DNA of 64,000 nt from Hyphomicrobium sp. (GTDB taxonomy: Bacteria; Pseudomonadota; Alphaproteobacteria; Rhizobiales; Hyphomicrobiaceae). Shown here in pieces: positions 1-64,000 of this stretch (the stretch's first letter is position 1; each line of letters opens with the position of its first letter). Both the position numbers and the translations under genes were made by a program. The notes beneath the pieces are model-generated. The model was not told the DNA's origin. It did no database searches and saw only the letters and a program-made list of their open reading frames with translations. The stretch spans positions 62,001 through 126,000 of the forward strand of contig NZ_JAIELN010000002.1 in NCBI RefSeq assembly GCF_019753045.1, in the 5' to 3' direction.

Positions 1-489
1 GGCGAGCTGCCGACAGCCGATGACTGGTCGGACCACCTCACCACGCTCTTCCCCGAAGTCCGCCTCAAACGTTTTCTGGAAATGCGCGGCGCCGATGCCG
101 GGCGCTGGGGAACGATCACGGCGCTCTCGGCTTTCTGGACCGGTATTCTTTACGACGGGGCCGCGCTGGATCAGGCTTGGACGCTGGTCCGCGACTGGAC
201 CAACGAAGAGCGGGAAAATCTGCGGGCGGCCGTTCCGAAAACGGCACTCGCGACGCCTTTCCGGACGACGACGGCGGCCAACATCGCTCGCCAGGCGTTG
301 CGCATTTCGCGACACGGTCTCAAGAACCGCGCCCGCATCAACGCCAAAAACCAGGACGAGACTGTATTTCTGGCCCCGCTCGAGAAGATCGCAGGCAACA
401 GCCAGACCGTGGCGGACGAATTGTTGCAGCGTTACTCGGGGGAGTGGCGGGGCAACGTCGATCGGATCTTCGAGGAGTTTGCTTTCTGA
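1..489 (+). CDS. gshA: Glutamate-cysteine ligase, C-terminal part (5' end outside window)
   Basis: The reading frame is open from base 1 and ends with TGA at 487-489, giving the last 162 residues. The sequence resembles the C-terminal half of the plant/alphaproteobacterial type of glutamate-cysteine ligase, for example the stretch 'FLEMRGADAG' near the start and the later 'RHGLKNRARIN'. The enzyme joins glutamate and cysteine in an ATP-dependent step, the first step of cytosolic glutathione synthesis. The start codon and ATP-binding N-terminal part lie upstream of the window. Assignment rests on recognised sequence similarity only. Confidence 0.85.
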   Translation, partial: GELPTADDWSDHLTTLFPEVRLKRFLEMRGADAGRWGTITALSAFWTGILYDGAALDQAWTLVRDWTNEERENLRAAVPKTALATPFRTTTAANIARQALRISRHGLKNRARINAKNQDETVFLAPLEKIAGNSQTVADELLQRYSGEWRGNVDRIFEEFAF

Positions 490-625
490 TGGCGCCCATT
501 GCCCTGCGAGCCTCCGGCCTCCAGTTCAAGCCCCGGTTCAGGCCATGTTCATGGTCGCGCGAGTAGCTTCCGCCGCTTGCCTAGGCTCAGCCGCCCAGCA
601 CGGCCCGGGGATGAGGAGGCGGTAG

Positions 626-1021
626 GTGTTTCAGGCTGCATCAGTGTCGATAAAATCGTTTGGAATGGCCGCACTGGCTGTTCTGGCGGTGTTGGCTGTT
701 GCCGCCGGAGACGCGAGCGCCGACCCCTGTGCCGATTCCTGCCGGTCTCAGCACAATTCCTGCCGGATGGCCGCAAAACTCCTTTATTCCGCACATTGCG
801 ACGCTCAGTTGCAGAGCTGCATCACCCAATGCTTCTCGGGTGCGCGTTCCCGGGACCGCGACAACCGCAGTCCGCGCGACATCCCCCGAGGCATGAGCGA
901 GCCGCGGGGAGTAGGCGGCGGCATGGGCGAGCCCCGCGATATGCGCGGGCCCCCGACCCGCGAGTTTCACGATCCGCGTGATCAGGGCGGCGGTCAGCGC
1001 TGGCCCGGAGACCGCCGCTGA
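626..1021 (+). CDS. Small secreted cysteine-containing protein, hypothetical
   Basis: A 131-residue protein starting at GTG 626. It is preceded by a strong ribosome binding site, AGGAGG at 613-618, seven bases before the start. Residues about 10-33 form a hydrophobic signal peptide ending in an Ala-Ser-Ala-type cleavage site. The mature part begins with six closely spaced cysteines (Cys-x3-Cys, then Cys, Cys, Cys, Cys up to about residue 70), suggesting a disulfide-bonded periplasmic domain. It continues as a Gly/Pro/Arg-rich, low-complexity tail to the end. I do not recognise a family, and no function is proposed. The ribosome site, signal peptide and cysteine pattern support a real gene despite its size. 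Confidence 0.65.
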   Translation: MFQAASVSIKSFGMAALAVLAVLAVAAGDASADPCADSCRSQHNSCRMAAKLLYSAHCDAQLQSCITQCFSGARSRDRDNRSPRDIPRGMSEPRGVGGGMGEPRDMRGPPTREFHDPRDQGGGQRWPGDRR

Positions 1022-1223
1022 AGAGTGCGCTTTCTTCACAGGCGCAACGACTGCGCCCATATTGCCGGTCACCGGCGCACGTGCGAGGATGATTAACGCC
1101 CGTGGCTACGCGCCGAGGTTGCCCGGCGTGATCGAATTTGGGCCGCCGCGTCTCTTGCTGACGTAAGCTGACGGCCCAAGAGCGAAACAGCCGACATGAC
1201 TATTGGCTTGGAGACTGAAGACG

Positions 1224-2696
1224 ATGCCGCATATCGAGCTGCCTGAGCCCGATGTTGGCGTCCTGCGGCGGCTACCCATTCTGATCGAAGGCCTGAAAAG
1301 CCGTGTCGGTCAGGATCTTCTGATCGTCGACGAAGATGGACGCCGGGCCTACGAGACGGATGCGTTCACGGCTTACCGCCGCGTACCCATGCTGGTCGTC
1401 CTGCCGCGCACGACCGAAGAAGTCTCGAAGATCTTGAAGTATTGCCACGAGAACGACGTCAAAGTCATTCCCCGCGGCGCAGGCACATCCCTGTGCGGCG
1501 GGTCGTTGCCGACAGAGGATGCAATCGTCCTCTGCATCTCGAAGATGAACCGCGTCATCGAGATCGATTATGCCAACCGCTTGGCGCGTCTCGAAGCCGG
1601 AATAACGAATCTCCAGATCACGGCGGAGGTCGCGGCGGGCGGCTTTTTCTATGCGCCCGATCCTTCATCGCAACTTGCGTGTACGCTCGCGGGCAATCTC
1701 GCGATGAATTCCGGCGGCGCGCACTGTCTGAAGTACGGAGTGACGACGCACAATGTCTTGGGCGTCAAAATGGTGCTGATCGACGGCACCGTCGTCGAGA
1801 TCGGCGGCTCGGCGCTGGAACGCAACGGCTACGACCTCTTGAGCTTGGTCATCGGTTCCGAGGGCCAGCTCGGCGTCATCACTGAAGCAACAGTGAAGCT
1901 CGTTCCGTCGCCGGAAGGCGCGCGGCCGATGATGATTGGATTTCGCTCGCCGGAAGCAGCGGGCAGTTGCGTCTCCGCGATCATAGCGGCCGGTATTATC
2001 CCTGTAGCGATCGAATACATGGACCACGCGGCCATTGAAGTCTGCGAGGCATTCGCCGGCGCAGGCTATCCGCTCGACGCGGAAGCATTGCTGATCGTCG
2101 AGGTCGAAGGCTCGGAGGCAGAAATCGGCATCCTGCTCGGACGCATTGCCGAAATCGCCGCTCGCTTCGATCCGAAAACGGTGCAGATCAGTTCGGACGC
2201 CGATCAGAGCGCGCGGATTTGGGCAGGCCGCAAGGCGGCGTTCGGCGCGATCGGGCGCATCTCCGATTACCTCTGCATGGACGGCACGATCCCACTCGCA
2301 CAGTTGCCTCACGCGTTGACTCGGATCAGCCAGATCTGCGCCGAGTACGGTCTCAAGGTCGCCAACATCTTCCACGCCGGCGACGGCAACCTGCATCCGC
2401 TCATCCTCTATGATGCCAATAGTCCCGAGGAGGCGGAACGCGCCGAGCTTGCAGGCGAAGCTATTCTGAAGCTGTGCGTCGAGCTTGGCGGCTGTCTCAC
2501 CGGCGAGCACGGTGTCGGCATCGAAAAACGCGAGCTGATGACGACGCAGTTCACGCCAACGGATCTGGCCGTCCAGATGCGGATAAAAACCGTTTTCGAT
2601 CCCACGTGGCGGTTGAACCCGGCGAAGGTATTTCCGCTCGCCATTACCAACGTCATGCGCGCTGGCGACGCCGCCAGCACACCGGAGGCTGCCTAG
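1224..2696 (+). CDS. glcD: Glycolate oxidase FAD subunit GlcD
   Basis: A 490-residue FAD-linked oxidase subunit. The PCMH-type FAD-binding motif 'PRGAGTSLCGG' lies near residue 85, and the C-terminal FAD-oxidase domain carries 'HAGDGNLHP' and 'GEHGVG', both hallmark motifs of GlcD. With GlcE and GlcF it oxidises glycolate (or D-lactate) to glyoxylate at the membrane, passing electrons to the quinone pool. A TTG in the same frame at 1203 would add seven residues. ATG 1224 is preferred because the product then begins 'MPHIELPEP', as in relatives. It leads the glcDEF operon, with glcE starting 15 bases after its stop. Confidence 0.93.
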   Translation: MPHIELPEPDVGVLRRLPILIEGLKSRVGQDLLIVDEDGRRAYETDAFTAYRRVPMLVVLPRTTEEVSKILKYCHENDVKVIPRGAGTSLCGGSLPTEDAIVLCISKMNRVIEIDYANRLARLEAGITNLQITAEVAAGGFFYAPDPSSQLACTLAGNLAMNSGGAHCLKYGVTTHNVLGVKMVLIDGTVVEIGGSALERNGYDLLSLVIGSEGQLGVITEATVKLVPSPEGARPMMIGFRSPEAAGSCVSAIIAAGIIPVAIEYMDHAAIEVCEAFAGAGYPLDAEALLIVEVEGSEAEIGILLGRIAEIAARFDPKTVQISSDADQSARIWAGRKAAFGAIGRISDYLCMDGTIPLAQLPHALTRISQICAEYGLKVANIFHAGDGNLHPLILYDANSPEEAERAELAGEAILKLCVELGGCLTGEHGVGIEKRELMTTQFTPTDLAVQMRIKTVFDPTWRLNPAKVFPLAITNVMRAGDAASTPEAA

Positions 2697-2710
2697 CAGA
2701 TGGTGCGATC

Positions 2711-3934
2711 GTGACTGAGCTTTTTCGCCCCGCCGCCGAGTGGGAATTGCAGTCCATGATTGCGAGGTTTGCGCGCGAAAAGCGTGGCATCGAGGTCGTG
2801 GGGCATGGCGCCCTTCGCAACACCGGCCGGGTCGCGACCGCGGACGTCGTGTTGACGACCTCCGGCCTCAAGGGCGTGACGCTCTATGAGCCGACCGAAC
2901 TCGTTATGTCTGCGAGGTCCGGCACGCCGATTTATGAAATCGAGTCGATCCTCGCGGCGCGCGGTCAGATGCTCAGCTTCGAGCCTGTCGATCTCGGACC
3001 GGCAACAGGCGCGCCGGGCGGCGCGCTCTCCATTGGTGGCGTCTTCGCGACGAATTTTTCGGGCTCCCGGCGCATTTCGGCAGGAAGCGCCCGCGATAAC
3101 CTTCTCGGTGTCCGCGCCGTCAATGGCCGCGGCGAGCTTTTCAAATCCGGCGGCCGCGTGATGAAAAATGTCGCCGGGCTCGACGTCGCCCGCGGATTGA
3201 CCGGCAGCTGGGGAACGCTTGCCGTGATGACCGAAGTGACATTCAAAGTCGCGCCGCTCCCGCAGACCATGCAGACGCTGGCCTTCGTCGGCCTGCCCGA
3301 CGACTTGGCGATCGAAGCGCTCAATATCGCGATGGCGACGCCGCTCGAAATTTCGGGTGCGGTCCATCTCCCGAAGAATTGCGTCGACAGGCTCAAAGTG
3401 CCGAAGCTCAAGGGCGTCGGACAATCGCTGACGCTTCTGCGTCTCGAGACGTTTGCGACGTCGATCGACGAGCGCAGGGAGAAGCTCAAGGTCGCGCTCA
3501 AGGTCTACGGCAAGCCGATCGAGCTCGATGCGGAAGACACCTTCAGTCTCTGGAGCGAATTCCGCACGCTTTCGATGATGCCGTTCTCGACCGAGACGAG
3601 CCTGTGGCGGATTTCCACCCTTCCGACGAAGGCGCCTGAAATCGTCGCCGCGATCCAAAAGTTCATGGATGTGGTCGCGTTTTACGATTGGTCGGGAGCG
3701 CTCATCTGGCTGGAAGTTCCGGCCGCAGCCGATGCCGGGGCTGCCGACGTGCGCCGTGCCGTTGCCGTTCGCGGCGGCCACGCCACGTTGATCCGTGCAG
3801 AGCCGGAAATCCGCAACACCGTCGAAGTCTTCGAACCCTTGAAGCCCGAGATCGAAAGATTGACACGCGGGATCAAGTCGGCCTTCGATCCGAGCGGCCT
3901 GCTCAATCGCGGGCGCATGTACGCCAATTTCTAG
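2711..3934 (+). CDS. glcE: Glycolate oxidase FAD-binding subunit GlcE
   Basis: A 407-residue protein starting at GTG 2711, where the GlcE-like sequence begins ('TELFRPAAEWELQ'); the frame is open further upstream but reads through the glcD coding region. It carries a shorter FAD_binding_4 domain, with the glycine-rich stretch 'GPATGAPGGALSIGG' followed by 'NVAGLDVARGLTGSWGTL', typical of GlcE. It is the second flavin subunit of the glycolate oxidase complex with GlcD and GlcF. Gene order D-E-F and tight spacing indicate one operon. Confidence 0.92.
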   Translation: MTELFRPAAEWELQSMIARFAREKRGIEVVGHGALRNTGRVATADVVLTTSGLKGVTLYEPTELVMSARSGTPIYEIESILAARGQMLSFEPVDLGPATGAPGGALSIGGVFATNFSGSRRISAGSARDNLLGVRAVNGRGELFKSGGRVMKNVAGLDVARGLTGSWGTLAVMTEVTFKVAPLPQTMQTLAFVGLPDDLAIEALNIAMATPLEISGAVHLPKNCVDRLKVPKLKGVGQSLTLLRLETFATSIDERREKLKVALKVYGKPIELDAEDTFSLWSEFRTLSMMPFSTETSLWRISTLPTKAPEIVAAIQKFMDVVAFYDWSGALIWLEVPAAADAGAADVRRAVAVRGGHATLIRAEPEIRNTVEVFEPLKPEIERLTRGIKSAFDPSGLLNRGRMYANF

Positions 3935-3959
3935 ACACGTCAGCTCGACATAAGGCGCA

Positions 3960-5324
3960 ATGCAAACCAATTTTTCGAAATCGCAGCTCGACGATCCGGA
4001 GGTCAAGGAAGCCGAGCGCATCCTTCGACGCTGCGTACACTGCGGGTTCTGCACCGCGACGTGCCCGACATATGTCGTGCTGGGCGATGAGCGCGATAGT
4101 CCGCGCGGCCGCATCTACGCAATAAAGGACATGCTCGAGAAAGGGCTCGATGCGAAGCCGGAAGTTTCGGTTCACATCGACCGTTGCCTATCGTGCTTCT
4201 CGTGCATGACGACCTGCCCCTCCGGCGTCGACTATATGCATCTCGTCGAGATCGCGCGGAAGCACATCGAAAAAACGGGAAGCCGAAGTCTGAAGGATCG
4301 GCTCATCCGGCGCGCCTTGACGGAGATCGTGCCGCATCCGCGCCGCTTCCGGTGGGCGATGAAGGCAGCACCGCTCGGCCGGCGGATGGCTGGCGCATTC
4401 AAGGCGCTCAATCTTCCCGAGCTTGCCGCGATGGTGGATCTGGCGCCGGCCGAAGCGCCGCGCGCTGGCCGCTTCCGCGGACCCGGCCGGGCGTCTCCGA
4501 CGGGCGTTCGAACCGGCCGGGTCATCATGCTCGCGGGCTGTGCCCAGCAAGTGCTGAGGCCCGAGATCAACGACGCGACGATCCGGCTTTTCGCGCGCGG
4601 CGGCATCGACGTGATCGTGTCGGCCGGAGCCGCCTGCTGCGGAGCCTTGAGCCAGCACATCGGCCGCGAGGAAGAAGCAATCAAGGCCGCCAAGATCAAC
4701 GTCGATGCCTGGAGCAAGGAAATCGCCAAAGGCGGCGTCGACGCCATCATCATCAATACGTCCGGCTGCGGCACGACGGTGAAAGACTACGGCCATCTCC
4801 TGAAACACGAAACCGAGTACGCCAAGCGCGCGAAGGACATCGCGGCGATGGCGAAGGATGTCAGTGAGTTCCTCGATCAGTACGACATTGGCGCGCCGAA
4901 ACGCTGGTCCAGCCTCAAGGTCGCGTATCATTCGGCGTGCTCGCTGCAGCATGGCCAGCGCGTCACGAGCCAGCCGAAGTCGTTGCTGAAGAAAGCCGGA
5001 TTCACCGTCATAGACGTGCCGGAACCCCATCTCTGCTGCGGCTCGGCCGGCGTCTATAATATTCTTCAGCCCGAAATCTCGGGCGCGTTGCGCGATCGCA
5101 AGGCCGCAAACATCAAATCATTGCGCCCGGACATCGTGGCGGCGGGCAACATTGGTTGCATCAATCAGCTCCAGCGGGCGCTTGATGTGCCGGTCGTCCA
5201 TACGGTCGAGTTGCTCGATTGGGCGCATGGTGGTCCAATTCCACCGGGACTAGAAAATCTCTCTCAGTATTCGACCAACGTGCCGCAACCCAAAAACAGC
5301 GTTGAGGACTACATAGGCGCATGA
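3960..5324 (+). CDS. glcF: Glycolate oxidase iron-sulfur subunit GlcF
   Basis: A 454-residue protein with two [4Fe-4S] ferredoxin motifs, Cys25-x2-Cys28-x2-Cys31-x3-Cys35 and Cys76-x2-Cys79-x2-Cys82-x3-Cys86. Two CCG cysteine-rich domains follow, each marked by a Cys-Cys-Gly motif ('CCGALSQHIG' and, near the C-terminus, 'CCGSAGVYN'). This is the electron-transfer subunit that links the GlcD/GlcE flavins to membrane quinones. Its stop overlaps the cobT start by four bases (ATGA at 5321-5324), so the glycolate oxidase genes and cobT-cobS are probably co-transcribed. Confidence 0.94.
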   Translation: MQTNFSKSQLDDPEVKEAERILRRCVHCGFCTATCPTYVVLGDERDSPRGRIYAIKDMLEKGLDAKPEVSVHIDRCLSCFSCMTTCPSGVDYMHLVEIARKHIEKTGSRSLKDRLIRRALTEIVPHPRRFRWAMKAAPLGRRMAGAFKALNLPELAAMVDLAPAEAPRAGRFRGPGRASPTGVRTGRVIMLAGCAQQVLRPEINDATIRLFARGGIDVIVSAGAACCGALSQHIGREEEAIKAAKINVDAWSKEIAKGGVDAIIINTSGCGTTVKDYGHLLKHETEYAKRAKDIAAMAKDVSEFLDQYDIGAPKRWSSLKVAYHSACSLQHGQRVTSQPKSLLKKAGFTVIDVPEPHLCCGSAGVYNILQPEISGALRDRKAANIKSLRPDIVAAGNIGCINQLQRALDVPVVHTVELLDWAHGGPIPPGLENLSQYSTNVPQPKNSVEDYIGA

Positions 5325-6367
5325 CAGTCCAATCCGGCGTCAAACAATCCCGAACTTTGCTCGCCGATGAGCTTCGCGCCCGCCTTCGCGGCAAGGCGAA
5401 GCCGGTCGGTTCGCTTGGGCGGCTCGAGGATCTCGCAGTCCAAATCGGCTTGATCGCTGGCTCGACGAACCCCGACCTCGGCCTCGCGAAAATTCTGGTC
5501 TTTGCGGGCGATCACGGCATCACCGCGGAAGGCGTGACCGCCTATCCATCCGTTGTGACGCGCGAGATCGCCAAATTCGTTTTGGCGGGCACCGCGGGCG
5601 TCAACGTATTGGCGCGCGCCGCAGGTGTCGGCGTCGAACTCGTCGATGCCGGAATGCTCGAGCCCTTGCCGCCGCACGATCTCCTTCTCGACCGCCGCAT
5701 AGCGAACGGCACGAAGAACGCCCGGCGCGAGCCCGCGATGTCGGTCGAGGAATGCGCAGCCGCGCTGGAAGCCGGCCGCGCCATCGATGCACACCTGGGC
5801 GCTGAAAGCGTCGGTATCGTCGGCTACGGCGAAATCGGCATCGGCAACACGAGCGCCGCCGCGTTGGTCGCCCACGCGTTGACCGGTCTCGGTCTCAAAT
5901 CGCTCGTCGGTCCGGGAGCGGGTGCTCCGGCACTCGGTCTCGATCATAAATATCAGGTGCTCAGCGACACGATTGACCGCGCCGCGATTGCGCCGTCGAC
6001 CTCGGAGAAGCGCACGTTCGAAGTGCTTCGCCAGTTCGGCGGGTTCGAGATCGTAATGATGGCAGGCGCGATGACGGCGGCCGCGGCCGCCGGACGCGTT
6101 ATCGTCGTCGATGGCTTCATTTCAACCGCCGGAGCCATCGCTGCGGAAGCCCTGGTTCCGGGAACGATCGATAATTGCGTTTTCGCACATTGCTCGGCTG
6201 AGCCCGGACATGCAGCATTGCTGAAGCATCTGAGCGTCAAGCCGCTGCTCGAATTGGAAATGCGTTTGGGCGAAGGCACCGGTGCCGCGCTCGCAATACC
6301 GATCATTCGCGCCGCCGAACTCATGCTCCGCGAAATGGCGGACCTGCCGGGCGAACATCCCGCATGA
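5321..6367 (+). CDS. cobT: Nicotinate-nucleotide-dimethylbenzimidazole phosphoribosyltransferase
   Basis: A 348-residue CobT. It transfers phosphoribosyl from nicotinate mononucleotide to 5,6-dimethylbenzimidazole, activating the lower ligand of cobalamin. The C-terminal 'RLGEGTGAALA' contains Glu318, matching the catalytic glutamate (Glu317 in Salmonella CobT). It overlaps glcF upstream and cobS downstream, in both cases by an ATGA. A functional cobalamin pathway matters here because a B12-dependent diol dehydratase is encoded about 30 kb downstream. Confidence 0.94.
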   Translation: MTVQSGVKQSRTLLADELRARLRGKAKPVGSLGRLEDLAVQIGLIAGSTNPDLGLAKILVFAGDHGITAEGVTAYPSVVTREIAKFVLAGTAGVNVLARAAGVGVELVDAGMLEPLPPHDLLLDRRIANGTKNARREPAMSVEECAAALEAGRAIDAHLGAESVGIVGYGEIGIGNTSAAALVAHALTGLGLKSLVGPGAGAPALGLDHKYQVLSDTIDRAAIAPSTSEKRTFEVLRQFGGFEIVMMAGAMTAAAAAGRVIVVDGFISTAGAIAAEALVPGTIDNCVFAHCSAEPGHAALLKHLSVKPLLELEMRLGEGTGAALAIPIIRAAELMLREMADLPGEHPA

Positions 6368-7131
6368 TCTCGCTTGAACGGATGCGCTTCTTCGTTGCGT
6401 TGCAATTCCTGACGCGCATTCCCCTCAAGCATATCGATCCCTTGCCGGGCGATTGGCTTGTGCGGGCAGCAAAATATTTGCCGCTGGTCGGCGGCCTGGT
6501 CGGCGTCTTCACAGGCGGCGTCATTCTGCTGACGTCGTTCGTTTTCCCGCAGCCGCTACCGGTCATACTGGGCTTAGCGTTCGCCATTCTGCTGACCGGT
6601 GGGCTGCACGAGGATGGATTGGCCGACACAGCCGACGCATTCGGCGGCGGATACACCCGCGAACGCTGCCTCGAAATAATGAAAGATAGCCGCATCGGCA
6701 CATACGGCGTGCTCGCCCTGATCGTCACCCTGGCGCTCAAGGCGACGGCGCTTGCAGAGGTCGATCCCCATTCCGCAGCGAAGGTCGTAATCGCCGGGTT
6801 TGCGGGCGCGCGGGCGGCGGCGGTGCTGGCGCTGGCGAGCCTTTCCTATGCGGGCGGCGAAGCGGCGAAGGTCAGCCGAACCACATCGGAAATGACCGGA
6901 AGCGAGATCGCGGTGACGGTCGTGACCGCTCTGATATTCGGATTTCTTTGTTTGAGCCCGGTCGTCTTCTTGGCGTCAGCCCTGTTCGCAGGCGTAGCGG
7001 CGACCATTGTCGCATTGATTGCCCACCAGAAAATCGGGGGCTACACGGGCGACGTCCTGGGCGCGATCGAACAGATTTACGAAACGGCATTCTTTATAAT
7101 CGCCGTGGCCATAATCGCCGGTCCAGGGTAA
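6364..7131 (+). CDS. cobS: Adenosylcobinamide-GDP ribazoletransferase (cobalamin synthase)
   Basis: A 255-residue polytopic membrane protein with the CobS signature 'HEDGLADTADAF' at residues 82-93, the metal-binding active-site motif. It joins alpha-ribazole (phosphate) to adenosylcobinamide-GDP, the last step of adenosylcobalamin nucleotide-loop assembly in the inner membrane. The start overlaps the cobT stop (ATGA 6364-6367), so translation is probably coupled. Length and the run of hydrophobic segments fit the family. Confidence 0.94.
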   Translation: MISLERMRFFVALQFLTRIPLKHIDPLPGDWLVRAAKYLPLVGGLVGVFTGGVILLTSFVFPQPLPVILGLAFAILLTGGLHEDGLADTADAFGGGYTRERCLEIMKDSRIGTYGVLALIVTLALKATALAEVDPHSAAKVVIAGFAGARAAAVLALASLSYAGGEAAKVSRTTSEMTGSEIAVTVVTALIFGFLCLSPVVFLASALFAGVAATIVALIAHQKIGGYTGDVLGAIEQIYETAFFIIAVAIIAGPG

Positions 7132-7172
7132 TATTCCCGAAAACAAGAAGCTCGCCGCAGAGTGTATTGCGT

Positions 7173-8366
7173 ATGGCGACGATGGAAACAGGGGGCGGCG
7201 CGATATTGCGCGCCGGGGGTGGCTGGTCGCGGGTGCTCAACTCGCGCGGCGGCCGTTTCATTGCCGAAGTCTTTGATGGCGCCGACGAAGCGCTCGCGGC
7301 ATTTGAAGCCGTCGAGACCGGCCTTGTATCCAACGGTTTTCAAACGCTCGATTGGCTGACGGTCCTCTACGAAGAATTGGCGCCCGCGCGGAAAGCGATG
7401 CCGCGTCTCGTCGTCGTGACCGAACAAGCGAGCGGCGACGTCGCGCTCGTTCTCCCGCTCGTTGTTGCGAAAGAAAGGATGCTGCGCGTCGCGAGCTTCG
7501 CTGACCTCGGCGTTTCCGATTACGGCGGCCCCATTTTGGGACCGGTACGCCTCACGGATCGAAGAGCCATCCGCCGCGTCTGGCGTTCGGTCCGGAGTTC
7601 CATGCACGATATCGACCTTATCCGCTTTGAACGCATGCCCGCCGAAATTGGCGGCCGCCCCAATCCGTTCCTCACGCGTTTAGGCCGCTCGCCGGCATTG
7701 AGCATCGGAAGCGTGCTGATGGTGCCGGATACCGTGGAAACTTACCTCGGCGGCATCGGCAAGAAATACCGGAAGGAAGTCGAGCGTTGTCATCGGCTTT
7801 GGCAGAAGGAACCCGCGCCGCGCTTTTATCGGGCGACGACCGCGGACGAAATTGCCCATGTCTATCTGGCGCTCGAAGAACAGCGGGCGCGCCGGCACGC
7901 GGCACTCCACGGCAAAAACATCCTCGATGAACCGGCCTATGGCTCCTTTTACGAGCGCTTGGCGATCGACGGCTCCGATGCGGGCTTGACGGCGCTCTTC
8001 GCGCTCGAAGCAAACGGCGAGATCGTCGCCACCCTTTTCGGCACCGTCCATGACGGTACCTTCACGCGTCTCGCCATTTCGACGGGCGGAGAAGAGTGGA
8101 GCCACCTCTCGCCGGGCCGGCTCGTCGTGATTGAAGCGATGAAATATTTCGCCGCCCGGGGCGTGCGCCGCTTCGATATGGGCATCGGCGAGCATCCGCT
8201 CGCGCATGGCTTCGGTGCACGGCAGGTGCCGCTCTACGATCTGGTCGTGCCGACGGACGGGATTGCCCTCCCGACGGCCCTCCTGCACGTCCTCAAGGGA
8301 CACTTCCAAGGCAAACGGGCGCGCCGGGACCCGGCCGATATAGTCCAAGTGGCTGAGCTGCGTTGA
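7173..8366 (+). CDS. GNAT-fold acyltransferase, BioF2/CelD-like
   Basis: A 397-residue protein. Residues about 200-340 resemble the Acetyltransf_6 (BioF2-like/CelD-like) GNAT fold, including 'YLGGIGKKYRKEVER', 'LFALEANGEIVATLFG' and 'YFAARGVRRFDMGIGEHP'. The N-terminal half is a related but more diverged GNAT-like unit. Proteins of this family often act in exopolysaccharide or cell-envelope assembly; the substrate here is unknown. It starts 41 bases after cobS on the same strand, so it may be co-transcribed, but no functional link to cobalamin is evident. Confidence 0.75.
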   Translation: MATMETGGGAILRAGGGWSRVLNSRGGRFIAEVFDGADEALAAFEAVETGLVSNGFQTLDWLTVLYEELAPARKAMPRLVVVTEQASGDVALVLPLVVAKERMLRVASFADLGVSDYGGPILGPVRLTDRRAIRRVWRSVRSSMHDIDLIRFERMPAEIGGRPNPFLTRLGRSPALSIGSVLMVPDTVETYLGGIGKKYRKEVERCHRLWQKEPAPRFYRATTADEIAHVYLALEEQRARRHAALHGKNILDEPAYGSFYERLAIDGSDAGLTALFALEANGEIVATLFGTVHDGTFTRLAISTGGEEWSHLSPGRLVVIEAMKYFAARGVRRFDMGIGEHPLAHGFGARQVPLYDLVVPTDGIALPTALLHVLKGHFQGKRARRDPADIVQVAELR

Positions 8367-8489
8367 TTTTAGGGATTTTAGGGCGACTTTCCTGATGCCG
8401 GTCCATCCGATATAAGGCGGGCTCGCACGCCGGGCGCTGTAAGGTGTCACGGCAACTTTTCTATTTGCGGTCTGGTCCCCAACATCCTC

Positions 8490-9944
8490 ATGTCCAAAGT
8501 GAATACAAGCACGCGCCCCGAGGCGCGCCTCGCCAAAGGCTTCCGCGATATCGAGGCGGCGGAGCTCCGGGGCCTCAACGACATGACGGGTAAGATCCGT
8601 GAGGTCTACGAGCGCTACGGCTTCGAGGCGCTCGAGACGCCCGCGATCGAGTACACCGACGCGCTCGGCAAATTCCTCCCCGACCAGGACCGCCCCAACG
8701 CCGGGGTCTTCTCGTTCCAGGACGAGGACGAGCAGTGGATGAGCCTGCGCTACGATCTGACCGCGCCGCTCGCCCGCTACGTCGCGCAGAATTTCCAATT
8801 CCTGCCGAAGCCGTTCCGCCGTTACGCGTTTGGCAACGTCTATCGCAACGAGAAGCCGGGTCCAGGCCGCTTCCGCCAGTTCATGCAGTTCGACGCCGAT
8901 ACGGTCGGAGCTGAAGGTGTGGCAGCCGACGCCGAGATGTGCATGCTCGCCGCCGATACGCTCGAAGCCCTCGGCGTGAAGCGCGGCGACTACGTGATCA
9001 AGGTCTCAAGCCGCAAGCTGCTCGACGGCCTGTTGAGTGCCGCCGGTCTCGACGGCGAAGAAAATGCCGGCCGCCGTCTGACCGTTTTGCGTGCCGTCGA
9101 CAAGCTCGATCGGCTTGGTATCGAGGGCGTTTCCCAGCTGCTTGGAAAAGGCCGCAAGGATGAAAGCGGCGACTTCACCAAAGGGGCCGATCTGACACCA
9201 GCGCAGACGATGGAAGTCATTGGCTTCCTCGAACGGCCCATCGCCTCGAACGCCGATAACCCTGCGTTCAAGTCCGGAGTCGACGATCTCTTGAAACTGA
9301 AAGAGATCTGCGCGGCCGCCGGATATGAGGAAAATCGCATCCGTCTCGATCAGACGGTCGTGCGGGGCCTCGAATACTACACCGGCCCCGTCTTGGAAGC
9401 CGAGCTGACGTTCGAGGTCAAAGACGATGACGGCAAGCCCGTGCGCTTCGGTTCCGTCGGTGGCGGCGGCCGTTACGACGATCTCGTCGCGCGCTTCACG
9501 GGCGAAAAAGTTCCGGCAACCGGCTTCTCCATCGGCGTCTCGCGCCTGCAGGCGGCGCTGTCTCTGATCGGCGACAAGAAAGCAAAAGCTCTCGGCCCCG
9601 TCGTCGTCCTCGTGATGGACAAGGCTGAAATCGCGACCTACCAGAAAATGACGCAAGCGCTCCGCAATGCCGGCATCCGCGCCGAGATGTACCTCGGCTC
9701 GTCCGGCATGAAGGCGCAGATGAAATACGCTGACAAGCGCAACAGTCCGTGCGTCATCATCCAAGGCTCCGACGAGCGCGCCAAAGGCGAGGTGACGATC
9801 AAGGACCTGATCGAAGGCGCCAAGGCCGCCGCCGCGATCAAGGACAATAAAGAGTGGAAGGAGGCGCGCCCGGCGCAGTTCTCCGTCTCCGAGGCAAACC
9901 TCATCCAGGAAGTTCACAAGCTCATCAAGCGGCATGAGGCTTAG
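8490..9944 (+). CDS. hisS: Histidine-tRNA ligase
   Basis: A 484-residue class II aminoacyl-tRNA synthetase. It shows motif 2 ('[12 protein letters not shown]'), the histidine-specific 'RGLEYYTGP' near residue 290, and motif 3-like 'GGGGRYDDL'. A C-terminal anticodon-binding domain follows. It charges tRNA-His with histidine in the cytoplasm. The gene is followed three bases later by hisZ, and the hisS-hisZ-hisG arrangement is characteristic of alphaproteobacteria. The 123-bp upstream gap contains a tandem ATTTTAGGG repeat and a TATAAG at about 8422 that could be part of a promoter, but neither is strong. Confidence 0.96.
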
Positions 9945-9947
9945 ATC

Positions 9948-11126
9948 ATGACCGTGGAGACGACGCGGAATCTCGAGGCGCTGGCAGCGCAAGCGCAGAC
10001 GTTGATGTCGGTTTTCACCAAAGCCGGCTACGAGGCCGTTGCGCCCTCCATCATTCAGCCGGCTGACGTGTTCCTCGACGTCATCGGCGAAAGCCTGCGC
10101 GCGCGGACCTATGTCTTCACCGACCAGGATGGCGCCGAGCTGTGCCTCCGGCCGGATATCACGGTGCCGACGTGCCGCCTCCACTTGGAACGCCACGCCG
10201 ATCCGGCGACGACGGCGCGCTATTGCTACAACGGCCCTGCGTTCCGCTTTCAGCCGCAAGGCGCGACGGCCTCGCACCCGCGCGAATTTCGCCAGGCCGG
10301 CATCGAGCGTTTTGGCGACAAGTCGCGCGAAGCAGCCGAAGCGGAAACCGTCGCCGTCGTCGTCAAGGCAATTGAAAAAGTTGGTCTCAAGGACTGGACG
10401 CTGAAGCTCGGCGACCTCGGATTGTTCTCGAGCGTTCTCGACGCGGCCGACGTCTCTCCGAATTGGAAAAAGCGGCTCGACGATGCGTTTCTGAAGCCGC
10501 TCTCGTTTCGCAATGCCCTGAAAGACTTCGCGTCCGCCGCGCGCGTCGCGTCTCCCGGCGTTCCGGAAGAATTGCTTTCTGCCGTGCGGCGCGACGAATG
10601 GGAAAAGAGCGAAGCCGCAGTCGCCGTCTATCTCGAAGAAAATGCGATCGAGCTGCTCGGCACGCGCTCGCTCGCAGACATCACGGAACACCTCATGGTG
10701 ATAGCTGAGGATCGCCAGGAAAAGCCTCTCGACGCGAGCGCGATCGAGTTGATCGAACGCTATGTCGGCGTCACTGGACCGGCGACGACGGCCGGCGAAA
10801 AGATCGCCGCTCTCCTCAAAGGCGCGAAGAACGGGGCGGGCGCCGCGTTGGAAACGTACGACCGGCGTCTGGCCCTCCTTGCCAACGCGGGCATCGATCT
10901 CAATCGCGTAACGTTTTCGGCCGAATTCGGCCGGACGCTCGCCTATTACTCGGGGCTCGTGTTCGAGGTGAATTCAGCGTCGCTCGAGGAAAAAAGTCCA
11001 ATCGCCAACGGTGGCCGGTACGACGGGCTGATGCGCGCCGCCGGAGCGCAAGTCGAAATTCCAGCCGTCGGCGCGGCCATCCATTCCGAGCGTCTGCTCG
11101 CAGCGACCGTCAAGGGGGCGCAATGA
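9948..11126 (+). CDS. hisZ: ATP phosphoribosyltransferase regulatory subunit HisZ
   Basis: A 392-residue paralogue of the HisS catalytic core. It keeps the class II fold ('[20 protein letters not shown]', '[13 protein letters not shown]'), but has '[17 protein letters not shown]' in place of the HisS histidine-binding 'RGLEYYTGP' and lacks the anticodon domain. HisZ pairs with short-form HisG to make active, histidine-feedback-inhibited ATP phosphoribosyltransferase. It is translationally coupled to hisG by a four-base overlap at 11123-11126. Confidence 0.93.
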
Positions 11127-11848
11127 GCAAGCTCACACTCGCGATACCCTCGAAGGGCCGCTTGATGGAGCAGACGACTGACATGTTTGCGCGCGCCGGT
11201 TTGGTCGTGCGCAAAGTCGGTCATGTGCGGGGCTATCGCGGCGAGATCGACGGCCTTCCGGATATCGACGTCGCATACGTTTCGTCGGGCGAGATCGCAG
11301 CCGCCCTCAAGGCCGGAAGCGTGCACCTGGGCATCACGGGCGAAGACCTGATCCGCGAGAACATTTCTGACGCCGCGACGCGCATACGTTTCTTGCAGGC
11401 GCTCGGCTTCGGCTTCGCCGACGTGATCGTGGCGGTGCCGGCGTGTTGGGTCGACGTCGCGACGGTGCACGACCTCGAGGACATTGCGCTGCCGTTCCGC
11501 CGCCTGCATGGCCGGTGGCCGCGCGTCGCCACGAAATACGTGAACCTGACGCGGCGCTTCTTCGGCTCCAAAGGCTTCGGCGACTATCGCATCATCGAGA
11601 GCGCGGGCGCGACCGAAGGCGCACCGGCGGCAGGCATGGCCGAGCTGATCGTCGACATAACGACGACTGGCGAAACGCTGCGCGCCAACGGCCTTAAGAT
11701 ACTCGACGACGGGATCATTCTGAAATCGCAGGCGAACCTGTGCGCCTCGAACGCCGCCGCTTGGACACCGGAATTCGAGAAGATCTGCGCCGAGCTCGCG
11801 GCGAAACTATCTGCATCCGTTCCGGTGAAAGCTACGTCGCGCGTTTAG
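11123..11848 (+). CDS. hisG: ATP phosphoribosyltransferase catalytic subunit, short form
   Basis: A 241-residue HisG of the short type, lacking the C-terminal ACT-like regulatory domain, as expected next to hisZ. Motifs include '[11 protein letters not shown]' at the N-terminus, '[12 protein letters not shown]', and the PRPP-binding-type stretch '[18 protein letters not shown]'. It catalyses the first step of histidine synthesis, ATP plus PRPP to phosphoribosyl-ATP. The stop TAG (11846-11848) directly abuts the recQ stop on the other strand with no base between them. Confidence 0.94.
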
Positions 11849-14035
11849 TTACACGCTATCGGCGAGATGGCATTTCAGGATGCCGTAATCGTAGCGTCCG
11901 CCAAGCGCCGAAAAAGCGGGGCCGAGCTTACCCGTCTCGCGCGTTTGGCATCGCTCGAACGCCTCTTCAATCTCGTCGTAGTCCGCAGCATCGAGCTTCA
12001 ACGCGTCCTCGGCCGTAATCAGTCCGGCTTCGATCGCCTCCGCCAAGTGGCCGTAGACGGTCGAAATCTCGAGGCTTCTCTCGGCGGCGATTGCCTCCGC
12101 ATCGAGGCCGCGTAAGTGCGCCGCGAGCGTCGCGTTCACGGTCGCGGACAGCCGGTTGTTCAGAGCCGGATGCTTCTTGAATTGCCCGATGACGTCGAGG
12201 AAAGCCACGCCATAGCGCGCGATCTTGCTGGCGCCGAGGCCGAGAATATCGTGCAGCGCGCTTTCCGTCGTCGGTTGCTTTTCAGCAAGCTCGATTAACG
12301 TCTTGTCCTGAGCGACGACGTAAGGAGGAAGCTTCGCCGATGCAGCGAGCTTCTGCCGGAGCGCCCGAAGCGCGTCGAACAGCGGCTGGTTTTCGCGCGC
12401 CACCCGCGACGCCGCAGACGACGTAGCGCGCTTCGAGCCCTTCGAAACTTGCCGCGTCACGCGCAAAAGGAAACGCTCTTCGCCGCGGAGCAGCGGCCGC
12501 GCCCGTTCCGTCAAAACGAGCGAGCCCATGCCCTCGTCATCGATGCTCAAATAGCCTTGCGCAGTGAGCTGACGGAAAAGCCCCTTCCACGTCGTCTGCG
12601 GAACATCTTTGCCGATGCCGTAGACGGTGAGCCTGTCATGACCGTTGCGGATGATCCGTTCGTCGACGGCGCCGCCCAGAACGTCGGCAAGATACGTGAC
12701 GCCGAACCGCTGACCCGTGCGATAAACGGCCGAAAGTGCTTTCTGCGCGAGGACCGAGCCGTCTTCCGTATGGGGCGGGTTGAGGCAGTTGTCGCAGTTG
12801 CCGCATGGCTCGGGCCGCGTCTCGCCGAAATAGGCAAGCAAGGCCTGCCGTCGGCAACCCGGCATTTCCGCGAGCCCGATCAGCGCATCGAGCTTTTGGC
12901 GCTGAACCTTCTTGAATGCATCCGAGCCTTCGGATTGCGAAATCCATTGCCGGAGCTGCACGATGTCCTGAAACCCGTACGCCATCCAGGCGTCGGCGGC
13001 CTCCCCATCGCGTCCCGCGCGGCCCGTCTCCTGATAGTACGACTCGATGGACTTCGGCAAATTGAGGTGCGCGACGAACCGAACGTCCGGCTTATCGATG
13101 CCCATGCCGAAGGCAATCGTCGCAACGATGATGAGGCCGTCTTCCGAGAGGAACTTCGACTGTGCGCCGGTGCGAATGTGGGGATCGAGCCCGGCGTGAT
13201 AGGCGAGCGCCTTCCGCCCCTTCGAAGATAGCCAAGCGGCCGTTTCTTCGACCGATTTGCGCGAGAGACAATAGACGATCCCCGCGTCCGTTGGATGTTC
13301 GGTTTCGATGAACTGCCAAAGCTTCTCTTTCGCGCTCAAGCTGCCGAGTTCCGCAATGGTGTAGCGGATGTTCGGCCGGTCGAAGCTCGCAATGAAGCAA
13401 GCCGCATTTTCAAGCGACAGCTCTGAAATGATATCCTGGCGCGTGCGTTCGTCCGCCGTTGCCGTCAGCGCGACGCGCGGCACGTTCGGGAACCGCTTCG
13501 CGAGAACCTTGAGCTGGCGATACTCGGGCCGGAAGTCATGTCCCCATTGCGAGACGCAGTGCGCCTCGTCGATCGCGAATATCGCGATATCGCTGCGCTC
13601 GAAGAGATTGAGGGTACGCTCCTGGACAAGGCGCTCCGGCGCGACGTACAGCAGATCGAGCGCGCCGGCCGCGAATTGACGCTCGATCTTGTCCTGCGTC
13701 GCCCGATCCTGCGTCGAGTTGAGAAAGGCCGCTTTGACGCCGAGGTCCAGCAGCGCATCGACCTGATCCTGCATCAATGCGATGAGCGGCGAGACGACGA
13801 TGCCGGTGCCGCGGCGAATGAGAGCCGGGATCTGATAGCAAAGCGATTTACCCCCGCCCGTCGGCATCAACGCCAGGCAGTCGCGGCCGGAAAGCAGCGT
13901 CGCGATAATGTCGCTCTGAAGCGACCGGAAGCCCTTGTATCCAAACACCTCTTCGAGCGTCGCGCGCGCCTTCGCCATGTCGTTATCTGCAACTGGCGAA
14001 AAGGGCAGGGAAAGCGGCTCGGCAGTGGCCGGCAT
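11849..14035 (-). CDS. recQ: ATP-dependent DNA helicase RecQ
   Basis: A 728-residue helicase, longer than the roughly 610 residues of E. coli RecQ. Visible in order: Walker A '[11 protein letters not shown]' (Lys63), DEAH box at residues 156-159 with '[13 protein letters not shown]', motif VI '[10 protein letters not shown]', the zinc-binding 'CGNCDNC', RQC, HRDC, and an extra C-terminal helix-turn-helix-like segment ('[20 protein letters not shown]'). It unwinds DNA 3' to 5' in recombinational repair. The start at 14035 is chosen by length; a second in-frame Met at residue 20 (13978), just before the conserved region, is possible. It converges on hisG with no intergenic base. Confidence 0.95.
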
Positions 14036-14227
14036 CGGGAAAACCTGTGCTCAGAACGTCGATGCCGGGACGCTAGCCTGATTCGACCGTGGCTTTTGCA
14101 GCTTCGGCTGCTGCAACACGAAAAACCCGTTGATTCAATTGGGAGGTTTCAAACAACTGAACGTTGCGACTTTTTAATCCCACGTTCAGAATGAGTTCAT
14201 CTTTGTCGCGGTAGTGTGGTCCTCAAG

Positions 14228-14315
14228 CTGGTGATGACACTTCCCCCCGTGCAACACCAGAACTGCTGAGCCCGGCCAAGCCCCAAGACATCCCCCCGTC
14301 TTCCCCTTGGCCGGG
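14228..14315 (+). ncRNA. Candidate small RNA with two C-rich-loop hairpins
   Basis: Two adjacent stem-loops lie between recQ and the beta-helix gene. Hairpin 1 pairs CTGGTG (14228-14233) with CACCAG (14255-14260), with an inner CAC/GTG pair presenting a TTCCCCCC loop. Hairpin 2 pairs CCCGGCCAAG (14271-14280) with CTTGGCCGGG (14306-14315), with a nested AAGAC/GTCTT stem presenting an ATCCCCCC loop. Two hairpins with exposed C runs on the + strand recall alphaproteobacterial trans-acting sRNAs whose C-rich loops pair with Shine-Dalgarno sequences. A possible promoter (TTGCGA 14164-14169, 17-base gap, CAGAAT 14187-14192) lies upstream. No clear U-tract terminator is seen and the strand is inferred from loop composition. 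Confidence 0.4.
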
Positions 14316-14357
14316 CCAGCCCTAAGAAGAAATCCGGTCAAAAATCGTTCGAAATCC

Positions 14358-14377
14358 GCGGCGCGCTTTTACGCCGC
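14358..14377 (-). terminator. Hairpin downstream of the beta-helix gene, possible terminator
   Basis: GCGGCG (14358-14363) and CGCCGC (14372-14377) form a GC-rich stem just beyond the minus-strand stop at 14387-14389. The stop itself sits inside a second palindrome, CGCCGT/ACGGCG (14382-14396). Neither is followed by a strong T run, so intrinsic termination would be weak. Confidence 0.4.
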
Positions 14378-14386
14378 CCGTCGCCG

Positions 14387-15754
14387 TTAAACGGCGATGT
14401 TGCCCGCCAGCTGCACGCGATTGTTGGCGCCCTGCCGATCGATGAGATCCGGCCCCGTCATCTTGCCGAAGTCCATTTCACGGATCGCGCCTTCCTGGGC
14501 GTTGGAAATCAGATTGTTCGCGATAAGGCATTTCCCGGCGTCGCCAGCGCCGGTGACCGATATGCCGACCCGCGCATGGCGAATGACGTTCCCGGTTGCC
14601 GCGACGTCTCGCATGAATGATCCCCAGCCGATCTGGATGCCGACGGTTGGAGCATTTTCGATGGTATTGCCGGAGACCACCGCATCGGCCTCGACGCCGA
14701 TGCCTTCGCCGCGCTTGTCTTCCGGTTCCTGTTCGCGTCGAAAGAGGTTGCGAATGAGGTTGCCTTGAATGACGGCAAGGCGGCCGCCCTCGTTGAAATT
14801 CGTCACCGATATTCCTGTGGCAGCAGTATCGACGACGTTGTTGGAAATGACGGCGCCCTGGAACCCGAATTCGGCGTAGAGAGCAACCTCGCCGAGTCGC
14901 TCGCAACTGTTGGCGATGATTTGGATATTCGAGGCGGAATTGCCTCGGACGGCCGTGTACGCGCAATCCGAAATGCGGTTGCCGCTGACAAGCACGCTGC
15001 CGGCGCGAAACACGTTGATGCCGTTCCCGTATTCGCCAGTGCCGCCGGAAGCGCCGCGAATTTTCGAGATGCGATTGCCGGAAACGATAGAGCCGTCTTC
15101 ACCGGCGGCGGACCGCCAGACGAGAATGCCGTTATTCCCGCAGTCCGAGATCGTGTTGCCCTTGATGTCGAGCCCCAAGGCGTCGAGGCTCTTCAACCCG
15201 GCGTCGAGGGCGCCCGTTATTGTGACGTCGTTGATATGTCCGCCGCACGCGATGAGCGAAAGCCCGTTGCCGACACTGTTGCGGATCTCGAGTTCGCTCA
15301 GGCGGAGGTCCTTCGAATGCGAGATCGTGATGGCGCCATCCGCGCGCGTCCTGTCGAACGTCTTATAGGCGCAGTCGAAGACGATGCCTTTGATAGCGAG
15401 ACCGTCCGCGCTGTCTGCCGTTACGAAGGCGTCGCCGCCGCCATAGGCGAGGATCGTCGTCCGGGCGCTGCCGATGAGCCGCGTTCCCATGCGAAGTTTG
15501 AGATCGCTGACGATGAAGGTCCCGGACGGCAGGATTACCGGCGTATCCGTGTTGGCCGCAGCGTCGATGACAGCCTGTAACGCGGCCGTCTGATCCTGGA
15601 CGTCATTGGGCACGAGCCGAGGCGCAGGAGCGCTCGCGGCGGCAGGCGCGGTGCCGGGAGACGCAACTGAGCGCTTGTCTGCGGCATGAGCGACCGTCGC
15701 CGCCGCACCCAATCCAAGGCCGGCTCCCAAGACGGAACGACGATCGAAGGTCAT
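14387..15754 (-). CDS. Tat-exported right-handed beta-helix protein (TIGR03808-like)
   Basis: A 455-residue protein whose N-terminus carries a twin-arginine signal (Arg5-Arg6 in 'DRRSVLGAG', then a hydrophobic stretch ending Ala-His-Ala). From about residue 60 it is built of repeating beta-helix coils rich in 'GNxI' and 'SGNRIS' units, as in PbH1 repeat proteins. The start at 15754 is preferred over one 12 codons upstream because it opens the Tat signal directly and has a GGGGGAG ribosome site six bases away. It matches what I know of the 'twin-arg-translocated uncharacterized repeat protein' family; the molecular function is unknown. Location is periplasmic. Confidence 0.8.
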   Translation of the reverse strand: MTFDRRSVLGAGLGLGAAATVAHAADKRSVASPGTAPAAASAPAPRLVPNDVQDQTAALQAVIDAAANTDTPVILPSGTFIVSDLKLRMGTRLIGSARTTILAYGGGDAFVTADSADGLAIKGIVFDCAYKTFDRTRADGAITISHSKDLRLSELEIRNSVGNGLSLIACGGHINDVTITGALDAGLKSLDALGLDIKGNTISDCGNNGILVWRSAAGEDGSIVSGNRISKIRGASGGTGEYGNGINVFRAGSVLVSGNRISDCAYTAVRGNSASNIQIIANSCERLGEVALYAEFGFQGAVISNNVVDTAATGISVTNFNEGGRLAVIQGNLIRNLFRREQEPEDKRGEGIGVEADAVVSGNTIENAPTVGIQIGWGSFMRDVAATGNVIRHARVGISVTGAGDAGKCLIANNLISNAQEGAIREMDFGKMTGPDLIDRQGANNRVQLAGNIAV

Positions 15755-15820
15755 AGGCGGCTCCCCCGTTCGCTGCTTTGCATCTCGCAAAGCAGTGAAA
15801 TCAGCGAGCCGCGAGAGTCG

Positions 15821-16453
15821 TTAAACCAGGGTTAACGAAGTCTCGGCTGCGGCCGTATTCAACGCGATTTTGAGGATCTCGAGCGCAGCCGCCGACACGG
15901 CCGTCATGTCGAGCGAAGGCTCGGAAAGATCAGAAGGGATATGCACAAATCCCACGCGGCAATCGCCTCGCGCTTCCGCCGCCGCCAGTGAGTGATAGAG
16001 GACCGCATTGCAGAGATAGCCGCCGGCGTCGTTCGAAATGGAGGAGGGATAGCCCTTCGCGTTCAGTGCCGCAGCGATCGACGGAGCGGCGATCGACGAT
16101 CGGCGGACTGCAGGACCATCCTCCGCCAATTGCGCCGCGGCGGGATGCGCTCCGGCTGCATCGGAAGCCGCCCGGCAGACATTCGCCGCTTCAGTTTCGA
16201 GCCGAATGGTTTTGGCTCCGGCGGCGACCCCGAAGTGCAACGCCAGCAAAGGCCGGTGACGCTCATGCAGGTTGGCGATGAGCCGGGGCGCTCTGTTCCA
16301 CTCCGTCGGAAGGACTGCGACAGTGAAGCAAAATTCTGGAAGAGCGCGGCGCGCCATCCTGGCAAGCTTCCGGGCGAGTTCGCCCGAAGCGTTGATAGGA
16401 ACACCCGGAAAAGGACCAAACCCGGTCAGCAGTACGGTCGGACGTGAATCCAT
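15821..16453 (-). CDS. Pyroglutamyl-peptidase I-like cysteine peptidase (family C15)
   Basis: A 210-residue protein starting 'MDSRPTVLLTGFGPFPG', the typical opening of family C15. The catalytic triad is visible: Glu86 in 'IRLETEAANV', Cys148 in 'GGYLCNAVLYHSL' and His171 in 'VGFVHIPS'. The family removes N-terminal pyroglutamate from peptides in the cytosol. The middle is more diverged than typical Pcp, so substrate may differ. Starts farther upstream in the frame are less likely: one at 16501 lies at the -35 box, and ATG 16465 would give an almost leaderless message. Confidence 0.8.
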   Translation of the reverse strand: MDSRPTVLLTGFGPFPGVPINASGELARKLARMARRALPEFCFTVAVLPTEWNRAPRLIANLHERHRPLLALHFGVAAGAKTIRLETEAANVCRAASDAAGAHPAAAQLAEDGPAVRRSSIAAPSIAAALNAKGYPSSISNDAGGYLCNAVLYHSLAAAEARGDCRVGFVHIPSDLSEPSLDMTAVSAAALEILKIALNTAAAETSLTLV

Positions 16454-16472
16454 TCGTCTCGGCATCGGCCCA

Positions 16473-16501
16473 ATTATAGGCGGCCGATGCCATTGACCCA
16501 A
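16473..16501 (-). promoter_or_regulatory. Sigma-70-type promoter of the pyroglutamyl-peptidase-like gene
   Basis: Reading the minus strand, TTGGGT (16501-16496) is followed after 17 bases by a perfect TATAAT (16478-16473). Transcription would begin around 16466-16465, next to the in-frame ATG at 16465 and 12 bases before the preferred ATG at 16453. Confidence 0.7.
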
Positions 16502-16523
16502 CGGGGAAGAGAGCGACCGCGCG

Positions 16524-16940
16524 TTATGTGCCGGCGTGGCGTTGACGCAGCTGTTCGCGCTTGTCGATGACGAGACGGCCTTCCTCGGCCTTGTGGAAAT
16601 ATTGGCTATTGATGAGCCAGCCCTTCAATGGCCGCAGCGGCGGAATGCACGTCAGCAGGATGATTGGGAAGCTGGTCAGCAAGTGCATCCAGAATGGGGG
16701 CCCATAGGCGACCTCGAACCAGCAGGCAAATGCCGCGCTCGGGATGCACGCGAAGCAGATCACGAAAAACGCAGGACCATCCGCCGGATCGGCGAATGAG
16801 AAACTTAGTCCGCAGGCTGGGCATTCCTTCTTGAGCGTCAGAAAGCCGTCGAAGATCTTACCCTTGCCGCATCGGGGGCAGAGACCGCGTATCCCCGTCG
16901 TCAGCGGAGATAGTTTCGGCCACTTGTGTTCCCCGCACAT
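16524..16940 (-). CDS. DUF983 family zinc-ribbon membrane protein
   Basis: A 138-residue protein with two Cys-x2-Cys pairs (Cys21/Cys24 and Cys40/Cys43) forming a probable zinc ribbon. Two hydrophobic segments follow, around residues 55-75 and 85-105. This is the standard layout of DUF983 proteins, which are common in alphaproteobacteria and of unknown function. An AGGAAAA ribosome site precedes the ATG at 16940. It is divergent from the MocR-type regulator, whose putative binding repeats lie in the shared 232-bp gap, so it could be a target of that regulator. Confidence 0.82.
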   Translation of the reverse strand: MCGEHKWPKLSPLTTGIRGLCPRCGKGKIFDGFLTLKKECPACGLSFSFADPADGPAFFVICFACIPSAAFACWFEVAYGPPFWMHLLTSFPIILLTCIPPLRPLKGWLINSQYFHKAEEGRLVIDKREQLRQRHAGT

Positions 16941-16971
16941 GATGTTTTCCTTTCATTACTGATGTCTGGGT

Positions 16972-17147
16972 ATTGTATGGCAACTTGGCCTGCGGGAAAA
17001 GCATTGTATGCGCCCTGCGCCATAATGGCGATTTTTGCGACATTACGCAGCGCTAACAGAGGCTTAGAGTAAGATGCGCCGTTGAACTGAACGGGGCGGT
17101 AGAATATCCCTATCCCTGCATGGCCATACATGTTATGTAATGTATGG
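16972..17147. promoter_or_regulatory. Repeated TTGTATGG-like elements and palindrome, probable MocR operator region
   Basis: ATTGTATGG occurs at 16972-16980 and ATTGTATGC at 17003-17011, 31 bp apart (about three helical turns). AATGTATGG lies at 17139-17147. The last also forms a perfect inverted repeat with CCATACAT at 17124-17131 around an 8-bp spacer. The cluster lies between DUF983 and the divergent MocR gene, as expected of an autoregulated site. Binding is inferred from repetition and position only. Confidence 0.45.
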
Positions 17148-17172
17148 ATCATCGAAGGAGAACCGTCCAGCT

Positions 17173-18561
17173 ATGTCATCTTGGGAGCCCTGGTTGGCGG
17201 AGGGCGGACAGCTCAAATACCGCGGTATCATCGAAGCCATCGAAATCGACCTGAAGTCAGGGCGTATTCAGCCGGGTGACCGGCTGCCGCCGCAGCGAAT
17301 GATTGCGGAAATCCTTGGTGTCGATCTGACGACCGTCACGCGCGCTTTCAACGAGGCGCGGCGCCGGGGCCTCGTCGAGGCAAATGCCGGACGTGGCACC
17401 TTCATTCGACGGCGCCTAGACGACGGCCGTATGCTGGGTGCCCCCTCAACGCCGGCTGTCGACCTCAGCATGAATATCCCGCCGCAGCCGGCGGCCGCTA
17501 ACCTCAAACGCCTCATTCCCGAAACCATCGCCAATCTCCTCTCTGAGGAGGGCGGGATGCTGAACCTTCATTATCAAGAGAGCACGGGCAGCGAGTCGGA
17601 CCGCGCCGCAGCCGCGGTGTGGCTGAGACAGCGTATTCCCGACCTGAAGCCGTCGTCGATCGTTCTGACCAACGGCGCTCAAAATGCGCAGTTCGCCATC
17701 TGCGAATGTCTCGCGTCGCCGGGGGATTCCATTGCTGCGGGTTTTGTGAGCTATCCCGGCCTGAAAGCCATCGCGCAGCAACGCGGGTTCGCGCTGAAGC
17801 CATTGGAGATGGACGAAAAGGGCATCGATCCGCAGTCGTTCGAAGCATGCTGCGCGACTTCGCCGCCAAAACTGCTCTACGTCATACCCGCGATAGATAA
17901 TCCGACGACGGCGACGCTATCGGAAGAGCGGCGGCACGAAATCGTCGCGATCGCACGCAGGCACAACGTAATGATCATCGAAGATGATCCCTATTCGTCG
18001 CTGCAAAGCGAACCGTTGACGCCAATAGCGGCTTTGGCGCCGGACATCACTTGGCACATCGCGACGTTATCGAAATGTGCAAGCCCTGCTTTGCGCATTG
18101 CCTATGTGGTCGCGCCAGGGGCGGCTGAGGCGACGCGGCTCGCAGCTGTCATCAGGGCTGTCAATCTCATGGTGCCGCCGTTGAATGCAGCGCTTGCATC
18201 GCGTTGGATCGCGACCGGCATCCTGGACGATGTCGCCCTCGCAATCCGAGAAGAAAACATCGCCCGTCAGAAGCTCGCAAAGACTGCGCTCGGCGGCGCG
18301 CACATCGCGGCGGATAAATGTGCCTCACACATCTGGATGCGCATGCCTCCTCAATGGCGAGCCACCGATTTTGTCGAACATGCAGGCCGCCTGAGGATAT
18401 CGGTTGTTCCGGGAGCAGCCTTCGCCATCGGCCCGAAGGAGCCCGAAGCTCTGCGGCTGTCGCTCGGCGTCGCTCCCGATCGCGACGCGCTTCTTCATGC
18501 TTTGAAGCAGCTTGCAGGCCTCCTGGCCCAGCCCCCGGGTGCGGCAAAGGCAATCGTTTAG
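17173..18561 (+). CDS. MocR-type GntR transcriptional regulator with aminotransferase domain
   Basis: A 462-residue chimera. Residues about 15-80 form a GntR winged helix ('GDRLPPQRMIAEILGVDLTT' and following). The rest is a fold-type I aminotransferase domain with the PLP lysine Lys301 in 'TLSKCASPALRIAY' and 'IEDDPYSSL' upstream. MocR proteins sense PLP or an amino compound and regulate neighbouring amine, GABA or vitamin B6 genes. ATG 17173 is used, with GAAGGAG at 17154-17160; an in-frame ATG at 17140 is inside the putative operator. The target is not established; DUF983 and itself are the nearest candidates. Confidence 0.88.
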   Translation: MSSWEPWLAEGGQLKYRGIIEAIEIDLKSGRIQPGDRLPPQRMIAEILGVDLTTVTRAFNEARRRGLVEANAGRGTFIRRRLDDGRMLGAPSTPAVDLSMNIPPQPAAANLKRLIPETIANLLSEEGGMLNLHYQESTGSESDRAAAAVWLRQRIPDLKPSSIVLTNGAQNAQFAICECLASPGDSIAAGFVSYPGLKAIAQQRGFALKPLEMDEKGIDPQSFEACCATSPPKLLYVIPAIDNPTTATLSEERRHEIVAIARRHNVMIIEDDPYSSLQSEPLTPIAALAPDITWHIATLSKCASPALRIAYVVAPGAAEATRLAAVIRAVNLMVPPLNAALASRWIATGILDDVALAIREENIARQKLAKTALGGAHIAADKCASHIWMRMPPQWRATDFVEHAGRLRISVVPGAAFAIGPKEPEALRLSLGVAPDRDALLHALKQLAGLLAQPPGAAKAIV

Positions 18562-18725
18562 CGACGGCAACGCGAGGTCGTCGCCGCCGCTTTAATAGTC
18601 ATAAAAAACGCTTCTAACGGACACCGGATCGGGTGCGCCGGTTACCGGCTGCCTTTGCCCGGCAATGTGTCACGGGCGGCAGGCCGCAGACGTTCAAACA
18701 GCCCGTTGCAAACGGTTTGAAGCCA

Positions 18726-18745
18726 GATATCCTCCCGGCTATATC
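18726..18745. promoter_or_regulatory. Degenerate Mo-box-like inverted repeat upstream of modA
   Basis: GATAT (18726-18730) and ATATC (18741-18745) form a 5-bp inverted repeat with a 10-bp spacer, 26 bp before modA. ModE operators contain paired TATAT-type half-sites, and a ModE-type gene lies downstream of modC. The spacing differs from the E. coli consensus, so this is only a candidate. Confidence 0.3.
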
Positions 18746-18770
18746 GCACCCGATCAAGGAACTGATTGCA

Positions 18771-19577
18771 ATGCACGCAGCGTCCAATTTTTCGCGGCTA
18801 TCTCTCAAAATAGCGCTGGCAGGAATGATGCTGGTCTCGGCGCTTTTCGTCGAGGCTCGAGCCCAGAAGACAGAGACGGCCACTGTCACAATCTTTGCGG
18901 CGGCCAGCCTCAAGAACGCCTTGGACGGCGCGGCCGCGGCATATGAAAAGAGCACGGGCAATAAGGCCATAATCTCCTACGCCGCATCGTCTGCGCTTGC
19001 GAAACAGATCGAGCAGGGCGCGCCGGCCGACGTCTTCATTTCGGCCGACCTCGACTGGATGGACTACGTTCAAAAGGCGAAGCTCATCAAGGATGAGACG
19101 CGCAGCAATCTCCTGGGTAACCGCCTCGTCCTGATCGCGCCGCAGTCGAGCACGGTCTCCCTCAAGATCGGCAAGGATTTCCCGCTCGCCGAGGCGCTCG
19201 GCGGCAATCACCTCGCTATGGCGAACGTGAAGTCTGTTCCGGCCGGCAAATATGGCTCGGCCGCTCTCGAAAAGCTCGGCGTATGGAGCGCGGTCGAATC
19301 GAAAGTCGCCCAGGCCGACAACGTACGCGCAGCGTTGGCTCTCGTGGCGCAGGGCGAGGCGCCGCTCGGCATTGTTTACGAGACGGATGCTACCGCCGAA
19401 CCCAAAGTTAAGATTGTCGACATCTTCCCCGAAGACACGCATCCCCCGATCATCTATCCGATGGCCGTTGTCGGCGCGACCAAGAACGGCGATGCGGCCA
19501 AGGCTTTCGTTGATTATCTGAAGTCTCCCGAAGCGCAGGCCTTCTTCACCAAGCAAGGGTTCACGATCGTCAAGTAG
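18771..19577 (+). CDS. modA: Molybdate ABC transporter substrate-binding protein
   Basis: A 268-residue periplasmic protein. Its signal peptide spans about residues 1-32, ending Glu-Ala-Arg-Ala. The mature part shows ModA signatures: 'VTIFAAASLKNAL' near the N-terminus, 'GAPADVFISADLDWMD', and 'SVPAGKYGSAALEKLGVW'. It captures molybdate or tungstate for ModBC. The frame is open upstream to 18633, but ATG 18771 is chosen because it begins the signal peptide and has an AAGGA site about 11 bases before it. First gene of modABC. Confidence 0.92.
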   Translation: MHAASNFSRLSLKIALAGMMLVSALFVEARAQKTETATVTIFAAASLKNALDGAAAAYEKSTGNKAIISYAASSALAKQIEQGAPADVFISADLDWMDYVQKAKLIKDETRSNLLGNRLVLIAPQSSTVSLKIGKDFPLAEALGGNHLAMANVKSVPAGKYGSAALEKLGVWSAVESKVAQADNVRAALALVAQGEAPLGIVYETDATAEPKVKIVDIFPEDTHPPIIYPMAVVGATKNGDAAKAFVDYLKSPEAQAFFTKQGFTIVK

Positions 19578-19620
19578 CGGCGTCGAACCACGGAATGCGC
19601 AGAAATCGAAAGGCGGCCCA

Positions 19621-20319
19621 GTGTTCGGATTTTCTCCCGATGCGTGGATGGCGATCGAGCTCAGTCTACGCGTCGCCACCGTCGGAACGCTGGTCGGCCT
19701 TCCGATCGCGCTTGTCGCCGCCTATGCGCTGGCGCGCTGGCGCTTTCCTGGGAAGATCATTCTTGACGGCATCCTCCACCTGCCGCTCGTCTTGCCGCCC
19801 GTCGTGACGGGCTACTTTTTATTGCTGACGTTCGGCCGGCAAGGTTTGCTCGGAAAGGAACTTTACGACCTCTTCGGCATCACGTTCTCGTTCCGGTGGA
19901 CCGGCGCAGCGCTTGCTTGCGGCGTCATGGGTTTTCCCTTGATGCTGCGAGCGATACGGCTTTCATTCGAAGCGATTGACAGGCGGTTCGAGACGGCCGC
20001 CGGTACGCTCGGCGCCAACCCATACTGGACCTTCCTTGTCGTGACGTTGCCGCTTGCTCTTCCAGGCGTTCTGGTTGGCGCAATTCTGTGTTTTGCAAAA
20101 GCGTTGGGCGAGTTCGGCGCGACGATCACGTTCGTCTCGAACATCCCCGGCGAAACGCAGACGATCCCCTCGGCAATCTACACCTTTACTCAAGTTCCCG
20201 GCGGCGAGTCGGAAGCACTTCGGCTATCGTGCGTTTCGATCGCCATCGCCATGGTGGCGCTCATCCTGTCGGAAGTGTTGAACCGCCGCATTCAAAGGCG
20301 CATTGCCGTATTCGAATGA
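19621..20319 (+). CDS. modB: Molybdate ABC transporter permease
   Basis: A 232-residue inner-membrane permease starting at GTG 19621, with an AAAGG ribosome site about nine bases upstream. It has about five to six transmembrane segments and the ModB EAA-loop region 'AKALGEFGATITFVSNIPGE', where it contacts ModC. It lies 43 bases after modA and overlaps the modC start by four bases (ATGA 20316-20319). Together the genes form a standard modABC operon. Confidence 0.93.
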   Translation: MFGFSPDAWMAIELSLRVATVGTLVGLPIALVAAYALARWRFPGKIILDGILHLPLVLPPVVTGYFLLLTFGRQGLLGKELYDLFGITFSFRWTGAALACGVMGFPLMLRAIRLSFEAIDRRFETAAGTLGANPYWTFLVVTLPLALPGVLVGAILCFAKALGEFGATITFVSNIPGETQTIPSAIYTFTQVPGGESEALRLSCVSIAIAMVALILSEVLNRRIQRRIAVFE

Positions 20320-21002
20320 AGGAAAAGCAATCACTGCTGAGCGTCCGGGCTTTGCAAAGGCGGCCGGATTTCACCCTCGATGTTGACTTCGAAAGCAACA
20401 GCGCGCTGACGGCGCTCTTCGGCCCCTCCGGCTCGGGTAAGACGAGCATTCTCAATCTGATTGCCGGTGTCCATCGGCCAGCCCGTGGGCGCATCGTCGT
20501 CGCGGGCAACGTGTTGACGGATACGGAGGCAGGGATCTTCATCCCGATGCACCAGCGCCGCGTCGGCGTGGTCTTTCAGGACGCGCAACTCTTTCCGCAT
20601 TTGACGGTCCAGCAGAACATCAAGTTCGGGCAATGGTTCACCCGAATGCACGATCAAGGCCTTCCGCTTGAAGTGATCGTCGAAGTTCTCGGCATCGGAT
20701 CGCTGATGAAGCGACGGCCCGCAACCCTCTCCGGCGGCGAAAGACATCGCGTTGCGCTAGCGCGGGCCCTGTTATCCTCGCCGCGCATCCTGCTGATGGA
20801 CGAACCGCTGGCCGCACTCGACGATGCGCGGCGCAGCGAGATCATGAGCCTGATCGAACGGATCCGTGACGAGTTCAGAGTGCCGATCGTTTACGTCACC
20901 CACAACGTCGAAGAAGTGCGCCGCCTCGCATTGCGCGTTGTGCGGATCAACGCCGGGCGCGTCGTCTCCACCGGAACTGCCGCCGAGGTGCTGGGCTCAT
21001 GA
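20316..21002 (+). CDS. modC: Molybdate ABC transporter ATPase, short form lacking TOBE/MOP domain
   Basis: A 228-residue ATPase with Walker A 'GPSGSGKT' at residues 36-43, the signature 'LSGGERHRVALARALL' and Walker B 'ILLMDEPLAALD'. It powers molybdate uptake with ModB. Typical ModC is about 350 residues and carries a C-terminal TOBE/MOP domain that binds molybdate and inhibits transport; here the protein stops right after the nucleotide-binding domain. The stop at 21000-21002 is clean and the next gene is on the opposite strand, so this looks like a natural short form. The start overlaps modB. Confidence 0.9.
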   Translation: MKEKQSLLSVRALQRRPDFTLDVDFESNSALTALFGPSGSGKTSILNLIAGVHRPARGRIVVAGNVLTDTEAGIFIPMHQRRVGVVFQDAQLFPHLTVQQNIKFGQWFTRMHDQGLPLEVIVEVLGIGSLMKRRPATLSGGERHRVALARALLSSPRILLMDEPLAALDDARRSEIMSLIERIRDEFRVPIVYVTHNVEEVRRLALRVVRINAGRVVSTGTAAEVLGS

Positions 21003-21020
21003 TCCGCAATTCGCGCCAAA

Positions 21021-21413
21021 TCATGCGCGTGCGGATTGAGGCGGTTTCTTACCTGGTTTGGGATCGCTCTTGCTGGGCCGCGCGAGATGCTTCTCGATCG
21101 ACGCCAGCGGCTTGGCGAAAACGGTGAGTGCCTGAGCCTCCATGTGGCGATACTGTCGAACGAGGTCGGCGCCGAACGGCGTCAGCTTCGCAGCGCCGCC
21201 GCCACGGCCGCCATGCTGGCGTTCGATCAGCGGGTCGGCGAACATCGCGCTGAATTCATCCATCAAATACCAGGCACGTTTGTAGGACATGCCCATGGCC
21301 TTTGCGGCCTGAGCGATGGATCCATGCTCTCCGATCAATTCGAGAAGTTGGATGCGCCCGTGACCGATGTAGCGATCGCCTTCAAAGTCGATGCGGATCT
21401 TGATAGCAGTCAT
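21021..21413 (-). CDS. ModE-type winged-helix regulator without MOP domains
   Basis: A 130-residue protein with a ModE N-terminal DNA-binding domain: 'GRIQLLELIGEHGSIAQAAK' leads into 'MGMSYKRAWYLMDE' (helix-turn-helix about residues 30-52), and a beta-wing follows. Full ModE has C-terminal molybdate-binding domains; this one has only about 45 further residues, mostly a Lys/Pro-rich tail. It probably regulates modABC, with which it converges (18 bases apart). The start at 21413 is chosen for its GGAGCGGGAA ribosome site; a Met ten codons upstream is less likely. How it senses molybdate is unclear. Confidence 0.82.
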   Translation of the reverse strand: MTAIKIRIDFEGDRYIGHGRIQLLELIGEHGSIAQAAKAMGMSYKRAWYLMDEFSAMFADPLIERQHGGRGGGAAKLTPFGADLVRQYRHMEAQALTVFAKPLASIEKHLARPSKSDPKPGKKPPQSARA

Positions 21414-21789
21414 TCGTTCCCGCTCCGCTTTTTCAAAAACCAATTCTGGCGGTCCCTTGCGCCGGGTGCTCTTTCAGGGATGTTTCCGCCTGTCTACCGC
21501 CCGGCATTCGTAAAACCTTCGGTTAAAACCAATCGCAACCGGTGACCAATCTGCTGTTCCCCTTTACCAATTGAGACCGGAAACGCGATCGGCTAGACCC
21601 TGTGCTGATCAAACTCTGTGCATCTGGTCCGGCGTGCCGCTTGCTCCGGCGCCATTTGAACGAACCGATCATGCTTCCCTAGCGTGTCGCCCATTCCTGA
21701 ACTAACATCAACAATGTATCCGTGACGGGGCGCGAGGGGTGCATCTCCAAGCCTTCGCCGTGGCGTGGCAATCGGAGGAGTAAGCACAC
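21414..21789. other. Intergenic region between modE-type gene and ydcS-like gene
   Basis: This 376-bp gap separates two divergent genes and must hold both promoters. I see only weak candidates, for example TTGAAC (21656-21661) followed by CTAGCG as a possible ydcS promoter. A strong ribosome site, GGAGGAG, lies at 21775-21781. No ORF, RNA or repeat is supportable. Confidence 0.5.
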
Positions 21790-22944
21790 ATGATGCCCAG
21801 TCGGAAGACACTTGTTACGGCCGGAGCGCTTCTTTTTATGGGCAGCTTCGCCGTCTCGGGCGATCCGCTCAAATCTGTCGGCGAAGGCGAAGGACAGCTC
21901 GATATCGTAGCTTGGCCCGGCTACATCGAGCGGGGAGAGTCCGACAAGAATTACGACTGGGTGACGGGTTTCGAAAAAGAAACCGGCTGCAAGGTCAACG
22001 TCAAGACAGCAGCGACCTCCGATGAGATGGTCACGCTGATGAACCAGGGCGGCTTCGACCTCGTCACCGCATCGGGTGACGCCTCGCTGCGGCTGGTCGC
22101 GGGCAAGAAGGTTCAGCCGATAAACATTCAGCTGATCCCGAGCTGGCAGAAGATCGATCCGCGGCTGCAGGAGGCGCCTTGGCATACCGTCGACGGCGTC
22201 CATTACGGCGTTCCCTATCAGTGGGGCCCGAACGTGCTCGCCTATAACACGAACGTCTTCAAGGAAGCCCCGAAGAGCTGGGCGGTGGTGTTCGAGGAAC
22301 AGAACCTTCCCGACGGCAAGAGCAACAAAGGCCGTGTGCAGGCTTATGACGGCCCGATCTACATCGCCGACGCCGCGCTCTACCTCAGCAAGAAGAGGCC
22401 GGAGCTCGGCATCAAGAACCCTTACGAGCTGAATAAGGAACAGTATGACGCCGCAATCGCGCTGCTACAGGCGCAACGCGCGCTGATCGGCCGCTATTGG
22501 CACGATGCGACCGTGCAGGTCGATGACTTCAAGAACGAGGGTGTCGTCGCGTCGTCTTCGTGGCCCTATCAGGTGAACCTGCTGCAGGCCGACAAGAAGC
22601 CCATCGCCTCGACGATTCCTGAAGAAGGCGCGACCGGCTGGGCCGATACGACGATGATGCACGTCGACGCCAAGCATCCGAATTGCGCGTACAAGTGGCT
22701 CGAGCACTCCTTGAACCCCAAGCTCCAGGGCGATCTGGCCTCGTGGTTTGGTTCGGTACCGACGGTTCCGTCCGCCTGCAAGGGCAACGAACTGTTGACA
22801 GCTACGGGCTGCGAGACGAACGGTTTCGGAAACTTCGATAAGATCTGGTTCTGGCGCACGCCGACGGCTAAGTGCGAGAAGGAAAGCTCTTGCGTGCCCT
22901 ATTCGCAATGGGCGAAAGACTACATAGCCATTCTCGGCAAGTAA
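21790..22944 (+). CDS. YdcS-like ABC transporter substrate-binding protein (polyamine/amine type)
   Basis: A 384-residue periplasmic binding protein with a signal peptide over about residues 1-24. It closely resembles YdcS, with 'LDIVAWPGYIERGE' at the start of the mature part, 'GVPYQWGPNVLAYNTNVF', and a C-terminal cysteine-containing stretch around 'CVPYSQWAKDYIAILG'. The order binding protein, ATPase, two permeases and aldehyde dehydrogenase reproduces the E. coli ydcSTUVW operon. The ligand is probably a polyamine or related amine; the exact one cannot be read from sequence. GGAGGAG eight bases upstream supports the start. Confidence 0.88.
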   Translation: MMPSRKTLVTAGALLFMGSFAVSGDPLKSVGEGEGQLDIVAWPGYIERGESDKNYDWVTGFEKETGCKVNVKTAATSDEMVTLMNQGGFDLVTASGDASLRLVAGKKVQPINIQLIPSWQKIDPRLQEAPWHTVDGVHYGVPYQWGPNVLAYNTNVFKEAPKSWAVVFEEQNLPDGKSNKGRVQAYDGPIYIADAALYLSKKRPELGIKNPYELNKEQYDAAIALLQAQRALIGRYWHDATVQVDDFKNEGVVASSSWPYQVNLLQADKKPIASTIPEEGATGWADTTMMHVDAKHPNCAYKWLEHSLNPKLQGDLASWFGSVPTVPSACKGNELLTATGCETNGFGNFDKIWFWRTPTAKCEKESSCVPYSQWAKDYIAILGK

Positions 22945-22954
22945 TCGACACTCC

Positions 22955-22986
22955 CTGCGGTCGGCCGGCCAGCCAGTCGGCCGCAG
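22955..22986 (+). terminator. Intercistronic hairpin between ydcS- and ydcT-like genes
   Basis: CTGCGG (22955-22960) pairs with CCGCAG (22981-22986), with further GGC/GCC pairing possible inside. It lies directly after the binding-protein gene and is not followed by a T run. Such hairpins usually stabilise the abundant binding-protein mRNA or partly reduce downstream expression. That role is inferred. Confidence 0.4.
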
Positions 22987-22993
22987 GCATCCG

Positions 22994-24013
22994 ATGAGTT
23001 TCATGTCTCCAGCAGTTCGCTTTCAGAATGTATCGCGTCGCTTCGGCTCAGTGCGCGCCGTTGACAACGTGTCTCTCGACATTGAGCCGGGAGAATTCTT
23101 CGCCCTTCTCGGTCCATCGGGCTCCGGAAAGACGACGTGCCTCCGCCTCATCGCCGGCTTCGAGCAGCCGGACGAGGGCCACATCGAAATATTCGGCGAG
23201 ACCGCCGACGGCGTGCCGCCCTACCGGCGCAACGTCAACACCGTATTTCAGGACTACGCTCTGTTCCCGCACATGACGGTCGGCGAAAACGTCGCCTACG
23301 GTCTGATGATCAAGGGCGTCGGCAAAGCCGAGCGCGAAGCGAAAGCGAAAAGCGCGCTCGCGATGGTTAAGCTCGCGGGCTACGAAAGCCGCCGCACGGC
23401 GCAGCTGTCGGGCGGACAGCGCCAGCGCGTTGCGCTTGCCCGCGCCCTGGTGAACGGGCCGAAAGTGCTTTTGCTCGACGAGCCGCTCGGCGCGCTTGAT
23501 CTGAAGCTCCGCGAGCAGATGCAGGAAGAATTAAAATCGCTGCAGACGAGTCTCGGCATCACGTTCGTGTTTGTCACGCATGATCAGGGTGAGGCGCTTT
23601 CGATGGCCAACAGGGTCGCGATCTTCAACGAAGGCAAGATCGTCCAGGTGGGCACGCCATCCGACGTCTACGAACGCCCGACCTCGCGCTTCGTCGCCGA
23701 TTTCGTCGGCTCGTCGAACGTGCTGCCACCGGAATTTGCAGCCGCGCACGGCGGCCACGCCGCGTGGACCAGCCTGCGGCCCGAGAAAATCCAGATCGCG
23801 TCCCAAAATGCCTTGGTGCCCGCCGCCTGCGCGCACGCCAAAGGAATAGTTACCGCGATCAGCTATCAAGGCGCGGTTACGCGCATCACGGTCGCGACGG
23901 AAAAACTGGCGCTCATCGCGTCGACGCCAGCGGGAACGGATGTGCGCAAGGGCGACAGCGTCTCTCTGATCTGGCCGAAGTCCGCGATGGTGGCGATGGG
24001 AGAGGGCGCGTGA
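22994..24013 (+). CDS. YdcT-like ABC transporter ATPase
   Basis: A 339-residue ATPase of the polyamine/spermidine class: Walker A 'GPSGSGKT' at residues 40-47, signature 'LSGGQRQRVALARAL', Walker B 'LLLDEPLGALD' and the switch 'VFVTHDQGEAL'. A C-terminal TOBE-type domain follows ('AWTSLRPEKIQIA' onward). It energises the YdcUV-like permeases. The downstream permease begins at GTG 24010, overlapping this gene's stop by four bases, so the genes are translationally coupled. Confidence 0.92.
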   Translation: MSFMSPAVRFQNVSRRFGSVRAVDNVSLDIEPGEFFALLGPSGSGKTTCLRLIAGFEQPDEGHIEIFGETADGVPPYRRNVNTVFQDYALFPHMTVGENVAYGLMIKGVGKAEREAKAKSALAMVKLAGYESRRTAQLSGGQRQRVALARALVNGPKVLLLDEPLGALDLKLREQMQEELKSLQTSLGITFVFVTHDQGEALSMANRVAIFNEGKIVQVGTPSDVYERPTSRFVADFVGSSNVLPPEFAAAHGGHAAWTSLRPEKIQIASQNALVPAACAHAKGIVTAISYQGAVTRITVATEKLALIASTPAGTDVRKGDSVSLIWPKSAMVAMGEGA

Positions 24014-24948
24014 CCACGGCGGTAGCAGAAAGGCAGAGAGGGATCGGCGGCGCGATCTCGGACCTGTTCTTCGCGCGCCCGCAGCTTGTGACGTTCCTGT
24101 TGCTGACGCCGCCGCTGCTCTGGATCGGTGTCGTCTACATCGGCTCGCTGTTCGCGCTTTTGCTCCAGAGCTTCTATTCGCTCGACGATTTCTCCGGCCT
24201 CGTCGTTCACGAGTTCACGCTCTCGACCTACGCACAGCTTTTCGAAGCGTCCAACGCTCAGATCATCCTGCGCACCGTCACCATGGCGGCGCTGGTGACG
24301 GTCGCGAGCGCGATCATCGCTTTCCCGATCGCGTACTATGCGGCGCGATATGCGCGAGGCTGGACCAAAGCTCTCTTCTATCTCGCAGTCATGATGCCGC
24401 TCTGGTCGAGCTACTTGGTCAAGGTCTATGCCTGGAAGCTGATCCTCGCCAAGGAGGGGATCATAACCTGGTTCGCGAACGAACTGCATCTCAGGTGGCT
24501 GCTCGACGGCATTCTCGCGTTGCCCGTCGTGGGCGGCCCTTCGCTTTCGTTCAGCTACCTCGGCACGTTTCTCGTCTTCGTTTATATCTGGCTGCCCTAC
24601 ATGATTTTGCCGACGCAAGCAGCGCTCGAGCGCGTCCCGGCAAACTTCATTGAGGCGTCCGCCGACCTCGGCGCCGATCCCCGCCAGACGTTCCGGACAG
24701 TGATCTTTCCGCTGGCGCTTCCCGGGATCGTCGCCGGATCGATCTTCACGTTTTCCCTGACGCTCGGCGACTACATCATCCCGCAGATCGTCGGCAATTC
24801 ACGTCTGATGATCGGGCAGGCCGTCTACACGCTTCAGGGAACCGCCGGAAACATCCCGCTTGCCGCGGCTTTCACCGTCGTGCCGATGCTGATCATGGCC
24901 GTCTATCTCTGGATGGCGAAACGTATGGGGGCGTTCGATGTCCTCTAA
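24010..24948 (+). CDS. YdcU-like ABC transporter permease
   Basis: A 312-residue polytopic membrane protein of the PotB class, starting at GTG 24010 inside the ATPase stop. About six hydrophobic segments are visible, and the EAA loop reads '[20 protein letters not shown]'. It forms the import channel with the YdcV-like partner. The frame is open further upstream, but only through the ATPase gene, so the coupled GTG is preferred. Confidence 0.9.
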
Positions 24949-25756
24949 GGCAAACCGTACGACGCCGCTCGGCTTGCGGATCTCGGCGATTGCCGGACTG
25001 CTATTTCTTCATCTGCCGCTGGCATTGATCTTCCTCTACGCCTTCACGACCGAGGAAAAGAGCTTCGAATTTCCGCCGCCCGGCCTCACCACCAAATGGT
25101 TCGGAGTCGCCTGGACGTCGCGGCCGGATATTTGGCCGCCGCTCTACCTATCGCTGCAGGTCGCGGCGATCGCGACGGTGCTCGCCCTTATTTTCGGGAC
25201 GCTTGCCGCGGCCGCCCTCTCGCGGGCCCGCTTCTTCGGCCGCGAGACGATCTCGCTTCTCTTCGTGCTGCCGATAGCGCTGCCCGGCATCATCACCGGT
25301 ATCGCGCTTCGCTCCGCCTTCGACATCATGAGCATACCGTTCTCGGTCTGGACGATCATTCTCGGCCACGCAACGTTCTGCATCGTCGTCGTCTACAACA
25401 ATGCGGTCGCGCGATTTCGCAGGCTGAACGGCAATCTCGTCGAGGCCTCGATGGACCTTGGCGCCAACTCGTTCCAGACCTTCCGCCACGTCATCCTTCC
25501 GCAGATCGGGACGGCGTTGCTCGCTGGCGGCATGCTCGCGTTTGCGCTCTCATTCGACGAAGTGATCGTCACCACGTTCACCGCCGGTCAGCAAACGACT
25601 CTGCCGATCTGGATGCTTTCCGAACTCATCCGGCCACGTCAAAGGCCGGTGACGAACGTCGTCGCCGTATTCGTGTTCATCGTAACGCTGTTGCCGATCC
25701 TCGCAGCCTATTATCTGACGCGAGAAGGCGAACACACCGGCGGCTCTTCAAAGTAA
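24938..25756 (+). CDS. YdcV-like ABC transporter permease
   Basis: A 272-residue PotC-class permease with six hydrophobic segments and the EAA loop '[20 protein letters not shown]'. It overlaps the end of the previous permease by 11 bases, so the two are probably made together. It is the second membrane subunit of the ydcSTUV-like amine importer. Confidence 0.91.
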
Positions 25757-25780
25757 CGGACTTTAATGCTGGAGGATAAG

Positions 25781-27208
25781 ATGCTCGACACCAACATGCT
25801 GATCGGCTCTGACTTCGTTGCCGGGACAGACGCACCGGAGCCAGTCGTCAACCCGAAGACGGAAGACGTCATCACCAATCTGCCGGACGCGTCCGCAGCC
25901 CAGGTCGATGCGGCCGTCAATGCTGCGGACAAGGCCTTCAAGGCTTGGTCGCAAACGACGGTCGGCGAACGGTCGACGCTGCTCTTGAAGCTCGCCGACG
26001 CAATCGAACGTGACGCTGAAAGCTTCGCCACGCTCGAGGCCTTGAATACCGGCAAGCCCCGCATTCGCGTTCTGCAGGATGAAATGCCGGCGATCGTCGA
26101 TTGCTTCCGCTTCTTTGCAGGCGCCGTTCGCAACATGCACGGCCCCGTCGCCGGCGAATACATGGCCGGTCATACGTCGATGATCCGTCGCGATCCGGTC
26201 GGCGTCGTCGGCTCCATCGCACCGTGGAACTATCCATTGATGATGGCGGCCTGGAAGCTTGCTCCGGCTCTAGCCGGCGGCAACACGATCGTGCTGAAGC
26301 CGTCCGAGCAGACGCCTCTGACGCTTCTGAAGCTCGGCAAGATCATCGCTGATATCTTCCCTGAAGGCGTGGTCAACATCGTCGTCGGCAAAGGTTCGAC
26401 AACGGGTTCTGCGCTGATCAACCATCCGAAGGTCTCGATGGTTTCGCTCACGGGAAGCATCGGAACCGGCCAGAAGGTCCTGCAGGCAGCAGCCACGAAC
26501 ATCAAGCGCACGCATCTTGAACTCGGCGGCAAAGCGCCTGTCATCGTCTTCGACGACGCCGACATCGCATCCGTCGTCGAGGGCGTGAAGATATTCGGTT
26601 TCTACAACGCGGGCCAGGACTGCACCGCGGCGTGTCGCATCTATGCCGGCAAAAAAGTCTACGACAACCTCGTCGCCGATCTTTCGAGCGCGGTGAAGGA
26701 ACTCAAGTACAACCAGGCCAACGACGACGAGAACGACCTCGGACCGTTGATCTCGTCCGCTCATAAGGAGCGCGTGAAGTCGTTCGTCGACCGGGCAAGC
26801 CTACAAAACCATATCGCTATGACGGCGGGCGGTAAGCCCGCAGCAGGAAAGGGCTTCTTCTTCGAGCCGACGGTCGTCGCGGGCGCCACGCAGAACGATG
26901 AGATCGTCCGCAAGGAAGTGTTCGGCCCCGTCGTCTCGATCACGCCGTTCGACGATGCCGACGAAGCGATCGCCTGGGCCAACGACAGCGATTACGGGCT
27001 GGCGTCCTCGGTTTGGACGTCGGACATCGCCCGGGGCATGAAGGTCGCGTCGCGGCTGCAGTACGGCTGCACGTGGGTTAACACCCATTTCATGCTTGTC
27101 AGCGAGATGCCGCACGGCGGCTTGAAGATGTCGGGCTACGGCAAGGATCTCTCGATGTATGCGCTCGAGGATTACACCGTACCGCGTCACGTGATGGTGA
27201 AGCTCTAG
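25781..27208 (+). CDS. Gamma-aminobutyraldehyde dehydrogenase-like (YdcW/PatD family)
   Basis: A 475-residue NAD-dependent aldehyde dehydrogenase with catalytic Cys281 in 'GQDCTAACR' and the general-base glutamate in 'LELGGKAP'. The C-terminus '[19 protein letters not shown]' strongly resembles E. coli PatD/YdcW. It would oxidise an aminoaldehyde such as 4-aminobutanal from putrescine to the amino acid. ATG 25781 is chosen over ATG 25766 because GGAGG (25771-25775) sits five bases before it. The position right behind ydcSTUV-like genes matches the E. coli operon. Confidence 0.9.
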
Positions 27209-27340
27209 TCGCAGTTCCACGGAGCATCACCGAAGCGCGCGGCTCGCCTGTCAACTGACACGGCGGCGAGGTCAAGTTCGCTTTGCCACAGCCCCGTAGT
27301 GTTTGAAAAAATAGAGAAGCGGTCGAAAGGTCGCCTCTCA

Positions 27341-28435
27341 ATGAAGCGCACGGGAGTCAAGGCAGCAGGCATGACGGGTACCGATGAGGCGACACACGAA
27401 GAGCTGTTGCAGCGATTGCAGATCCTGGCCGAGCGCGCGGTAAGGCGCTACGGCCTTCCGGGCGACTGCGCGGTCAAGCTCATAAACGTCTCCGAGAATG
27501 CAACGTATCGCGTCGATAGCAGCACGGGGCAAAGGTGGGCGCTTCGCATCCATCGCGAAAATTATCATTCGCGCACTGCAATAGCTTCAGAGCTCATGTG
27601 GCTTTCGGCTCTCCGCGAAAATGGCGGCGTTGCCACGCCGACGGCGCTGAGGGGCCTCGACGGCGAATACATCCAGACCGTTGCGGCTAGCGGGCTTCCG
27701 AACCCGCGCAACGTCGTGCTGTTCCAATGGGAGAATGGCGCGGAGCCGTCGAGTACCGACATCGCCGGCTTCGAGATGCTCGGCGAAACGGCGGCCCGCA
27801 TGCACGCCCATGTTCGCAAGTGGCAGCGGCCGGTCTGGTTCGAACGCTTCACTTGGGATTTTGAGACCAGCCTCGGCAGTCGTCCCCATTGGGGCTACTG
27901 GAAAGACGGGATGGGCATGACGCCGGAGGCGACGGCGGCCATCACCGAAGCCGTCGCGCTGATCGGACGCCGTCTCGAGAACTTTGGTAAATCGCCCGAT
28001 CGCTTCAATCTTGTGCACGGCGATATGCGGCTCGCCAATCTGCTGATGGACGGGTCGACCGTGAAGGTCATCGATTTCGACGACTGCGGATTTTCCTGGC
28101 TCCTTTACGATTGCGCGACCACCGTCTCGTTCTTCGAGCACACGCCGGAGGTGCCGGACCTGCTCAATGCGTGGGTTCGCGGTTATCGCCGCATCGGCAC
28201 TTTGAGCGAGGCCGAAGAAAGCGAAATTGCGACGTTCGTCATGCTGCGGAGACTTCTCCTCGTGGCGTGGATCGGATCGCATTCGGAAACCGAACTCGCG
28301 AAATCGATGGGCGTGGAATACACGCAGGGATCGATCGCGCTTTGCGAGAAGTACCTCTCACAGTACGGCACCGCCGCGGGGAAAGACGTTGCTGCACCGC
28401 CGAAGAAAGGTCTCCTGAAACGGCTTTTCGGCTGA
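27341..28435 (+). CDS. APH-fold phosphotransferase, possible amino-alcohol kinase
   Basis: A 364-residue aminoglycoside-phosphotransferase-fold kinase. The catalytic loop 'NLVHGDMRLANLLMDG' has the catalytic Asp228, and the metal-binding 'VKVIDFDDCGFSWLLYD' follows. Family members phosphorylate small hydroxy-amines such as choline, ethanolamine, hydroxylysine, homoserine and 1-amino-2-propanol. Its place among amine importers, and about 10 kb from a phospho-lyase-like aminotransferase, suggests an amino-alcohol substrate (inference). The start is uncertain: ATG 27341 (AAAGG upstream) or ATG 27371. It follows the aldehyde dehydrogenase by 132 bp on the same strand. Confidence 0.8.
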   Translation: MKRTGVKAAGMTGTDEATHEELLQRLQILAERAVRRYGLPGDCAVKLINVSENATYRVDSSTGQRWALRIHRENYHSRTAIASELMWLSALRENGGVATPTALRGLDGEYIQTVAASGLPNPRNVVLFQWENGAEPSSTDIAGFEMLGETAARMHAHVRKWQRPVWFERFTWDFETSLGSRPHWGYWKDGMGMTPEATAAITEAVALIGRRLENFGKSPDRFNLVHGDMRLANLLMDGSTVKVIDFDDCGFSWLLYDCATTVSFFEHTPEVPDLLNAWVRGYRRIGTLSEAEESEIATFVMLRRLLLVAWIGSHSETELAKSMGVEYTQGSIALCEKYLSQYGTAAGKDVAAPPKKGLLKRLFG

Positions 28436-28565
28436 ATGTTGCACCGCAATTGTGCAGTTGTTTTTGGCGAGTGCCGAATATTTCACCGCGCATGACGGTT
28501 GACCCGTGGGCCGCTTCTGCTAGCCTTTTTTCTCTGGAATATTGGCATCTGCTCACCAGGAAACG

Positions 28566-29645
28566 ATGGTACTCGGCATTAGCGACTTCGGAGCGAGCGG
28601 CGCTGGTAGCTCTATCAGTCGGGGGACCGACCCTTCTGTTCTAGCCTCCGCCGCCACCGGAATAGTGAAGTTCATCGAGCGCCAGCGCGGCGATGTCGAT
28701 CGCATTTTCGGCAGCGTCGGCATCTCGCCTGAAATGGCTGGCTCTCCGACTCTGCAGTTGAGCCTCAGCTCCTACTGCCGCCTGTTCGAGGAAAGCGCAC
28801 GAATAACCCGAAACGATAATTTCGGTTTGTGGTTCGGCAATGCATTCGATCCCCGAGACCTCGGTCTTTGGGGGTATGCCTCGCTCTCCGCTCCCTCGCT
28901 CGGCGTCGCTCTCGAAACGCTCGTTGAACTCTTTCCGCTGCACCAGCAATCGTCTTCGATGGCCCTGAGGACGGCGCCCGATGGCCTGGCGAGACTCGAA
29001 TATCGCATCGACGCGCCGCAAATCGTCGAACGCCGCCAAGACGCGGAACTGTCGCTCGGCATGTTCCTCAATCTCATTCGCGAAGCGATGGGCCAGAGCT
29101 GGGCCCCTGAGGAAGTTCATTTTGAGCATCCAAAGCCAGAAGCCTGGCGCGAGCATGAGCGTGCATTCGCGGCACCGGCCTTCTTCTCGCAGCCGACAAA
29201 CGCGATCGTGTTCCGGCCGCAAATCCTGAAGCAGGTGATGCCGGCTGCTGATCCGCGGCTCATGTGCGCAATGAAACTCTGTCTCGATCGGCTCTCCGAG
29301 CGTCGCGATGTGCGCTTCAGCATTACAGATCGTGTTCGCAGCGCCGTCCGCGCAAGACTGCCTGAAGGCTTTCCGCAAATCGAATGCGTGGCCGCTGAGC
29401 TGCGGCTTCCACTCAGCGCCATTCAGCGCGAGCTTCATTACGACGGACTGAGCTACAGCACCCTCGTCGAAAGCACGCGCCGCGACTTGGCGCTGTCCTA
29501 TGTGCGCCAGCGCCAGTTGTCGTTCTCTGAAATAGCCTTCCTCGTTGGCTATTCCGAACTCTCCGCCTTCAGCCGCGCTGTCCGGCGATGGACCGGCCTT
29601 TCTCCGCGCGCACTGCGCGCGGAGGTACTCGACAACCAAAGCTGA
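28566..29645 (+). CDS. AraC-family transcriptional regulator
   Basis: A 359-residue regulator. Residues about 35-210 resemble the arabinose-binding-like sensor domain of OruR/ArgR-type AraC proteins, and the last 100 residues form the double helix-turn-helix ('FSEIAFLVGYSELSAFSRAVRRWTGLSP'-type region near the end). ATG 28566 is chosen over an upstream TTG because AGGAA lies five bases before it. It is placed between the two amine importers and converges with the SDR gene, so it is the best candidate local regulator of the catabolic island. The inducer is unknown. Confidence 0.87.
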   Translation: MVLGISDFGASGAGSSISRGTDPSVLASAATGIVKFIERQRGDVDRIFGSVGISPEMAGSPTLQLSLSSYCRLFEESARITRNDNFGLWFGNAFDPRDLGLWGYASLSAPSLGVALETLVELFPLHQQSSSMALRTAPDGLARLEYRIDAPQIVERRQDAELSLGMFLNLIREAMGQSWAPEEVHFEHPKPEAWREHERAFAAPAFFSQPTNAIVFRPQILKQVMPAADPRLMCAMKLCLDRLSERRDVRFSITDRVRSAVRARLPEGFPQIECVAAELRLPLSAIQRELHYDGLSYSTLVESTRRDLALSYVRQRQLSFSEIAFLVGYSELSAFSRAVRRWTGLSPRALRAEVLDNQS

Positions 29646-29671
29646 TCAGAATTTGACCGCTAAGTGATGCG

Positions 29672-30451
29672 TTAGGCCTGCGCCAGCGCATCCGTGCTTT
29701 CGGGCAGGATCTGACCCCCGTCGACGATGATCGTCTGTCCGGTAACGTAGGCGGCTTCCTTGGTCGCGAAAAACAGCGCCGCGTAACCGATGTCCTCGAC
29801 CTTGCCGAGCTTCTGAAGCGGGATGCAAGCCGCAGCGGACTTCTCATACTCAGGTCCGAGAGCCGCAAGACCTTCTGTAGCGATATTGCCCGGCAGAACC
29901 GCGTTGACGGTAATGCCGTACTTCGCGAACTCCATGCAGGCCGTACGCATGAAGCCGAGCTGTCCTGCCTTCGTCGCGCCGTAGTGAGACCAGCCCGGGA
30001 AGGCTGTGATCGGGCCGGTAATCGACGAGGTGATGACGATGCGTCCCTGATCCGATTTCTTCAGATACGGCAGGCAGGCTTTGACCGACAGGAACGTTCC
30101 CTTGAGGTTCGTATCGGAAACGAAATCCCAATCTTCGGGCGACAATTCCTCGATCTTGGTCTGAGGAAAAATGCCGGCGTTGGCGCACAGGATGTCGATG
30201 CCGCCGTAAGCCGTGGCAGTCGCCTCGGCGAGAACCTGCAAGTCGCCCATGCTGGTGACGTCGGCGGAGAAGCCCATTGCGGTTCCACCGTCCCGGCGCA
30301 GCTCTTCAGCTGTAGCCTCTGCCTCTTTGAGATGCCGCGAGACGACGACGACCTTTGCGCCGCTCTTTGCGAAGACGCGCGCGATCCCCTTGCCGATCCC
30401 CTTGCTTGCACCGGTGACGATGACAGACCGGCCTGCGATAGACGTGAACAT
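29672..30451 (-). CDS. Short-chain dehydrogenase/reductase (FabG-like)
   Basis: A 259-residue SDR with the nucleotide-binding 'TGASKGIG' at residues 13-20, 'CANAG' near 89-93, and catalytic Ser142 or Ser143, Tyr157 and Lys161 ('SHYGATKAGQ'). It starts at 30451 with AAGGAGG eight bases upstream. It is the last gene of a minus-strand run beginning with the PotD-like binding protein, so it probably oxidises or reduces an alcohol or ketone derived from the imported compound. Substrate is unknown. Confidence 0.86.
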   Translation of the reverse strand: MFTSIAGRSVIVTGASKGIGKGIARVFAKSGAKVVVVSRHLKEAEATAEELRRDGGTAMGFSADVTSMGDLQVLAEATATAYGGIDILCANAGIFPQTKIEELSPEDWDFVSDTNLKGTFLSVKACLPYLKKSDQGRIVITSSITGPITAFPGWSHYGATKAGQLGFMRTACMEFAKYGITVNAVLPGNIATEGLAALGPEYEKSAAACIPLQKLGKVEDIGYAALFFATKEAAYVTGQTIIVDGGQILPESTDALAQA

Positions 30452-30515
30452 GGATATAACCTCCTTAGGGGCCGTGTTGTTGGTCTTGTTGAGATCGAGA
30501 GATTGAGAGCTTGTT

Positions 30516-31325
30516 CTAGGACGCCGCGTTCCGCTTCCGAGTGAGAAAGAGCATTGCGGCGTAGCCCCCAAAGAGGAGGACTGCGGCGGCCGCCGTCGAA
30601 ATCGTACCAAGCACGGGTACGCCCGGCGTGTAGCCCGCCACCATCTTTGCGTAGAGATACTTGGGCAAAGTGTTGTCCGCGCCCGTTGTGTAGAGCGACA
30701 GCGGGAAGTTGCCCCACGACAGCAGGAAGGCGAACAGACTTCCCGAAAAGATCCCCGGCATGAGAACAGGTAGCGTCACCTCGCGGAAAGTCTGCCATCG
30801 CGATGCGCCGAGATCCGTCGCCGCTTCCTCGAGAGACGGATCGAAGGAATAGACCTGAATGGCCATGACGAGCGTTACGACCGGCGCAATCCAGACCAGG
30901 TGTGCGAGGACAGCCGTCTTCCAGGATAGCGTCAGGCCCAAGGCGTTGAACCAAAGCAGCAGGGCGAGCCCAAGCACCGACTGTGGGAAGAAGATCGGGA
31001 GCAGAATGAACTTTTGGTAGAGCTTGCGGCCCTTCCAATCGTAGCGGGCGAAGGCCAGCGCACCGAAAAAGCCGAGCACGACTGCGATGACGGTGACCGT
31101 CGCCGCGATCGATAGAGAGGTGAGCGCCAGCGCACGGACTTCGAGCGAGTTGAAGACCTTCGACCACCAATCGAACCCGAAGGACGAAATCGGGAAGGTG
31201 AAGTAGCGGCTCGACGTCATCGACGCGAGGAAGATCGTCGCGCTGGGAATGAACACGAAGAGCAGCACCGCAGCGGTCCAGACGCCGATGAGGATGTGGC
31301 GAATGCTGTTATTGTTCTCAGACAT
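30516..31325 (-). CDS. PotC-like ABC transporter permease
   Basis: A 269-residue six-segment permease of the spermidine/putrescine PotC class, with EAA loop 'EAATDLGASRWQTFREVTLP'. ATG 31325 lies four bases after the stop of the PotB-like gene. It is the second membrane subunit of the potD-A-B-C-like importer on the minus strand. Confidence 0.9.
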   Translation of the reverse strand: MSENNNSIRHILIGVWTAAVLLFVFIPSATIFLASMTSSRYFTFPISSFGFDWWSKVFNSLEVRALALTSLSIAATVTVIAVVLGFFGALAFARYDWKGRKLYQKFILLPIFFPQSVLGLALLLWFNALGLTLSWKTAVLAHLVWIAPVVTLVMAIQVYSFDPSLEEAATDLGASRWQTFREVTLPVLMPGIFSGSLFAFLLSWGNFPLSLYTTGADNTLPKYLYAKMVAGYTPGVPVLGTISTAAAAVLLFGGYAAMLFLTRKRNAAS

Positions 31326-31329
31326 TACG

Positions 31330-32190
31330 TCACCGCTTTCCAAGTATTTGATCGAGATCGAAGCGCCTGAGCACGATGAGGACGAGCACGCTGACGACCA
31401 GCATCAGCAGCACCGCCAGCGCCGCCCCGAGAGGCCAGTTCTGCGCATACGTGAAGGCAATTTCGATGTCGTGTGTGATGGGGATGATACGCTGTCCGCC
31501 GAGAACCTTGGCCTCGGCAATGGCGCCGACAGCGAGCACGAACGTCAGCAGCGAGCCGATCATCAAACCAGGTGTCGACAGCGGCAGTTCAACTTCGCGG
31601 AAAACCTGCCAACGGGTTGCGCCCAGGTCTCTCGCCGCTTCACGCATCTGGTTCGGTACCATCGCGATTCCGAGCGTCATCGGAAACAGCATGAACGGCA
31701 GATAGACGTAGACCATGCCGAACAAGACGGCGGCCGGCGTGAAAAGAAAATCTCCCATCTCCACGCCAAAGAGCGTTCTCAAGGTTCCCGGAAGGACGCC
31801 GCCCTTGATGAAGAACAGCACCCAGCCGTAGAGGCGGATATTTTCCGAAACCACCAGCGGGATGGTGAAGAGCAGTGTCAAAACTGTCGACCAGCGGCCG
31901 AAGACGCGAACGAGACCGTACGCGACCGGATAGCAGATGAGCGCGAGAAGTACGACGGTAGCCGACGCCAGCCCCAGCGACCAAAACAACGAGACGTAGG
32001 TGTTGTCGCTGAAGATCGTTTCGTAATTTTCGAGAGTAGGCTCGTGCCAAAGTCCGAAGGTTCGGGCCGGCATGAAGCTGAAGCCCACGACCGCGAGCAG
32101 AGGCGCAACGAACCCGAGCGCCAGCAATACCATAATCGGTAGCGCCGCACGCCTTCCTGGTTGGGCGAGAACGGAGGTCTTTTCGATCAT
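31330..32190 (-). CDS. PotB-like ABC transporter permease
   Basis: A 286-residue permease with six hydrophobic segments and EAA loop 'EAARDLGATRWQVFREVELP'. The start at 32190 overlaps the stop of the ATPase gene by four bases (ATGA), which argues for it over an upstream in-frame start at 32226. It is part of the second amine-type importer in the window. Confidence 0.9.
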   Translation of the reverse strand: MIEKTSVLAQPGRRAALPIMVLLALGFVAPLLAVVGFSFMPARTFGLWHEPTLENYETIFSDNTYVSLFWSLGLASATVVLLALICYPVAYGLVRVFGRWSTVLTLLFTIPLVVSENIRLYGWVLFFIKGGVLPGTLRTLFGVEMGDFLFTPAAVLFGMVYVYLPFMLFPMTLGIAMVPNQMREAARDLGATRWQVFREVELPLSTPGLMIGSLLTFVLAVGAIAEAKVLGGQRIIPITHDIEIAFTYAQNWPLGAALAVLLMLVVSVLVLIVLRRFDLDQILGKR

Positions 32191-33260
32191 TCGTCGGCCA
32201 CCAGAATTGAATTTTCCGGATCCCAACCAATCAGAACTTCGTCGTCGAGCTTGCCCTTGAAGGGCTGCTGGCGAAGCTTTTCGACGAGGAATACTTTTTC
32301 GCCGACACGGACCTGGTATTGGATGCGCGAGCCGAGTGCGTATTCGTTATAGAGAACGCCTTTGAGGCTGTTCTGCGCGTCGCTCGGAGAGTTGAGGAAG
32401 CGAAGGAACTCTGGCCGGACGACCAAGCACTGCGCTTTGCTCTCGATTGCAGCCGGCGGAACTTTGAAGCTCGCGCCGAGCGTTTGCGAACGCACCGAGC
32501 CTGCGCCGTTGCTCTCGACGGGTATCACGTTGACGTCGCCCATGAACTCGGAGACGAAGCGCGAGCGGGGCGTCGAGTAGATTTCGTTGGGCGAGCCCAC
32601 CTGAATGAGCTTGCCGCGCCGCATGACGCCGATCCGGTCGCTCATCACCATTGCCTCTTCGAGGCTGTGGGTGATGTAGACGAATGTCTTGCCCGTTTCG
32701 CGGTGAATGTCCTTCAGCTCTTTCTCGAGCGTCTTGCGGAGCTTGTAGTCGATTGCCGAAAGCGGTTCGTCGAAAAACAGGATCTGCGGATCGAATGCGA
32801 GTGCGCGGGCAAGGGCGACGCGCTGGCGCTCACCGCCCGAACACAACGTGACGTTCTTCGAATAGTAGTCGGCGGGAAGATGCAGTTGCTGCATCAGCTC
32901 GCGTGCCCGCTTCGCGCGGGTCGCCGGATCGACGTTTCGGATCTTGAGGGCGAACTCGATGTTCTGTCCGACCGTCCGATGCGGAAAGAGCGCGAGCGAC
33001 TGAAACACCATGCATGTCGGCCGTTCGTTGGCCGGAGTATCGTTGATGCGCTTGTCGCGCAGCAGAATGTCCCCCGATGTCGGCCGCTCCATTCCGGCGA
33101 GCATGCGGATCAAGGTCGTCTTGCCGCTACCGGAAGGTCCGACGATCGTGAAGAATTCGCCTTCGCCGATGGAAAGGTTGATATCGTCGACGGCTGCTAG
33201 ATTGCCGAACGCCTTACGTACGTTCTTCAATCGCAGGATAGGTTCGGAAGTTCCGGTCAC
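32187..33260 (-). CDS. PotA-like ABC transporter ATPase
   Basis: A 357-residue ATPase with Walker A 'GPSGSGKT' at residues 41-48, signature 'LCSGGERQRVALARALA' (an unusual Cys-Ser before GGE), Walker B 'ILFFDEPLSAID' and 'VYITHSLEEAM'. A C-terminal TOBE-type domain follows. It energises the PotBC-like permeases. An intercistronic hairpin separates it from the upstream binding-protein gene. Confidence 0.91.
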   Translation of the reverse strand: MTGTSEPILRLKNVRKAFGNLAAVDDINLSIGEGEFFTIVGPSGSGKTTLIRMLAGMERPTSGDILLRDKRINDTPANERPTCMVFQSLALFPHRTVGQNIEFALKIRNVDPATRAKRARELMQQLHLPADYYSKNVTLCSGGERQRVALARALAFDPQILFFDEPLSAIDYKLRKTLEKELKDIHRETGKTFVYITHSLEEAMVMSDRIGVMRRGKLIQVGSPNEIYSTPRSRFVSEFMGDVNVIPVESNGAGSVRSQTLGASFKVPPAAIESKAQCLVVRPEFLRFLNSPSDAQNSLKGVLYNEYALGSRIQYQVRVGEKVFLVEKLRQQPFKGKLDDEVLIGWDPENSILVADE

Positions 33261-33303
33261 GTAGGAGTTCCAACTTCTTTGAAAGCTAATGAGAAACGCG
33301 TCT

Positions 33304-33338
33304 GGCCTTCCGCCTATCTAACAGGGCGGCGGAAGGCC
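33304..33338 (-). terminator. Strong intercistronic hairpin between potD-like and potA-like genes
   Basis: GGCCTTCCGCC (33304-33314) and GGCGGAAGGCC (33328-33338) form a perfect 11-bp stem with a 13-base loop, extendable by an outer AACGC/GCGTT pairing. On the minus transcript it lies after the binding-protein gene and before the ATPase gene, with only a short T stretch beyond. It may protect binding-protein mRNA or partially terminate, giving more binding protein than transporter. Confidence 0.65.
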
Positions 33339-33387
33339 GAAGCGTTACATGCCGTTTACTGAGGTCATGACGCAAACGTCATGCAGC

Positions 33388-34542
33388 TCAGGATTTCTTC
33401 GCCGCGTTCCAGATATCGAGCAGCTTGTCGTAGTCGGGAACGATATCGTACTCGACCGAACGCGCCATCTCTTCTTCGAGGCTGTCCCACTGAATGGCCT
33501 CGAGCTGATCTTTGGTGAAGAGCTTGAAGCATTCGGGGTTGCCCATCTGAGCGACCGGATTGAACGTGCCTTCGGCAAACGCCACCGTGTGCGCGACTTC
33601 GGGAGCCTGCACGTATTCCAGGAACTGCTCGGCGAGCGGAGAGCCGTGCGGGTTGTTGACGACCGAGGTGATTTCGATCCAGGCGATGCCGCCCTTGCCG
33701 CCGGCAAGCGGACCCTTGTTGGGCGTGACGCCGCGCAAATTCAAGTGACCGTCCGCGCGGGCGGGAGAAGCCGAGTACGTGCCGCCCGTGAGATGGCAAT
33801 CGATTTCGCCGGAAATCATGGCCTGGTTCATGGTGGCGATGTCGCCGACGACCTTCTTGTTCTTCAGAATGCGCTTTGCGGTTTCCTCGAACTTGGCGAC
33901 TTGTTCGGGTGTATGCGGCTGATAGGGATCGAAGCCGGCGATGCAGCAGATGCCGAACACGTTCCAGTCGTCGGATTCCAGAATGCCGAAGCGGCCGGCG
34001 AGCTTCGGGTCATTGAAGAGATCCCAGCCCTGGTCTTCTGCAGTTTTGCGGCTGATCTTGTCGGTGTTGACGACGAACGAGTAGGGCCCGAACCGCTGCG
34101 CCATGCCGAGCAGATCTTTGCCGGAGTCGTCCATCGCCCATTTATAGGGCGGCTTGAACTGCGGCATCATCTTCGCGAAGTATGGCTCGAACTTGGCGCG
34201 ATCGAGCGGCTTGATCAGCTTCTCGGGCAGCATGATTTTGCGTGCCCAGGGATTGTTGACGTTGATGAGATCCCAAACGTTGATCTCGCCAGCGCGCAGA
34301 CGGTTGATCATCGTCGGATCGTTGGTCAGGCTTTCGGCCTTGACCGTCGCGCTCTTGCTCGAACGGAACGGGTCGAGCACCTGAGCCGAGTTGTAACCTT
34401 CCCAACAGAGAATATTCAGTTCCTTGTCACGGGCCGCGTGGGCGGCGCCTGCGAAGGGGCCTACTTGAGTGGCCGCCAGCGTCGCCGCCGCGGACGCCGA
34501 AGTTTTCAAGAAGTCGCGCCGTGAGAGTTTGCTATCGAACAT
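33388..34542 (-). CDS. PotD-like substrate-binding protein with Tat signal
   Basis: A 384-residue extracellular solute-binding protein family 1 member. It starts at 34542 with AGGAG eight bases upstream. The twin-arginine signal is 'RRDFLK' at residues 8-13, followed by an Ala-rich hydrophobic stretch ending Ala-His-Ala. The mature part opens 'LNILCWEGYNSAQVLDPF', typical of the PotD/PotF polyamine class. It feeds the PotABC-like importer. The export route is Tat, unlike the Sec-type signal of the YdcS-like protein. The ligand is presumably an amine, but this is inference. Confidence 0.87.
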   Translation of the reverse strand: MFDSKLSRRDFLKTSASAAATLAATQVGPFAGAAHAARDKELNILCWEGYNSAQVLDPFRSSKSATVKAESLTNDPTMINRLRAGEINVWDLINVNNPWARKIMLPEKLIKPLDRAKFEPYFAKMMPQFKPPYKWAMDDSGKDLLGMAQRFGPYSFVVNTDKISRKTAEDQGWDLFNDPKLAGRFGILESDDWNVFGICCIAGFDPYQPHTPEQVAKFEETAKRILKNKKVVGDIATMNQAMISGEIDCHLTGGTYSASPARADGHLNLRGVTPNKGPLAGGKGGIAWIEITSVVNNPHGSPLAEQFLEYVQAPEVAHTVAFAEGTFNPVAQMGNPECFKLFTKDQLEAIQWDSLEEEMARSVEYDIVPDYDKLLDIWNAAKKS

Positions 34543-34618
34543 GCCTGTCACTCCTGGTGAGCGGATGATGTTTTTTTTGCCCGTAACAATCAGGGCGAAA
34601 CGGAAGCGATCGACGGGG

Positions 34619-34640
34619 CTCGTCCACGGAAGAGGACGAG
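34619..34640 (-). promoter_or_regulatory. Stem-loop and palindromes upstream of the potD-like operon
   Basis: CTCGTCC (34619-34625) and GGACGAG (34634-34640) form a perfect 7-bp stem. A separate GTGAT-GGC-ATCAC palindrome lies at 34693-34705. Both sit in the 237-bp gap before the potD-like gene and could be a leader structure and an operator. No assay-independent evidence for function is visible. Confidence 0.3.
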
Positions 34641-34779
34641 TAAGGAAGAGCGATGCAGCCAGTTGTCCACGGTAACGGAAGATCCCCCCTCTGTGATGGC
34701 ATCACTGTATGCTGCGGTCGCCAAGTCGATTTGACCCTCCCCTATGGAAACTTGACCTTCTGGACGTCGTCAAGCCGGT

Positions 34780-35475
34780 TTAGGCCAGCTTCATCAGGGC
34801 GTTGAGTTCAGCACTCGACATGACGTGTCCATAGATCATGTTCATGATCTCGAGTTCCTTGTGGTGAAGTTCGTCGGACCCGGCGGCGCAGCAATCTTCG
34901 ATCACGACGACGGCAAAGCTCTCGTCGGCGAGGCTCCGGACAGTCGACGAGACGCATTGGTCCGTGAAAATCCCGCAGCAGACGACGGTTTTTATGCCGA
35001 GGTTGGTTAGGATCAGCCGCAGGTTGGTGCCCGTCAGTGCACTGTCTGTTGTCTTGGTAACGACGATCTCGTCCCCAATGGGCTGAAGCTCCGGGACAAT
35101 CTGGGACGGCAACTCGTCTTTAGGTAAAAGAAGGTTGTTCCAGCCCGGCATCTTCTGCGACAGCGAGCGGTCCCGGCCCTCCTTGGTATGGCAGGCGATG
35201 CGCGCGAACAGGCATTCGATGCCGTTCCGCCGAAACCTCTCGAGAAGGTCCTTCGTTCTCGGCAGAACGACTTCATGCATGCGCTTGTGAAAGGGCGTCC
35301 AAGCGTCATACCGCCTCTGATCCTCCGGCGAAAGCGACGCACGGTCCGGCCGGGAGAGGTAGGTGTTCTGGACGTCGATGATGAGGAGGGCGGTGTGGGA
35401 CTTGGAGAGATCCGGGTCGTCTGGCTCCGGAGCGCCGTCGTAATAGATGGATCGATAACCCGTCTTCCAGCTCAT
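34780..35475 (-). CDS. Isochorismatase-like cysteine hydrolase
   Basis: A 231-residue protein with the family's catalytic triad: Asp34 in 'LLIIDVQNTYL', Lys141 in 'VVTKTTDSALTGTNL' and Cys174 in 'GIFTDQCVSST'. Relatives hydrolyse amides, carbamoyl compounds or nicotinamide (N-carbamoylsarcosine amidase, ureidoacrylate hydrolase) or, without the Cys, isochorismate. The start at 35475 has AAAGGA seven bases before it and follows the diol dehydratase small-subunit stop by ten bases, so it belongs to the same operon. It may release ammonia or a carbamoyl group from the catabolised compound; this is inference. Confidence 0.84.
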   Translation of the reverse strand: MSWKTGYRSIYYDGAPEPDDPDLSKSHTALLIIDVQNTYLSRPDRASLSPEDQRRYDAWTPFHKRMHEVVLPRTKDLLERFRRNGIECLFARIACHTKEGRDRSLSQKMPGWNNLLLPKDELPSQIVPELQPIGDEIVVTKTTDSALTGTNLRLILTNLGIKTVVCCGIFTDQCVSSTVRSLADESFAVVVIEDCCAAGSDELHHKELEIMNMIYGHVMSSAELNALMKLA

Positions 35476-35485
35476 GCCCGTCCTT

Positions 35486-35914
35486 TCAGAAGCGTTTTTT
35501 GTAAAGTGAGCGGCGCTCATATACGTCCGCCGCCTCCTCGATGAAGGCCGCGACGCCCTCGGCGCCGTATGTTTCGCGAAGTTCTCGCGCAGCCGCGAGC
35601 AATTCGTCCTTGGAGCTGGCCCGGCCCGGACGCAGCAGCTCGTAGATCCGCATGATCACGTCTTGCGGAACGTCCACCAGCTCGGCGCCGCGCTCGAAAT
35701 TCGCAGCCAGCGTTGGCCGCCCCGCCGCTGTCGAGATTTCAGCCTGCTGGCGAAGCGCGCGGTCCGTGATGCGAAGGTCTTCGAGCGATACGCGGTCGGA
35801 CAGCACGCCATCGAGCGTAATGTCATCGAGCTTCTTGCCGGCTTTCGTCTCGACCACGTCGGGCCGGTTCTCGGCGAGCGGATAATCGGCGACGGTGAGA
35901 GGCTTCCCGGTCAT
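35486..35914 (-). CDS. Diol/glycerol dehydratase small subunit (PduE/DhaB3-like)
   Basis: A 142-residue protein recognisable as the small (gamma) subunit of B12-dependent diol dehydratase, from 'DYPLAENRPDVVETKAGKKL', 'DRVSLEDLRITDRALRQQAE' and 'IYELLRPGRAS' with the C-terminal 'AAFIEEAADVYERR'. It is shorter than PduE (about 173 residues), mainly at the N-terminus. The start overlaps the stop of the fused large/medium subunit gene by four bases, so the subunits are translationally coupled and probably form one enzyme. Confidence 0.9.
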   Translation of the reverse strand: MTGKPLTVADYPLAENRPDVVETKAGKKLDDITLDGVLSDRVSLEDLRITDRALRQQAEISTAAGRPTLAANFERGAELVDVPQDVIMRIYELLRPGRASSKDELLAAARELRETYGAEGVAAFIEEAADVYERRSLYKKRF

Positions 35915-38193
35915 GCGGCAGCTCCGAGGAACATCACATCGATCTCTTCTGGTTCAGCGCCCTCGGACGTCATCTCCGTCTCGATCGCGTAGATGAGCGA
36001 GACTCTAGCATGGTAACGTGAGCCCATGGCCTCGCCGCGTGTCGGCACGATAACGGGCTCGGGCATTTCGCCAAGCGCATAAGCAGCCGCATTGAGCCCC
36101 ATTCGCTTGTAATGTTCGACCTTGGTGATCGGCGAGTTCGAGAAGAGTTCGAGATTGTTGTGCGGAAGCCGGTCCTTCTGATGAATGACGGCGGTGCCTT
36201 TTGCCTGAATGCCGATCCCGATGCCGGAGCCGGCGAGCCGCGCCGCGCTGAGCCCGAGGAACGAGGTATCTGCCGTATGCCGCATCCGGACGACGCGGGC
36301 CGTGCAGCCGCCTTCCGTTATGCCGCCAATCAGCACCCGCAAAATCGCGGAGAGGGGATGCCCGGCGACGGTTTGAAAGAGCTTCAGGCCAAAGGCGGGG
36401 CTGATGCCGATGACGACTTCCTTCGGATTGTGGGTCGCGGCGGCGGGCCCCGTCGGCCGGTAGGCGACCCGGTTGACTTCTCCGGGCCTGAAGGCCGCTT
36501 CTACTCTCAGCACCTCCTGGCGCGTCAGCACATCGCGAATGGCGACGATTTCGTCGCGACGCTCCTCGGTGAGACGGTAGCCTGTGCCAGGCCCCTGATA
36601 ATCGTTGGGATTGTTTACGGCGCTGACGATGCGCCCGTCGCGAACGACCGCCGACGTCTGCAGATAATCGCCGGAAACGCGGAGTCTTACGAGCTTCAGC
36701 AGGTTTTCCGCCTCTTCGGTGAAGCCGCGCGCCGCAAGCGCCTTTATGACGTCGATGACCGTGATCGACCGATCGTAGATTGCTTCGCTGATTAGCGCCA
36801 CGTCGCGGCCCGAAAACGTCCGCGTTTCATCCGAGCCGGATGCGGCAACGACCGAGAGCTTCATGTCGGCGGTCGGTTTCGCGAGCCTGAGTTCTTCCAG
36901 CACCGCGCTGATCGCATCGACGGCCCGCGACCTGAGCTCCATGACGCGCGTCTCGCCGACCGGCGTAAGCCCGCCGTCTGCCTCGAAGTCGCGCTGCAGA
37001 ACCAGATAATCCTCGAGTTCCTCACCATTGAGCAGAGAGGCGTTGAACGAATTGTCGTACTTTAGAATTGAGCCGAATCCGGAACAGATGAGATCGGACC
37101 CTGCGATGAGATATGGCAGGATCTTCGCGCCGACGCGGATTTCCGATTCGGTCGCGCGAGCGTCGTTGCCGGACGCGCATTCGAGATCGAGCCAGACGGC
37201 GATCAGGTTCTCGGCCATCAATTCGCGCATGCCGCCAGGAACGGTGCACGTGACGGGCGCTCCGTCGATGCCGCCGTTCTGCGTGCCCTGCACGCCCATC
37301 GCGCGCTGCAGGCAAAGGCACCGCGCTTCGAGATAGAGCAGTGATTTGCGGTCGTGAAAGCCCATCAGCAACTCGGAGCCCGCGCCCGAGGTGCACCGCA
37401 TCTTGATGCCCCGCGAAGCGTAGGCGGCCGCGAGAAATGCTTTCGACCAAGGCGTATCGTCGCCGTCGATGAAGCTCTTTTCGGTGCCGTAGACCGACAC
37501 GGTCTCGGCGTAGGAGGTGAAGCCCGCCATGCCGATCTTGAGTTCTTCAGCTTCTTCGCTGGAGCACTGAAAGAGCGCGCCCCACCGTCCGACGGCAGCC
37601 CCGACGGCGCAGGCAACGGCGTTCGACCAGGAGTTGCGTGCAACCCGCATAGTCGTCTCGATTTCGTCGAAGCCGAGCGCCACCGCAGTTGCGGCATCAG
37701 CCGCCATCTGCAGAGGGTCGTCTTTCGCGTTCGTGACGTGCGCTTGATTGCCGGGCGTCTGCCGTGCCCGCATCTTGCTGTAGGCGAAAGCGATCTCGAG
37801 CGATGAAAGGTGGCTGACGACATCGGCGAGCTTGGCCGGCGTCATGCCGTGAGCGAGCCGAACCAGCGTCTTTCGCGGCACGTTCATGTCGACGAGCATG
37901 CGAGCCACTTCCAGAGACGGCATCGCCATCGCTTCCGGCGCGATTTCGGGATCGAGATGATACCGGGCTATGAACACATCGATCATATCGAAGTCGCGGA
38001 CGGCTATGCCATCCATGGACTCGACGACACCGTCGCCGAGCGACAGTCCCGGTTTGGGATCGAACGGACTTTTGAACGCCGAAAAACCGCTTGCAGCATC
38101 TTCTGCGGCGAACTTGTCGAGCCGAAGCGGGCGCTCGTCCCAATCGGAAAATCGCTTCCAGCGATTCGGCCGTGCCTGCGTTTCATCAGTCAT
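35911..38193 (-). CDS. B12-dependent diol dehydratase, fused large and medium subunits
   Basis: A 760-residue protein. Residues about 1-556 match the large subunit (PduC) and about 575-760 the medium subunit (PduD). All seven active-site residues I can align to the Klebsiella enzyme are present at a constant offset of nine: Gln150, His152, Glu179, Glu230, Gln305, Asp344 and Ser371. The medium part has 'GSGIGIGIQAKGTAVIHQKD' and lacks the PduD N-terminal encapsulation tail. The enzyme uses adenosylcobalamin to convert 1,2-diols or glycerol to aldehydes. Start ATG 38193 begins the conserved protein; the longer frame to 38340 is not supported. No reactivase (DdrAB/PduGH) gene is in the window. 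Confidence 0.93.
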   Translation of the reverse strand: MTDETQARPNRWKRFSDWDERPLRLDKFAAEDAASGFSAFKSPFDPKPGLSLGDGVVESMDGIAVRDFDMIDVFIARYHLDPEIAPEAMAMPSLEVARMLVDMNVPRKTLVRLAHGMTPAKLADVVSHLSSLEIAFAYSKMRARQTPGNQAHVTNAKDDPLQMAADAATAVALGFDEIETTMRVARNSWSNAVACAVGAAVGRWGALFQCSSEEAEELKIGMAGFTSYAETVSVYGTEKSFIDGDDTPWSKAFLAAAYASRGIKMRCTSGAGSELLMGFHDRKSLLYLEARCLCLQRAMGVQGTQNGGIDGAPVTCTVPGGMRELMAENLIAVWLDLECASGNDARATESEIRVGAKILPYLIAGSDLICSGFGSILKYDNSFNASLLNGEELEDYLVLQRDFEADGGLTPVGETRVMELRSRAVDAISAVLEELRLAKPTADMKLSVVAASGSDETRTFSGRDVALISEAIYDRSITVIDVIKALAARGFTEEAENLLKLVRLRVSGDYLQTSAVVRDGRIVSAVNNPNDYQGPGTGYRLTEERRDEIVAIRDVLTRQEVLRVEAAFRPGEVNRVAYRPTGPAAATHNPKEVVIGISPAFGLKLFQTVAGHPLSAILRVLIGGITEGGCTARVVRMRHTADTSFLGLSAARLAGSGIGIGIQAKGTAVIHQKDRLPHNNLELFSNSPITKVEHYKRMGLNAAAYALGEMPEPVIVPTRGEAMGSRYHARVSLIYAIETEMTSEGAEPEEIDVMFLGAAA

Positions 38194-38251
38194 GCTTGTT
38201 TTCTCGACGATGGAGAGCCCGATTGCAATCGGAACTGACGTTACTCTGAGC

Positions 38252-38303
38252 GCGGCCACGGGATTTGACCAGAGCGGCCCCGAAGTTGACGGGGTTCGCG
38301 GCC
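38252..38303. promoter_or_regulatory. Triple GCGGCC direct repeats in divergent promoter region
   Basis: GCGGCC occurs at 38252-38257, 38274-38279 and 38298-38303, spaced 22 and 24 bp, about two helical turns. The first two sit in longer related stretches, each ending in TTGAC about ten bases on. They lie in the 239-bp gap between the divergent diol dehydratase and aminotransferase genes, so could be regulator sites. The GC-rich background makes chance likely. Confidence 0.25.
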
Positions 38304-38432
38304 AGGGGCTGATGACAAACTGAACAGACCCCTCTTCCAAGGGTCAAGCTGTTGCCGGCGGCGTACCCTATATTAGTCGAAACCGATGCGGATACGCAGC
38401 CCATTTGTCAGGGAGCTTGCCCAAGGGGCCCT

Positions 38433-39770
38433 ATGGAAGCTACGCGAAAAATTCTCGACCTCAACGCCTTCGACATGAACGCAGCCGACAAGCTGCCTCC
38501 CGCGGTCACGAGCCTCGTCAAACGCCGGAAGCAGACATTCGGGCCGACTTCGATGCTGTTTTACGAACGGCCGTTGAACCTCGTCCGGGCCGAGGGCGTC
38601 TGGCTCCACGATGCCGATGGCACGCGCTATCTCGACGCTTACAACAACGTGCCGTCAGTCGGGCACTGTCATCCCCGCGTCGTCGAAGCCATATCGCGGC
38701 AGCTCGGCACGCTGAACACCCACACGCGTTACCTCTATGACAATATCTACACGTATGCCGAACGCCTTCTGGCCACGATGCCCGAGCCGGTCTCGAATAT
38801 CGTATTTACGTGCACAGGCAGCGAAAGCGGCGATCTCGCGCTGCGCATCGCCCGCGCGGTGACAGGCGGCAAGGGCTTCATCGTGACCGAGAACGCCTAT
38901 CACGGTAACACCACGGCCGTGACGGAAATATCGCCATCGTCCGCGAGCGCCGAGCCGCGGCCGCCGTACGTGTTCCTCGTGCCCGCGCCGGACACGTATC
39001 GCCACGGCAGCGAAGCCATTGGACCCAAATTCGCCGAGGACATACGCAAAGCCATCGCAGCCATGGAGAAAGCGGGCATTCGTCTCGCCGGGTTCATCGC
39101 CGACAGCATCTTTTCGAGCGACGGTGTCTACCCGGGCGAGCCGGGATTTCTGGCCGAAGCGGTCGCGGCAGTCCGCGACGCGGGCGGCGTCTACATCGCC
39201 GATGAGGTTCAGCCAGGCTTCGGCCGCACCGGCGAGAAAATGTGGGGTTTCGCCCGCCACGGCGTGGTGCCCGACATGGTCGTAATGGGAAAACCGATGG
39301 GCAACGGCTTCCCGATGGGCGGCGTCGCTGTCAAACCCGCTATGCTCGAGTCATTCGGCTCGAGGTCCGGGTACTTCAACACATTCGGCGGCAATCCGGT
39401 CGCGGCGGCCGCGGGACTGGCAGTATTGGACGTCCTGAACGAAGAAGGCCTGCAGGAAAACGCCCTTGATACCGGCGCCTATCTGCGCACAGAGCTTCGT
39501 ATTGCCGGCGGAAACGGCGAACGCGTCGGGGACGTGCGCGGCTCCGGCCTCTATATAGGCGTCGAACTCGTGAAGGATAAGGCGTCAGCCGAGCCCGATC
39601 GCGCCCTCGCTGAGAGAATCGTCAACGGCATGCGCGAGCGCAATATCCTGATCGGGATAGCAGGCGGTCACGGCAACGTCTTGAAGATCCGTCCGCCGCT
39701 CTGCTTTACTCGGGAGCATGCAGATATCTTCATCGATGGCTTCAGAAGCACATTGGCAAAGGTACTCTGA
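38433..39770 (+). CDS. Class-III aminotransferase fold enzyme, phospho-lyase-like
   Basis: A 445-residue PLP enzyme with the PLP lysine Lys287 in 'VMGKPMGNGFP' and 'IADEVQPGFGRTG' upstream. The segments 'YLDAYNNVPSVGHCHPRVV', 'LNTHTRYLYDNIYTYAERL' and 'CTGSESGDLALRIAR' closely resemble ethanolamine-phosphate and phosphohydroxylysine phospho-lyases (AGXT2L family) rather than plain omega-transaminases. Such enzymes cleave amino-alcohol phosphates to an aldehyde, ammonia and phosphate. An ordinary transaminase role cannot be excluded. ATG 38433 has AAGGGG a few bases upstream; the longer frame from 38352 is not needed. It is followed 24 bases later by an aldehyde dehydrogenase gene. Confidence 0.85.
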   Translation: MEATRKILDLNAFDMNAADKLPPAVTSLVKRRKQTFGPTSMLFYERPLNLVRAEGVWLHDADGTRYLDAYNNVPSVGHCHPRVVEAISRQLGTLNTHTRYLYDNIYTYAERLLATMPEPVSNIVFTCTGSESGDLALRIARAVTGGKGFIVTENAYHGNTTAVTEISPSSASAEPRPPYVFLVPAPDTYRHGSEAIGPKFAEDIRKAIAAMEKAGIRLAGFIADSIFSSDGVYPGEPGFLAEAVAAVRDAGGVYIADEVQPGFGRTGEKMWGFARHGVVPDMVVMGKPMGNGFPMGGVAVKPAMLESFGSRSGYFNTFGGNPVAAAAGLAVLDVLNEEGLQENALDTGAYLRTELRIAGGNGERVGDVRGSGLYIGVELVKDKASAEPDRALAERIVNGMRERNILIGIAGGHGNVLKIRPPLCFTREHADIFIDGFRSTLAKVL

Positions 39771-39794
39771 AACCCGATCGATCACGGATCTAGG

Positions 39795-41273
39795 ATGCAA
39801 TCGAAACTTTTCATCGATGGAAAGTGGTGTGACGCGCTGGGCGCTCGCACGCTCGACGTCGTCAACCCGGCCAACGAACGAACCTTCCACCGCTGCGCCG
39901 CCGGATCAGCAGCGGACATCGACGCGGCAGTAGCAGCTGCAAAAGCCGCAATGGCCGGCCCATGGTCGCGCACGACCGGCCGGGACCGCGCCGCATTACT
40001 TCGCGCGATTGGCGCGGCGATCGAGGAGCAGAAGCAAGCGCTCGCCGAGATCGAGGTGAGAGACAACGGCAAGCCCCTGCCTGAAGCACTATGGGACATC
40101 GGCGACGCCGCCTATTGCTTCAATCTCTACGCAACGTACGCTGAGGAATTGGACGCGCGCCAAGGCGAAATCATCGGCGTTCCGGACGCGCGTTTTCAGT
40201 CGCGCGTCAAATACATGCCCGCAGGCGTGGCTGGGCTCATCGTGCCGTGGAATTATCCCCTGTTGATGGCGGCGTGGAAGGTCGCGCCGGCAATCGCGGC
40301 AGGATGTGCGGTCGTGCTGAAGCCGTCCGAGTATACGCCGCTGACGGCGCTCGAACTCGCGCGCATCGCAGCAGAAGTCGGGCTGCCGAATGGCGTCTTG
40401 AACGTCGTCACGGGCTATGGTGCGGACGCCGGCGCGCGCCTCGCCTCCCATCCCGACGTCCGCAAGTTGGCCTTCACGGGCTCCGTCCAGACGGGCATCG
40501 CGGTCGCATCCGCTGCGGCGCGCGACGTCAAAAGCATCAGCCTGGAGCTTGGAGGAAAATCGCCGATCATCATCTTCGACGATGCCGATATCGAGCAGGC
40601 CGTCGAATGGGTGATGTTTGGAATCTTCTGGAACCAGGGACAAGTCTGCAGCGCCACATCTCGGATGATCGTCGAGAAGGGCATCGCGCCGAAGCTCATC
40701 GACCGGCTCTCAGTGGAAGCCAAGAAAATCACGATCGGCGACGGCATGGCGCCGGGCACGCTGTTGGGACCGCTCGTCAGCAAAACCCAATATGACAAGG
40801 TGCTCGGATATATCGATGCTGGAAAGAGCGAGGCAACGCTCGTCACCGGCGGCGGGCGGCCCTCGCATCTCAACGAAGGCTACTTCCTGGAGCCGACGAT
40901 CTTCGCGGATGTGCCACCCTCAGCGCGAATTTGGCGCGAGGAGATTTTCGGTCCCGTCCTCGCCGTCACGACGTTCGATACGGAAGACCAAGCCCTGACC
41001 TTGGCCAATGATAGCGAGTTCGGCTTGGCAGCAGCCGTCATGTCGGGCGACTTGAAGAGGGCGGAACGCGTCGCCGACGCTTTCGAAGCCGGCGTCGTCT
41101 GGATCAATTGCTCGCAACCGAATTTTCTCGAGCCACCTTGGGGCGGCGTGAAAAAAAGCGGCGTCGGTCGCGAGCTTGGAACGTGGGGACTGAACAACTT
41201 CCTCGAGCCGAAGCAGATCACCGCCTACACGACCCGTGAGCCGTGGGGCTGGTACCTGAAGGGCGGCGGCTGA
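39795..41273 (+). CDS. Aminoaldehyde/betaine-aldehyde dehydrogenase (ALDH10-like)
   Basis: A 492-residue NAD-dependent aldehyde dehydrogenase with catalytic Cys285 and the general-base Glu in 'LELGGKSP'. The stretch 'FWNQGQVCSATSRMIVE' is characteristic of the plant-type ALDH10 group (betaine aldehyde and aminoaldehyde dehydrogenases), and 'VPWNYPLLMAAWKVAPA' is the cofactor-domain motif. It would oxidise the aldehyde made by the adjacent phospho-lyase-like enzyme or by polyamine catabolism. It forms a two-gene unit with that enzyme. It converges with an ABC-2 permease gene nine bases away. Confidence 0.9.
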   Translation: MQSKLFIDGKWCDALGARTLDVVNPANERTFHRCAAGSAADIDAAVAAAKAAMAGPWSRTTGRDRAALLRAIGAAIEEQKQALAEIEVRDNGKPLPEALWDIGDAAYCFNLYATYAEELDARQGEIIGVPDARFQSRVKYMPAGVAGLIVPWNYPLLMAAWKVAPAIAAGCAVVLKPSEYTPLTALELARIAAEVGLPNGVLNVVTGYGADAGARLASHPDVRKLAFTGSVQTGIAVASAAARDVKSISLELGGKSPIIIFDDADIEQAVEWVMFGIFWNQGQVCSATSRMIVEKGIAPKLIDRLSVEAKKITIGDGMAPGTLLGPLVSKTQYDKVLGYIDAGKSEATLVTGGGRPSHLNEGYFLEPTIFADVPPSARIWREEIFGPVLAVTTFDTEDQALTLANDSEFGLAAAVMSGDLKRAERVADAFEAGVVWINCSQPNFLEPPWGGVKKSGVGRELGTWGLNNFLEPKQITAYTTREPWGWYLKGGG

Positions 41274-41282
41274 CGAACCAAG

Positions 41283-42044
41283 TCACGCCTTGAGACGGTA
41301 TCCCGTCCTGAAGATCCACCAGGCGACAGCCATGCAGGCAGCAAGGAACAACGACGTCATCAGAAGGCTTACGCCGACATTCACGTCGGAGATTTCAAAG
41401 AAGCTCCAGCGAAAGCCGCTGATCAAATAGACGACGGGATTGAAGAGCGTCACGGTTTGCCAGAAAGGGGGCAGCATCTTTACCGAATAAAAGGTGCCGC
41501 CGAGAAACGTCAGCGGCGTGATGACGAGCAGCGGAATGATCTGAAGCTTCTCGAATCCGTCGGCCCAGATCCCGATGATGAAACCGAGCATGCTGAAGGT
41601 TATCGCGGTAAGCAGTAGGAATAGGATCATCCAGAAGGGATGCGCGATGCGCAACGGCACGAAGAGGCTTGCCGTGATCAACACGAGCAGCCCGAGGATG
41701 ACCGATTTCGTCGCCGCAGCGCCGACATATCCGAGAACGATCTCGAAGGCCGAAACCGGTGCGGAAAGATGCTCGTATATGGTCCCGGTGAAGCGCGGGA
41801 AGTAGATGCCGAACGAGGCGTTGAGAGTGCTCTGCGTCAGAAGCAGCATCATCACGAGACCGGGAACGATGAACGCTCCGTAGTCGATTCCATCCACCTG
41901 CGAAATGCGCGAGCCGATCGCCGAGCCGAAGACGATAAAATAAAGACACGTCGAGAGCACAGGCGAGACGATGCTCTGCATGAGCGTGCGTCCCCAGCGG
42001 GACATCTCGAAACCGTATATTGCGCGGACAGCCTCGATATTCAT
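41283..42044 (-). CDS. ABC-2 type transporter permease
   Basis: A 253-residue membrane protein with six hydrophobic segments and the ABC-2 signature region '[20 protein letters not shown]'. It resembles the YadH group of exporters. The start overlaps the ATPase stop by four bases (42041-42044), so the two are coupled. Substrate unknown. Its stop lies nine bases from the stop of the convergent aldehyde dehydrogenase gene. Confidence 0.9.
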
Positions 42045-42967
42045 CGCTTTTCCCTCACGAGATCGACGAAAATGTCTTCGAGCGAACTCTGCATCGTCGA
42101 CAGATCTTTGAATGTCACGCCTGTCGCTCGCATATCGTTTAGGAGCGCGGTGATGCCCGTCCGCTCGGCTCGCGTGTCGTAGGTGTAGGTCAGTTCGTTA
42201 CAGTCGGCGCCGAGGTGCAAATCGTAGGCGCCGAGCCCTGCCGGTATTTCCGTCAGCGGTGCGGACAGCTGCAGGACGAGCTGCTTCTTGCCGAGCTTAC
42301 GCATCAGCTCGTTCTTTTCTTCGACGAGAATGATCTCGCCCTTGGCGATGACGCCGACGCGGTCGGCCATCTCCTCGGCTTCTTCGATGTAATGCGTCGT
42401 CAGGATGATTGTCACGCCTTCGGCGCGAAGATCTCTCACGATCTGCCACATCTCGCGCCGAAGCTCGACATCGACGCCCGCGGTCGGCTCATCGAGAAAC
42501 AAAATGCGTGGTTCGTGCGCCAACGCTTTCGCGATCAGCAGCCGGCGCTTCATGCCGCCCGAAAGCGTCATGATCCGGCTGTCTTTCTTGTCCCAAAGCG
42601 AAAGTGAACGTAGCACCTTCTCGACGTAGGCATGGTCGCGCGGCTTGCCGAACAGTCCGCGGCTGAAGTTGACCGTCGCCCACGGAGTTTCGAACATATC
42701 TGTCGCGAGTTCTTGCGGCACGAGACCGATCATCGCGCGCACGGCGCGATAATCGGCCACGATACTCATGCCGTCGACGGTGATTTCCCCCGCCGTGGGA
42801 TTGACGATCCCGCAGATGCAGCCGATCAGCGTTGTCTTGCCTGCGCCGTTAGGCCCGAGAAGAGCAAAAATCTCTCCTCGGTTGACTTCGAGATTGATGT
42901 CTTTGAGGGCCGTGAATCCCGAAGCGTACGTCTTGGAAAGATGTTCGACACGGATGACTGCTGGCAT
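42041..42967 (-). CDS. ABC-2 type exporter ATPase
   Basis: A 308-residue ATPase with Walker A 'GPNGAGKT' at residues 38-45, signature '[16 protein letters not shown]', Walker B '[12 protein letters not shown]' and '[15 protein letters not shown]', all of the CcmA/YadG exporter class. ATG 42967 starts '[14 protein letters not shown]'; a start 22 codons upstream adds no conserved sequence. It pairs with the overlapping permease gene. Confidence 0.92.
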
Positions 42968-43029
42968 CAATTGTCTCTGTGCGATGGCGTGCCTCGACCC
43001 GGCACGCATCGCAGCGTCTGCTATCGTTG

Positions 43030-43779
43030 TCAACGGGCTCCGCCGGAAGCCGTCAGTCTATCGCCGGTAATCCAGCCGGACGCGTCGGATGCGAGAAATA
43101 CGACGACCTTCGCGATGTCATCCGGTTGGCCGACGCGTCCCAGTGGCGTTTGCTGAACCGCGTGCGTCTCGAAGTCGGTTCCGAGAACTCCCATTGTATG
43201 AACGCCCTCGGTTTCGACGAGACCCGGAGCAATTGTATTCACGCGAATTTTCTTCGGCCCAAGCTCTGCCGCGAGCACCCGAGTCACGGCATCGACGGCA
43301 CCCTTGGTCGCCGAGTAGAGCACGGTGTTCGGAAACGCAGCGAGGCTGACGACAGAACTGACATTGATGATGCTGCCCCCTTCAGGTCCGAAATGCTTTG
43401 CGGCTTCCCGTGCGGCCAGGATCGTGCCGAGAACGTTTATGTTGAACTGGCGATGGAACTCGCTGTCGGTCACGGCTTCGAGCGGCTGAAACGCATAGAC
43501 GCCGGCGTTGTTGACGAGAATGTCGATCGAGCCGAAGGCCTTTTTGGTTTCGGCAAAAATGGCTTCGACGTCCTGTGCTTTTGCGACGTCGCCCTTGACG
43601 GCAATCGCCTTGCCACCTTTGCTCTTGATATCCGCGACGACTTTTTCAGCCCCTTCCTTGCTCGACGCATAGTTCACCGCGACGGCTGCGCCTGCTGCCG
43701 CGAGGGCTCGTGAGATTTCGGCTCCAATGCCTTTTGAGGCGCCGGTCACGATTGCAACTTTTCCTTTGAGATCAGACAT
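43030..43779 (-). CDS. Short-chain dehydrogenase/reductase
   Basis: A 249-residue SDR with 'TGASKGIG' at residues 12-19, 'NNAG' at 90-93, Ser141 or Ser142, Tyr155 and Lys159 ('VLYSATKGA'). It resembles FabG or glucose-1-dehydrogenase-like reductases; substrate unknown. ATG 43779 is chosen for GGAGAG just upstream, and an upstream in-frame Met at 43818 is less likely. It lies 51 bases beyond the stop of the RND permease gene on the same strand, so it may be read from the efflux transcript. Confidence 0.87.
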
Positions 43780-43830
43780 TCTTTCTCTCCATATTTGGAC
43801 TTCGGGGGGAAGCGCCAAGTTTCGGTCGTG

Positions 43831-46800
43831 TTATTCCGCGGCTGTTGGTGCCAAGTGGCTATGTGATCCGGCCGTCGTTGCGACTGGCGCGATGATTTCG
43901 CCAGTATGCTTGAGAGGTTTGTTGCCGCTGAGTTTTCGCAAGATCACGTAGAAGACCGGCGTCAGGAAAATGCCGAATAGCGTGACGCCGATCATTCCCG
44001 AGAAAACGGCGATGCCCATGGCTTGCCGCATCTCGGCGCCGGCGCCGATCGACGTGACGAGGGGAACGACACCCATGATGAACGCCATCGACGTCATCAG
44101 GATCGGCCGGAGACGCAACCGGCTCGCTTCGATTGCCGCCTGCACCGGATTACGGCCCGCGAGTTCAAGCTCGCGCGCAAACTCGACGATCAGAATGGCA
44201 TTCTTTGCAGACAACCCGACAAGAACGATCAAACCGATCTGTGTGAAGACGTTGTTGTCGCCATGCGAGAGATACACGCCCGTAATGGCGGCGAGCAGGC
44301 CCATCGGCACGATCATGATGATCGAGAGCGGGAGAACGAGACTTTCGTACTGCGCTGCGAGCACGAGGAACACGAGGAAGATCGACAGCGGGAATACCCA
44401 AACGCCGGAATTGCCCGCAAGGATCTCCTGGTACGTTAACTCGGTCCATTCGAAGCCTATGCCCTTCGGCAAGACTTGCGCTGCTATGCGTTCAACCGCT
44501 GCCTTTGCTTGTCCGGACGAGTATCCGGGCGCTGCGCCGCCGTTGACGTCGGCGGTCAGGAAGCCGTTGTAGCGCATGGCGCGCTCGGGCCCCGAGACCT
44601 GCTTCACGTTGAGCAGCGCCGAAAGCTGGATCATGGCGCCGGTGTTGGACCGAACCTTCAACTGTCCGATATCCTCGGGACGCGCACGATACTTCGCATC
44701 GGCCTGAACGCGGACAGAGTACGTCCGGCCGAATTTATTGAAGTCGTTGACGTAGAGCGAACCGAGATAGATTTGCATCGTCGCGAAAACGTCGGTCACC
44801 GCGACACCGAGCTGACGTGCCTTCGTCCGGTCGATCGCAGCGAAAAGCTGCGGCACGTTCACCTGATATGAGGTGAAAACACCGGCAAGCTCGGGCGCCT
44901 TGCTGAGTGCGCCCGTGAATGAGTTCATTGCATCGCTCAAGGCGTCATAGCCAAGACCGGCCCGATCCTCGACCTGCAGTTTGAAGCCGCCGATCGTGCC
45001 GAGACCCTGGACGGGCGGCGGTGGAAACATCACGATGAATGCGTCCTTGATGCCCGCGAATTGCCGATTGAGGTTCATCGCGATCGCTGGACCGCTGAGA
45101 TCCGGCGAGCGACGGTCTTCAAACGACTTCAAACCGGCGAAGACGATTCCGGAATTGGAGCTGTTGGTGAAACCGTTGATCGACAAGCCCGGAAACTGCA
45201 CGGCGTTCTCGACACCAGGCGTCTTGAGCATGATGTCGCCCATTTGCCGAATGACCTCTTCGGTGCGGTCGAGCGTGGCGCCGTCCGGAAGCTGCGCAAA
45301 ACCGACAAGATATTGCTTGTCTTGGCCGGGCACGAAGCCGCCGGGAACAGCCTTGAACATCGCGCCGGCCGCTCCGATCAGAACCAGATAAATGAGAAAC
45401 GCCGCTGCCTTGTGCGATAGGATGCGTTTGACGCCGCCGCTGTAGGCGTTCGAACCCCTGGTGAACGCGCGGTTGAAGCCGCGGAAGAACCAGCCGAACG
45501 CAAAGTCCATACCCCGCGTCAGCCAATCCTTCGGCGCGTCATGACCTTTCAACAGAACTGCGGCGAGCGCGGGTGACAGCGTCAGCGAGTTGATCGCCGA
45601 TATCACGGTCGAAATCGCGATCGTCAGCGCGAACTGCTTGTAGAACTGGCCCGTCAGTCCGGTGATGAGCGCGAGGGGAACGAAGACCGCGACCAGAACG
45701 AGCGCGATGGCGATGATCGGACCGGAAACTTCGCGCATGGCTTGAATCGTTGCCTCGCGCGGATGCAAGCCGTTCTCGATGTTGCGCTCGACGTTTTCGA
45801 CGACGACGATCGCGTCGTCGACCACGATGCCGATCGCGAGCACGAGTCCGAACAGCGTCAGCGCGTTGATTGAGAATCCGAAGACATGCATCACCGCGAA
45901 CGTGCCGATGATCGAAACGGGAACCGCAATCAGCGGAATGATCGACGCGCGCCACGTTTGCAGGAAGACAATAACGACGAGCACGACCAGCGCCACGGCT
46001 TCGAGAAGCGTGTGAATGACCGCCTCGATCGAAGCACGCACGAACTGCGTCGGGTCGTAGACGATGCTGTAATCGACGCCTTCGGGCATGTACTGCTTGA
46101 GTTCTGCCATCGTCGCGCGGACGTTGTCTGAGATCTCAATCGCGTTCGACCCGGGAGCCTGGAAGATCGGGATCGCGACGGCCTGCTTGTTGTTGAGCAG
46201 CGAACGCAGCGAATAGTCGGCCGCGCCGAGTTCGATGCGCGCGACATCGCGCAAGCGCGTGACCTGATTGTTCGCGCCGGCCTTGACGACGATGTCGCCG
46301 AATTCTTCTTCGCTCGCGAGGCGGCCTTGCGCGTTGACCGACAGCTGGAAATCGAGATTCGGAAGTGAGGGAGATGATCCGACAACGCCGACGGCGGCCT
46401 GCACGTTTTCAGCGCGAACTGCGTTGACGATGTCGTTTGCCGAAAGTCCGAGTTCCGCCGCCTTTGCCGGATCGACCCAGACTCGCATCGAATAGTCGCC
46501 TGATCCGAAGATCTGCACGTCGCCGACACCGTTGATGCGCGCAAGCCGGTCCTTGACGTTGATCACCGCGTAATTGCGCAGGTACGTCATGTCATAGCGG
46601 TCGTTCGGCGATAGCAAGTGCACGACCATCGTCAGGTCGGGCGAACTTTTGACCGTCGTGATGCCGAGCGCGCGCACATCTTCGGGCAAACGCGGCTCGG
46701 CCTGAGAGACGCGATTTTGAACGAGCTGCTGGGCCTTGTCCGGATCGGTGCCGAGCCGGAACGTGACGGTGAGCGTCATCAAACCATCGGTCGTCGCCTG

Positions 46801-47046
46801 GCTGCTCATGTAGAGCATGCCTTCGACGCCGTTGATCTGCTCCTCGATCGGCGTTGCAACCGTTTCGGCGATGACTTTCGGGTTGGCACCCGGGTAGTTC
46901 GCGCGCACGACGACTTGCGGCGGCACGACTTCCGGGTATTCCGAAATCGGCATCGCGGGCAACGCCAACAGGCCGCCCAGGAAAATCAGGGTGGAGAGCA
47001 CGCCCGCGAAAATCGGACGATCGATGAAGAATTTCGAGATGTTCAT
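43831..47046 (-). CDS. RND multidrug efflux permease (HAE1/AcrB family)
   Basis: A 1071-residue inner-membrane transporter beginning 'MNISKFFIDRPIFAGVLS', the usual AcrB/MexB opening. The proton-relay Asp pair is visible in 'AIGIVVDDAIVVVENVERN', and 'FQAPGSNAIEIS' lies in the periplasmic porter region. Twelve transmembrane segments are expected. It would export hydrophobic drugs or solvents with the adaptor encoded 35 bases upstream. No outer-membrane factor (TolC/OprM) gene is nearby. The frame is open much farther upstream through the adaptor gene, but the conserved start is at 47046. Confidence 0.95.
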   Translation of the reverse strand: MNISKFFIDRPIFAGVLSTLIFLGGLLALPAMPISEYPEVVPPQVVVRANYPGANPKVIAETVATPIEEQINGVEGMLYMSSQATTDGLMTLTVTFRLGTDPDKAQQLVQNRVSQAEPRLPEDVRALGITTVKSSPDLTMVVHLLSPNDRYDMTYLRNYAVINVKDRLARINGVGDVQIFGSGDYSMRVWVDPAKAAELGLSANDIVNAVRAENVQAAVGVVGSSPSLPNLDFQLSVNAQGRLASEEEFGDIVVKAGANNQVTRLRDVARIELGAADYSLRSLLNNKQAVAIPIFQAPGSNAIEISDNVRATMAELKQYMPEGVDYSIVYDPTQFVRASIEAVIHTLLEAVALVVLVVIVFLQTWRASIIPLIAVPVSIIGTFAVMHVFGFSINALTLFGLVLAIGIVVDDAIVVVENVERNIENGLHPREATIQAMREVSGPIIAIALVLVAVFVPLALITGLTGQFYKQFALTIAISTVISAINSLTLSPALAAVLLKGHDAPKDWLTRGMDFAFGWFFRGFNRAFTRGSNAYSGGVKRILSHKAAAFLIYLVLIGAAGAMFKAVPGGFVPGQDKQYLVGFAQLPDGATLDRTEEVIRQMGDIMLKTPGVENAVQFPGLSINGFTNSSNSGIVFAGLKSFEDRRSPDLSGPAIAMNLNRQFAGIKDAFIVMFPPPPVQGLGTIGGFKLQVEDRAGLGYDALSDAMNSFTGALSKAPELAGVFTSYQVNVPQLFAAIDRTKARQLGVAVTDVFATMQIYLGSLYVNDFNKFGRTYSVRVQADAKYRARPEDIGQLKVRSNTGAMIQLSALLNVKQVSGPERAMRYNGFLTADVNGGAAPGYSSGQAKAAVERIAAQVLPKGIGFEWTELTYQEILAGNSGVWVFPLSIFLVFLVLAAQYESLVLPLSIIMIVPMGLLAAITGVYLSHGDNNVFTQIGLIVLVGLSAKNAILIVEFARELELAGRNPVQAAIEASRLRLRPILMTSMAFIMGVVPLVTSIGAGAEMRQAMGIAVFSGMIGVTLFGIFLTPVFYVILRKLSGNKPLKHTGEIIAPVATTAGSHSHLAPTAAE

Positions 47047-47081
47047 GTGCGGCTCGCCCTGTTGGCTTCTCGCGTGAATGT

Positions 47082-48290
47082 CTATTGCGGCGTGGCGGGC
47101 GACGGCTTGTCGGCGGCGGCATGTTCCTCCGGCAGCGGACGCCCATTCATCGCGACCGGTTCCGGCGTGACTTGGTCGCCTGGCCTCACATGCTGCAGAC
47201 CGGCGACGATGATGCGGTCGCCAGCCGCAAGGCCGCTCGTGATGATGCGCAGATCGTCGGCCATCGCGCCGAGTTTGACCTCGCGATAGGCGGACTTGTT
47301 GTCCTTGCCGACGACGACCACGTACTTTTTGTCCTGATCGGTGCCGATGGCGCGTTCGGAGATCGCAATGATCGGAGCCGTACGCGGCTTTGCCATCCGC
47401 ACGCGGACGAATTGCCCCGCGATGAGAAGCCCGTCGGTGTTTTCGAAGGTCGCGCGAAGCCGCACTGTGCCGCTCGCCTCGTCGACCTTGTTGTCGATCA
47501 GCTGGAGCGTGCCGCGCCGCCACGGGCCCTCATTCGCAGCGGTCGACATCGACACGGGGATTTGCTCGAGCCGAGCCGTTGCGTTGGCTTCAGGCGAAAG
47601 CGTGGCCAATGCGCGGGAAACGACGTTTTCGTCCGCATTGAAGCTCGCGTAAATGGGATTGACCGATACAATCGTCGTCAGCACCGGTGCGCTGGAGCCG
47701 CCTTCGACGAGATTGCCGACGGTGATCTCGTGCCGGCCCACACGCCCCGAGACCGGCGCACGAACTTCAGTCCACCCGAGATTGAGCTTGGCGGTTTGAA
47801 GTGCGGCCTGCGCGCTCTTCAGGTTGGAGACCGCCGCGTCATAAGCGTTTGCGCGGGTATCGAGCTCTCGTTCCGAAAGCGCGTTGCCGATGATCTGGCG
47901 CGCGCGAGCGACGTCCGCCTTCGTGAATACGACCTGAGCCTGCGCCGCACCGACGAGGCCTTCCAAACGTTCGACTTCGGCAGCGTAGGGCGCCGGGTCG
48001 ATCGTCACCAGCGAGTCGCCCGCTTTCACCAGCGCGCCTTCGCGGAAATGGATGCCGACGATCTGGCCCGCAACACGAGGACGAAGGTCGACACGCTCGA
48101 TCGCTTCGAGCCGGCCGGAGAACTCGTCCCAGGTATCGACCTCTTGCGGCTCGACGGTCGCGACTGAGACGGGTACCGCCGGATGCTCCTGGGCAAGGGC
48201 CACGCCAGCGTGCGCCGTCACAAGTAGTGCCGCGATTGCTGCCGAAGCCAGCAAACCTCTTGAAGACTGGGATGGTGCGTGAAAACTCAT
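47082..48290 (-). CDS. RND efflux periplasmic adaptor (membrane fusion protein)
   Basis: A 402-residue adaptor with a Sec-type signal peptide ending Ala-Leu-Ala-Gln and no lipobox cysteine, so it is probably not lipidated. It then shows the lipoyl-like 'RVAGQIVGIHFREGALVKAGD', an alpha-helical hairpin, and the barrel domain with 'VRAPVSGRVGRHEITVGNLV'. It links the RND permease to an outer-membrane channel. ATG 48290 has GAGGGG six bases upstream. First gene of the efflux operon. Confidence 0.93.
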   Translation of the reverse strand: MSFHAPSQSSRGLLASAAIAALLVTAHAGVALAQEHPAVPVSVATVEPQEVDTWDEFSGRLEAIERVDLRPRVAGQIVGIHFREGALVKAGDSLVTIDPAPYAAEVERLEGLVGAAQAQVVFTKADVARARQIIGNALSERELDTRANAYDAAVSNLKSAQAALQTAKLNLGWTEVRAPVSGRVGRHEITVGNLVEGGSSAPVLTTIVSVNPIYASFNADENVVSRALATLSPEANATARLEQIPVSMSTAANEGPWRRGTLQLIDNKVDEASGTVRLRATFENTDGLLIAGQFVRVRMAKPRTAPIIAISERAIGTDQDKKYVVVVGKDNKSAYREVKLGAMADDLRIITSGLAAGDRIIVAGLQHVRPGDQVTPEPVAMNGRPLPEEHAAADKPSPATPQ

Positions 48291-48661
48291 GGTCAACCCC
48301 TCGGATGTTCGCGCCTGACGCGCGTCGTTTCGCCAGCGATGTCGCCGGCGGGGAGTGTCGGTCGTGTCGCGAAAGTGGGAGAGCGGCGAGCCTTTGGGCG
48401 GCACCGGCCGCGCTACTCGTCGTTAGGAGAAGTTGTCGAGACTGAGCCCTGGCGGCCACCGGTCGCGCAATGTGTCGAACTGACCGGGATTTTCCGCAGT
48501 GTCTCCTTCGCGCCGCGATTGGTACCCACAAGCAGATACAACAAACGGAACATGACGCTCGTCGGCCGTATCATCGGAGGTTCGGCTCGAAACCCATCCC
48601 GCAAATCCCTTGAGGACCGCAGTCGCGCTACTGAAGGAGCTTTTCATCATGCGCAGCTTCC

Positions 48662-48691
48662 CTATATATGTACTGAACGGTACCGATATAG
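48662..48691. promoter_or_regulatory. Palindromic TetR-type operator
   Basis: A 30-bp near-perfect inverted repeat: CTATAT (48662-48667) with ATATAG (48686-48691), and inner GTAC (48670-48673) with GTAC (48680-48683), around a 6-bp centre. It lies between the efflux operon and the divergent TetR gene and overlaps the efflux -10 box, so the regulator would block transcription there. Confidence 0.75.
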
Positions 48692-48712
48692 GGTGGCCAT
48701 CGGGGCTGTCAA
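48685..48712 (-). promoter_or_regulatory. Sigma-70-type promoter of the RND efflux operon
   Basis: On the minus strand TTGACA (48712-48707) is followed after 16 bases by TATATC (48690-48685). The -10 lies inside the palindromic operator, the usual arrangement for TetR repression. Confidence 0.65.
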
Positions 48713-48784
48713 CTGCTATCTGTATCGATGAGTATGAAAATGTATAGGTGTAAGACAGAAAAAACGAACATTAGGAGAGAAGCG

Positions 48785-49384
48785 GTGCAAAAAGGCCGCC
48801 CACGTGAATTCTGTAAGGAGCAAGTGCTCGACAAGGCCCTCCATGTGTTTTGGGAGCGGGGTTACGAGGGAACGTCGCTTTCCGATTTGACGGAGGCGAT
48901 GGGCATTAACCGTCCCAGCCTCTATGCGGCGTTCGGTAACAAGGAGGAGCTCTTTCGTCAGGCTCTCGACCGCTACGCCGAAAAGGGTCCGGGCGCCGTT
49001 TATCGCGAGGCGCTCGCCGAGCCGACCGCGAAAGCCGTGGTCGAGCGCCTGTTGAAATCCTCGGCAGACTGTTTGACTGACCCGGCAAACCCACCGGGTT
49101 GCCTTGCAGTGCAGGGCGCGCTCTCGTGCGGCGACGCTGCTGAATCGATCAAGCAGGAACTCTGCCAGCGCCGGGCGCGGGTAGAACAGGAGCTTCGCTT
49201 GCGTTTCGAACGCGCTAAGGCTGAGGGTGATCTCGGGCGTAAGTCCGAGCCGGAAAGTCTCGCGCGCTACGTCATGACCGTAATGCAGGGCATGTCCGTG
49301 CAAGCGGCCGGCGGAGCATCGCGCGCCGATCTCCACGCTGTCGCCGACATGGCGCTTAGAGGTCTGGCGGCCGCGGAGAGCTAA
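48785..49384 (+). CDS. TetR/AcrR-family repressor
   Basis: A 199-residue regulator starting at GTG 48785 with AGGAG (48773-48777) seven bases upstream. The product begins 'QKGRPREFCKEQVLDKAL' after the initiator, and the helix-turn-helix is around residues 28-48 ('TSLSDLTEAMGINRPSLYAA'). The C-terminal ligand-binding domain is of the TetR_C type. It is divergent from the efflux operon and most likely represses it at the palindrome 48662-48691. Upstream in-frame ATGs (48728 onward) add only non-conserved residues. Confidence 0.9.
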   Translation: MQKGRPREFCKEQVLDKALHVFWERGYEGTSLSDLTEAMGINRPSLYAAFGNKEELFRQALDRYAEKGPGAVYREALAEPTAKAVVERLLKSSADCLTDPANPPGCLAVQGALSCGDAAESIKQELCQRRARVEQELRLRFERAKAEGDLGRKSEPESLARYVMTVMQGMSVQAAGGASRADLHAVADMALRGLAAAES

Positions 49385-49502
49385 TCCGCGGCACGGGGTT
49401 GTCCGCATGCGTGCGGTCCTGTAGCAGGCGTCGCAAACGCTCGGAACCCGAGCATGCTCAAGTCGTTCCCGTGTCTCGCGATCATCTGGTGGAGATTACA
49501 TT

Positions 49503-50843
49503 GTGCAGAGTTCCTCGGTGGCTAACTTGCAAAGCACTGGCGTCGTCAGGAAACTAGGCAGCGGCTTGACTGCGAAAGCCCTCGTCCTCCCGTTCGCTGT
49601 CTTCGCCCTCATGCATCTGCCGATCGGAAGTCGCGCGCACGCAGCCGATGCGAAGTCCTGCGACGGCAATGCGGGCCTCACTTTGCCGAAGGGCTTCTGC
49701 GCCACGATTTTTGCGGACCACGTCGGCGCGCCGCGTCACATGGCCGTCGCGTCCGACGGCACCGTTTATGTCAACAATCGCAACCGCAAACCGTCGCCTG
49801 GCGGCCCACTACTCGCCTTGAAAGACAGCAACGGCGACGGCAACGCCGACATCATCGAACGGTTCGGACCGGCGGACGGCGGCGGAACCGGCATCGCCAT
49901 CTATAAAAACGGCCTCTTCGTAGACCTGGGCGACAAAATCGTTCGCTATGAGCTTGCGCCAGGCGACATTGCACCCAAGGGCAATCCCGAAACGGTCGTG
50001 TCCGATATCCCGGCCAACGGGGACCATAAATCCCGGCCATTCTCGATCGATCCGAAAGGCAACCTCTTCGTCGATCTCGGCTCGGCAACGAATTCCTGCC
50101 AGCAGGACAATCGTGCGGAAGCATCGCCGGGCATCGATCCCTGCGAAGAACTGAAAACGCACGCCGGAATCTGGCGCTTCGACGCAAACAAAACGGGACA
50201 GGTCTTCTCACCTGCAGCGCGGTACGCGACCGGACTTCGCAACGCCGAAGGCATCGACTTCGACGATTCCGGCCGGATCTTCGCGACCCAACACGGCCGC
50301 GATCAGCTCTACGAGAACTGGCCGAAGCTGTATTCCGCGAAACAAGGTGCGGATCAGCCAGCTGAAGTCCTGGTCGAGCTTCAAGAAGGCGGCGACTACG
50401 GCTGGCCCTACTGCTATTACGACGGTATTCAGCAGAAAAACGTTCTTGCGCCCGAGTACGGCGGCGACGGTGGCAAGGCCGTAGGCCGCTGCGCCGAAAA
50501 GCTTCCCCCCGTCGCGGCATTTCCCGGTCATTGGGCGCCGAACGATCTCAAGATCTACAAAGCGGCGGCGTTTCCGGAAACCTATCGCGGCGGCGCTTTC
50601 ATCGCGTTTCACGGTTCCTGGAACCGCTCCGAGGGCCCGCAGGAAGGCTACAATATCGTGTTTCAGCCCCTTGAGGCCGGCAAAGCATCGGGCCCTTACA
50701 CAATCTTTGCTGATGGATTTCGTGACGGAGACCCGAAAGGGGTCGAGCATCGGCCGACAGGACTTGCAGTCGGACCCGACGGCGCGCTTTACGTTGCCGA
50801 CGATGCTGCCGGCCGTATCTGGCGGATTATCTTCAAAGGCTGA
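49503..50843 (+). CDS. PQQ-dependent sugar (sorbosone-type) dehydrogenase
   Basis: A 446-residue exported six-bladed beta-propeller of the glucose/sorbosone dehydrogenase (GSDH) family. It has a hydrophobic signal region around residues 25-48, 'GTVYVNNRNRKPSPGGP', a Ca-binding-like 'DSNGDGNADI', 'PANGDHKSRPFSIDPKGNLF', 'GGDYGWPYCYYD' and 'GSWNRSEGPQ'. It would oxidise an aldose or related compound in the periplasm. The start is GTG 49503; a GGTGGAG sits 9-15 bases upstream. It precedes hpnA by 33 bases on the same strand, so it could share its transcript. Confidence 0.85.
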   Translation: MQSSSVANLQSTGVVRKLGSGLTAKALVLPFAVFALMHLPIGSRAHAADAKSCDGNAGLTLPKGFCATIFADHVGAPRHMAVASDGTVYVNNRNRKPSPGGPLLALKDSNGDGNADIIERFGPADGGGTGIAIYKNGLFVDLGDKIVRYELAPGDIAPKGNPETVVSDIPANGDHKSRPFSIDPKGNLFVDLGSATNSCQQDNRAEASPGIDPCEELKTHAGIWRFDANKTGQVFSPAARYATGLRNAEGIDFDDSGRIFATQHGRDQLYENWPKLYSAKQGADQPAEVLVELQEGGDYGWPYCYYDGIQQKNVLAPEYGGDGGKAVGRCAEKLPPVAAFPGHWAPNDLKIYKAAAFPETYRGGAFIAFHGSWNRSEGPQEGYNIVFQPLEAGKASGPYTIFADGFRDGDPKGVEHRPTGLAVGPDGALYVADDAAGRIWRIIFKG

Positions 50844-50876
50844 CGTGACGTTCGACGTAGCGGGGGCGCGAGCATA

Positions 50877-51878
50877 TTGGCGGCAAAAGACATCGCATTT
50901 CTAACCGGCGCCTCGGGCTTCGTGGGCACGGCGGTCGCGCGTCGCCTCATCGAGGAAGGATTGTCGGTCCGCGCGCTCGTTCGCCGGACCAGCAATCGCG
51001 CGAACCTCTCAGGGCTCGACCTCGAAATCGTTGAAGGCGACATTCGGGACGCCAGCCTCCTGGACAAGGCGGTAAACGGCGCGCGTTACGTTTTTCACGT
51101 CGCGGCGGACTACCGCCTCTGGGCCCCGGACCCGCAAGAGATCATCGCAACCAATACGAACGGCACGCGTGCCGTCATGGCGGCCGCGCTAAAGGCAGGC
51201 GCTGAACGCGTCGTTTACACGTCCAGCGTCGCGACGTTGAGACTAACCGGCGACGGCTCGCCTTCGGATGAGACCATGCCGCTCGATGAAGCGCATGCGA
51301 TCGGCGCCTACAAGAAGAGCAAGGTTCTCGCCGAGCGGCTGGTCGAACGGATGATCGCGGAACAGGCATTGCCGGCCGTCATCGTTAACCCTTCGACACC
51401 GATCGGTCCGCGCGACGTCCGGCCAACGCCGACCGGACGCATCGTCGTCGAGGCGGCGTCGGGCCGAATGCCCGCCTACGTCGAGACGGGCCTAAATCTC
51501 GTACATGTCGATGACGTCGCGAACGGCCACGTTGCTGCCTTGAAGCGCGGGCGAATTGGTGAGCGTTATATTCTGGGGGGACAGGACATGACGCTCGGAG
51601 AAATGCTTGCCGAGATCGCGCGTCTGGCAGGCCGAAGGCCGCCGTCGATCAAACTCCCGCGCCAACTGATCTACCCCATTGCCTATGGCGCGGAAGCCAT
51701 GGCCCGCATCACGGGACGCGAGCCCTTCGCGACCGTCGACGGCCTGCGCATGGCCAAATACAAAATGTTTTTTTCGTCGGCCAAAGCCGAGCGCGAGCTT
51801 GGTTACAGGGCGCGTCCCGCCAGTGACGCCCTGGCGGAAGCGTATCGCTGGTTTCGCGACGCGGGGTATCTGAAGTGA
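50877..51878 (+). CDS. hpnA: Hopanoid-associated NAD-dependent sugar epimerase HpnA
   Basis: A 333-residue extended SDR with the NAD-binding 'GASGFVG' at residues 11-17 and the catalytic 'YKKSK' (Tyr145, Lys149). The start is TTG 50877, with a G-rich stretch upstream as a weak ribosome site. HpnA is the conserved epimerase at the head of hopanoid clusters; its precise sugar substrate is not firmly established. The hpnB GTG start at 51875 overlaps its stop by four bases. Confidence 0.9.
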   Translation: MAAKDIAFLTGASGFVGTAVARRLIEEGLSVRALVRRTSNRANLSGLDLEIVEGDIRDASLLDKAVNGARYVFHVAADYRLWAPDPQEIIATNTNGTRAVMAAALKAGAERVVYTSSVATLRLTGDGSPSDETMPLDEAHAIGAYKKSKVLAERLVERMIAEQALPAVIVNPSTPIGPRDVRPTPTGRIVVEAASGRMPAYVETGLNLVHVDDVANGHVAALKRGRIGERYILGGQDMTLGEMLAEIARLAGRRPPSIKLPRQLIYPIAYGAEAMARITGREPFATVDGLRMAKYKMFFSSAKAERELGYRARPASDALAEAYRWFRDAGYLK

Positions 51879-53035
51879 CCGCGGTCGATCTCATCGCCGC
51901 GATCGGCCTTGTTGCGTGGATTTACCTGCTGGTTCTCAACGGCGGGTTTTGGCTCACCAGCGAGCGGGAGGAGTTCGAGCGCGGAAAATTTCCGGCCCCC
52001 GGCACTTGGCCGCGCGTGACGGCCGTAATTCCAGCGCGCAACGAAGCCGATATGCTTCCCTTGTCGCTCACATCGCTGGTCGCTCAGGACTATCCCGGCG
52101 AATTCTCGATCGTGCTTGTCGATGACCAAAGCACCGACGGCACCGCCGAAATTGCGCGCAAGATCGCTGCGAGCTCGACGAGGGAAGTAACCATTATCGA
52201 CGGCGCACCGCTTCCCGCTGCGTGGACGGGCAAGGTGTGGGCAATGCATCAGGGGATAGCCGCGGCAACGTCATCGAAGGCTCCCGATTATCTCCTCCTG
52301 ACGGACGCCGACATCGGCTACGCGCCGGAAATGCTGACATCGCTGGTGACGAGTTCGCACGCGAACGGCCGCGCAACGACATCGGTGATGGCCAAGCTCA
52401 AATGCGAAAGCTGGGCCGAGCGAGCACTGGTCCCGGCCTTCATTTTCTTCTTTCAGATGCTCTATCCGTTTCGTTGGGTGAACAGCAAAACGGCGTCGAC
52501 CGCGGCGGCGGCGGGCGGCTGCATGTTGGTCGAACGGGCGGCGCTGGAACGCGCTGGCGGCATCGCCGCCATCCGCGGCGCGCTCATCGACGATTGTGCT
52601 CTCGGAAAACTGTTGAAAAAGCAGGGCCCGATTTGGCTCGGACTTTCAAACGGAGTGACCAGTCTTCGCGTTTATCCTGCGTTTGACGATATTCGCCGGA
52701 TGGTTGCGCGATCGGCGTATGCCCAACTGCACTATTCGCCCGTGCTACTGCTCGGAACAGTCGTTGGGATGGGCCTTATTTACTTGGCGCCGCTCGCATT
52801 TGCCGTGTTTTCGAACTATCCGGCGAACGTGATCGGAGCCGCAACATACGCGTTGATGGTTATCGCCTTTCAACCGACGTTGCGCTTTTACAACCGTTCT
52901 CCACTTTGGGGCCTTGCGCTACCAGTTATCGCGACGGCCTATGTGGGTTTCACGCTAGATTCGGCGTATCAGCATATGCGCGGTCGTGGAGGTCTTTGGA
53001 AGGGCCGGGTTCAGGCCGAAGTAGGAAGGCAATGA
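51875..53035 (+). CDS. hpnB: Hopene-associated glycosyltransferase HpnB
   Basis: A 386-residue membrane-anchored family 2 glycosyltransferase, starting at GTG 51875. An N-terminal membrane segment is followed by the GT2 domain ('TAVIPARNEADMLPLSLTSL', 'VDDQSTDGT', and the metal-binding 'LLTDADIGY') and C-terminal hydrophobic segments. It is assigned as HpnB by order hpnA-B-C. Its role in hopanoid head-group formation is inferred for the family. The stop overlaps hpnC by four bases. Confidence 0.91.
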   Translation: MTAVDLIAAIGLVAWIYLLVLNGGFWLTSEREEFERGKFPAPGTWPRVTAVIPARNEADMLPLSLTSLVAQDYPGEFSIVLVDDQSTDGTAEIARKIAASSTREVTIIDGAPLPAAWTGKVWAMHQGIAAATSSKAPDYLLLTDADIGYAPEMLTSLVTSSHANGRATTSVMAKLKCESWAERALVPAFIFFFQMLYPFRWVNSKTASTAAAAGGCMLVERAALERAGGIAAIRGALIDDCALGKLLKKQGPIWLGLSNGVTSLRVYPAFDDIRRMVARSAYAQLHYSPVLLLGTVVGMGLIYLAPLAFAVFSNYPANVIGAATYALMVIAFQPTLRFYNRSPLWGLALPVIATAYVGFTLDSAYQHMRGRGGLWKGRVQAEVGRQ

Positions 53036-53922
53036 CGGTCGACGGAAAGTACAAATCCGGCAAGTCCGAGCGTGACGAGAACTTTCCTGTCGCGTCCCGT
53101 GTCATTGCCTCGCGTCACCGCGCGCCGATCCTCGCATTCTATCGTTTTGCCCGGGCGGCAGATGATGCAGCCGATCATCCGACCCTCGACGCTCAATCGA
53201 AACTTTCGATCCTCGATGCGCTCGAAGCGACGCTGCTTGGCCGGTCAGATGCCGTGGTTGACGCCCTCGCGCTTCGCGAGCAGATGCGCCTGCGAAACCT
53301 CAGCGCGCAACACGCTCTCGATCTTCTCAAAGCCTTTCGCCAGGATGTCACGAAGAACCGGTACGGCACGTGGGACGAGCTTCTCGACTATTGCCGCTAC
53401 TCGGCAATGCCGGTCGGCCGGTTCGTCCTCGATGTCCACGGCGAACCGAAGTCCACATGGCAGCACTCGGATGCATTGTGCACGGCCTTGCAGATAATCA
53501 ATCATCTCCAGGATTGCGGTAAGGACTATCGCAAGATCGATCGGGTCTACATTCCGCTCGACGATCTTTCTGCCCGCGGGCTCGGCGTTCGGGATCTCGG
53601 CGAGCCGAAGGCGTCTCCGGAGCTGCGGGCTTGCCTGCAGTCGTTGGCCGCAAAGACCGAGACGATGCTTCCAGAAGCGGCGCTATTGCCGTCGAGCGTC
53701 ACGGACTTGCGCCTTGCGGTCGAAACGTCGGTCATCGTCGCGCTCGCGCGCAAGCTGATCGGGCTCCTGAAGACGCGCGATCCGCTCTCGGAGTCCGTCC
53801 ACCTTTCAAAACCATACGCCGCCGTGATTGCTGCACGCACGGCTGCCGCCACTGTTGCGGGTCGCGCCTTCACACGCTCGGCGTTTACGAAGTCGTCAAG
53901 GATGATGCCGCATGAGCGCTGA
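53032..53922 (+). CDS. hpnC: Hydroxysqualene synthase HpnC
   Basis: A 296-residue squalene/phytoene synthase-fold enzyme. The first metal-binding motif is Asp-Asp-Ala-Ala-Asp at residues 44-48 ('FYRFARAADDAADHP') and the second is in 'IINHLQDCGKDYRKID'. In the HpnCDE route it converts presqualene diphosphate to hydroxysqualene. The start overlaps the hpnB stop (ATGA at 53032) and the end overlaps hpnD by 11 bases, so the block is tightly coupled. Confidence 0.92.
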   Translation: MTVDGKYKSGKSERDENFPVASRVIASRHRAPILAFYRFARAADDAADHPTLDAQSKLSILDALEATLLGRSDAVVDALALREQMRLRNLSAQHALDLLKAFRQDVTKNRYGTWDELLDYCRYSAMPVGRFVLDVHGEPKSTWQHSDALCTALQIINHLQDCGKDYRKIDRVYIPLDDLSARGLGVRDLGEPKASPELRACLQSLAAKTETMLPEAALLPSSVTDLRLAVETSVIVALARKLIGLLKTRDPLSESVHLSKPYAAVIAARTAAATVAGRAFTRSAFTKSSRMMPHER

Positions 53923-54754
53923 AGTCGATACCCTGGTTGCAGAAGAAGCGCCGGCCGCGGCTAGCAGCTCGTTTTACGCGGCGATGCGCGTTCTGCCGCG
54001 CGCGCAGCGCGAGGCGATGTACCACGTCTATGCGTTCTGCAGGGCCGTCGACGACGTCGCCGATAACGGCGGGTCGAGCGAAGTGCGCCTCGCTGACCTC
54101 GTGCAATATCGCGAAGACATCGAACAGCTCTACGCAACGGGCAACCGGACATCGCGCACGCGCGATCTCGCAGGGCCGATTGCGCAATACGGTCTTCTGA
54201 AGGAAGACTTCATCGCCGTCATCGACGGCATGGAGATGGATATCGTCCGTGACCTTCGCGCGCCTGAATGGAAGGTTCTCGATCTCTATTGCGACCGCGC
54301 CGCCTCCGCAGTCGGCAGATTGTCGGTGCGGATTTTCGGCATGGAGGAAACGCCGGGCATTGAGCTTTCCCATAACCTTGGCCGCGCACTCCAGCTGACG
54401 AACATCCTGCGCGACATCGATGAAGACGCGAGCATGGGCCGCCTTTATCTCCCTAAGGAAGCTTTGCGCGAGTGCGGCCTCGGAGACCTTTCGATCGCCG
54501 ATATTCTCGTCGATCCGCGTCTCGATCGCGTGTGCCGCGGCGTCGCCGAGAAGGCGCGGAAATATTACGACAGGTCGGAAGCCATCATGGCGCGCTCATC
54601 GCGGCGAACCGTGAGATCGCCACGCATGATGGCAACGGTCTATCGGGGCATTCTCGAGAAGCTGATCGCAAGAGGATGGGACGCGCCGCGCGTCGATGTG
54701 CGCCGTTCGAAGCGCACCGTCCTCTGGGCGGTTCTGCGTGACGGCATTTTTTAA
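53912..54754 (+). CDS. hpnD: Presqualene diphosphate synthase HpnD
   Basis: A 280-residue squalene/phytoene synthase-family enzyme with Asp-Asp-Val-Ala-Asp at residues 47-51 ('YAFCRAVDDVADNGG') and the second motif 'QLTNILRDIDEDASMGR'. It condenses two farnesyl diphosphates to presqualene diphosphate, the first committed step of hopanoid synthesis in this route. It abuts hpnE directly: the stop TAA at 54752-54754 is followed at once by ATG 54755. Confidence 0.93.
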   Translation: MSAEVDTLVAEEAPAAASSSFYAAMRVLPRAQREAMYHVYAFCRAVDDVADNGGSSEVRLADLVQYREDIEQLYATGNRTSRTRDLAGPIAQYGLLKEDFIAVIDGMEMDIVRDLRAPEWKVLDLYCDRAASAVGRLSVRIFGMEETPGIELSHNLGRALQLTNILRDIDEDASMGRLYLPKEALRECGLGDLSIADILVDPRLDRVCRGVAEKARKYYDRSEAIMARSSRRTVRSPRMMATVYRGILEKLIARGWDAPRVDVRRSKRTVLWAVLRDGIF

Positions 54755-56008
54755 ATGAGCGACGGCACTGTTCACATTGTCGGGGCCGGTCTTGCCGGTC
54801 TTTCGGCGGCGGTCACGCTTGTCGGACGGGGACGCAAGGTCGTCGTCCACGAGCTTGCACGCCACGCCGGCGGACGCTGCCGCTCGTATTTCGAGTCAGC
54901 ACTCGGACTGACGATCGATAATGGCAATCATCTGCTCCTATCGGGCAACGCGAGCGCGCTTGGCTATCTGAATACGATCGGCGGCAGGCATCTGCTCGAC
55001 GACCCGCAGCACGCCGAGTTCGCATTTTGCGATTTCACGTCCGGGGAGCGATGGACGCTGAGGCCGAACGACGGGCCGCTGCCGTGGTGGATTTTTTCGA
55101 AAGGCCGTCGCGTACCCGGCACGCACGCCCTCGATTACGTTGGCCTTGGAAGTCTGCTCCATGCAAAGGCCACTGATACGATCGCCCAGCGAGTGGATAC
55201 CGGATCGTTGGTCTTCGCTCGTCTCATGAATCCGGTGTTGGTCGCGGCTCTGAACTGCGATCCGTCCGAAGGCTCGGCAAAGCTCGCCGGCACGATCATT
55301 CGCGAAACCCTCGGGCGAGGTGGCAAAGCCTGCCGCCCGTTGTTCGCAGCCAACGGACTGGGACCGGCTCTGGTCGATCCTGCCCTTCAGTTTCTCGGGA
55401 AGCGCGGGGCCGAAGTCCGGTTTGACCATCCGTTGCGGGCGATTGAATTCTCGGACGGGCGTGCGCGCACGCTGCAGTTCGCGGACGGCGCCGTCGAACT
55501 GAAGAGCACCGACGATGTCATCCTCGCCGTGCCCGGCTGGGTAGCGCGCACCCTGATACAGGATTTGGTCGCGCCGACCGAATACCGTTCGATATTGAAT
55601 GCTCATTTTGCCGTCGCGCCGCCGGCAGGAATTCCGAAGATCACCGGCGTCGTCAACGCGACGACGGAATGGTTGTTCGCATTTGAGAACCGGCTGTCCG
55701 TCACCGTCAGCGCCGCAGATCGCTACAATGAGGCCGAGAGAGAACCTCTTGCACGCCAGATCTGGGCTGAGGTTGCGAAAATTGCGCGCCTGGAAGCGGA
55801 ACTTCCGCGCTGGCAGATCGTGAAGGAACGGCGCGCGACTTTCGCCGCAACACCGGGACAGAACGCCCTGCGGCCGAAAGCGCAAACACGTTGGAAAAAC
55901 GTGCTTCTCGCGGGTGATTGGACAGACACCGGACTTCCGGCCACGATTGAAGGCGCGATAAGGTCGGGGGAAGCGGCCGCCAAACTGGCGGCCTCGGCGC
56001 ACTTCTGA
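54755..56008 (+). CDS. hpnE: Hydroxysqualene dehydroxylase HpnE
   Basis: A 417-residue FAD-dependent amine-oxidase-fold protein with the dinucleotide-binding 'GAGLAGL' at residues 10-16 and the C-terminal FAD motif 'LLAGDWTDTGLPATIEGAIRSG'-type stretch. It reduces hydroxysqualene to squalene, completing HpnCDE. It is followed by shc after 30 bases on the same strand. Confidence 0.92.
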   Translation: MSDGTVHIVGAGLAGLSAAVTLVGRGRKVVVHELARHAGGRCRSYFESALGLTIDNGNHLLLSGNASALGYLNTIGGRHLLDDPQHAEFAFCDFTSGERWTLRPNDGPLPWWIFSKGRRVPGTHALDYVGLGSLLHAKATDTIAQRVDTGSLVFARLMNPVLVAALNCDPSEGSAKLAGTIIRETLGRGGKACRPLFAANGLGPALVDPALQFLGKRGAEVRFDHPLRAIEFSDGRARTLQFADGAVELKSTDDVILAVPGWVARTLIQDLVAPTEYRSILNAHFAVAPPAGIPKITGVVNATTEWLFAFENRLSVTVSAADRYNEAEREPLARQIWAEVAKIARLEAELPRWQIVKERRATFAATPGQNALRPKAQTRWKNVLLAGDWTDTGLPATIEGAIRSGEAAAKLAASAHF

Positions 56009-56038
56009 TAGGACGCTCGAACTTCTGGGAGAGCATCT

Positions 56039-58039
56039 ATGAATTTCGACTCTGCGACGCATTCCGCTCGCCTGCCATCCGATAGCGCGATGCGCGAAAT
56101 TGCGACGCCCGACATCGAAAACGCGATCACCTCCGCCAAAAAGGCGCTGCTGGCGCTGCAGCGGGACGACGGTCATTTCGTTTTCGAACTCGAGGCGGAC
56201 GCGACGATCCCCGCAGAATACGTTCTGATGCGCCACTATCTTGCCGAGCCGGTGGACGCCGCTCTCGAAGCCAAGATCGCCAACTATCTCCGCCGCATCC
56301 AGTCCGAGAACGGCGGCTGGCCGCTTTTTCATGACGGCGCGTCGAATATCAGCGCGAGCGTCAAAGCCTATTACGCGCTGAAGATGATCGGTGTCGGCAC
56401 CGAAGAGCCGTACATGAAGAAGGCGCGCGGTTGGATTCTCTCGCAAGGCGGCGCCTCACACGCCAACGTATTCACGCGCAACCTGCTCGCGCTGTTCGGC
56501 GCCATACCTTGGACCGGCGTTCCGGTGATGCCCGTCGAGATCATGGTGTTGCCGCGATGGTTCCCGTTCCACCTCGACAAGATCTCCTACTGGGCCCGCA
56601 CCGTGGTGGTGCCGCTGACGGTGCTGAACGCTTTGAAGCCAAGGGCACGGAACCCGAAAGGCGTCGGGATCCCCGAGCTTTTCACGATCCCGCCGGAGGA
56701 CGTCAAAGTCTGGCCGAAAGGCCCGCATCAAAAATCGCCGTGGTCGGAAATATTCGGCGCAATAGATCGCGTGCTGCGGTTCTTCGAGCCGTATTTTCCA
56801 AAGTCGCTACGCAAGCGCTCCATCGACAAGGCTGTCGCGTTCGTCGACGAGCGGCTGAATGGCGAAGATGGCTTGGGCGCGATCTTCCCCGCGATGGTCA
56901 ACTCGCTGCTGGTCTATGATGCGCTCGGATATTCCCGCGATCATCCCAACTACCGCACCGCGCGCGGCTCGATCGAAAAGCTGCTGATCGTCAAGGATGA
57001 CGAGGCCTACTGTCAGCCATGCCTGTCGCCAGTCTGGGATACCGCGCTTTCGACGCATGCACTTATGGAAGTCGGCGACCTGCAGGCCGAAGCGGCAGCC
57101 ACGCGCGCACTCGAATGGCTGAAGCCGTTGCAGGTGCTCGACACCGTCGGCGATTGGGCGGCGAGCCGTCCGGGCATTCGTCCAGGCGGCTGGGCGTTCC
57201 AGTACGCAAATCCCCACTATCCCGATACCGACGACACGGCCGTGGTCGTGATGGCGATGGATCGCGCTCAGGGCCGCGTGTTGCCAAACGCGGAAGCCTA
57301 TCGCGAGTCTATTTCGCGTGGCCGCGAGTGGATCGTTGGCATGCAGAGCAAGAACGGCGGCTGGGGCGCCTTCGACGCCGACAACAACTACGAATACCTC
57401 AATCAGATTCCGTTTTCCGATCATGGCGCGTTGCTCGACCCGCCGACTGCCGACGTCGCCGCGCGCTGCATTTCAATGTTGGCACAACTCGGCGAGCGCC
57501 GTGGTCAAAGCTATGTTCTCGATAACGCGGTCGCCTATCTCGAACGGACGCAGGAGAAAGACGGCAGCTGGTACGGCCGCTGGGGAATGAATTACATCTA
57601 CGGTACGTGGTCGGTGTTGTGCGCTCTCAACGCCGCGGGCGTCGACCCGGCATCGAGCGTCGTCCGCAAGGCTGTCGCTTGGCTGCTTTCAATCCAGAAC
57701 AGCGACGGCGGCTGGGGCGAGGACGGCGAAAGCTATAGCCTCGATTACAAGGGCTATACCCCGGCACCGAGCACCGCCTCGCAAACGTCATGGGCGCTGT
57801 TGGCGCTGATGGCGGCCGGTGAGGTCGACAATCCCTCTGTCCAGAAGGGCATCGCCTACCTCGCCGCGACGCAAGGAACGGACGGTTTCTGGGCCGAGAA
57901 GCGCTTCACAGCGACCGGCTTTCCACGCGTCTTCTATCTTCGCTACCACGGGTACCCGAAATTCTTCCCGATGTGGGCTTTGGCGCGCTATCGCAATCTA
58001 AAAGCCTCAAATACCCGATCAGTTATGGTCGGAATGTGA
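56039..58039 (+). CDS. shc: Squalene-hopene cyclase
   Basis: A 666-residue terpene cyclase with the acid motif Asp396-Thr-Asp-Asp399 ('YPDTDDTAVVV') that protonates squalene. Several QW repeats are visible, such as 'QSENGGWPLF', 'QSKNGGWGAF' and 'QNSDGGWGED'. It cyclises squalene to hopene and diplopterol at the membrane. GGGAG lies about nine bases before ATG 56039. It is the central gene of the hopanoid cluster and is followed by hpnG. Confidence 0.97.
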   Translation: MNFDSATHSARLPSDSAMREIATPDIENAITSAKKALLALQRDDGHFVFELEADATIPAEYVLMRHYLAEPVDAALEAKIANYLRRIQSENGGWPLFHDGASNISASVKAYYALKMIGVGTEEPYMKKARGWILSQGGASHANVFTRNLLALFGAIPWTGVPVMPVEIMVLPRWFPFHLDKISYWARTVVVPLTVLNALKPRARNPKGVGIPELFTIPPEDVKVWPKGPHQKSPWSEIFGAIDRVLRFFEPYFPKSLRKRSIDKAVAFVDERLNGEDGLGAIFPAMVNSLLVYDALGYSRDHPNYRTARGSIEKLLIVKDDEAYCQPCLSPVWDTALSTHALMEVGDLQAEAAATRALEWLKPLQVLDTVGDWAASRPGIRPGGWAFQYANPHYPDTDDTAVVVMAMDRAQGRVLPNAEAYRESISRGREWIVGMQSKNGGWGAFDADNNYEYLNQIPFSDHGALLDPPTADVAARCISMLAQLGERRGQSYVLDNAVAYLERTQEKDGSWYGRWGMNYIYGTWSVLCALNAAGVDPASSVVRKAVAWLLSIQNSDGGWGEDGESYSLDYKGYTPAPSTASQTSWALLALMAAGEVDNPSVQKGIAYLAATQGTDGFWAEKRFTATGFPRVFYLRYHGYPKFFPMWALARYRNLKASNTRSVMVGM

Positions 58040-58086
58040 GAAGATAGGATAAGTTGAGGGGATAATCCGGGGGACGATGTGAGGGG

Positions 58087-58767
58087 ATGAGGGGGGTCGT
58101 AGTCGCAGCAACGGGGCTGAGAGCTGAAGCACGGGTCGCGCAACGATCCGGGTTCGTGAAAGCTTTGGCCGGTGGCGGCGATGAGCAGCGCCTCGCATCG
58201 CTGATCGAGCGGTCCATCGCCAATGGCGGCATCCGCGGCCTCATCAGCTTCGGGATTGCCGGAGGCCTGAGGCCTGGCCTCGCGTCCGGAACGATAGTCG
58301 TCGGCACGTCCGTCGTCAGCGGCGGGACGCCCTACATGGCGGACGAACGCTGGAGCGATCGTCTCTTCGAAGCGGTGCCGAACGCCGAGTCCGGGGCAAT
58401 CGTCGGCGCCAAAGCGGTCATCTCCGAACCGGGCGATAAGCAGAAACTCTACATGGCGACCGGCGCCTTCGCGGCCGATATGGAAAGCCACATCGTTGCG
58501 CGTCTGGCCGCCGAGCATCAATTGCCGTTCGCGGTTCTCAGGGTGATCGCCGATACATCGAAGCAACGGCTTCCGCCGGCGGCCGTCAACGGCCTGAAGC
58601 CCGATGGGACGCCGGACATTGCCGCCGTCCTCAAGTCGTTGATGGTTCGGCCGGGTCAGCTTCCGAGCCTGCTGCTGACCGCCAATGCAACGCGCCGGGC
58701 GATGCGCGGATTATTCCGCTGCCACCGGCTTCTTGGCCCGGGCCTCGGCTTCGCTGATCTCCGCTAG
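58087..58767 (+). CDS. hpnG: Adenosylhopane nucleosidase HpnG
   Basis: A 226-residue phosphorylase/nucleosidase-fold protein with 'GLISFGIAGGLRPGLASGTI' and 'GAFAADMESHIVARLAAEHQ', the latter containing the conserved purine-nucleosidase Asp-Met-Glu. It releases adenine from adenosylhopane to give ribosylhopane. The region before ATG 58087 is full of GAGGGG stretches, so the ribosome site is plentiful. Its 3' end overlaps the convergent hpnH by 57 bases. Confidence 0.9.
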   Translation: MRGVVVAATGLRAEARVAQRSGFVKALAGGGDEQRLASLIERSIANGGIRGLISFGIAGGLRPGLASGTIVVGTSVVSGGTPYMADERWSDRLFEAVPNAESGAIVGAKAVISEPGDKQKLYMATGAFAADMESHIVARLAAEHQLPFAVLRVIADTSKQRLPPAAVNGLKPDGTPDIAAVLKSLMVRPGQLPSLLLTANATRRAMRGLFRCHRLLGPGLGFADLR

Positions 58768-59859
58768 CTTGTTCTCGACGTGCCGTGAGAACACGAACTC
58801 GGCCGGACGCTGCTTGTCGAGCGGGATCTCAGGCGCCATCGGACCGTCGGTTTTGACGCCTCTAAGCGCGACGGCCGCGATCTTCCAAGGCTTCTTCACG
58901 GCATCCATGACGGCTGTCGCTTCGAAGCCCGAGTGCACCATGCAATCCGCGCACTTCTCGTAATTGCCGGTGCCGTACTTGTCCCAGTCGGTGCTTTCCA
59001 TCAGCTCCTTGAAGGTCTTCGTATAACCTTCGCCGAGGAGATAGCAGGGCTTCTGCCAGCCGAACACGGTGCGCGTGGGATTGCCCCACGGCGTGCACTG
59101 GTAGGTCTGGTTGCCCGCGAGGAAATCGAGGAACAGAGCCGACTGGAAGAACGGCCATGCGCGGCCGCCCTTTCCGAGCTTGAAAATATCGCGAAAGAGC
59201 TGCTTCGTCTTTGTGCGATTGAGGAAGTGCTGCTGATCTGGCGCGCGCTCGTAGGCATAGCCCGGCGAAATGGTTACGCCGCCGATGTCGAGCTTCTTCA
59301 TTTCATCGAGGAACTTCGCGACCTGCTCGGCCTTTGCGTCGCTGAACAAGGTCGTGTTGATGTTGACCCGGAATCCCTTCGCCTTCGCAACCTTGATCGC
59401 CTCAACAGCGCGATCGTACACGCCCTTCTGGCAAACCGACCTGTCGTGCATCTCCTTGTCGCCGTCGAGATGGATCGACCAGTTGAAATTCTTGTGCGGC
59501 TTGTAGAGATGGATTTTCTTCTCGAGCAGCAGCGCGTTCGTGCAGACGGTGACGAACTTGCCCTTCTTGAGCGCGCCTTCGACGATCTCCGGCAGCTCCT
59601 TGTGGAGCAGCGGCTCGCCGCCTGCGAGCACGACGACCGGCGCTCCGCATTCGTCCATCGAATGCAGCGCATCAGCGACCGAGATGCGCTGGTTGAGGAT
59701 CTTGTCGGGATAGTCGATCTTTCCGCAGCCCGCGCAGGCGAGATTGCAGCGGAAGAGCGGCTCGAGCATCAGCACGAGCGGATAGCGTTTGCGCCCTCTG
59801 AGGTGCTGTCCGATGACGTAGGCACCTACCGACAAAGCTTGGTTTAATGGAATTCCCAC
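58711..59859 (-). CDS. hpnH: Adenosylhopane synthase HpnH (radical SAM)
   Basis: A 382-residue radical SAM enzyme with the iron-sulfur cluster motif Cys38-x3-Cys42-x2-Cys45 ('FRCNLACAGCGK'), and a C-terminal extension with further cysteines ('YEKCADCMVHSGFE'). It joins the 5'-deoxyadenosyl group to hopene to make adenosylhopane. The start is GTG 59859, with AAGGAG about ten bases upstream. It is on the strand opposite to hpnA-G and its last 57 bases overlap hpnG. Confidence 0.95.
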   Translation of the reverse strand: MGIPLNQALSVGAYVIGQHLRGRKRYPLVLMLEPLFRCNLACAGCGKIDYPDKILNQRISVADALHSMDECGAPVVVLAGGEPLLHKELPEIVEGALKKGKFVTVCTNALLLEKKIHLYKPHKNFNWSIHLDGDKEMHDRSVCQKGVYDRAVEAIKVAKAKGFRVNINTTLFSDAKAEQVAKFLDEMKKLDIGGVTISPGYAYERAPDQQHFLNRTKTKQLFRDIFKLGKGGRAWPFFQSALFLDFLAGNQTYQCTPWGNPTRTVFGWQKPCYLLGEGYTKTFKELMESTDWDKYGTGNYEKCADCMVHSGFEATAVMDAVKKPWKIAAVALRGVKTDGPMAPEIPLDKQRPAEFVFSRHVENKLAEISEAEARAKKPVAAE

Positions 59860-59905
59860 CCGACAGGGCTCCTTCTTGCGGCGCTCGAACCTGCATTATT
59901 CCCGA

Positions 59906-60835
59906 TCATGATGCCTCGAGCAATTCAGGCGGCAGGCGGAATGTAATTTTCTCTTCGACGCCATCGAGGATTTCGATCTCGATCGGTGAGACCCTTCCGA
60001 TGGCGGCGATGACGTCTTCGACAAGCACATCAGGCGCCGAAGCCCCTGCTGTTACGCCAACTAGGTTTACTCCGGCAAGCCATGCCGGGTCGACCTCGCT
60101 CCCGTCTGCGACGAGATAGCTTGGTATTCCGCATTCGGCGCCGATTTCACGCAGTCTGTTCGAGTTCGAGCTATTGCTCGCGCCAACGACCAGAAGAACC
60201 TCGACGAGGCGGCAGAGGTCGCGAACGGCCGTTTGCCGGTTTTGCGTCGCGTAACAGATGTCGCGTGTTTCCGGCCCAATTACGTCGGTGAAACGTTCTT
60301 TCACCGCCTCGATAGTCGCCCGGGTGTCATCCACGCTCAATGTCGTCTGGGTGATGTAGGCGACGGGCGTGTCGTCCGGAATATCGAGTTTCGCCACGTC
60401 ATCGCGATTTTCGACAAGGTAAACGGGCCCGGAAATGCGCCCGAGCGTACCTTCGATTTCTGGGTGGCCCGCATGTCCGATCAGAATCACGGTCCGGCCG
60501 AGCGATAAATACCGCTGGCCTTGCTTGTGAACCTTGGACACGAGAGGGCAGGTCGCGTCGACGACGGTGAGGCGGCGCGTATGCGCGTCGGCTTCGACGG
60601 CATGCGACACGCCGTGAGCGCTGAAAATCGTGAGCGCGCCATTCGGCACCTCGGCGAGATCTTCGACGAAGCGGGCGCCCTTGGCTTTGAGATCGTTGAC
60701 GACATGACGGTTGTGAACGATTTCGTGGCGCACATACACAGGTCCGCTACGCTGCGCGAGCGAGCGTTCGACGATGTCGATTGCTCGAACCACGCCTGCG
60801 CAAAAACCCCGGGGCTGCGCCAAAATCACCTTCAT
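59906..60835 (-). CDS. ispH: 4-hydroxy-3-methylbut-2-enyl diphosphate reductase IspH
   Basis: A 309-residue iron-sulfur enzyme of the methylerythritol phosphate pathway that makes IPP and DMAPP. Motifs include '[13 protein letters not shown]' (Cys12), '[13 protein letters not shown]', 'CYATQNRQ' and '[13 protein letters not shown]'. ATG 60835 starts at the conserved '[11 protein letters not shown]' with GGGGG upstream; an upstream in-frame start at 60880 is not supported. Position next to hpnH fits isoprenoid supply to hopanoid synthesis. Confidence 0.96.
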
Positions 60836-61187
60836 GCAGAAACCCCCGTTCTGCGAATGCGCAATATCCCGCGCCCTCAAAGACCTAATGGATCAACGCA
60901 TCCCGTTAATGACGTTCGCCGTGTCGGTCATGGTCGTCCACGACTTTATGCGCTAGTTCAATCGATAGGCAGCCGAGGCAACGTCGCGCCGTTCATGCTG
61001 TTGAAGTGTCGTGTCTCAAAAGCAACACACTGAAAGATGTCATCTGTTCATGCGCTCGACAGGTTCGACATCGTAGGTGCCTGTTGAGAGAAACGATCCC
61101 TCCCCCCGGGGTACCATGAGTCCGTTCTAGAATGTCCAATTACGATCTCGATATCCAACGCCGTCCAACACGATCGGCGGCGCGCAC
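60836..61187. other. Divergent gap between ispH and hpnN
   Basis: This 352-bp gap must contain the ispH and hpnN promoters. A weak minus-strand candidate is TTAGGT with a 16-base gap before TATTGC. A plus-strand 60-codon ORF at 60774-60956 shows no recognisable product. A CCCCGGGG run near 61107-61117 is the only local symmetry seen. Confidence 0.45.
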
Positions 61188-63779
61188 ATGATTGAGCGCG
61201 TCGTTTCCTTCATCGTCGACATCTCGGTGCGACTGCGCTGGGCCACCATTTTGATGGGCCTCGCAGCGTGGGCGGGCGCCGTTTTCTACGTCGTCAACCA
61301 TTTCGCCATCACGACCGATACGGGTCAGCTCATCTCATCGGACCTCGATTGGCGTCAGCGCGAGCGCCAATTCGACGACGCGTTTCCCCAGCACACCGAC
61401 ACGATAGATATAGTCATCGACGGTAAAACTCCGGAGCTGACCGAAACAGCCGCAGCCAGTCTCGCCGCGGCCCTGAGCGAATCGAAGCCCGATCCTTTCC
61501 AAATCGTCCGGCGACGTGACGGCGGTCCCTTCTTCGAAAAGAACGGCCTCCTTTATCTGTCGCTGCCGGAGCTCAAGGAGACCACCGAAGGCCTGATCAA
61601 GGCGCAGCCCGTTCTTGGCACGCTCGCCGCCGATCCGACGCTCAACGGATTGGCGAAAGCGCTCTCGTTCGTCCCTCTGGGTGTGAAGGACGACCGTGCC
61701 AAGTGGTCGGATTTCGACAAGCCGCTCGGCGCGCTCGCCAACGCCATCGATGACCTCATGGCGGGCCGGGAAACGGCATTCTCCTGGGGTCAACTACTAA
61801 CGGGCGGAAGCCCGAACCCCTCCGAACTTCGCCGCTTTCTCGAGGTGAAGCCCGTTCTCGATTATTCCGATTTGCAGCCCGGCGCAGATGCAACCGCGTT
61901 GATCCGAGAAACCGCAAAGCGCCTCGGATTGACACCCGAGAACGGCGTGCGGGTCCGGCTGACGGGATCCGTGCCGATGGCCGATGAGGAATTCGGGACC
62001 GTTGCCGAAGGCGCAGCGATCAATACGGCCGTCACGATCGCAGCCGTTCTTTTCATTCTTTGGCTGGCACTCAGATCGGGTCGCATCATCTTCGCCGTTC
62101 TCGTCAGCCTCTTCTCCGGACTCGCGATGACGGGCGCGCTGGGTCTCTACCTCGTCGGCGCACTCAACCTTATCTCGGTAGCGTTCGCGGTGCTGTTCGT
62201 CGGTATCGGTGTCGATTTCGGCATCCAGTTCTCGGTCAGATACCGCCACGAGCGCTTCAACAAACATGGTCTCCGCGACGCGTTGATCGCAGCGGGCAAG
62301 AACGCCGGGAAACCTTTGGCGCTCGCAGCGGCGGCGACGACAGCGGGCTTCTACGCATTTCTGCCGACCGATTACCGCGGCGTATCCGAGCTTGGCCTCA
62401 TTGCCGGCAGCGGCATGATTATCGCGTTCCTGACGAGCATCACTTTCTTGCCGGCGATGCTCTCCGTTCTGAATCCTCCAGGCGAGCCGCACGACGTCGG
62501 CTACCAGTCGCTCGCGCCGGTAGATCGATTCATGGCGCGCCACCGCCACATCATTCTTGCGCTGACGGCGATCGGCGTCGTCGCCGGATTGCCGCTTCTG
62601 ACCAAGCTCGAGTTCGATTTCAATCCGATCAACTTGCGCAGCAACAAGGTGGAATCGGTCTCGACCTTCAACGATCTGATGCGCGATCCTTTGACCGCTC
62701 CGAACACGATCGAGATCTTGACGCCGAACCTCACCGACGCGAAAGCGCTGGCAGCAAAGCTCGATAAGCTGCCGGAAGTCGGCCATACGATAACGCTAGC
62801 GAGCTTCGTGCCGGAGCATCAGGACGAAAAGCTGGCCATCATCAGAGACGCGGCGGACCTGCTCGGCCCGACCATCGAGCCCGACGAAATCGCGGCAACG
62901 CCGACGGACGCCGAAACGCAGACGACGCTGCGAGATACCGCCAAGGCGTTTGAGGACGTCAGCAAATTGCCGGGCGCACCGGCCCTCGCCACCCACATGG
63001 CGGCGACGCTTCGCAAACTCGCGGACGCGCCGGCTGACGCGCGGGCAAAGGTCGAAAAGGCGCTGCTCGACGGTCTGAAACTGCGTCTCGCGCAAATTCG
63101 CGCGGCCCTCAAGGCTGAGCCGGTAACGCTCGAGAATCTGCCGACTGAGATCATTGCCGACTGGATAACGGCCGATGGCCGAGCCCGGGTCGAGATCGGG
63201 CCGAAGGGCGACGGAAACGACAACGCAAACCTCCGCCGCTTTGCGTCTGCCGTGCTCGCCGTTACGCCCGAAGCAACCGGCGTGCCGATCCTCATTCAGG
63301 AATCGGCGAAGACGGTTGTGCGCTCGTTCATTCAGGCGGGCTTGCTGGCGCTCGTTTCGATAACGATCATCCTGTTCGTCGCCCTGCGCCGCATCTCGGA
63401 CGTGCTGCTGACGCTCGTGCCGCTATTGCTCGCCGGCGTCGTGACGCTCGAACTGTGCGTGCTGCTCAAGCTACCGCTGAATTTCGCGAACATCATTGCG
63501 CTGCCTGTGCTGCTCGGCGTCGGCGTCGCATTCAAGATCTATTACGTGCTCGCTTGGCGCGAAGGCGAAACGAGCTTGCTGGCATCGCCGCTGACGCGCG
63601 CAGTGATGTTCAGCGCCATGACGACGGCCGTTGCGTTCGGCAGCTTGTTCTTCTCAAGTCATCCCGGAACGTCGAGCATGGGTGAGCTGCTTGCACTCTC
63701 GCTCGTCACGACGCTCGCGGCGGCGGTGCTCTTTCAGCCGATCCTGATGGGGCCGCCACGTAACAAGAAGGAAGGCTGA
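61188..63779 (+). CDS. hpnN: Hopanoid transporter HpnN (RND/MMPL family)
   Basis: An 863-residue RND-type permease with an N-terminal membrane segment, a large periplasmic loop (about residues 45-270), five membrane segments with 'FVGIGVDFGIQFSVRYRHE', a second loop (about 475-710), and five more segments with 'ALPVLLGVGVAFKIYY'. The 'GVDFGIQ' stretch is the usual RND/MMPL signature. HpnN moves hopanoids toward the outer membrane. It is divergent from ispH and followed by a hairpin. Confidence 0.93.
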   Translation: MIERVVSFIVDISVRLRWATILMGLAAWAGAVFYVVNHFAITTDTGQLISSDLDWRQRERQFDDAFPQHTDTIDIVIDGKTPELTETAAASLAAALSESKPDPFQIVRRRDGGPFFEKNGLLYLSLPELKETTEGLIKAQPVLGTLAADPTLNGLAKALSFVPLGVKDDRAKWSDFDKPLGALANAIDDLMAGRETAFSWGQLLTGGSPNPSELRRFLEVKPVLDYSDLQPGADATALIRETAKRLGLTPENGVRVRLTGSVPMADEEFGTVAEGAAINTAVTIAAVLFILWLALRSGRIIFAVLVSLFSGLAMTGALGLYLVGALNLISVAFAVLFVGIGVDFGIQFSVRYRHERFNKHGLRDALIAAGKNAGKPLALAAAATTAGFYAFLPTDYRGVSELGLIAGSGMIIAFLTSITFLPAMLSVLNPPGEPHDVGYQSLAPVDRFMARHRHIILALTAIGVVAGLPLLTKLEFDFNPINLRSNKVESVSTFNDLMRDPLTAPNTIEILTPNLTDAKALAAKLDKLPEVGHTITLASFVPEHQDEKLAIIRDAADLLGPTIEPDEIAATPTDAETQTTLRDTAKAFEDVSKLPGAPALATHMAATLRKLADAPADARAKVEKALLDGLKLRLAQIRAALKAEPVTLENLPTEIIADWITADGRARVEIGPKGDGNDNANLRRFASAVLAVTPEATGVPILIQESAKTVVRSFIQAGLLALVSITIILFVALRRISDVLLTLVPLLLAGVVTLELCVLLKLPLNFANIIALPVLLGVGVAFKIYYVLAWREGETSLLASPLTRAVMFSAMTTAVAFGSLFFSSHPGTSSMGELLALSLVTTLAAAVLFQPILMGPPRNKKEG

Positions 63780-63799
63780 CGAGGTCTCGAAAGACAGAC

Positions 63800-63824
63800 G
63801 GCGCCGGTGGGAAACTCCGGCGCC
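63800..63824. terminator. Hairpin between hpnN and the downstream convergent gene
   Basis: GGCGCCGG (63800-63807) and CCGGCGCC (63817-63824) form a perfect 8-bp stem with a 9-base loop, between the hpnN stop and the minus-strand stop at 63866. It could serve as a bidirectional terminator, although a T run on the plus strand is not immediately adjacent. Confidence 0.5.
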
Positions 63825-63865
63825 GCGTCACATGCTAATTCGCACTGTCTGTTTTTACTGATGCG

Positions 63866-64000
63866 TTACGCGGCGTTGCGGCGTTCACGCAGGAACTGGA
63901 AGAATTCGACGCCCTCGCGGAGGCGCCGCTTCATCATGTCGGGCTGCGTTATCATCTCGCCGACGATCGAAGCAATCTTCGGCACCCGGAAGTAGAACTT
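63866..64000 (-). CDS. C-terminal fragment of a minus-strand gene, possibly radical SAM HpnJ
   Basis: The minus-strand frame is open from the window edge and ends at TAA (63868-63866), giving 44 residues starting 'KFYFRVPKIASIV' and ending 'FLRERRNAA'. The pattern 'MMKRRLREGVEFFQFLRE' resembles the C-terminal tail of hopanoid-associated radical SAM proteins such as HpnJ, which would fit next to hpnN. The fragment is too short to be sure; most of the gene lies beyond the window. Confidence 0.45.
   Translation of the reverse strand, partial: KFYFRVPKIASIVGEMITQPDMMKRRLREGVEFFQFLRERRNAA

Follow-up and report, generated by a model that had tools for sequence, protein, structure and literature searches.

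The closest described systems to the locus considered here are the RMM1 and RMM2 (Aaum, Aut) microcompartments of Rhodococcus and Mycobacterium, in which the aminoacetone and 1-amino-2-propanol pathway is encoded beside shell genes. RMM2 loci with diol dehydratase genes are already published, and that account judges the RMM2 dehydratase possibly unused by the compartment (Axen 2014, PMC4207490). The pAt cluster of Agrobacterium fabrum C58 comprises a kinase, a PLP enzyme, an SDR, a PotD-type ABC importer, an isochorismatase-family hydrolase and a DeoR regulator. In Escherichia coli ydcSTUVW the genes for a binding protein of YdcS type, the ABC components and an aldehyde dehydrogenase (ALDH) of aminobutyraldehyde type lie in a row.

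A soil bacterium, Hyphomicrobium sp., appears to carry, without a shell, a pathway for amino-alcohol breakdown whose genes lie next to shell genes in other bacteria. The window, the whole stretch of DNA that was analysed, is 64 kb in length. The original prediction observed an amino-alcohol gene island without shell genes, which is confirmed; its interpretation of the island is partly supported. The idea that the combination had not been described falls, since diol dehydratase genes with RMM genes are known as RMM2 (PMC4207490), and the island thus belongs to a known kind, of which it is a shell-free variant.

Gene content of the island

Profile searches of the window gave strong family matches for all genes named in the original prediction.

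21790..25756, plus strand: ydcSTUV-like importer, probably a separate unit
25766..27208, plus strand: ald1, aminobutyraldehyde-dehydrogenase-type ALDH (NF010000, 794 bits, cut-off 615)
27299..28435, plus strand: kin, putative amino-alcohol kinase of APH fold and RMM type
28542..29645, plus strand: AraC-family regulator, QhpR-like (NF049968, 303 bits, cut-off 250)
29672..30451, minus strand: sdr, SDR resembling RMM-type 1-amino-2-propanol dehydrogenase
30516..34551, minus strand: PotD/polyamine-type ABC importer, whole unit
30516..31343, minus strand: importer permease B (PF00528; 64% to C58)
31330..32226, minus strand: importer permease A (PF00528; 57% to C58)
32187..33260, minus strand: importer ATPase (PF00005, 111 bits, with TOBE_2; 59% to C58)
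33388..34551, minus strand: sbp, PotD-type substrate-binding protein with Tat-like signal (PF13416 and TAT_signal)
34780..35475, minus strand: hyd, isochorismatase-family cysteine hydrolase (PF00857, 124 bits)
35486..35914, minus strand: ddS, B12 dehydratase small subunit (PF02287, 170 bits)
35911..38190, minus strand: ddLM, fused large and medium B12 dehydratase subunit (PF02286, 707 bits; PF02288, 94 bits)
about 38433..39770, plus strand: plp, class III PLP enzyme of the phospholyase clade, its start inferred as the first ATG in frame
39795..41273, plus strand: ald2, hydrolytic-type ALDH (PF00171, 563 bits)

The kinase, SDR and PLP phospholyase are, as judged from sequence, closest to enzymes of the RMM/Aaum pathway or their relatives. 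The best PDB match of kin is 6ef6, which we take to be the RMM kinase (297 bits, next match 52 bits), and the kinase motifs are intact (HGDMRLAN and [31 protein letters not shown]). Identity is low, 37% to the RMM kinase of RHA1 and 42% to that of C58, which counts against the reading that we prefer below. For sdr the ranking is 6ci8 and 6ci9 (296 and 295 bits), the former presumably an RMM enzyme, followed by 3rih and 3pk0 (284 and 281 bits) and then a match at 187 bits. The plp product, encoded divergently from ddLM, keeps its PLP-lysine motif (MGKPMGNG) and, with matches to 5g4i (379 bits) and 6tor (363 bits) ahead of the next at 181 bits, is placed in the ethanolamine-phosphate/hydroxylysine-type phospholyase clade. 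The aminotransferase of the RHA1 shell operon (47% identity, 391 bits) is a likely orthologue, a term used here for one-way BLAST identities. The original prediction of an amino-alcohol pathway core is upheld for these three enzymes; the ALDH is not of the RMM acylating type. Beginning 24 bases past plp, ald2 is betaine-aldehyde-dehydrogenase-like yet below the equivalog cut-offs, and aligns with the RMM acylating ALDH at 26% over 168 residues, indicating another type; the ALDH motif GQxC is intact. The acylating ALDH of shelled relatives has no match at E≤1e-40 in the window genome.

The predicted structure of sbp (pLDDT 84) best matches VcPotD1 and PotD, with TM scores for the top nine matches of 0.64-0.67 by query and 0.75-0.79 by target; the model would place the ligand only within the PotD class. 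In hyd, putatively an amidohydrolase, residues D34 and C174 are intact. A GntR-domain protein at 17140-18561 is of MocR type and adjoins a molybdate importer. No cobalamin or other riboswitch in the window matched Rfam at the gathering threshold. A mobile or foreign origin of the region was considered and found little support, GC being even at 58-63% across the window and tRNA genes absent from its 64 kb.

Shell genes and conserved neighbours

Shell domains PF00936 and PF03319 gave no hits in the whole assembly (97.3% complete), in a search for which the E. coli and Synechococcus controls gave hits. The absence of shell genes reported for the region therefore holds assembly-wide, and none turned up elsewhere in the genome. 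Among 27 sampled genomes of the order with a fused dehydratase, 17 have shell domains and ten lack PF00936. All 17 shelled genomes carry an RMM-like acylating ALDH, 16 at 49-54% identity and one distant at 38% (G114); in the ten shell-free genomes no acylating ALDH match exceeds 31%. In a shelled relative of the island (L085) three shell proteins are 71%, 59% and 59% identical to those of RHA1 and the acylating ALDH 44%. With the C58 stretch, these ten genomes show that shell-free versions exist repeatedly. A tree of 25 dehydratases of the Asp301 clade described below, with G038 left out, gives six shell-state changes and five open forks, counts that do not separate gain from loss. An earlier tree of 29 rows gave seven changes including G256, and was set aside because G256 sits on a very long branch and the joining of subunits had dropped the medium-subunit pieces of two outgroup rows. 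One enzyme set found in both shelled and shell-free natural genomes, its shell state having switched at least six times on the tree, would allow a direct test of what the shell is for.

Do the island genes keep company in other genomes? Of 145 relatives the best 80 were taken as the named loci, so that percentages describe near relatives; 45 of these loci are well flanked, having 9 kb or more on either side. Identity floors were of our choosing (kin 40%, sdr and sbp 50%, plp 50%, hyd 55%, ald1 and ald2 70%), so copies of lower identity are missed in the counts. The original prediction proposed comparing neighbourhoods for co-occurrence, and in 31 of the 45 well-flanked relatives a kinase (at least 40%) and an SDR (at least 50%) stand beside the dehydratase; counted singly, kin is found in 31 and sdr in 36. 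In a draw of 397 genomes the kinase (E≤1e-35) is present in 24 of 27 with a fused dehydratase as against 86 of 370 others (Fisher p=8e-12, kinship ignored). The 31 well-flanked kinase loci contain c9 in 12 cases, plp in nine and neither in ten, never the two together. The c9 product is a different class III enzyme, 25-28% identical, whose best matches are acetylornithine/putrescine-type aminotransferases, and that it is the PLP partner in many relatives counts against our preferred reading. Similarly, an ABC importer occurs in 38 and an amino-acid permease in 22 of the 80 loci, never both in one locus. These two exclusions suggest exchangeable parts doing one job.

A copy of hyd at least 55% identical is found in 30 of the 45 relatives, and one of 65% identity in the C58 module; the AraC-family regulator is kept in 18. 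Any ALDH matching ald1 or ald2 occurs in only nine of the 45, so oxidation of the aldehyde is not tied to the island. Among seven Hyphomicrobium-type loci ald2 adjoins plp in five and is absent from two (L035, L068), a further point against the preferred reading. Plasmids of Shinella and Agrobacterium cucumeris carry, one after another, genes for a fused dehydratase, an SDR, an APH kinase and a PLP phospholyase, with the kinase and SDR belonging to lineages different from those of the window. On the A. cucumeris plasmid an annotated succinate-semialdehyde dehydrogenase lies about 8 kb upstream of this row.

The fused B12 dehydratase

The large and medium subunits are joined in one frame in ddLM, a fusion missed at first reading; ddS overlaps it by four bases and adjoins it in 45/45 well-flanked relatives, so that all three dehydratase domain types (PF02286, PF02288 and PF02287) are present. 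The protein is 99% identical to the dehydratase of Hyphomicrobium facile. Numbered as in K. oxytoca PduC, the seven catalytic residues checked are all kept (Q141, H143, E170, E221, Q296, D335 and S362), and the pocket carries D301, A336, R337 and S373, with S301D and Q336A relative to PduC. Two of the naturally changed residues are among those mutated elsewhere to study inactivation. Ser301 is replaced by Asp in 76/76 aligned dehydratases and Gln336 by Ala in 70/76. These readings cover the window and 75 of the 80 loci, the remaining five (L046, L048, L104, L106, L110) falling outside the ORF cluster. D301 is also found in 25/25 genomes of the order (L003-L027), a set overlapping the 75 loci, and L028 lacks that stretch. 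Position 337 alongside D301 is Arg or Lys (Lys in Shinella), with one Ala among the 76. Asp301 might thus be salt-bridged and not free for substrate, which weighs against the preferred reading.

The reactivase (PF08841) gave no hit in the whole window genome, and is found in 0/27 genomes with a fused dehydratase as against 5/5 with an unfused one. The original prediction that the dehydratase serves a related diol was incomplete, the changed substrate pocket and missing reactivase having been overlooked. An engineered alpha-beta fusion is reported to be inactivated more slowly in lysate, and beta-subunit swapping is the proposed mechanism of reactivation (PMC7674605). A naturally reactivase-free enzyme would be relevant to the B12-based production of 1,3-propanediol and 3-hydroxypropionate, where a bottleneck is known. 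The window genome has the corrin-ring gene CbiC/CobH, counted in favour of the reading given below. Counted against it are G256, where a fused dehydratase without D301 likewise lacks a reactivase, and two Roseovarius loci (L074, L092), where 22 kb around the dehydratase hold no kinase match or shell-cluster ORF and its neighbours are a glutamine-synthetase-like ligase and an iron alcohol dehydrogenase.

Proposed pathway and comparison with known systems

We consider it reasonably probable that the island is a compartment-free RMM/Aaum amino-alcohol pathway plus a specialised B12 dehydratase. Substrates and step order would be as follows. The PotD-type importer would take up a cationic amino compound, probably released from an amide by the cysteine hydrolase. 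The SDR would interconvert amino-ketone and amino alcohol, the kinase would phosphorylate the hydroxyl adjacent to the amine, and elimination of phosphate and ammonia by the PLP enzyme would give an aldehyde. Given that there is no shell or acylating dehydrogenase, the aldehyde would be oxidised in the cytosol by a hydrolytic ALDH, in the window the adjacent ald2. The fused dehydratase would convert a related 1,2-diol, with a polar or charged C3 side, to an aldehyde, and its covalently joined alpha and beta parts, perhaps together with the altered pocket, may allow it to work without a reactivase. The two aldehyde-forming routes might serve one compound. A bolder and tentative proposal sees the Asp301 clade as B12 enzymes of a new kind: self-sufficient dehydratases, fused by nature, that act on 1,2-diols bearing an amino group, 3-amino-1,2-propanediol for instance. 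Asp301 would bind the ammonium group, and fusion and pocket change together would dispense with the reactivase. Such an enzyme would supply one arm, that for the diol, of an amino-alcohol pathway with two arms, able to run with or without an organelle.

Might all four enzymes act in sequence on a single amino-polyol? Kinase and phospholyase could, for example, take serinol to hydroxyacetone, the SDR yield 1,2-propanediol and the dehydratase propanal. The Shinella and A. cucumeris plasmids fit such a linear route, having the four enzymes encoded consecutively, together with one importer and without an ALDH among the listed genes, and the other lineages of their kinase and SDR argue for functional coupling. 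However, the closest matches of the window SDR and kinase are 1-amino-2-propanol enzymes, a route needing no dehydratase, the C58 stretch has the other genes without one, and Asp301 would be a better fit for a polar group at C3 than for the methyl group of 1,2-propanediol. We regard the linear route as unlikely.

It is similarly doubtful that the substrates of dehydratase and amino-alcohol module are unrelated, the two lying side by side because they share uptake or regulation or were transferred horizontally. Against this reading, the joining recurs in different families, also where the partners belong to other lineages, and the gene row is found on two plasmids. In its favour, the C58 stretch holds the module without a dehydratase, which need not therefore share the module's substrate; 14/45 well-flanked dehydratase loci lack kin nearby and 9/45 lack sdr; and the RMM2 dehydratase was judged possibly unused by its compartment in Axen 2014 (PMC4207490).

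That the region mainly serves polyamine catabolism through ydcSTUV and the aminobutyraldehyde dehydrogenase, the rest being incidental, draws on a YdcS-like protein (665 bits, below the 725 cut-off), an ald1 above the PRK13473 cut-off and the PotD-like fold predicted for the second binding protein, but is very improbable and was rejected as the main reading, since it is uncommon for ydcSTUV and ald1 to accompany the other genes: ald1 (at least 70%) is near ddLM in 6/45 well-flanked relatives against 31 for the kinase and 36 for the SDR and, although flanks end some loci early, in just 3/23 loci that have a kinase and extend 1.5 kb or more past it.

The compartment-free amino-alcohol pathway remains our preferred reading, and its relation to known systems can be set out. 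The 21.8-27.2 kb half, placed in the same region by the original prediction, has the genes proposed yet seldom travels with the rest; it looks like an ordinary ydcSTUVW arrangement, sharing with E. coli a row of these gene types and differing in that the window YdcS falls below the model cut-off and the kinase comes next. We note that ald1 goes with ydcSTUV and that its island membership is uncertain. The dehydratase shares the seven catalytic residues and three domain types of PduCDE and DhaB, and differs in its fused large and medium subunits, S301D and Q336A pocket, and a genome without a reactivase gene. A. fabrum C58 has eight likely orthologues at 42-71% identity (importer, hydrolase, SDR, kinase and phospholyase) and no annotated shell in the stretch, whilst its 17 kb show no dehydratase match or annotated ALDH and the regulator differs. 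With RMM1 and RMM2 the island shares a kinase, SDR and PLP enzyme that are nearest or likely orthologous, and RMM2 loci too have diol dehydratase genes (PMC4207490), to whose kind the window dehydratase may or may not belong. The RHA1 stretch examined has no dehydratase. Unlike these systems, the window genome has neither a shell nor an acylating ALDH of that kind; the island has an AraC regulator where RMM has GntR, its ALDH is hydrolytic, and it adds a cysteine hydrolase and a PotD-type importer.

Gene layout and neighbourhood conservation

ORFs together with Pfam and NCBIfam scans of the window gave the gene models, which place the island in two facing gene groups.

21790-29645, plus strand, further upstream: ydcSTUV-like importer, second aldehyde dehydrogenase, APH-fold kinase and AraC regulator
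38190 to 29672, minus strand, in this order: B12 dehydratase with large and medium subunits in a single frame (first in the group, from 38190 downwards), dehydratase small subunit, isochorismatase-family cysteine hydrolase, four-gene PotD-type importer and SDR
38433-41273, plus strand, divergent from the dehydratase: class III PLP enzyme and aldehyde dehydrogenase, 24 bases between them

Intergenic gaps in the minus-strand group range from -40 to 228 bases. The AraC regulator scores above the cut-off of the QhpR model (303 against 250 bits). Upstream of ydcSTUV, at 17140-21002, are a MocR-type regulator (388 bits with the EhuR model, under the cut-off of 480) and then the molybdate importer genes modA and modC. 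After the island, at 41283-48404, come an ABC-2 exporter pair, an SDR and an RND pump with its membrane-fusion protein; the RND, fusion protein, ATPase and ABC-2 permease clusters recur at 7 of 80 dehydratase loci, the Hyphomicrobium-like ones.

The window assembly (4.52 Mb, 35 contigs, 97.3% complete) carries a second piece of fused dehydratase about 150 kb from the island (L002, G000:C1:250819-253995, match at 1504-1677). It covers the first 58 residues with 71% identity, adjoins an aldehyde dehydrogenase match and is likely a decayed second copy.

Locus counts refer to 80 named relatives, the best 80 of 145, of which 45 are flanked by 9 kb or more in each direction. Hyphomicrobium facile DSM 1565 has the closest fused dehydratase among the 80, 99% identical, and its neighbourhood is the same as in the window across the 22 kb compared. 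At the 45 well-flanked loci the dehydratase is accompanied by the small subunit (45), SDR (36), kinase (31), hydrolase (30) and binding protein (24), and more rarely by the AraC regulator (18), a PLP enzyme of the window type (12), the aldehyde dehydrogenase of the kinase group (six) and the one that follows the PLP gene (four). Copies were counted from 40% identity for the kinase, 50% for SDR, binding protein and PLP enzyme, 55% for the hydrolase and 70% for the aldehyde dehydrogenases. The 31 kinase loci divide by PLP type into 12 with protein cluster c9, nine with the window type, none with both and ten with neither, some of these being cut by the flank. Across all 80 loci a PotD-type importer is found at 38, an amino-acid permease at 22 and neither at 20; the two are never together in one locus.

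A draw of 397 genomes from the order gave a dehydratase match in 32. The large subunit runs into the medium in a single frame in 27 of these (G038 and G120 being in fragments), and the subunits are separate in five. The kinase, at E<=1e-35, is present in 24 of the 27 fused-dehydratase genomes as against 86 of the 370 others. Kinase and PLP genes are adjacent in G177, a genome of the same genus without the fused dehydratase, and also in G004, where the fused dehydratase is about half a megabase away.

The original prediction was of an amino-alcohol or amine catabolic island free of a compartment. The island is mostly as was guessed, its genes being real and conserved, with kinase and SDR jointly beside the dehydratase at 31 of the 45 well-flanked loci. 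Shell-free versions recur, with ten of the 27 fused-dehydratase genomes having no PF00936 match. Two features are added here, a pathway akin to RMM2 but lacking its shell, and a distinct dehydratase clade.

Kinase, SDR and PLP enzyme

What are the nearest relatives of known structure? For the kinase the best PDB match is 6ef6 with 297 bits, the runner-up sequence scoring 52. The SDR matches 6ci8 (296 bits), 6ci9 (295), 3rih (284) and 3pk0 (281), followed by a drop to 187. The PDB names are generic; we take 6ef6 to be the 1-amino-2-propanol kinase of the Mycobacterium smegmatis RMM and 6ci8 its dehydrogenase. Such kinases are reportedly widespread outside microcompartments and often have a candidate phospholyase as neighbour; should this hold, there is nothing new in a shell-free kinase-phospholyase pair by itself. 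The PLP enzyme matches 5g4i with 379 bits and 6tor with 363, all others being at or below 181; these are presumably an Arthrobacter phospholyase and the human ethanolamine-phosphate phospho-lyase. It is also 47% identical (391 bits) to the aminotransferase within the shell operon of Rhodococcus jostii RHA1, likely its orthologue by sequence. Both the kinase and the dehydrogenase papers are cited in the available portion of PMC8007038.

Plasmid pAt of Agrobacterium fabrum C58 encodes a kinase, PLP enzyme, SDR, four importer proteins and hydrolase all resembling those of the window, with identities of 42, 56, 58, 71, 59, 57, 64 and 65%, respectively. The 17 kb stretch holds no dehydratase match and no annotated shell, the plasmid gene table being incomplete. 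The amino-alcohol module can thus stand apart from the dehydratase.

Genes for fused dehydratase, SDR, APH kinase and phospholyase also lie one after another on plasmids of Shinella and Agrobacterium cucumeris and at L105, L108 and L107, loci of Ancylobacter and one Rhodospirillaceae. On the plasmids and at L105, similarity to the window is only about 30% for the SDR, as against 54-58% for the phospholyase, and blastp at 1e-8 gives no match between the kinase there and the window kinase. The same four activities built from parts of other lineages argue for a joint function of dehydratase, SDR, kinase and phospholyase. A sugar-type ABC importer belongs to the gene row on both plasmids (L113 14980-22069 and L114 14980-22069).

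The fused dehydratase and candidate substrates

Compared with Klebsiella oxytoca PduC, the window dehydratase keeps all seven catalytic residues checked, with Ser301 replaced by Asp and Gln336 by Ala. In an alignment of 75 named relatives and the window, position 301 is Asp in 76/76 rows and position 336 is Ala in 70, Thr in five and Cys in one. Arg337 and Ser373 are each present in 75/76, and Gly299, Gly302, Ala303 and Pro304 are invariant. Asp301 was also read in the Shinella plasmid dehydratase. The unfused loci L030-L032 retain Ser301 and Gln336, and a fused but just 44% identical enzyme (G256) retains Ser301 with Ala336. The dehydratases bearing Asp301, that of the window included, form a distinct clade.

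The glycerol C3 hydroxyl faces Ser301 in a conformation linked to inactivation, according to the accessible text of PMC7674605. The glycerol kinact reported there is 1.15 per minute in the wild type and falls to 0.22 in S301A and 0.081 in Q336A, but only to 0.66 in the double mutant; with 1,2-propanediol the double mutation raises it from 0.025 to 0.36, so that substituting both residues gives no clear protection. The variants at 301 in that text are S301A and the double mutant, with no Asp variant among them.

The reactivase domain PF08841 occurs in 5/5 unfused genomes and in 0/27 fused-dehydratase genomes of the order draw; an archaeal unfused dehydratase on a plasmid also adjoins reactivase genes. 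The same portion of PMC7674605 describes an engineered alpha-beta fusion that slows inactivation in lysate and proposes that reactivation is a swapping of the beta subunit. A covalent alpha-beta link would hinder such a swap, and we infer that fusion and reactivase loss match each other.

Several features point to an amine substrate. The island binding protein models as PotD-type in its predicted structure. The alternative amino-acid permease matches an ethanolamine permease model weakly (46 bits, under cut-off). The Roseovarius dehydratase (L074 6631-9157, L092 7339-9867) has as neighbours an iron alcohol dehydrogenase and a ligase resembling glutamine synthetase, their families being assigned from L074; the ligase scores 190 bits as gamma-glutamylputrescine synthetase and 211 as glutamate-ammonia ligase, both under cut-offs, hinting at a gamma-glutamylated amine route. 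At Dongia deserti and four other loci (L053 12690-13427, L054, L057, L065 and L071; family read on L053 alone) a class I glutamine-amidotransferase-fold protein is found near the usual place of the cysteine hydrolase, and L071 has both. Lying towards C3 of the substrate, Asp301 would be a fitting partner for an ammonium group, though the basic residue at 337 could neutralize it. The first candidate substrates are 3-amino-1,2-propanediol and 1-amino-2-propanol. A point of doubt is the sugar-type importer on the Shinella and A. cucumeris plasmids, which would suggest something polyol-like as substrate rather than a simple amine.

Shell genes and relationship to RMM systems

PF00936 and PF03319 have no match anywhere in the 97.3% complete window assembly, which bears out the absence of shell genes first noted. 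Of the 27 fused-dehydratase genomes 17 have PF00936 domains, as do 5/5 unfused; ten of the 17 carry shell and dehydratase on one contig, separated by 5 to 12 kb, and seven carry them on different contigs. An RMM-like acylating aldehyde dehydrogenase is matched in 17/17 shelled genomes, at 49-54% identity to the query from the shelled relative L085 in 16 and at 38% in G114 (71% complete). In the ten fused genomes without PF00936 only G256 has a match, at 31%. The BMC-H and two BMC-T-like proteins of RHA1 have counterparts in L085 with identities of 71, 59 and 59%, respectively, which marks the L085 shell as RMM-type by sequence. Shell state switches at least six times on a tree of 25 Asp301-clade dehydratases.

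Shelled loci also encode a small protein of about 126-148 residues (L085 5191-5619, L042 20546-20926, L098 17188-17634), 27-31% identical to a hypothetical protein of the RHA1 shell operon; the L085 copy has no Pfam match. Its N-terminal helix is encapsulation-peptide-like, whereas the residues that precede the conserved RWK start of the dehydratase, judged by eye over the loci compared, are few and not of that kind, although upstream start codons give some an apparent extension. The dehydratase may therefore be cytosolic even in shelled loci.

The combination had not been recognised as one already described. RMM2 with a diol dehydratase is already in Axen 2014 (PMC4207490), the available portion of which separates RMM2 from RMM1 by this enzyme and leans to an RMM2 compartment that leaves the dehydratase unused or is bifunctional. 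In the portions available, Sutter 2021 (PMC8217296) gives RMM2 a brief mention, Ravcheev 2019 (PMC6620236) proposes an Aut pathway, and a genome paper (PMC3543383) contains 'fusion of the large' and 'fused subunits', possibly of another enzyme. An open-access literature search gave no recognisable title on the shell-free variant or the Asp301 clade.

An RMM microcompartment combines a shell with an acylating aldehyde dehydrogenase. Both were looked for in the window genome and are absent, so the island is not an RMM microcompartment. As predicted from its genes it works like the RMM enzyme core, and its pathway would be a shell-free relative of RMM2.
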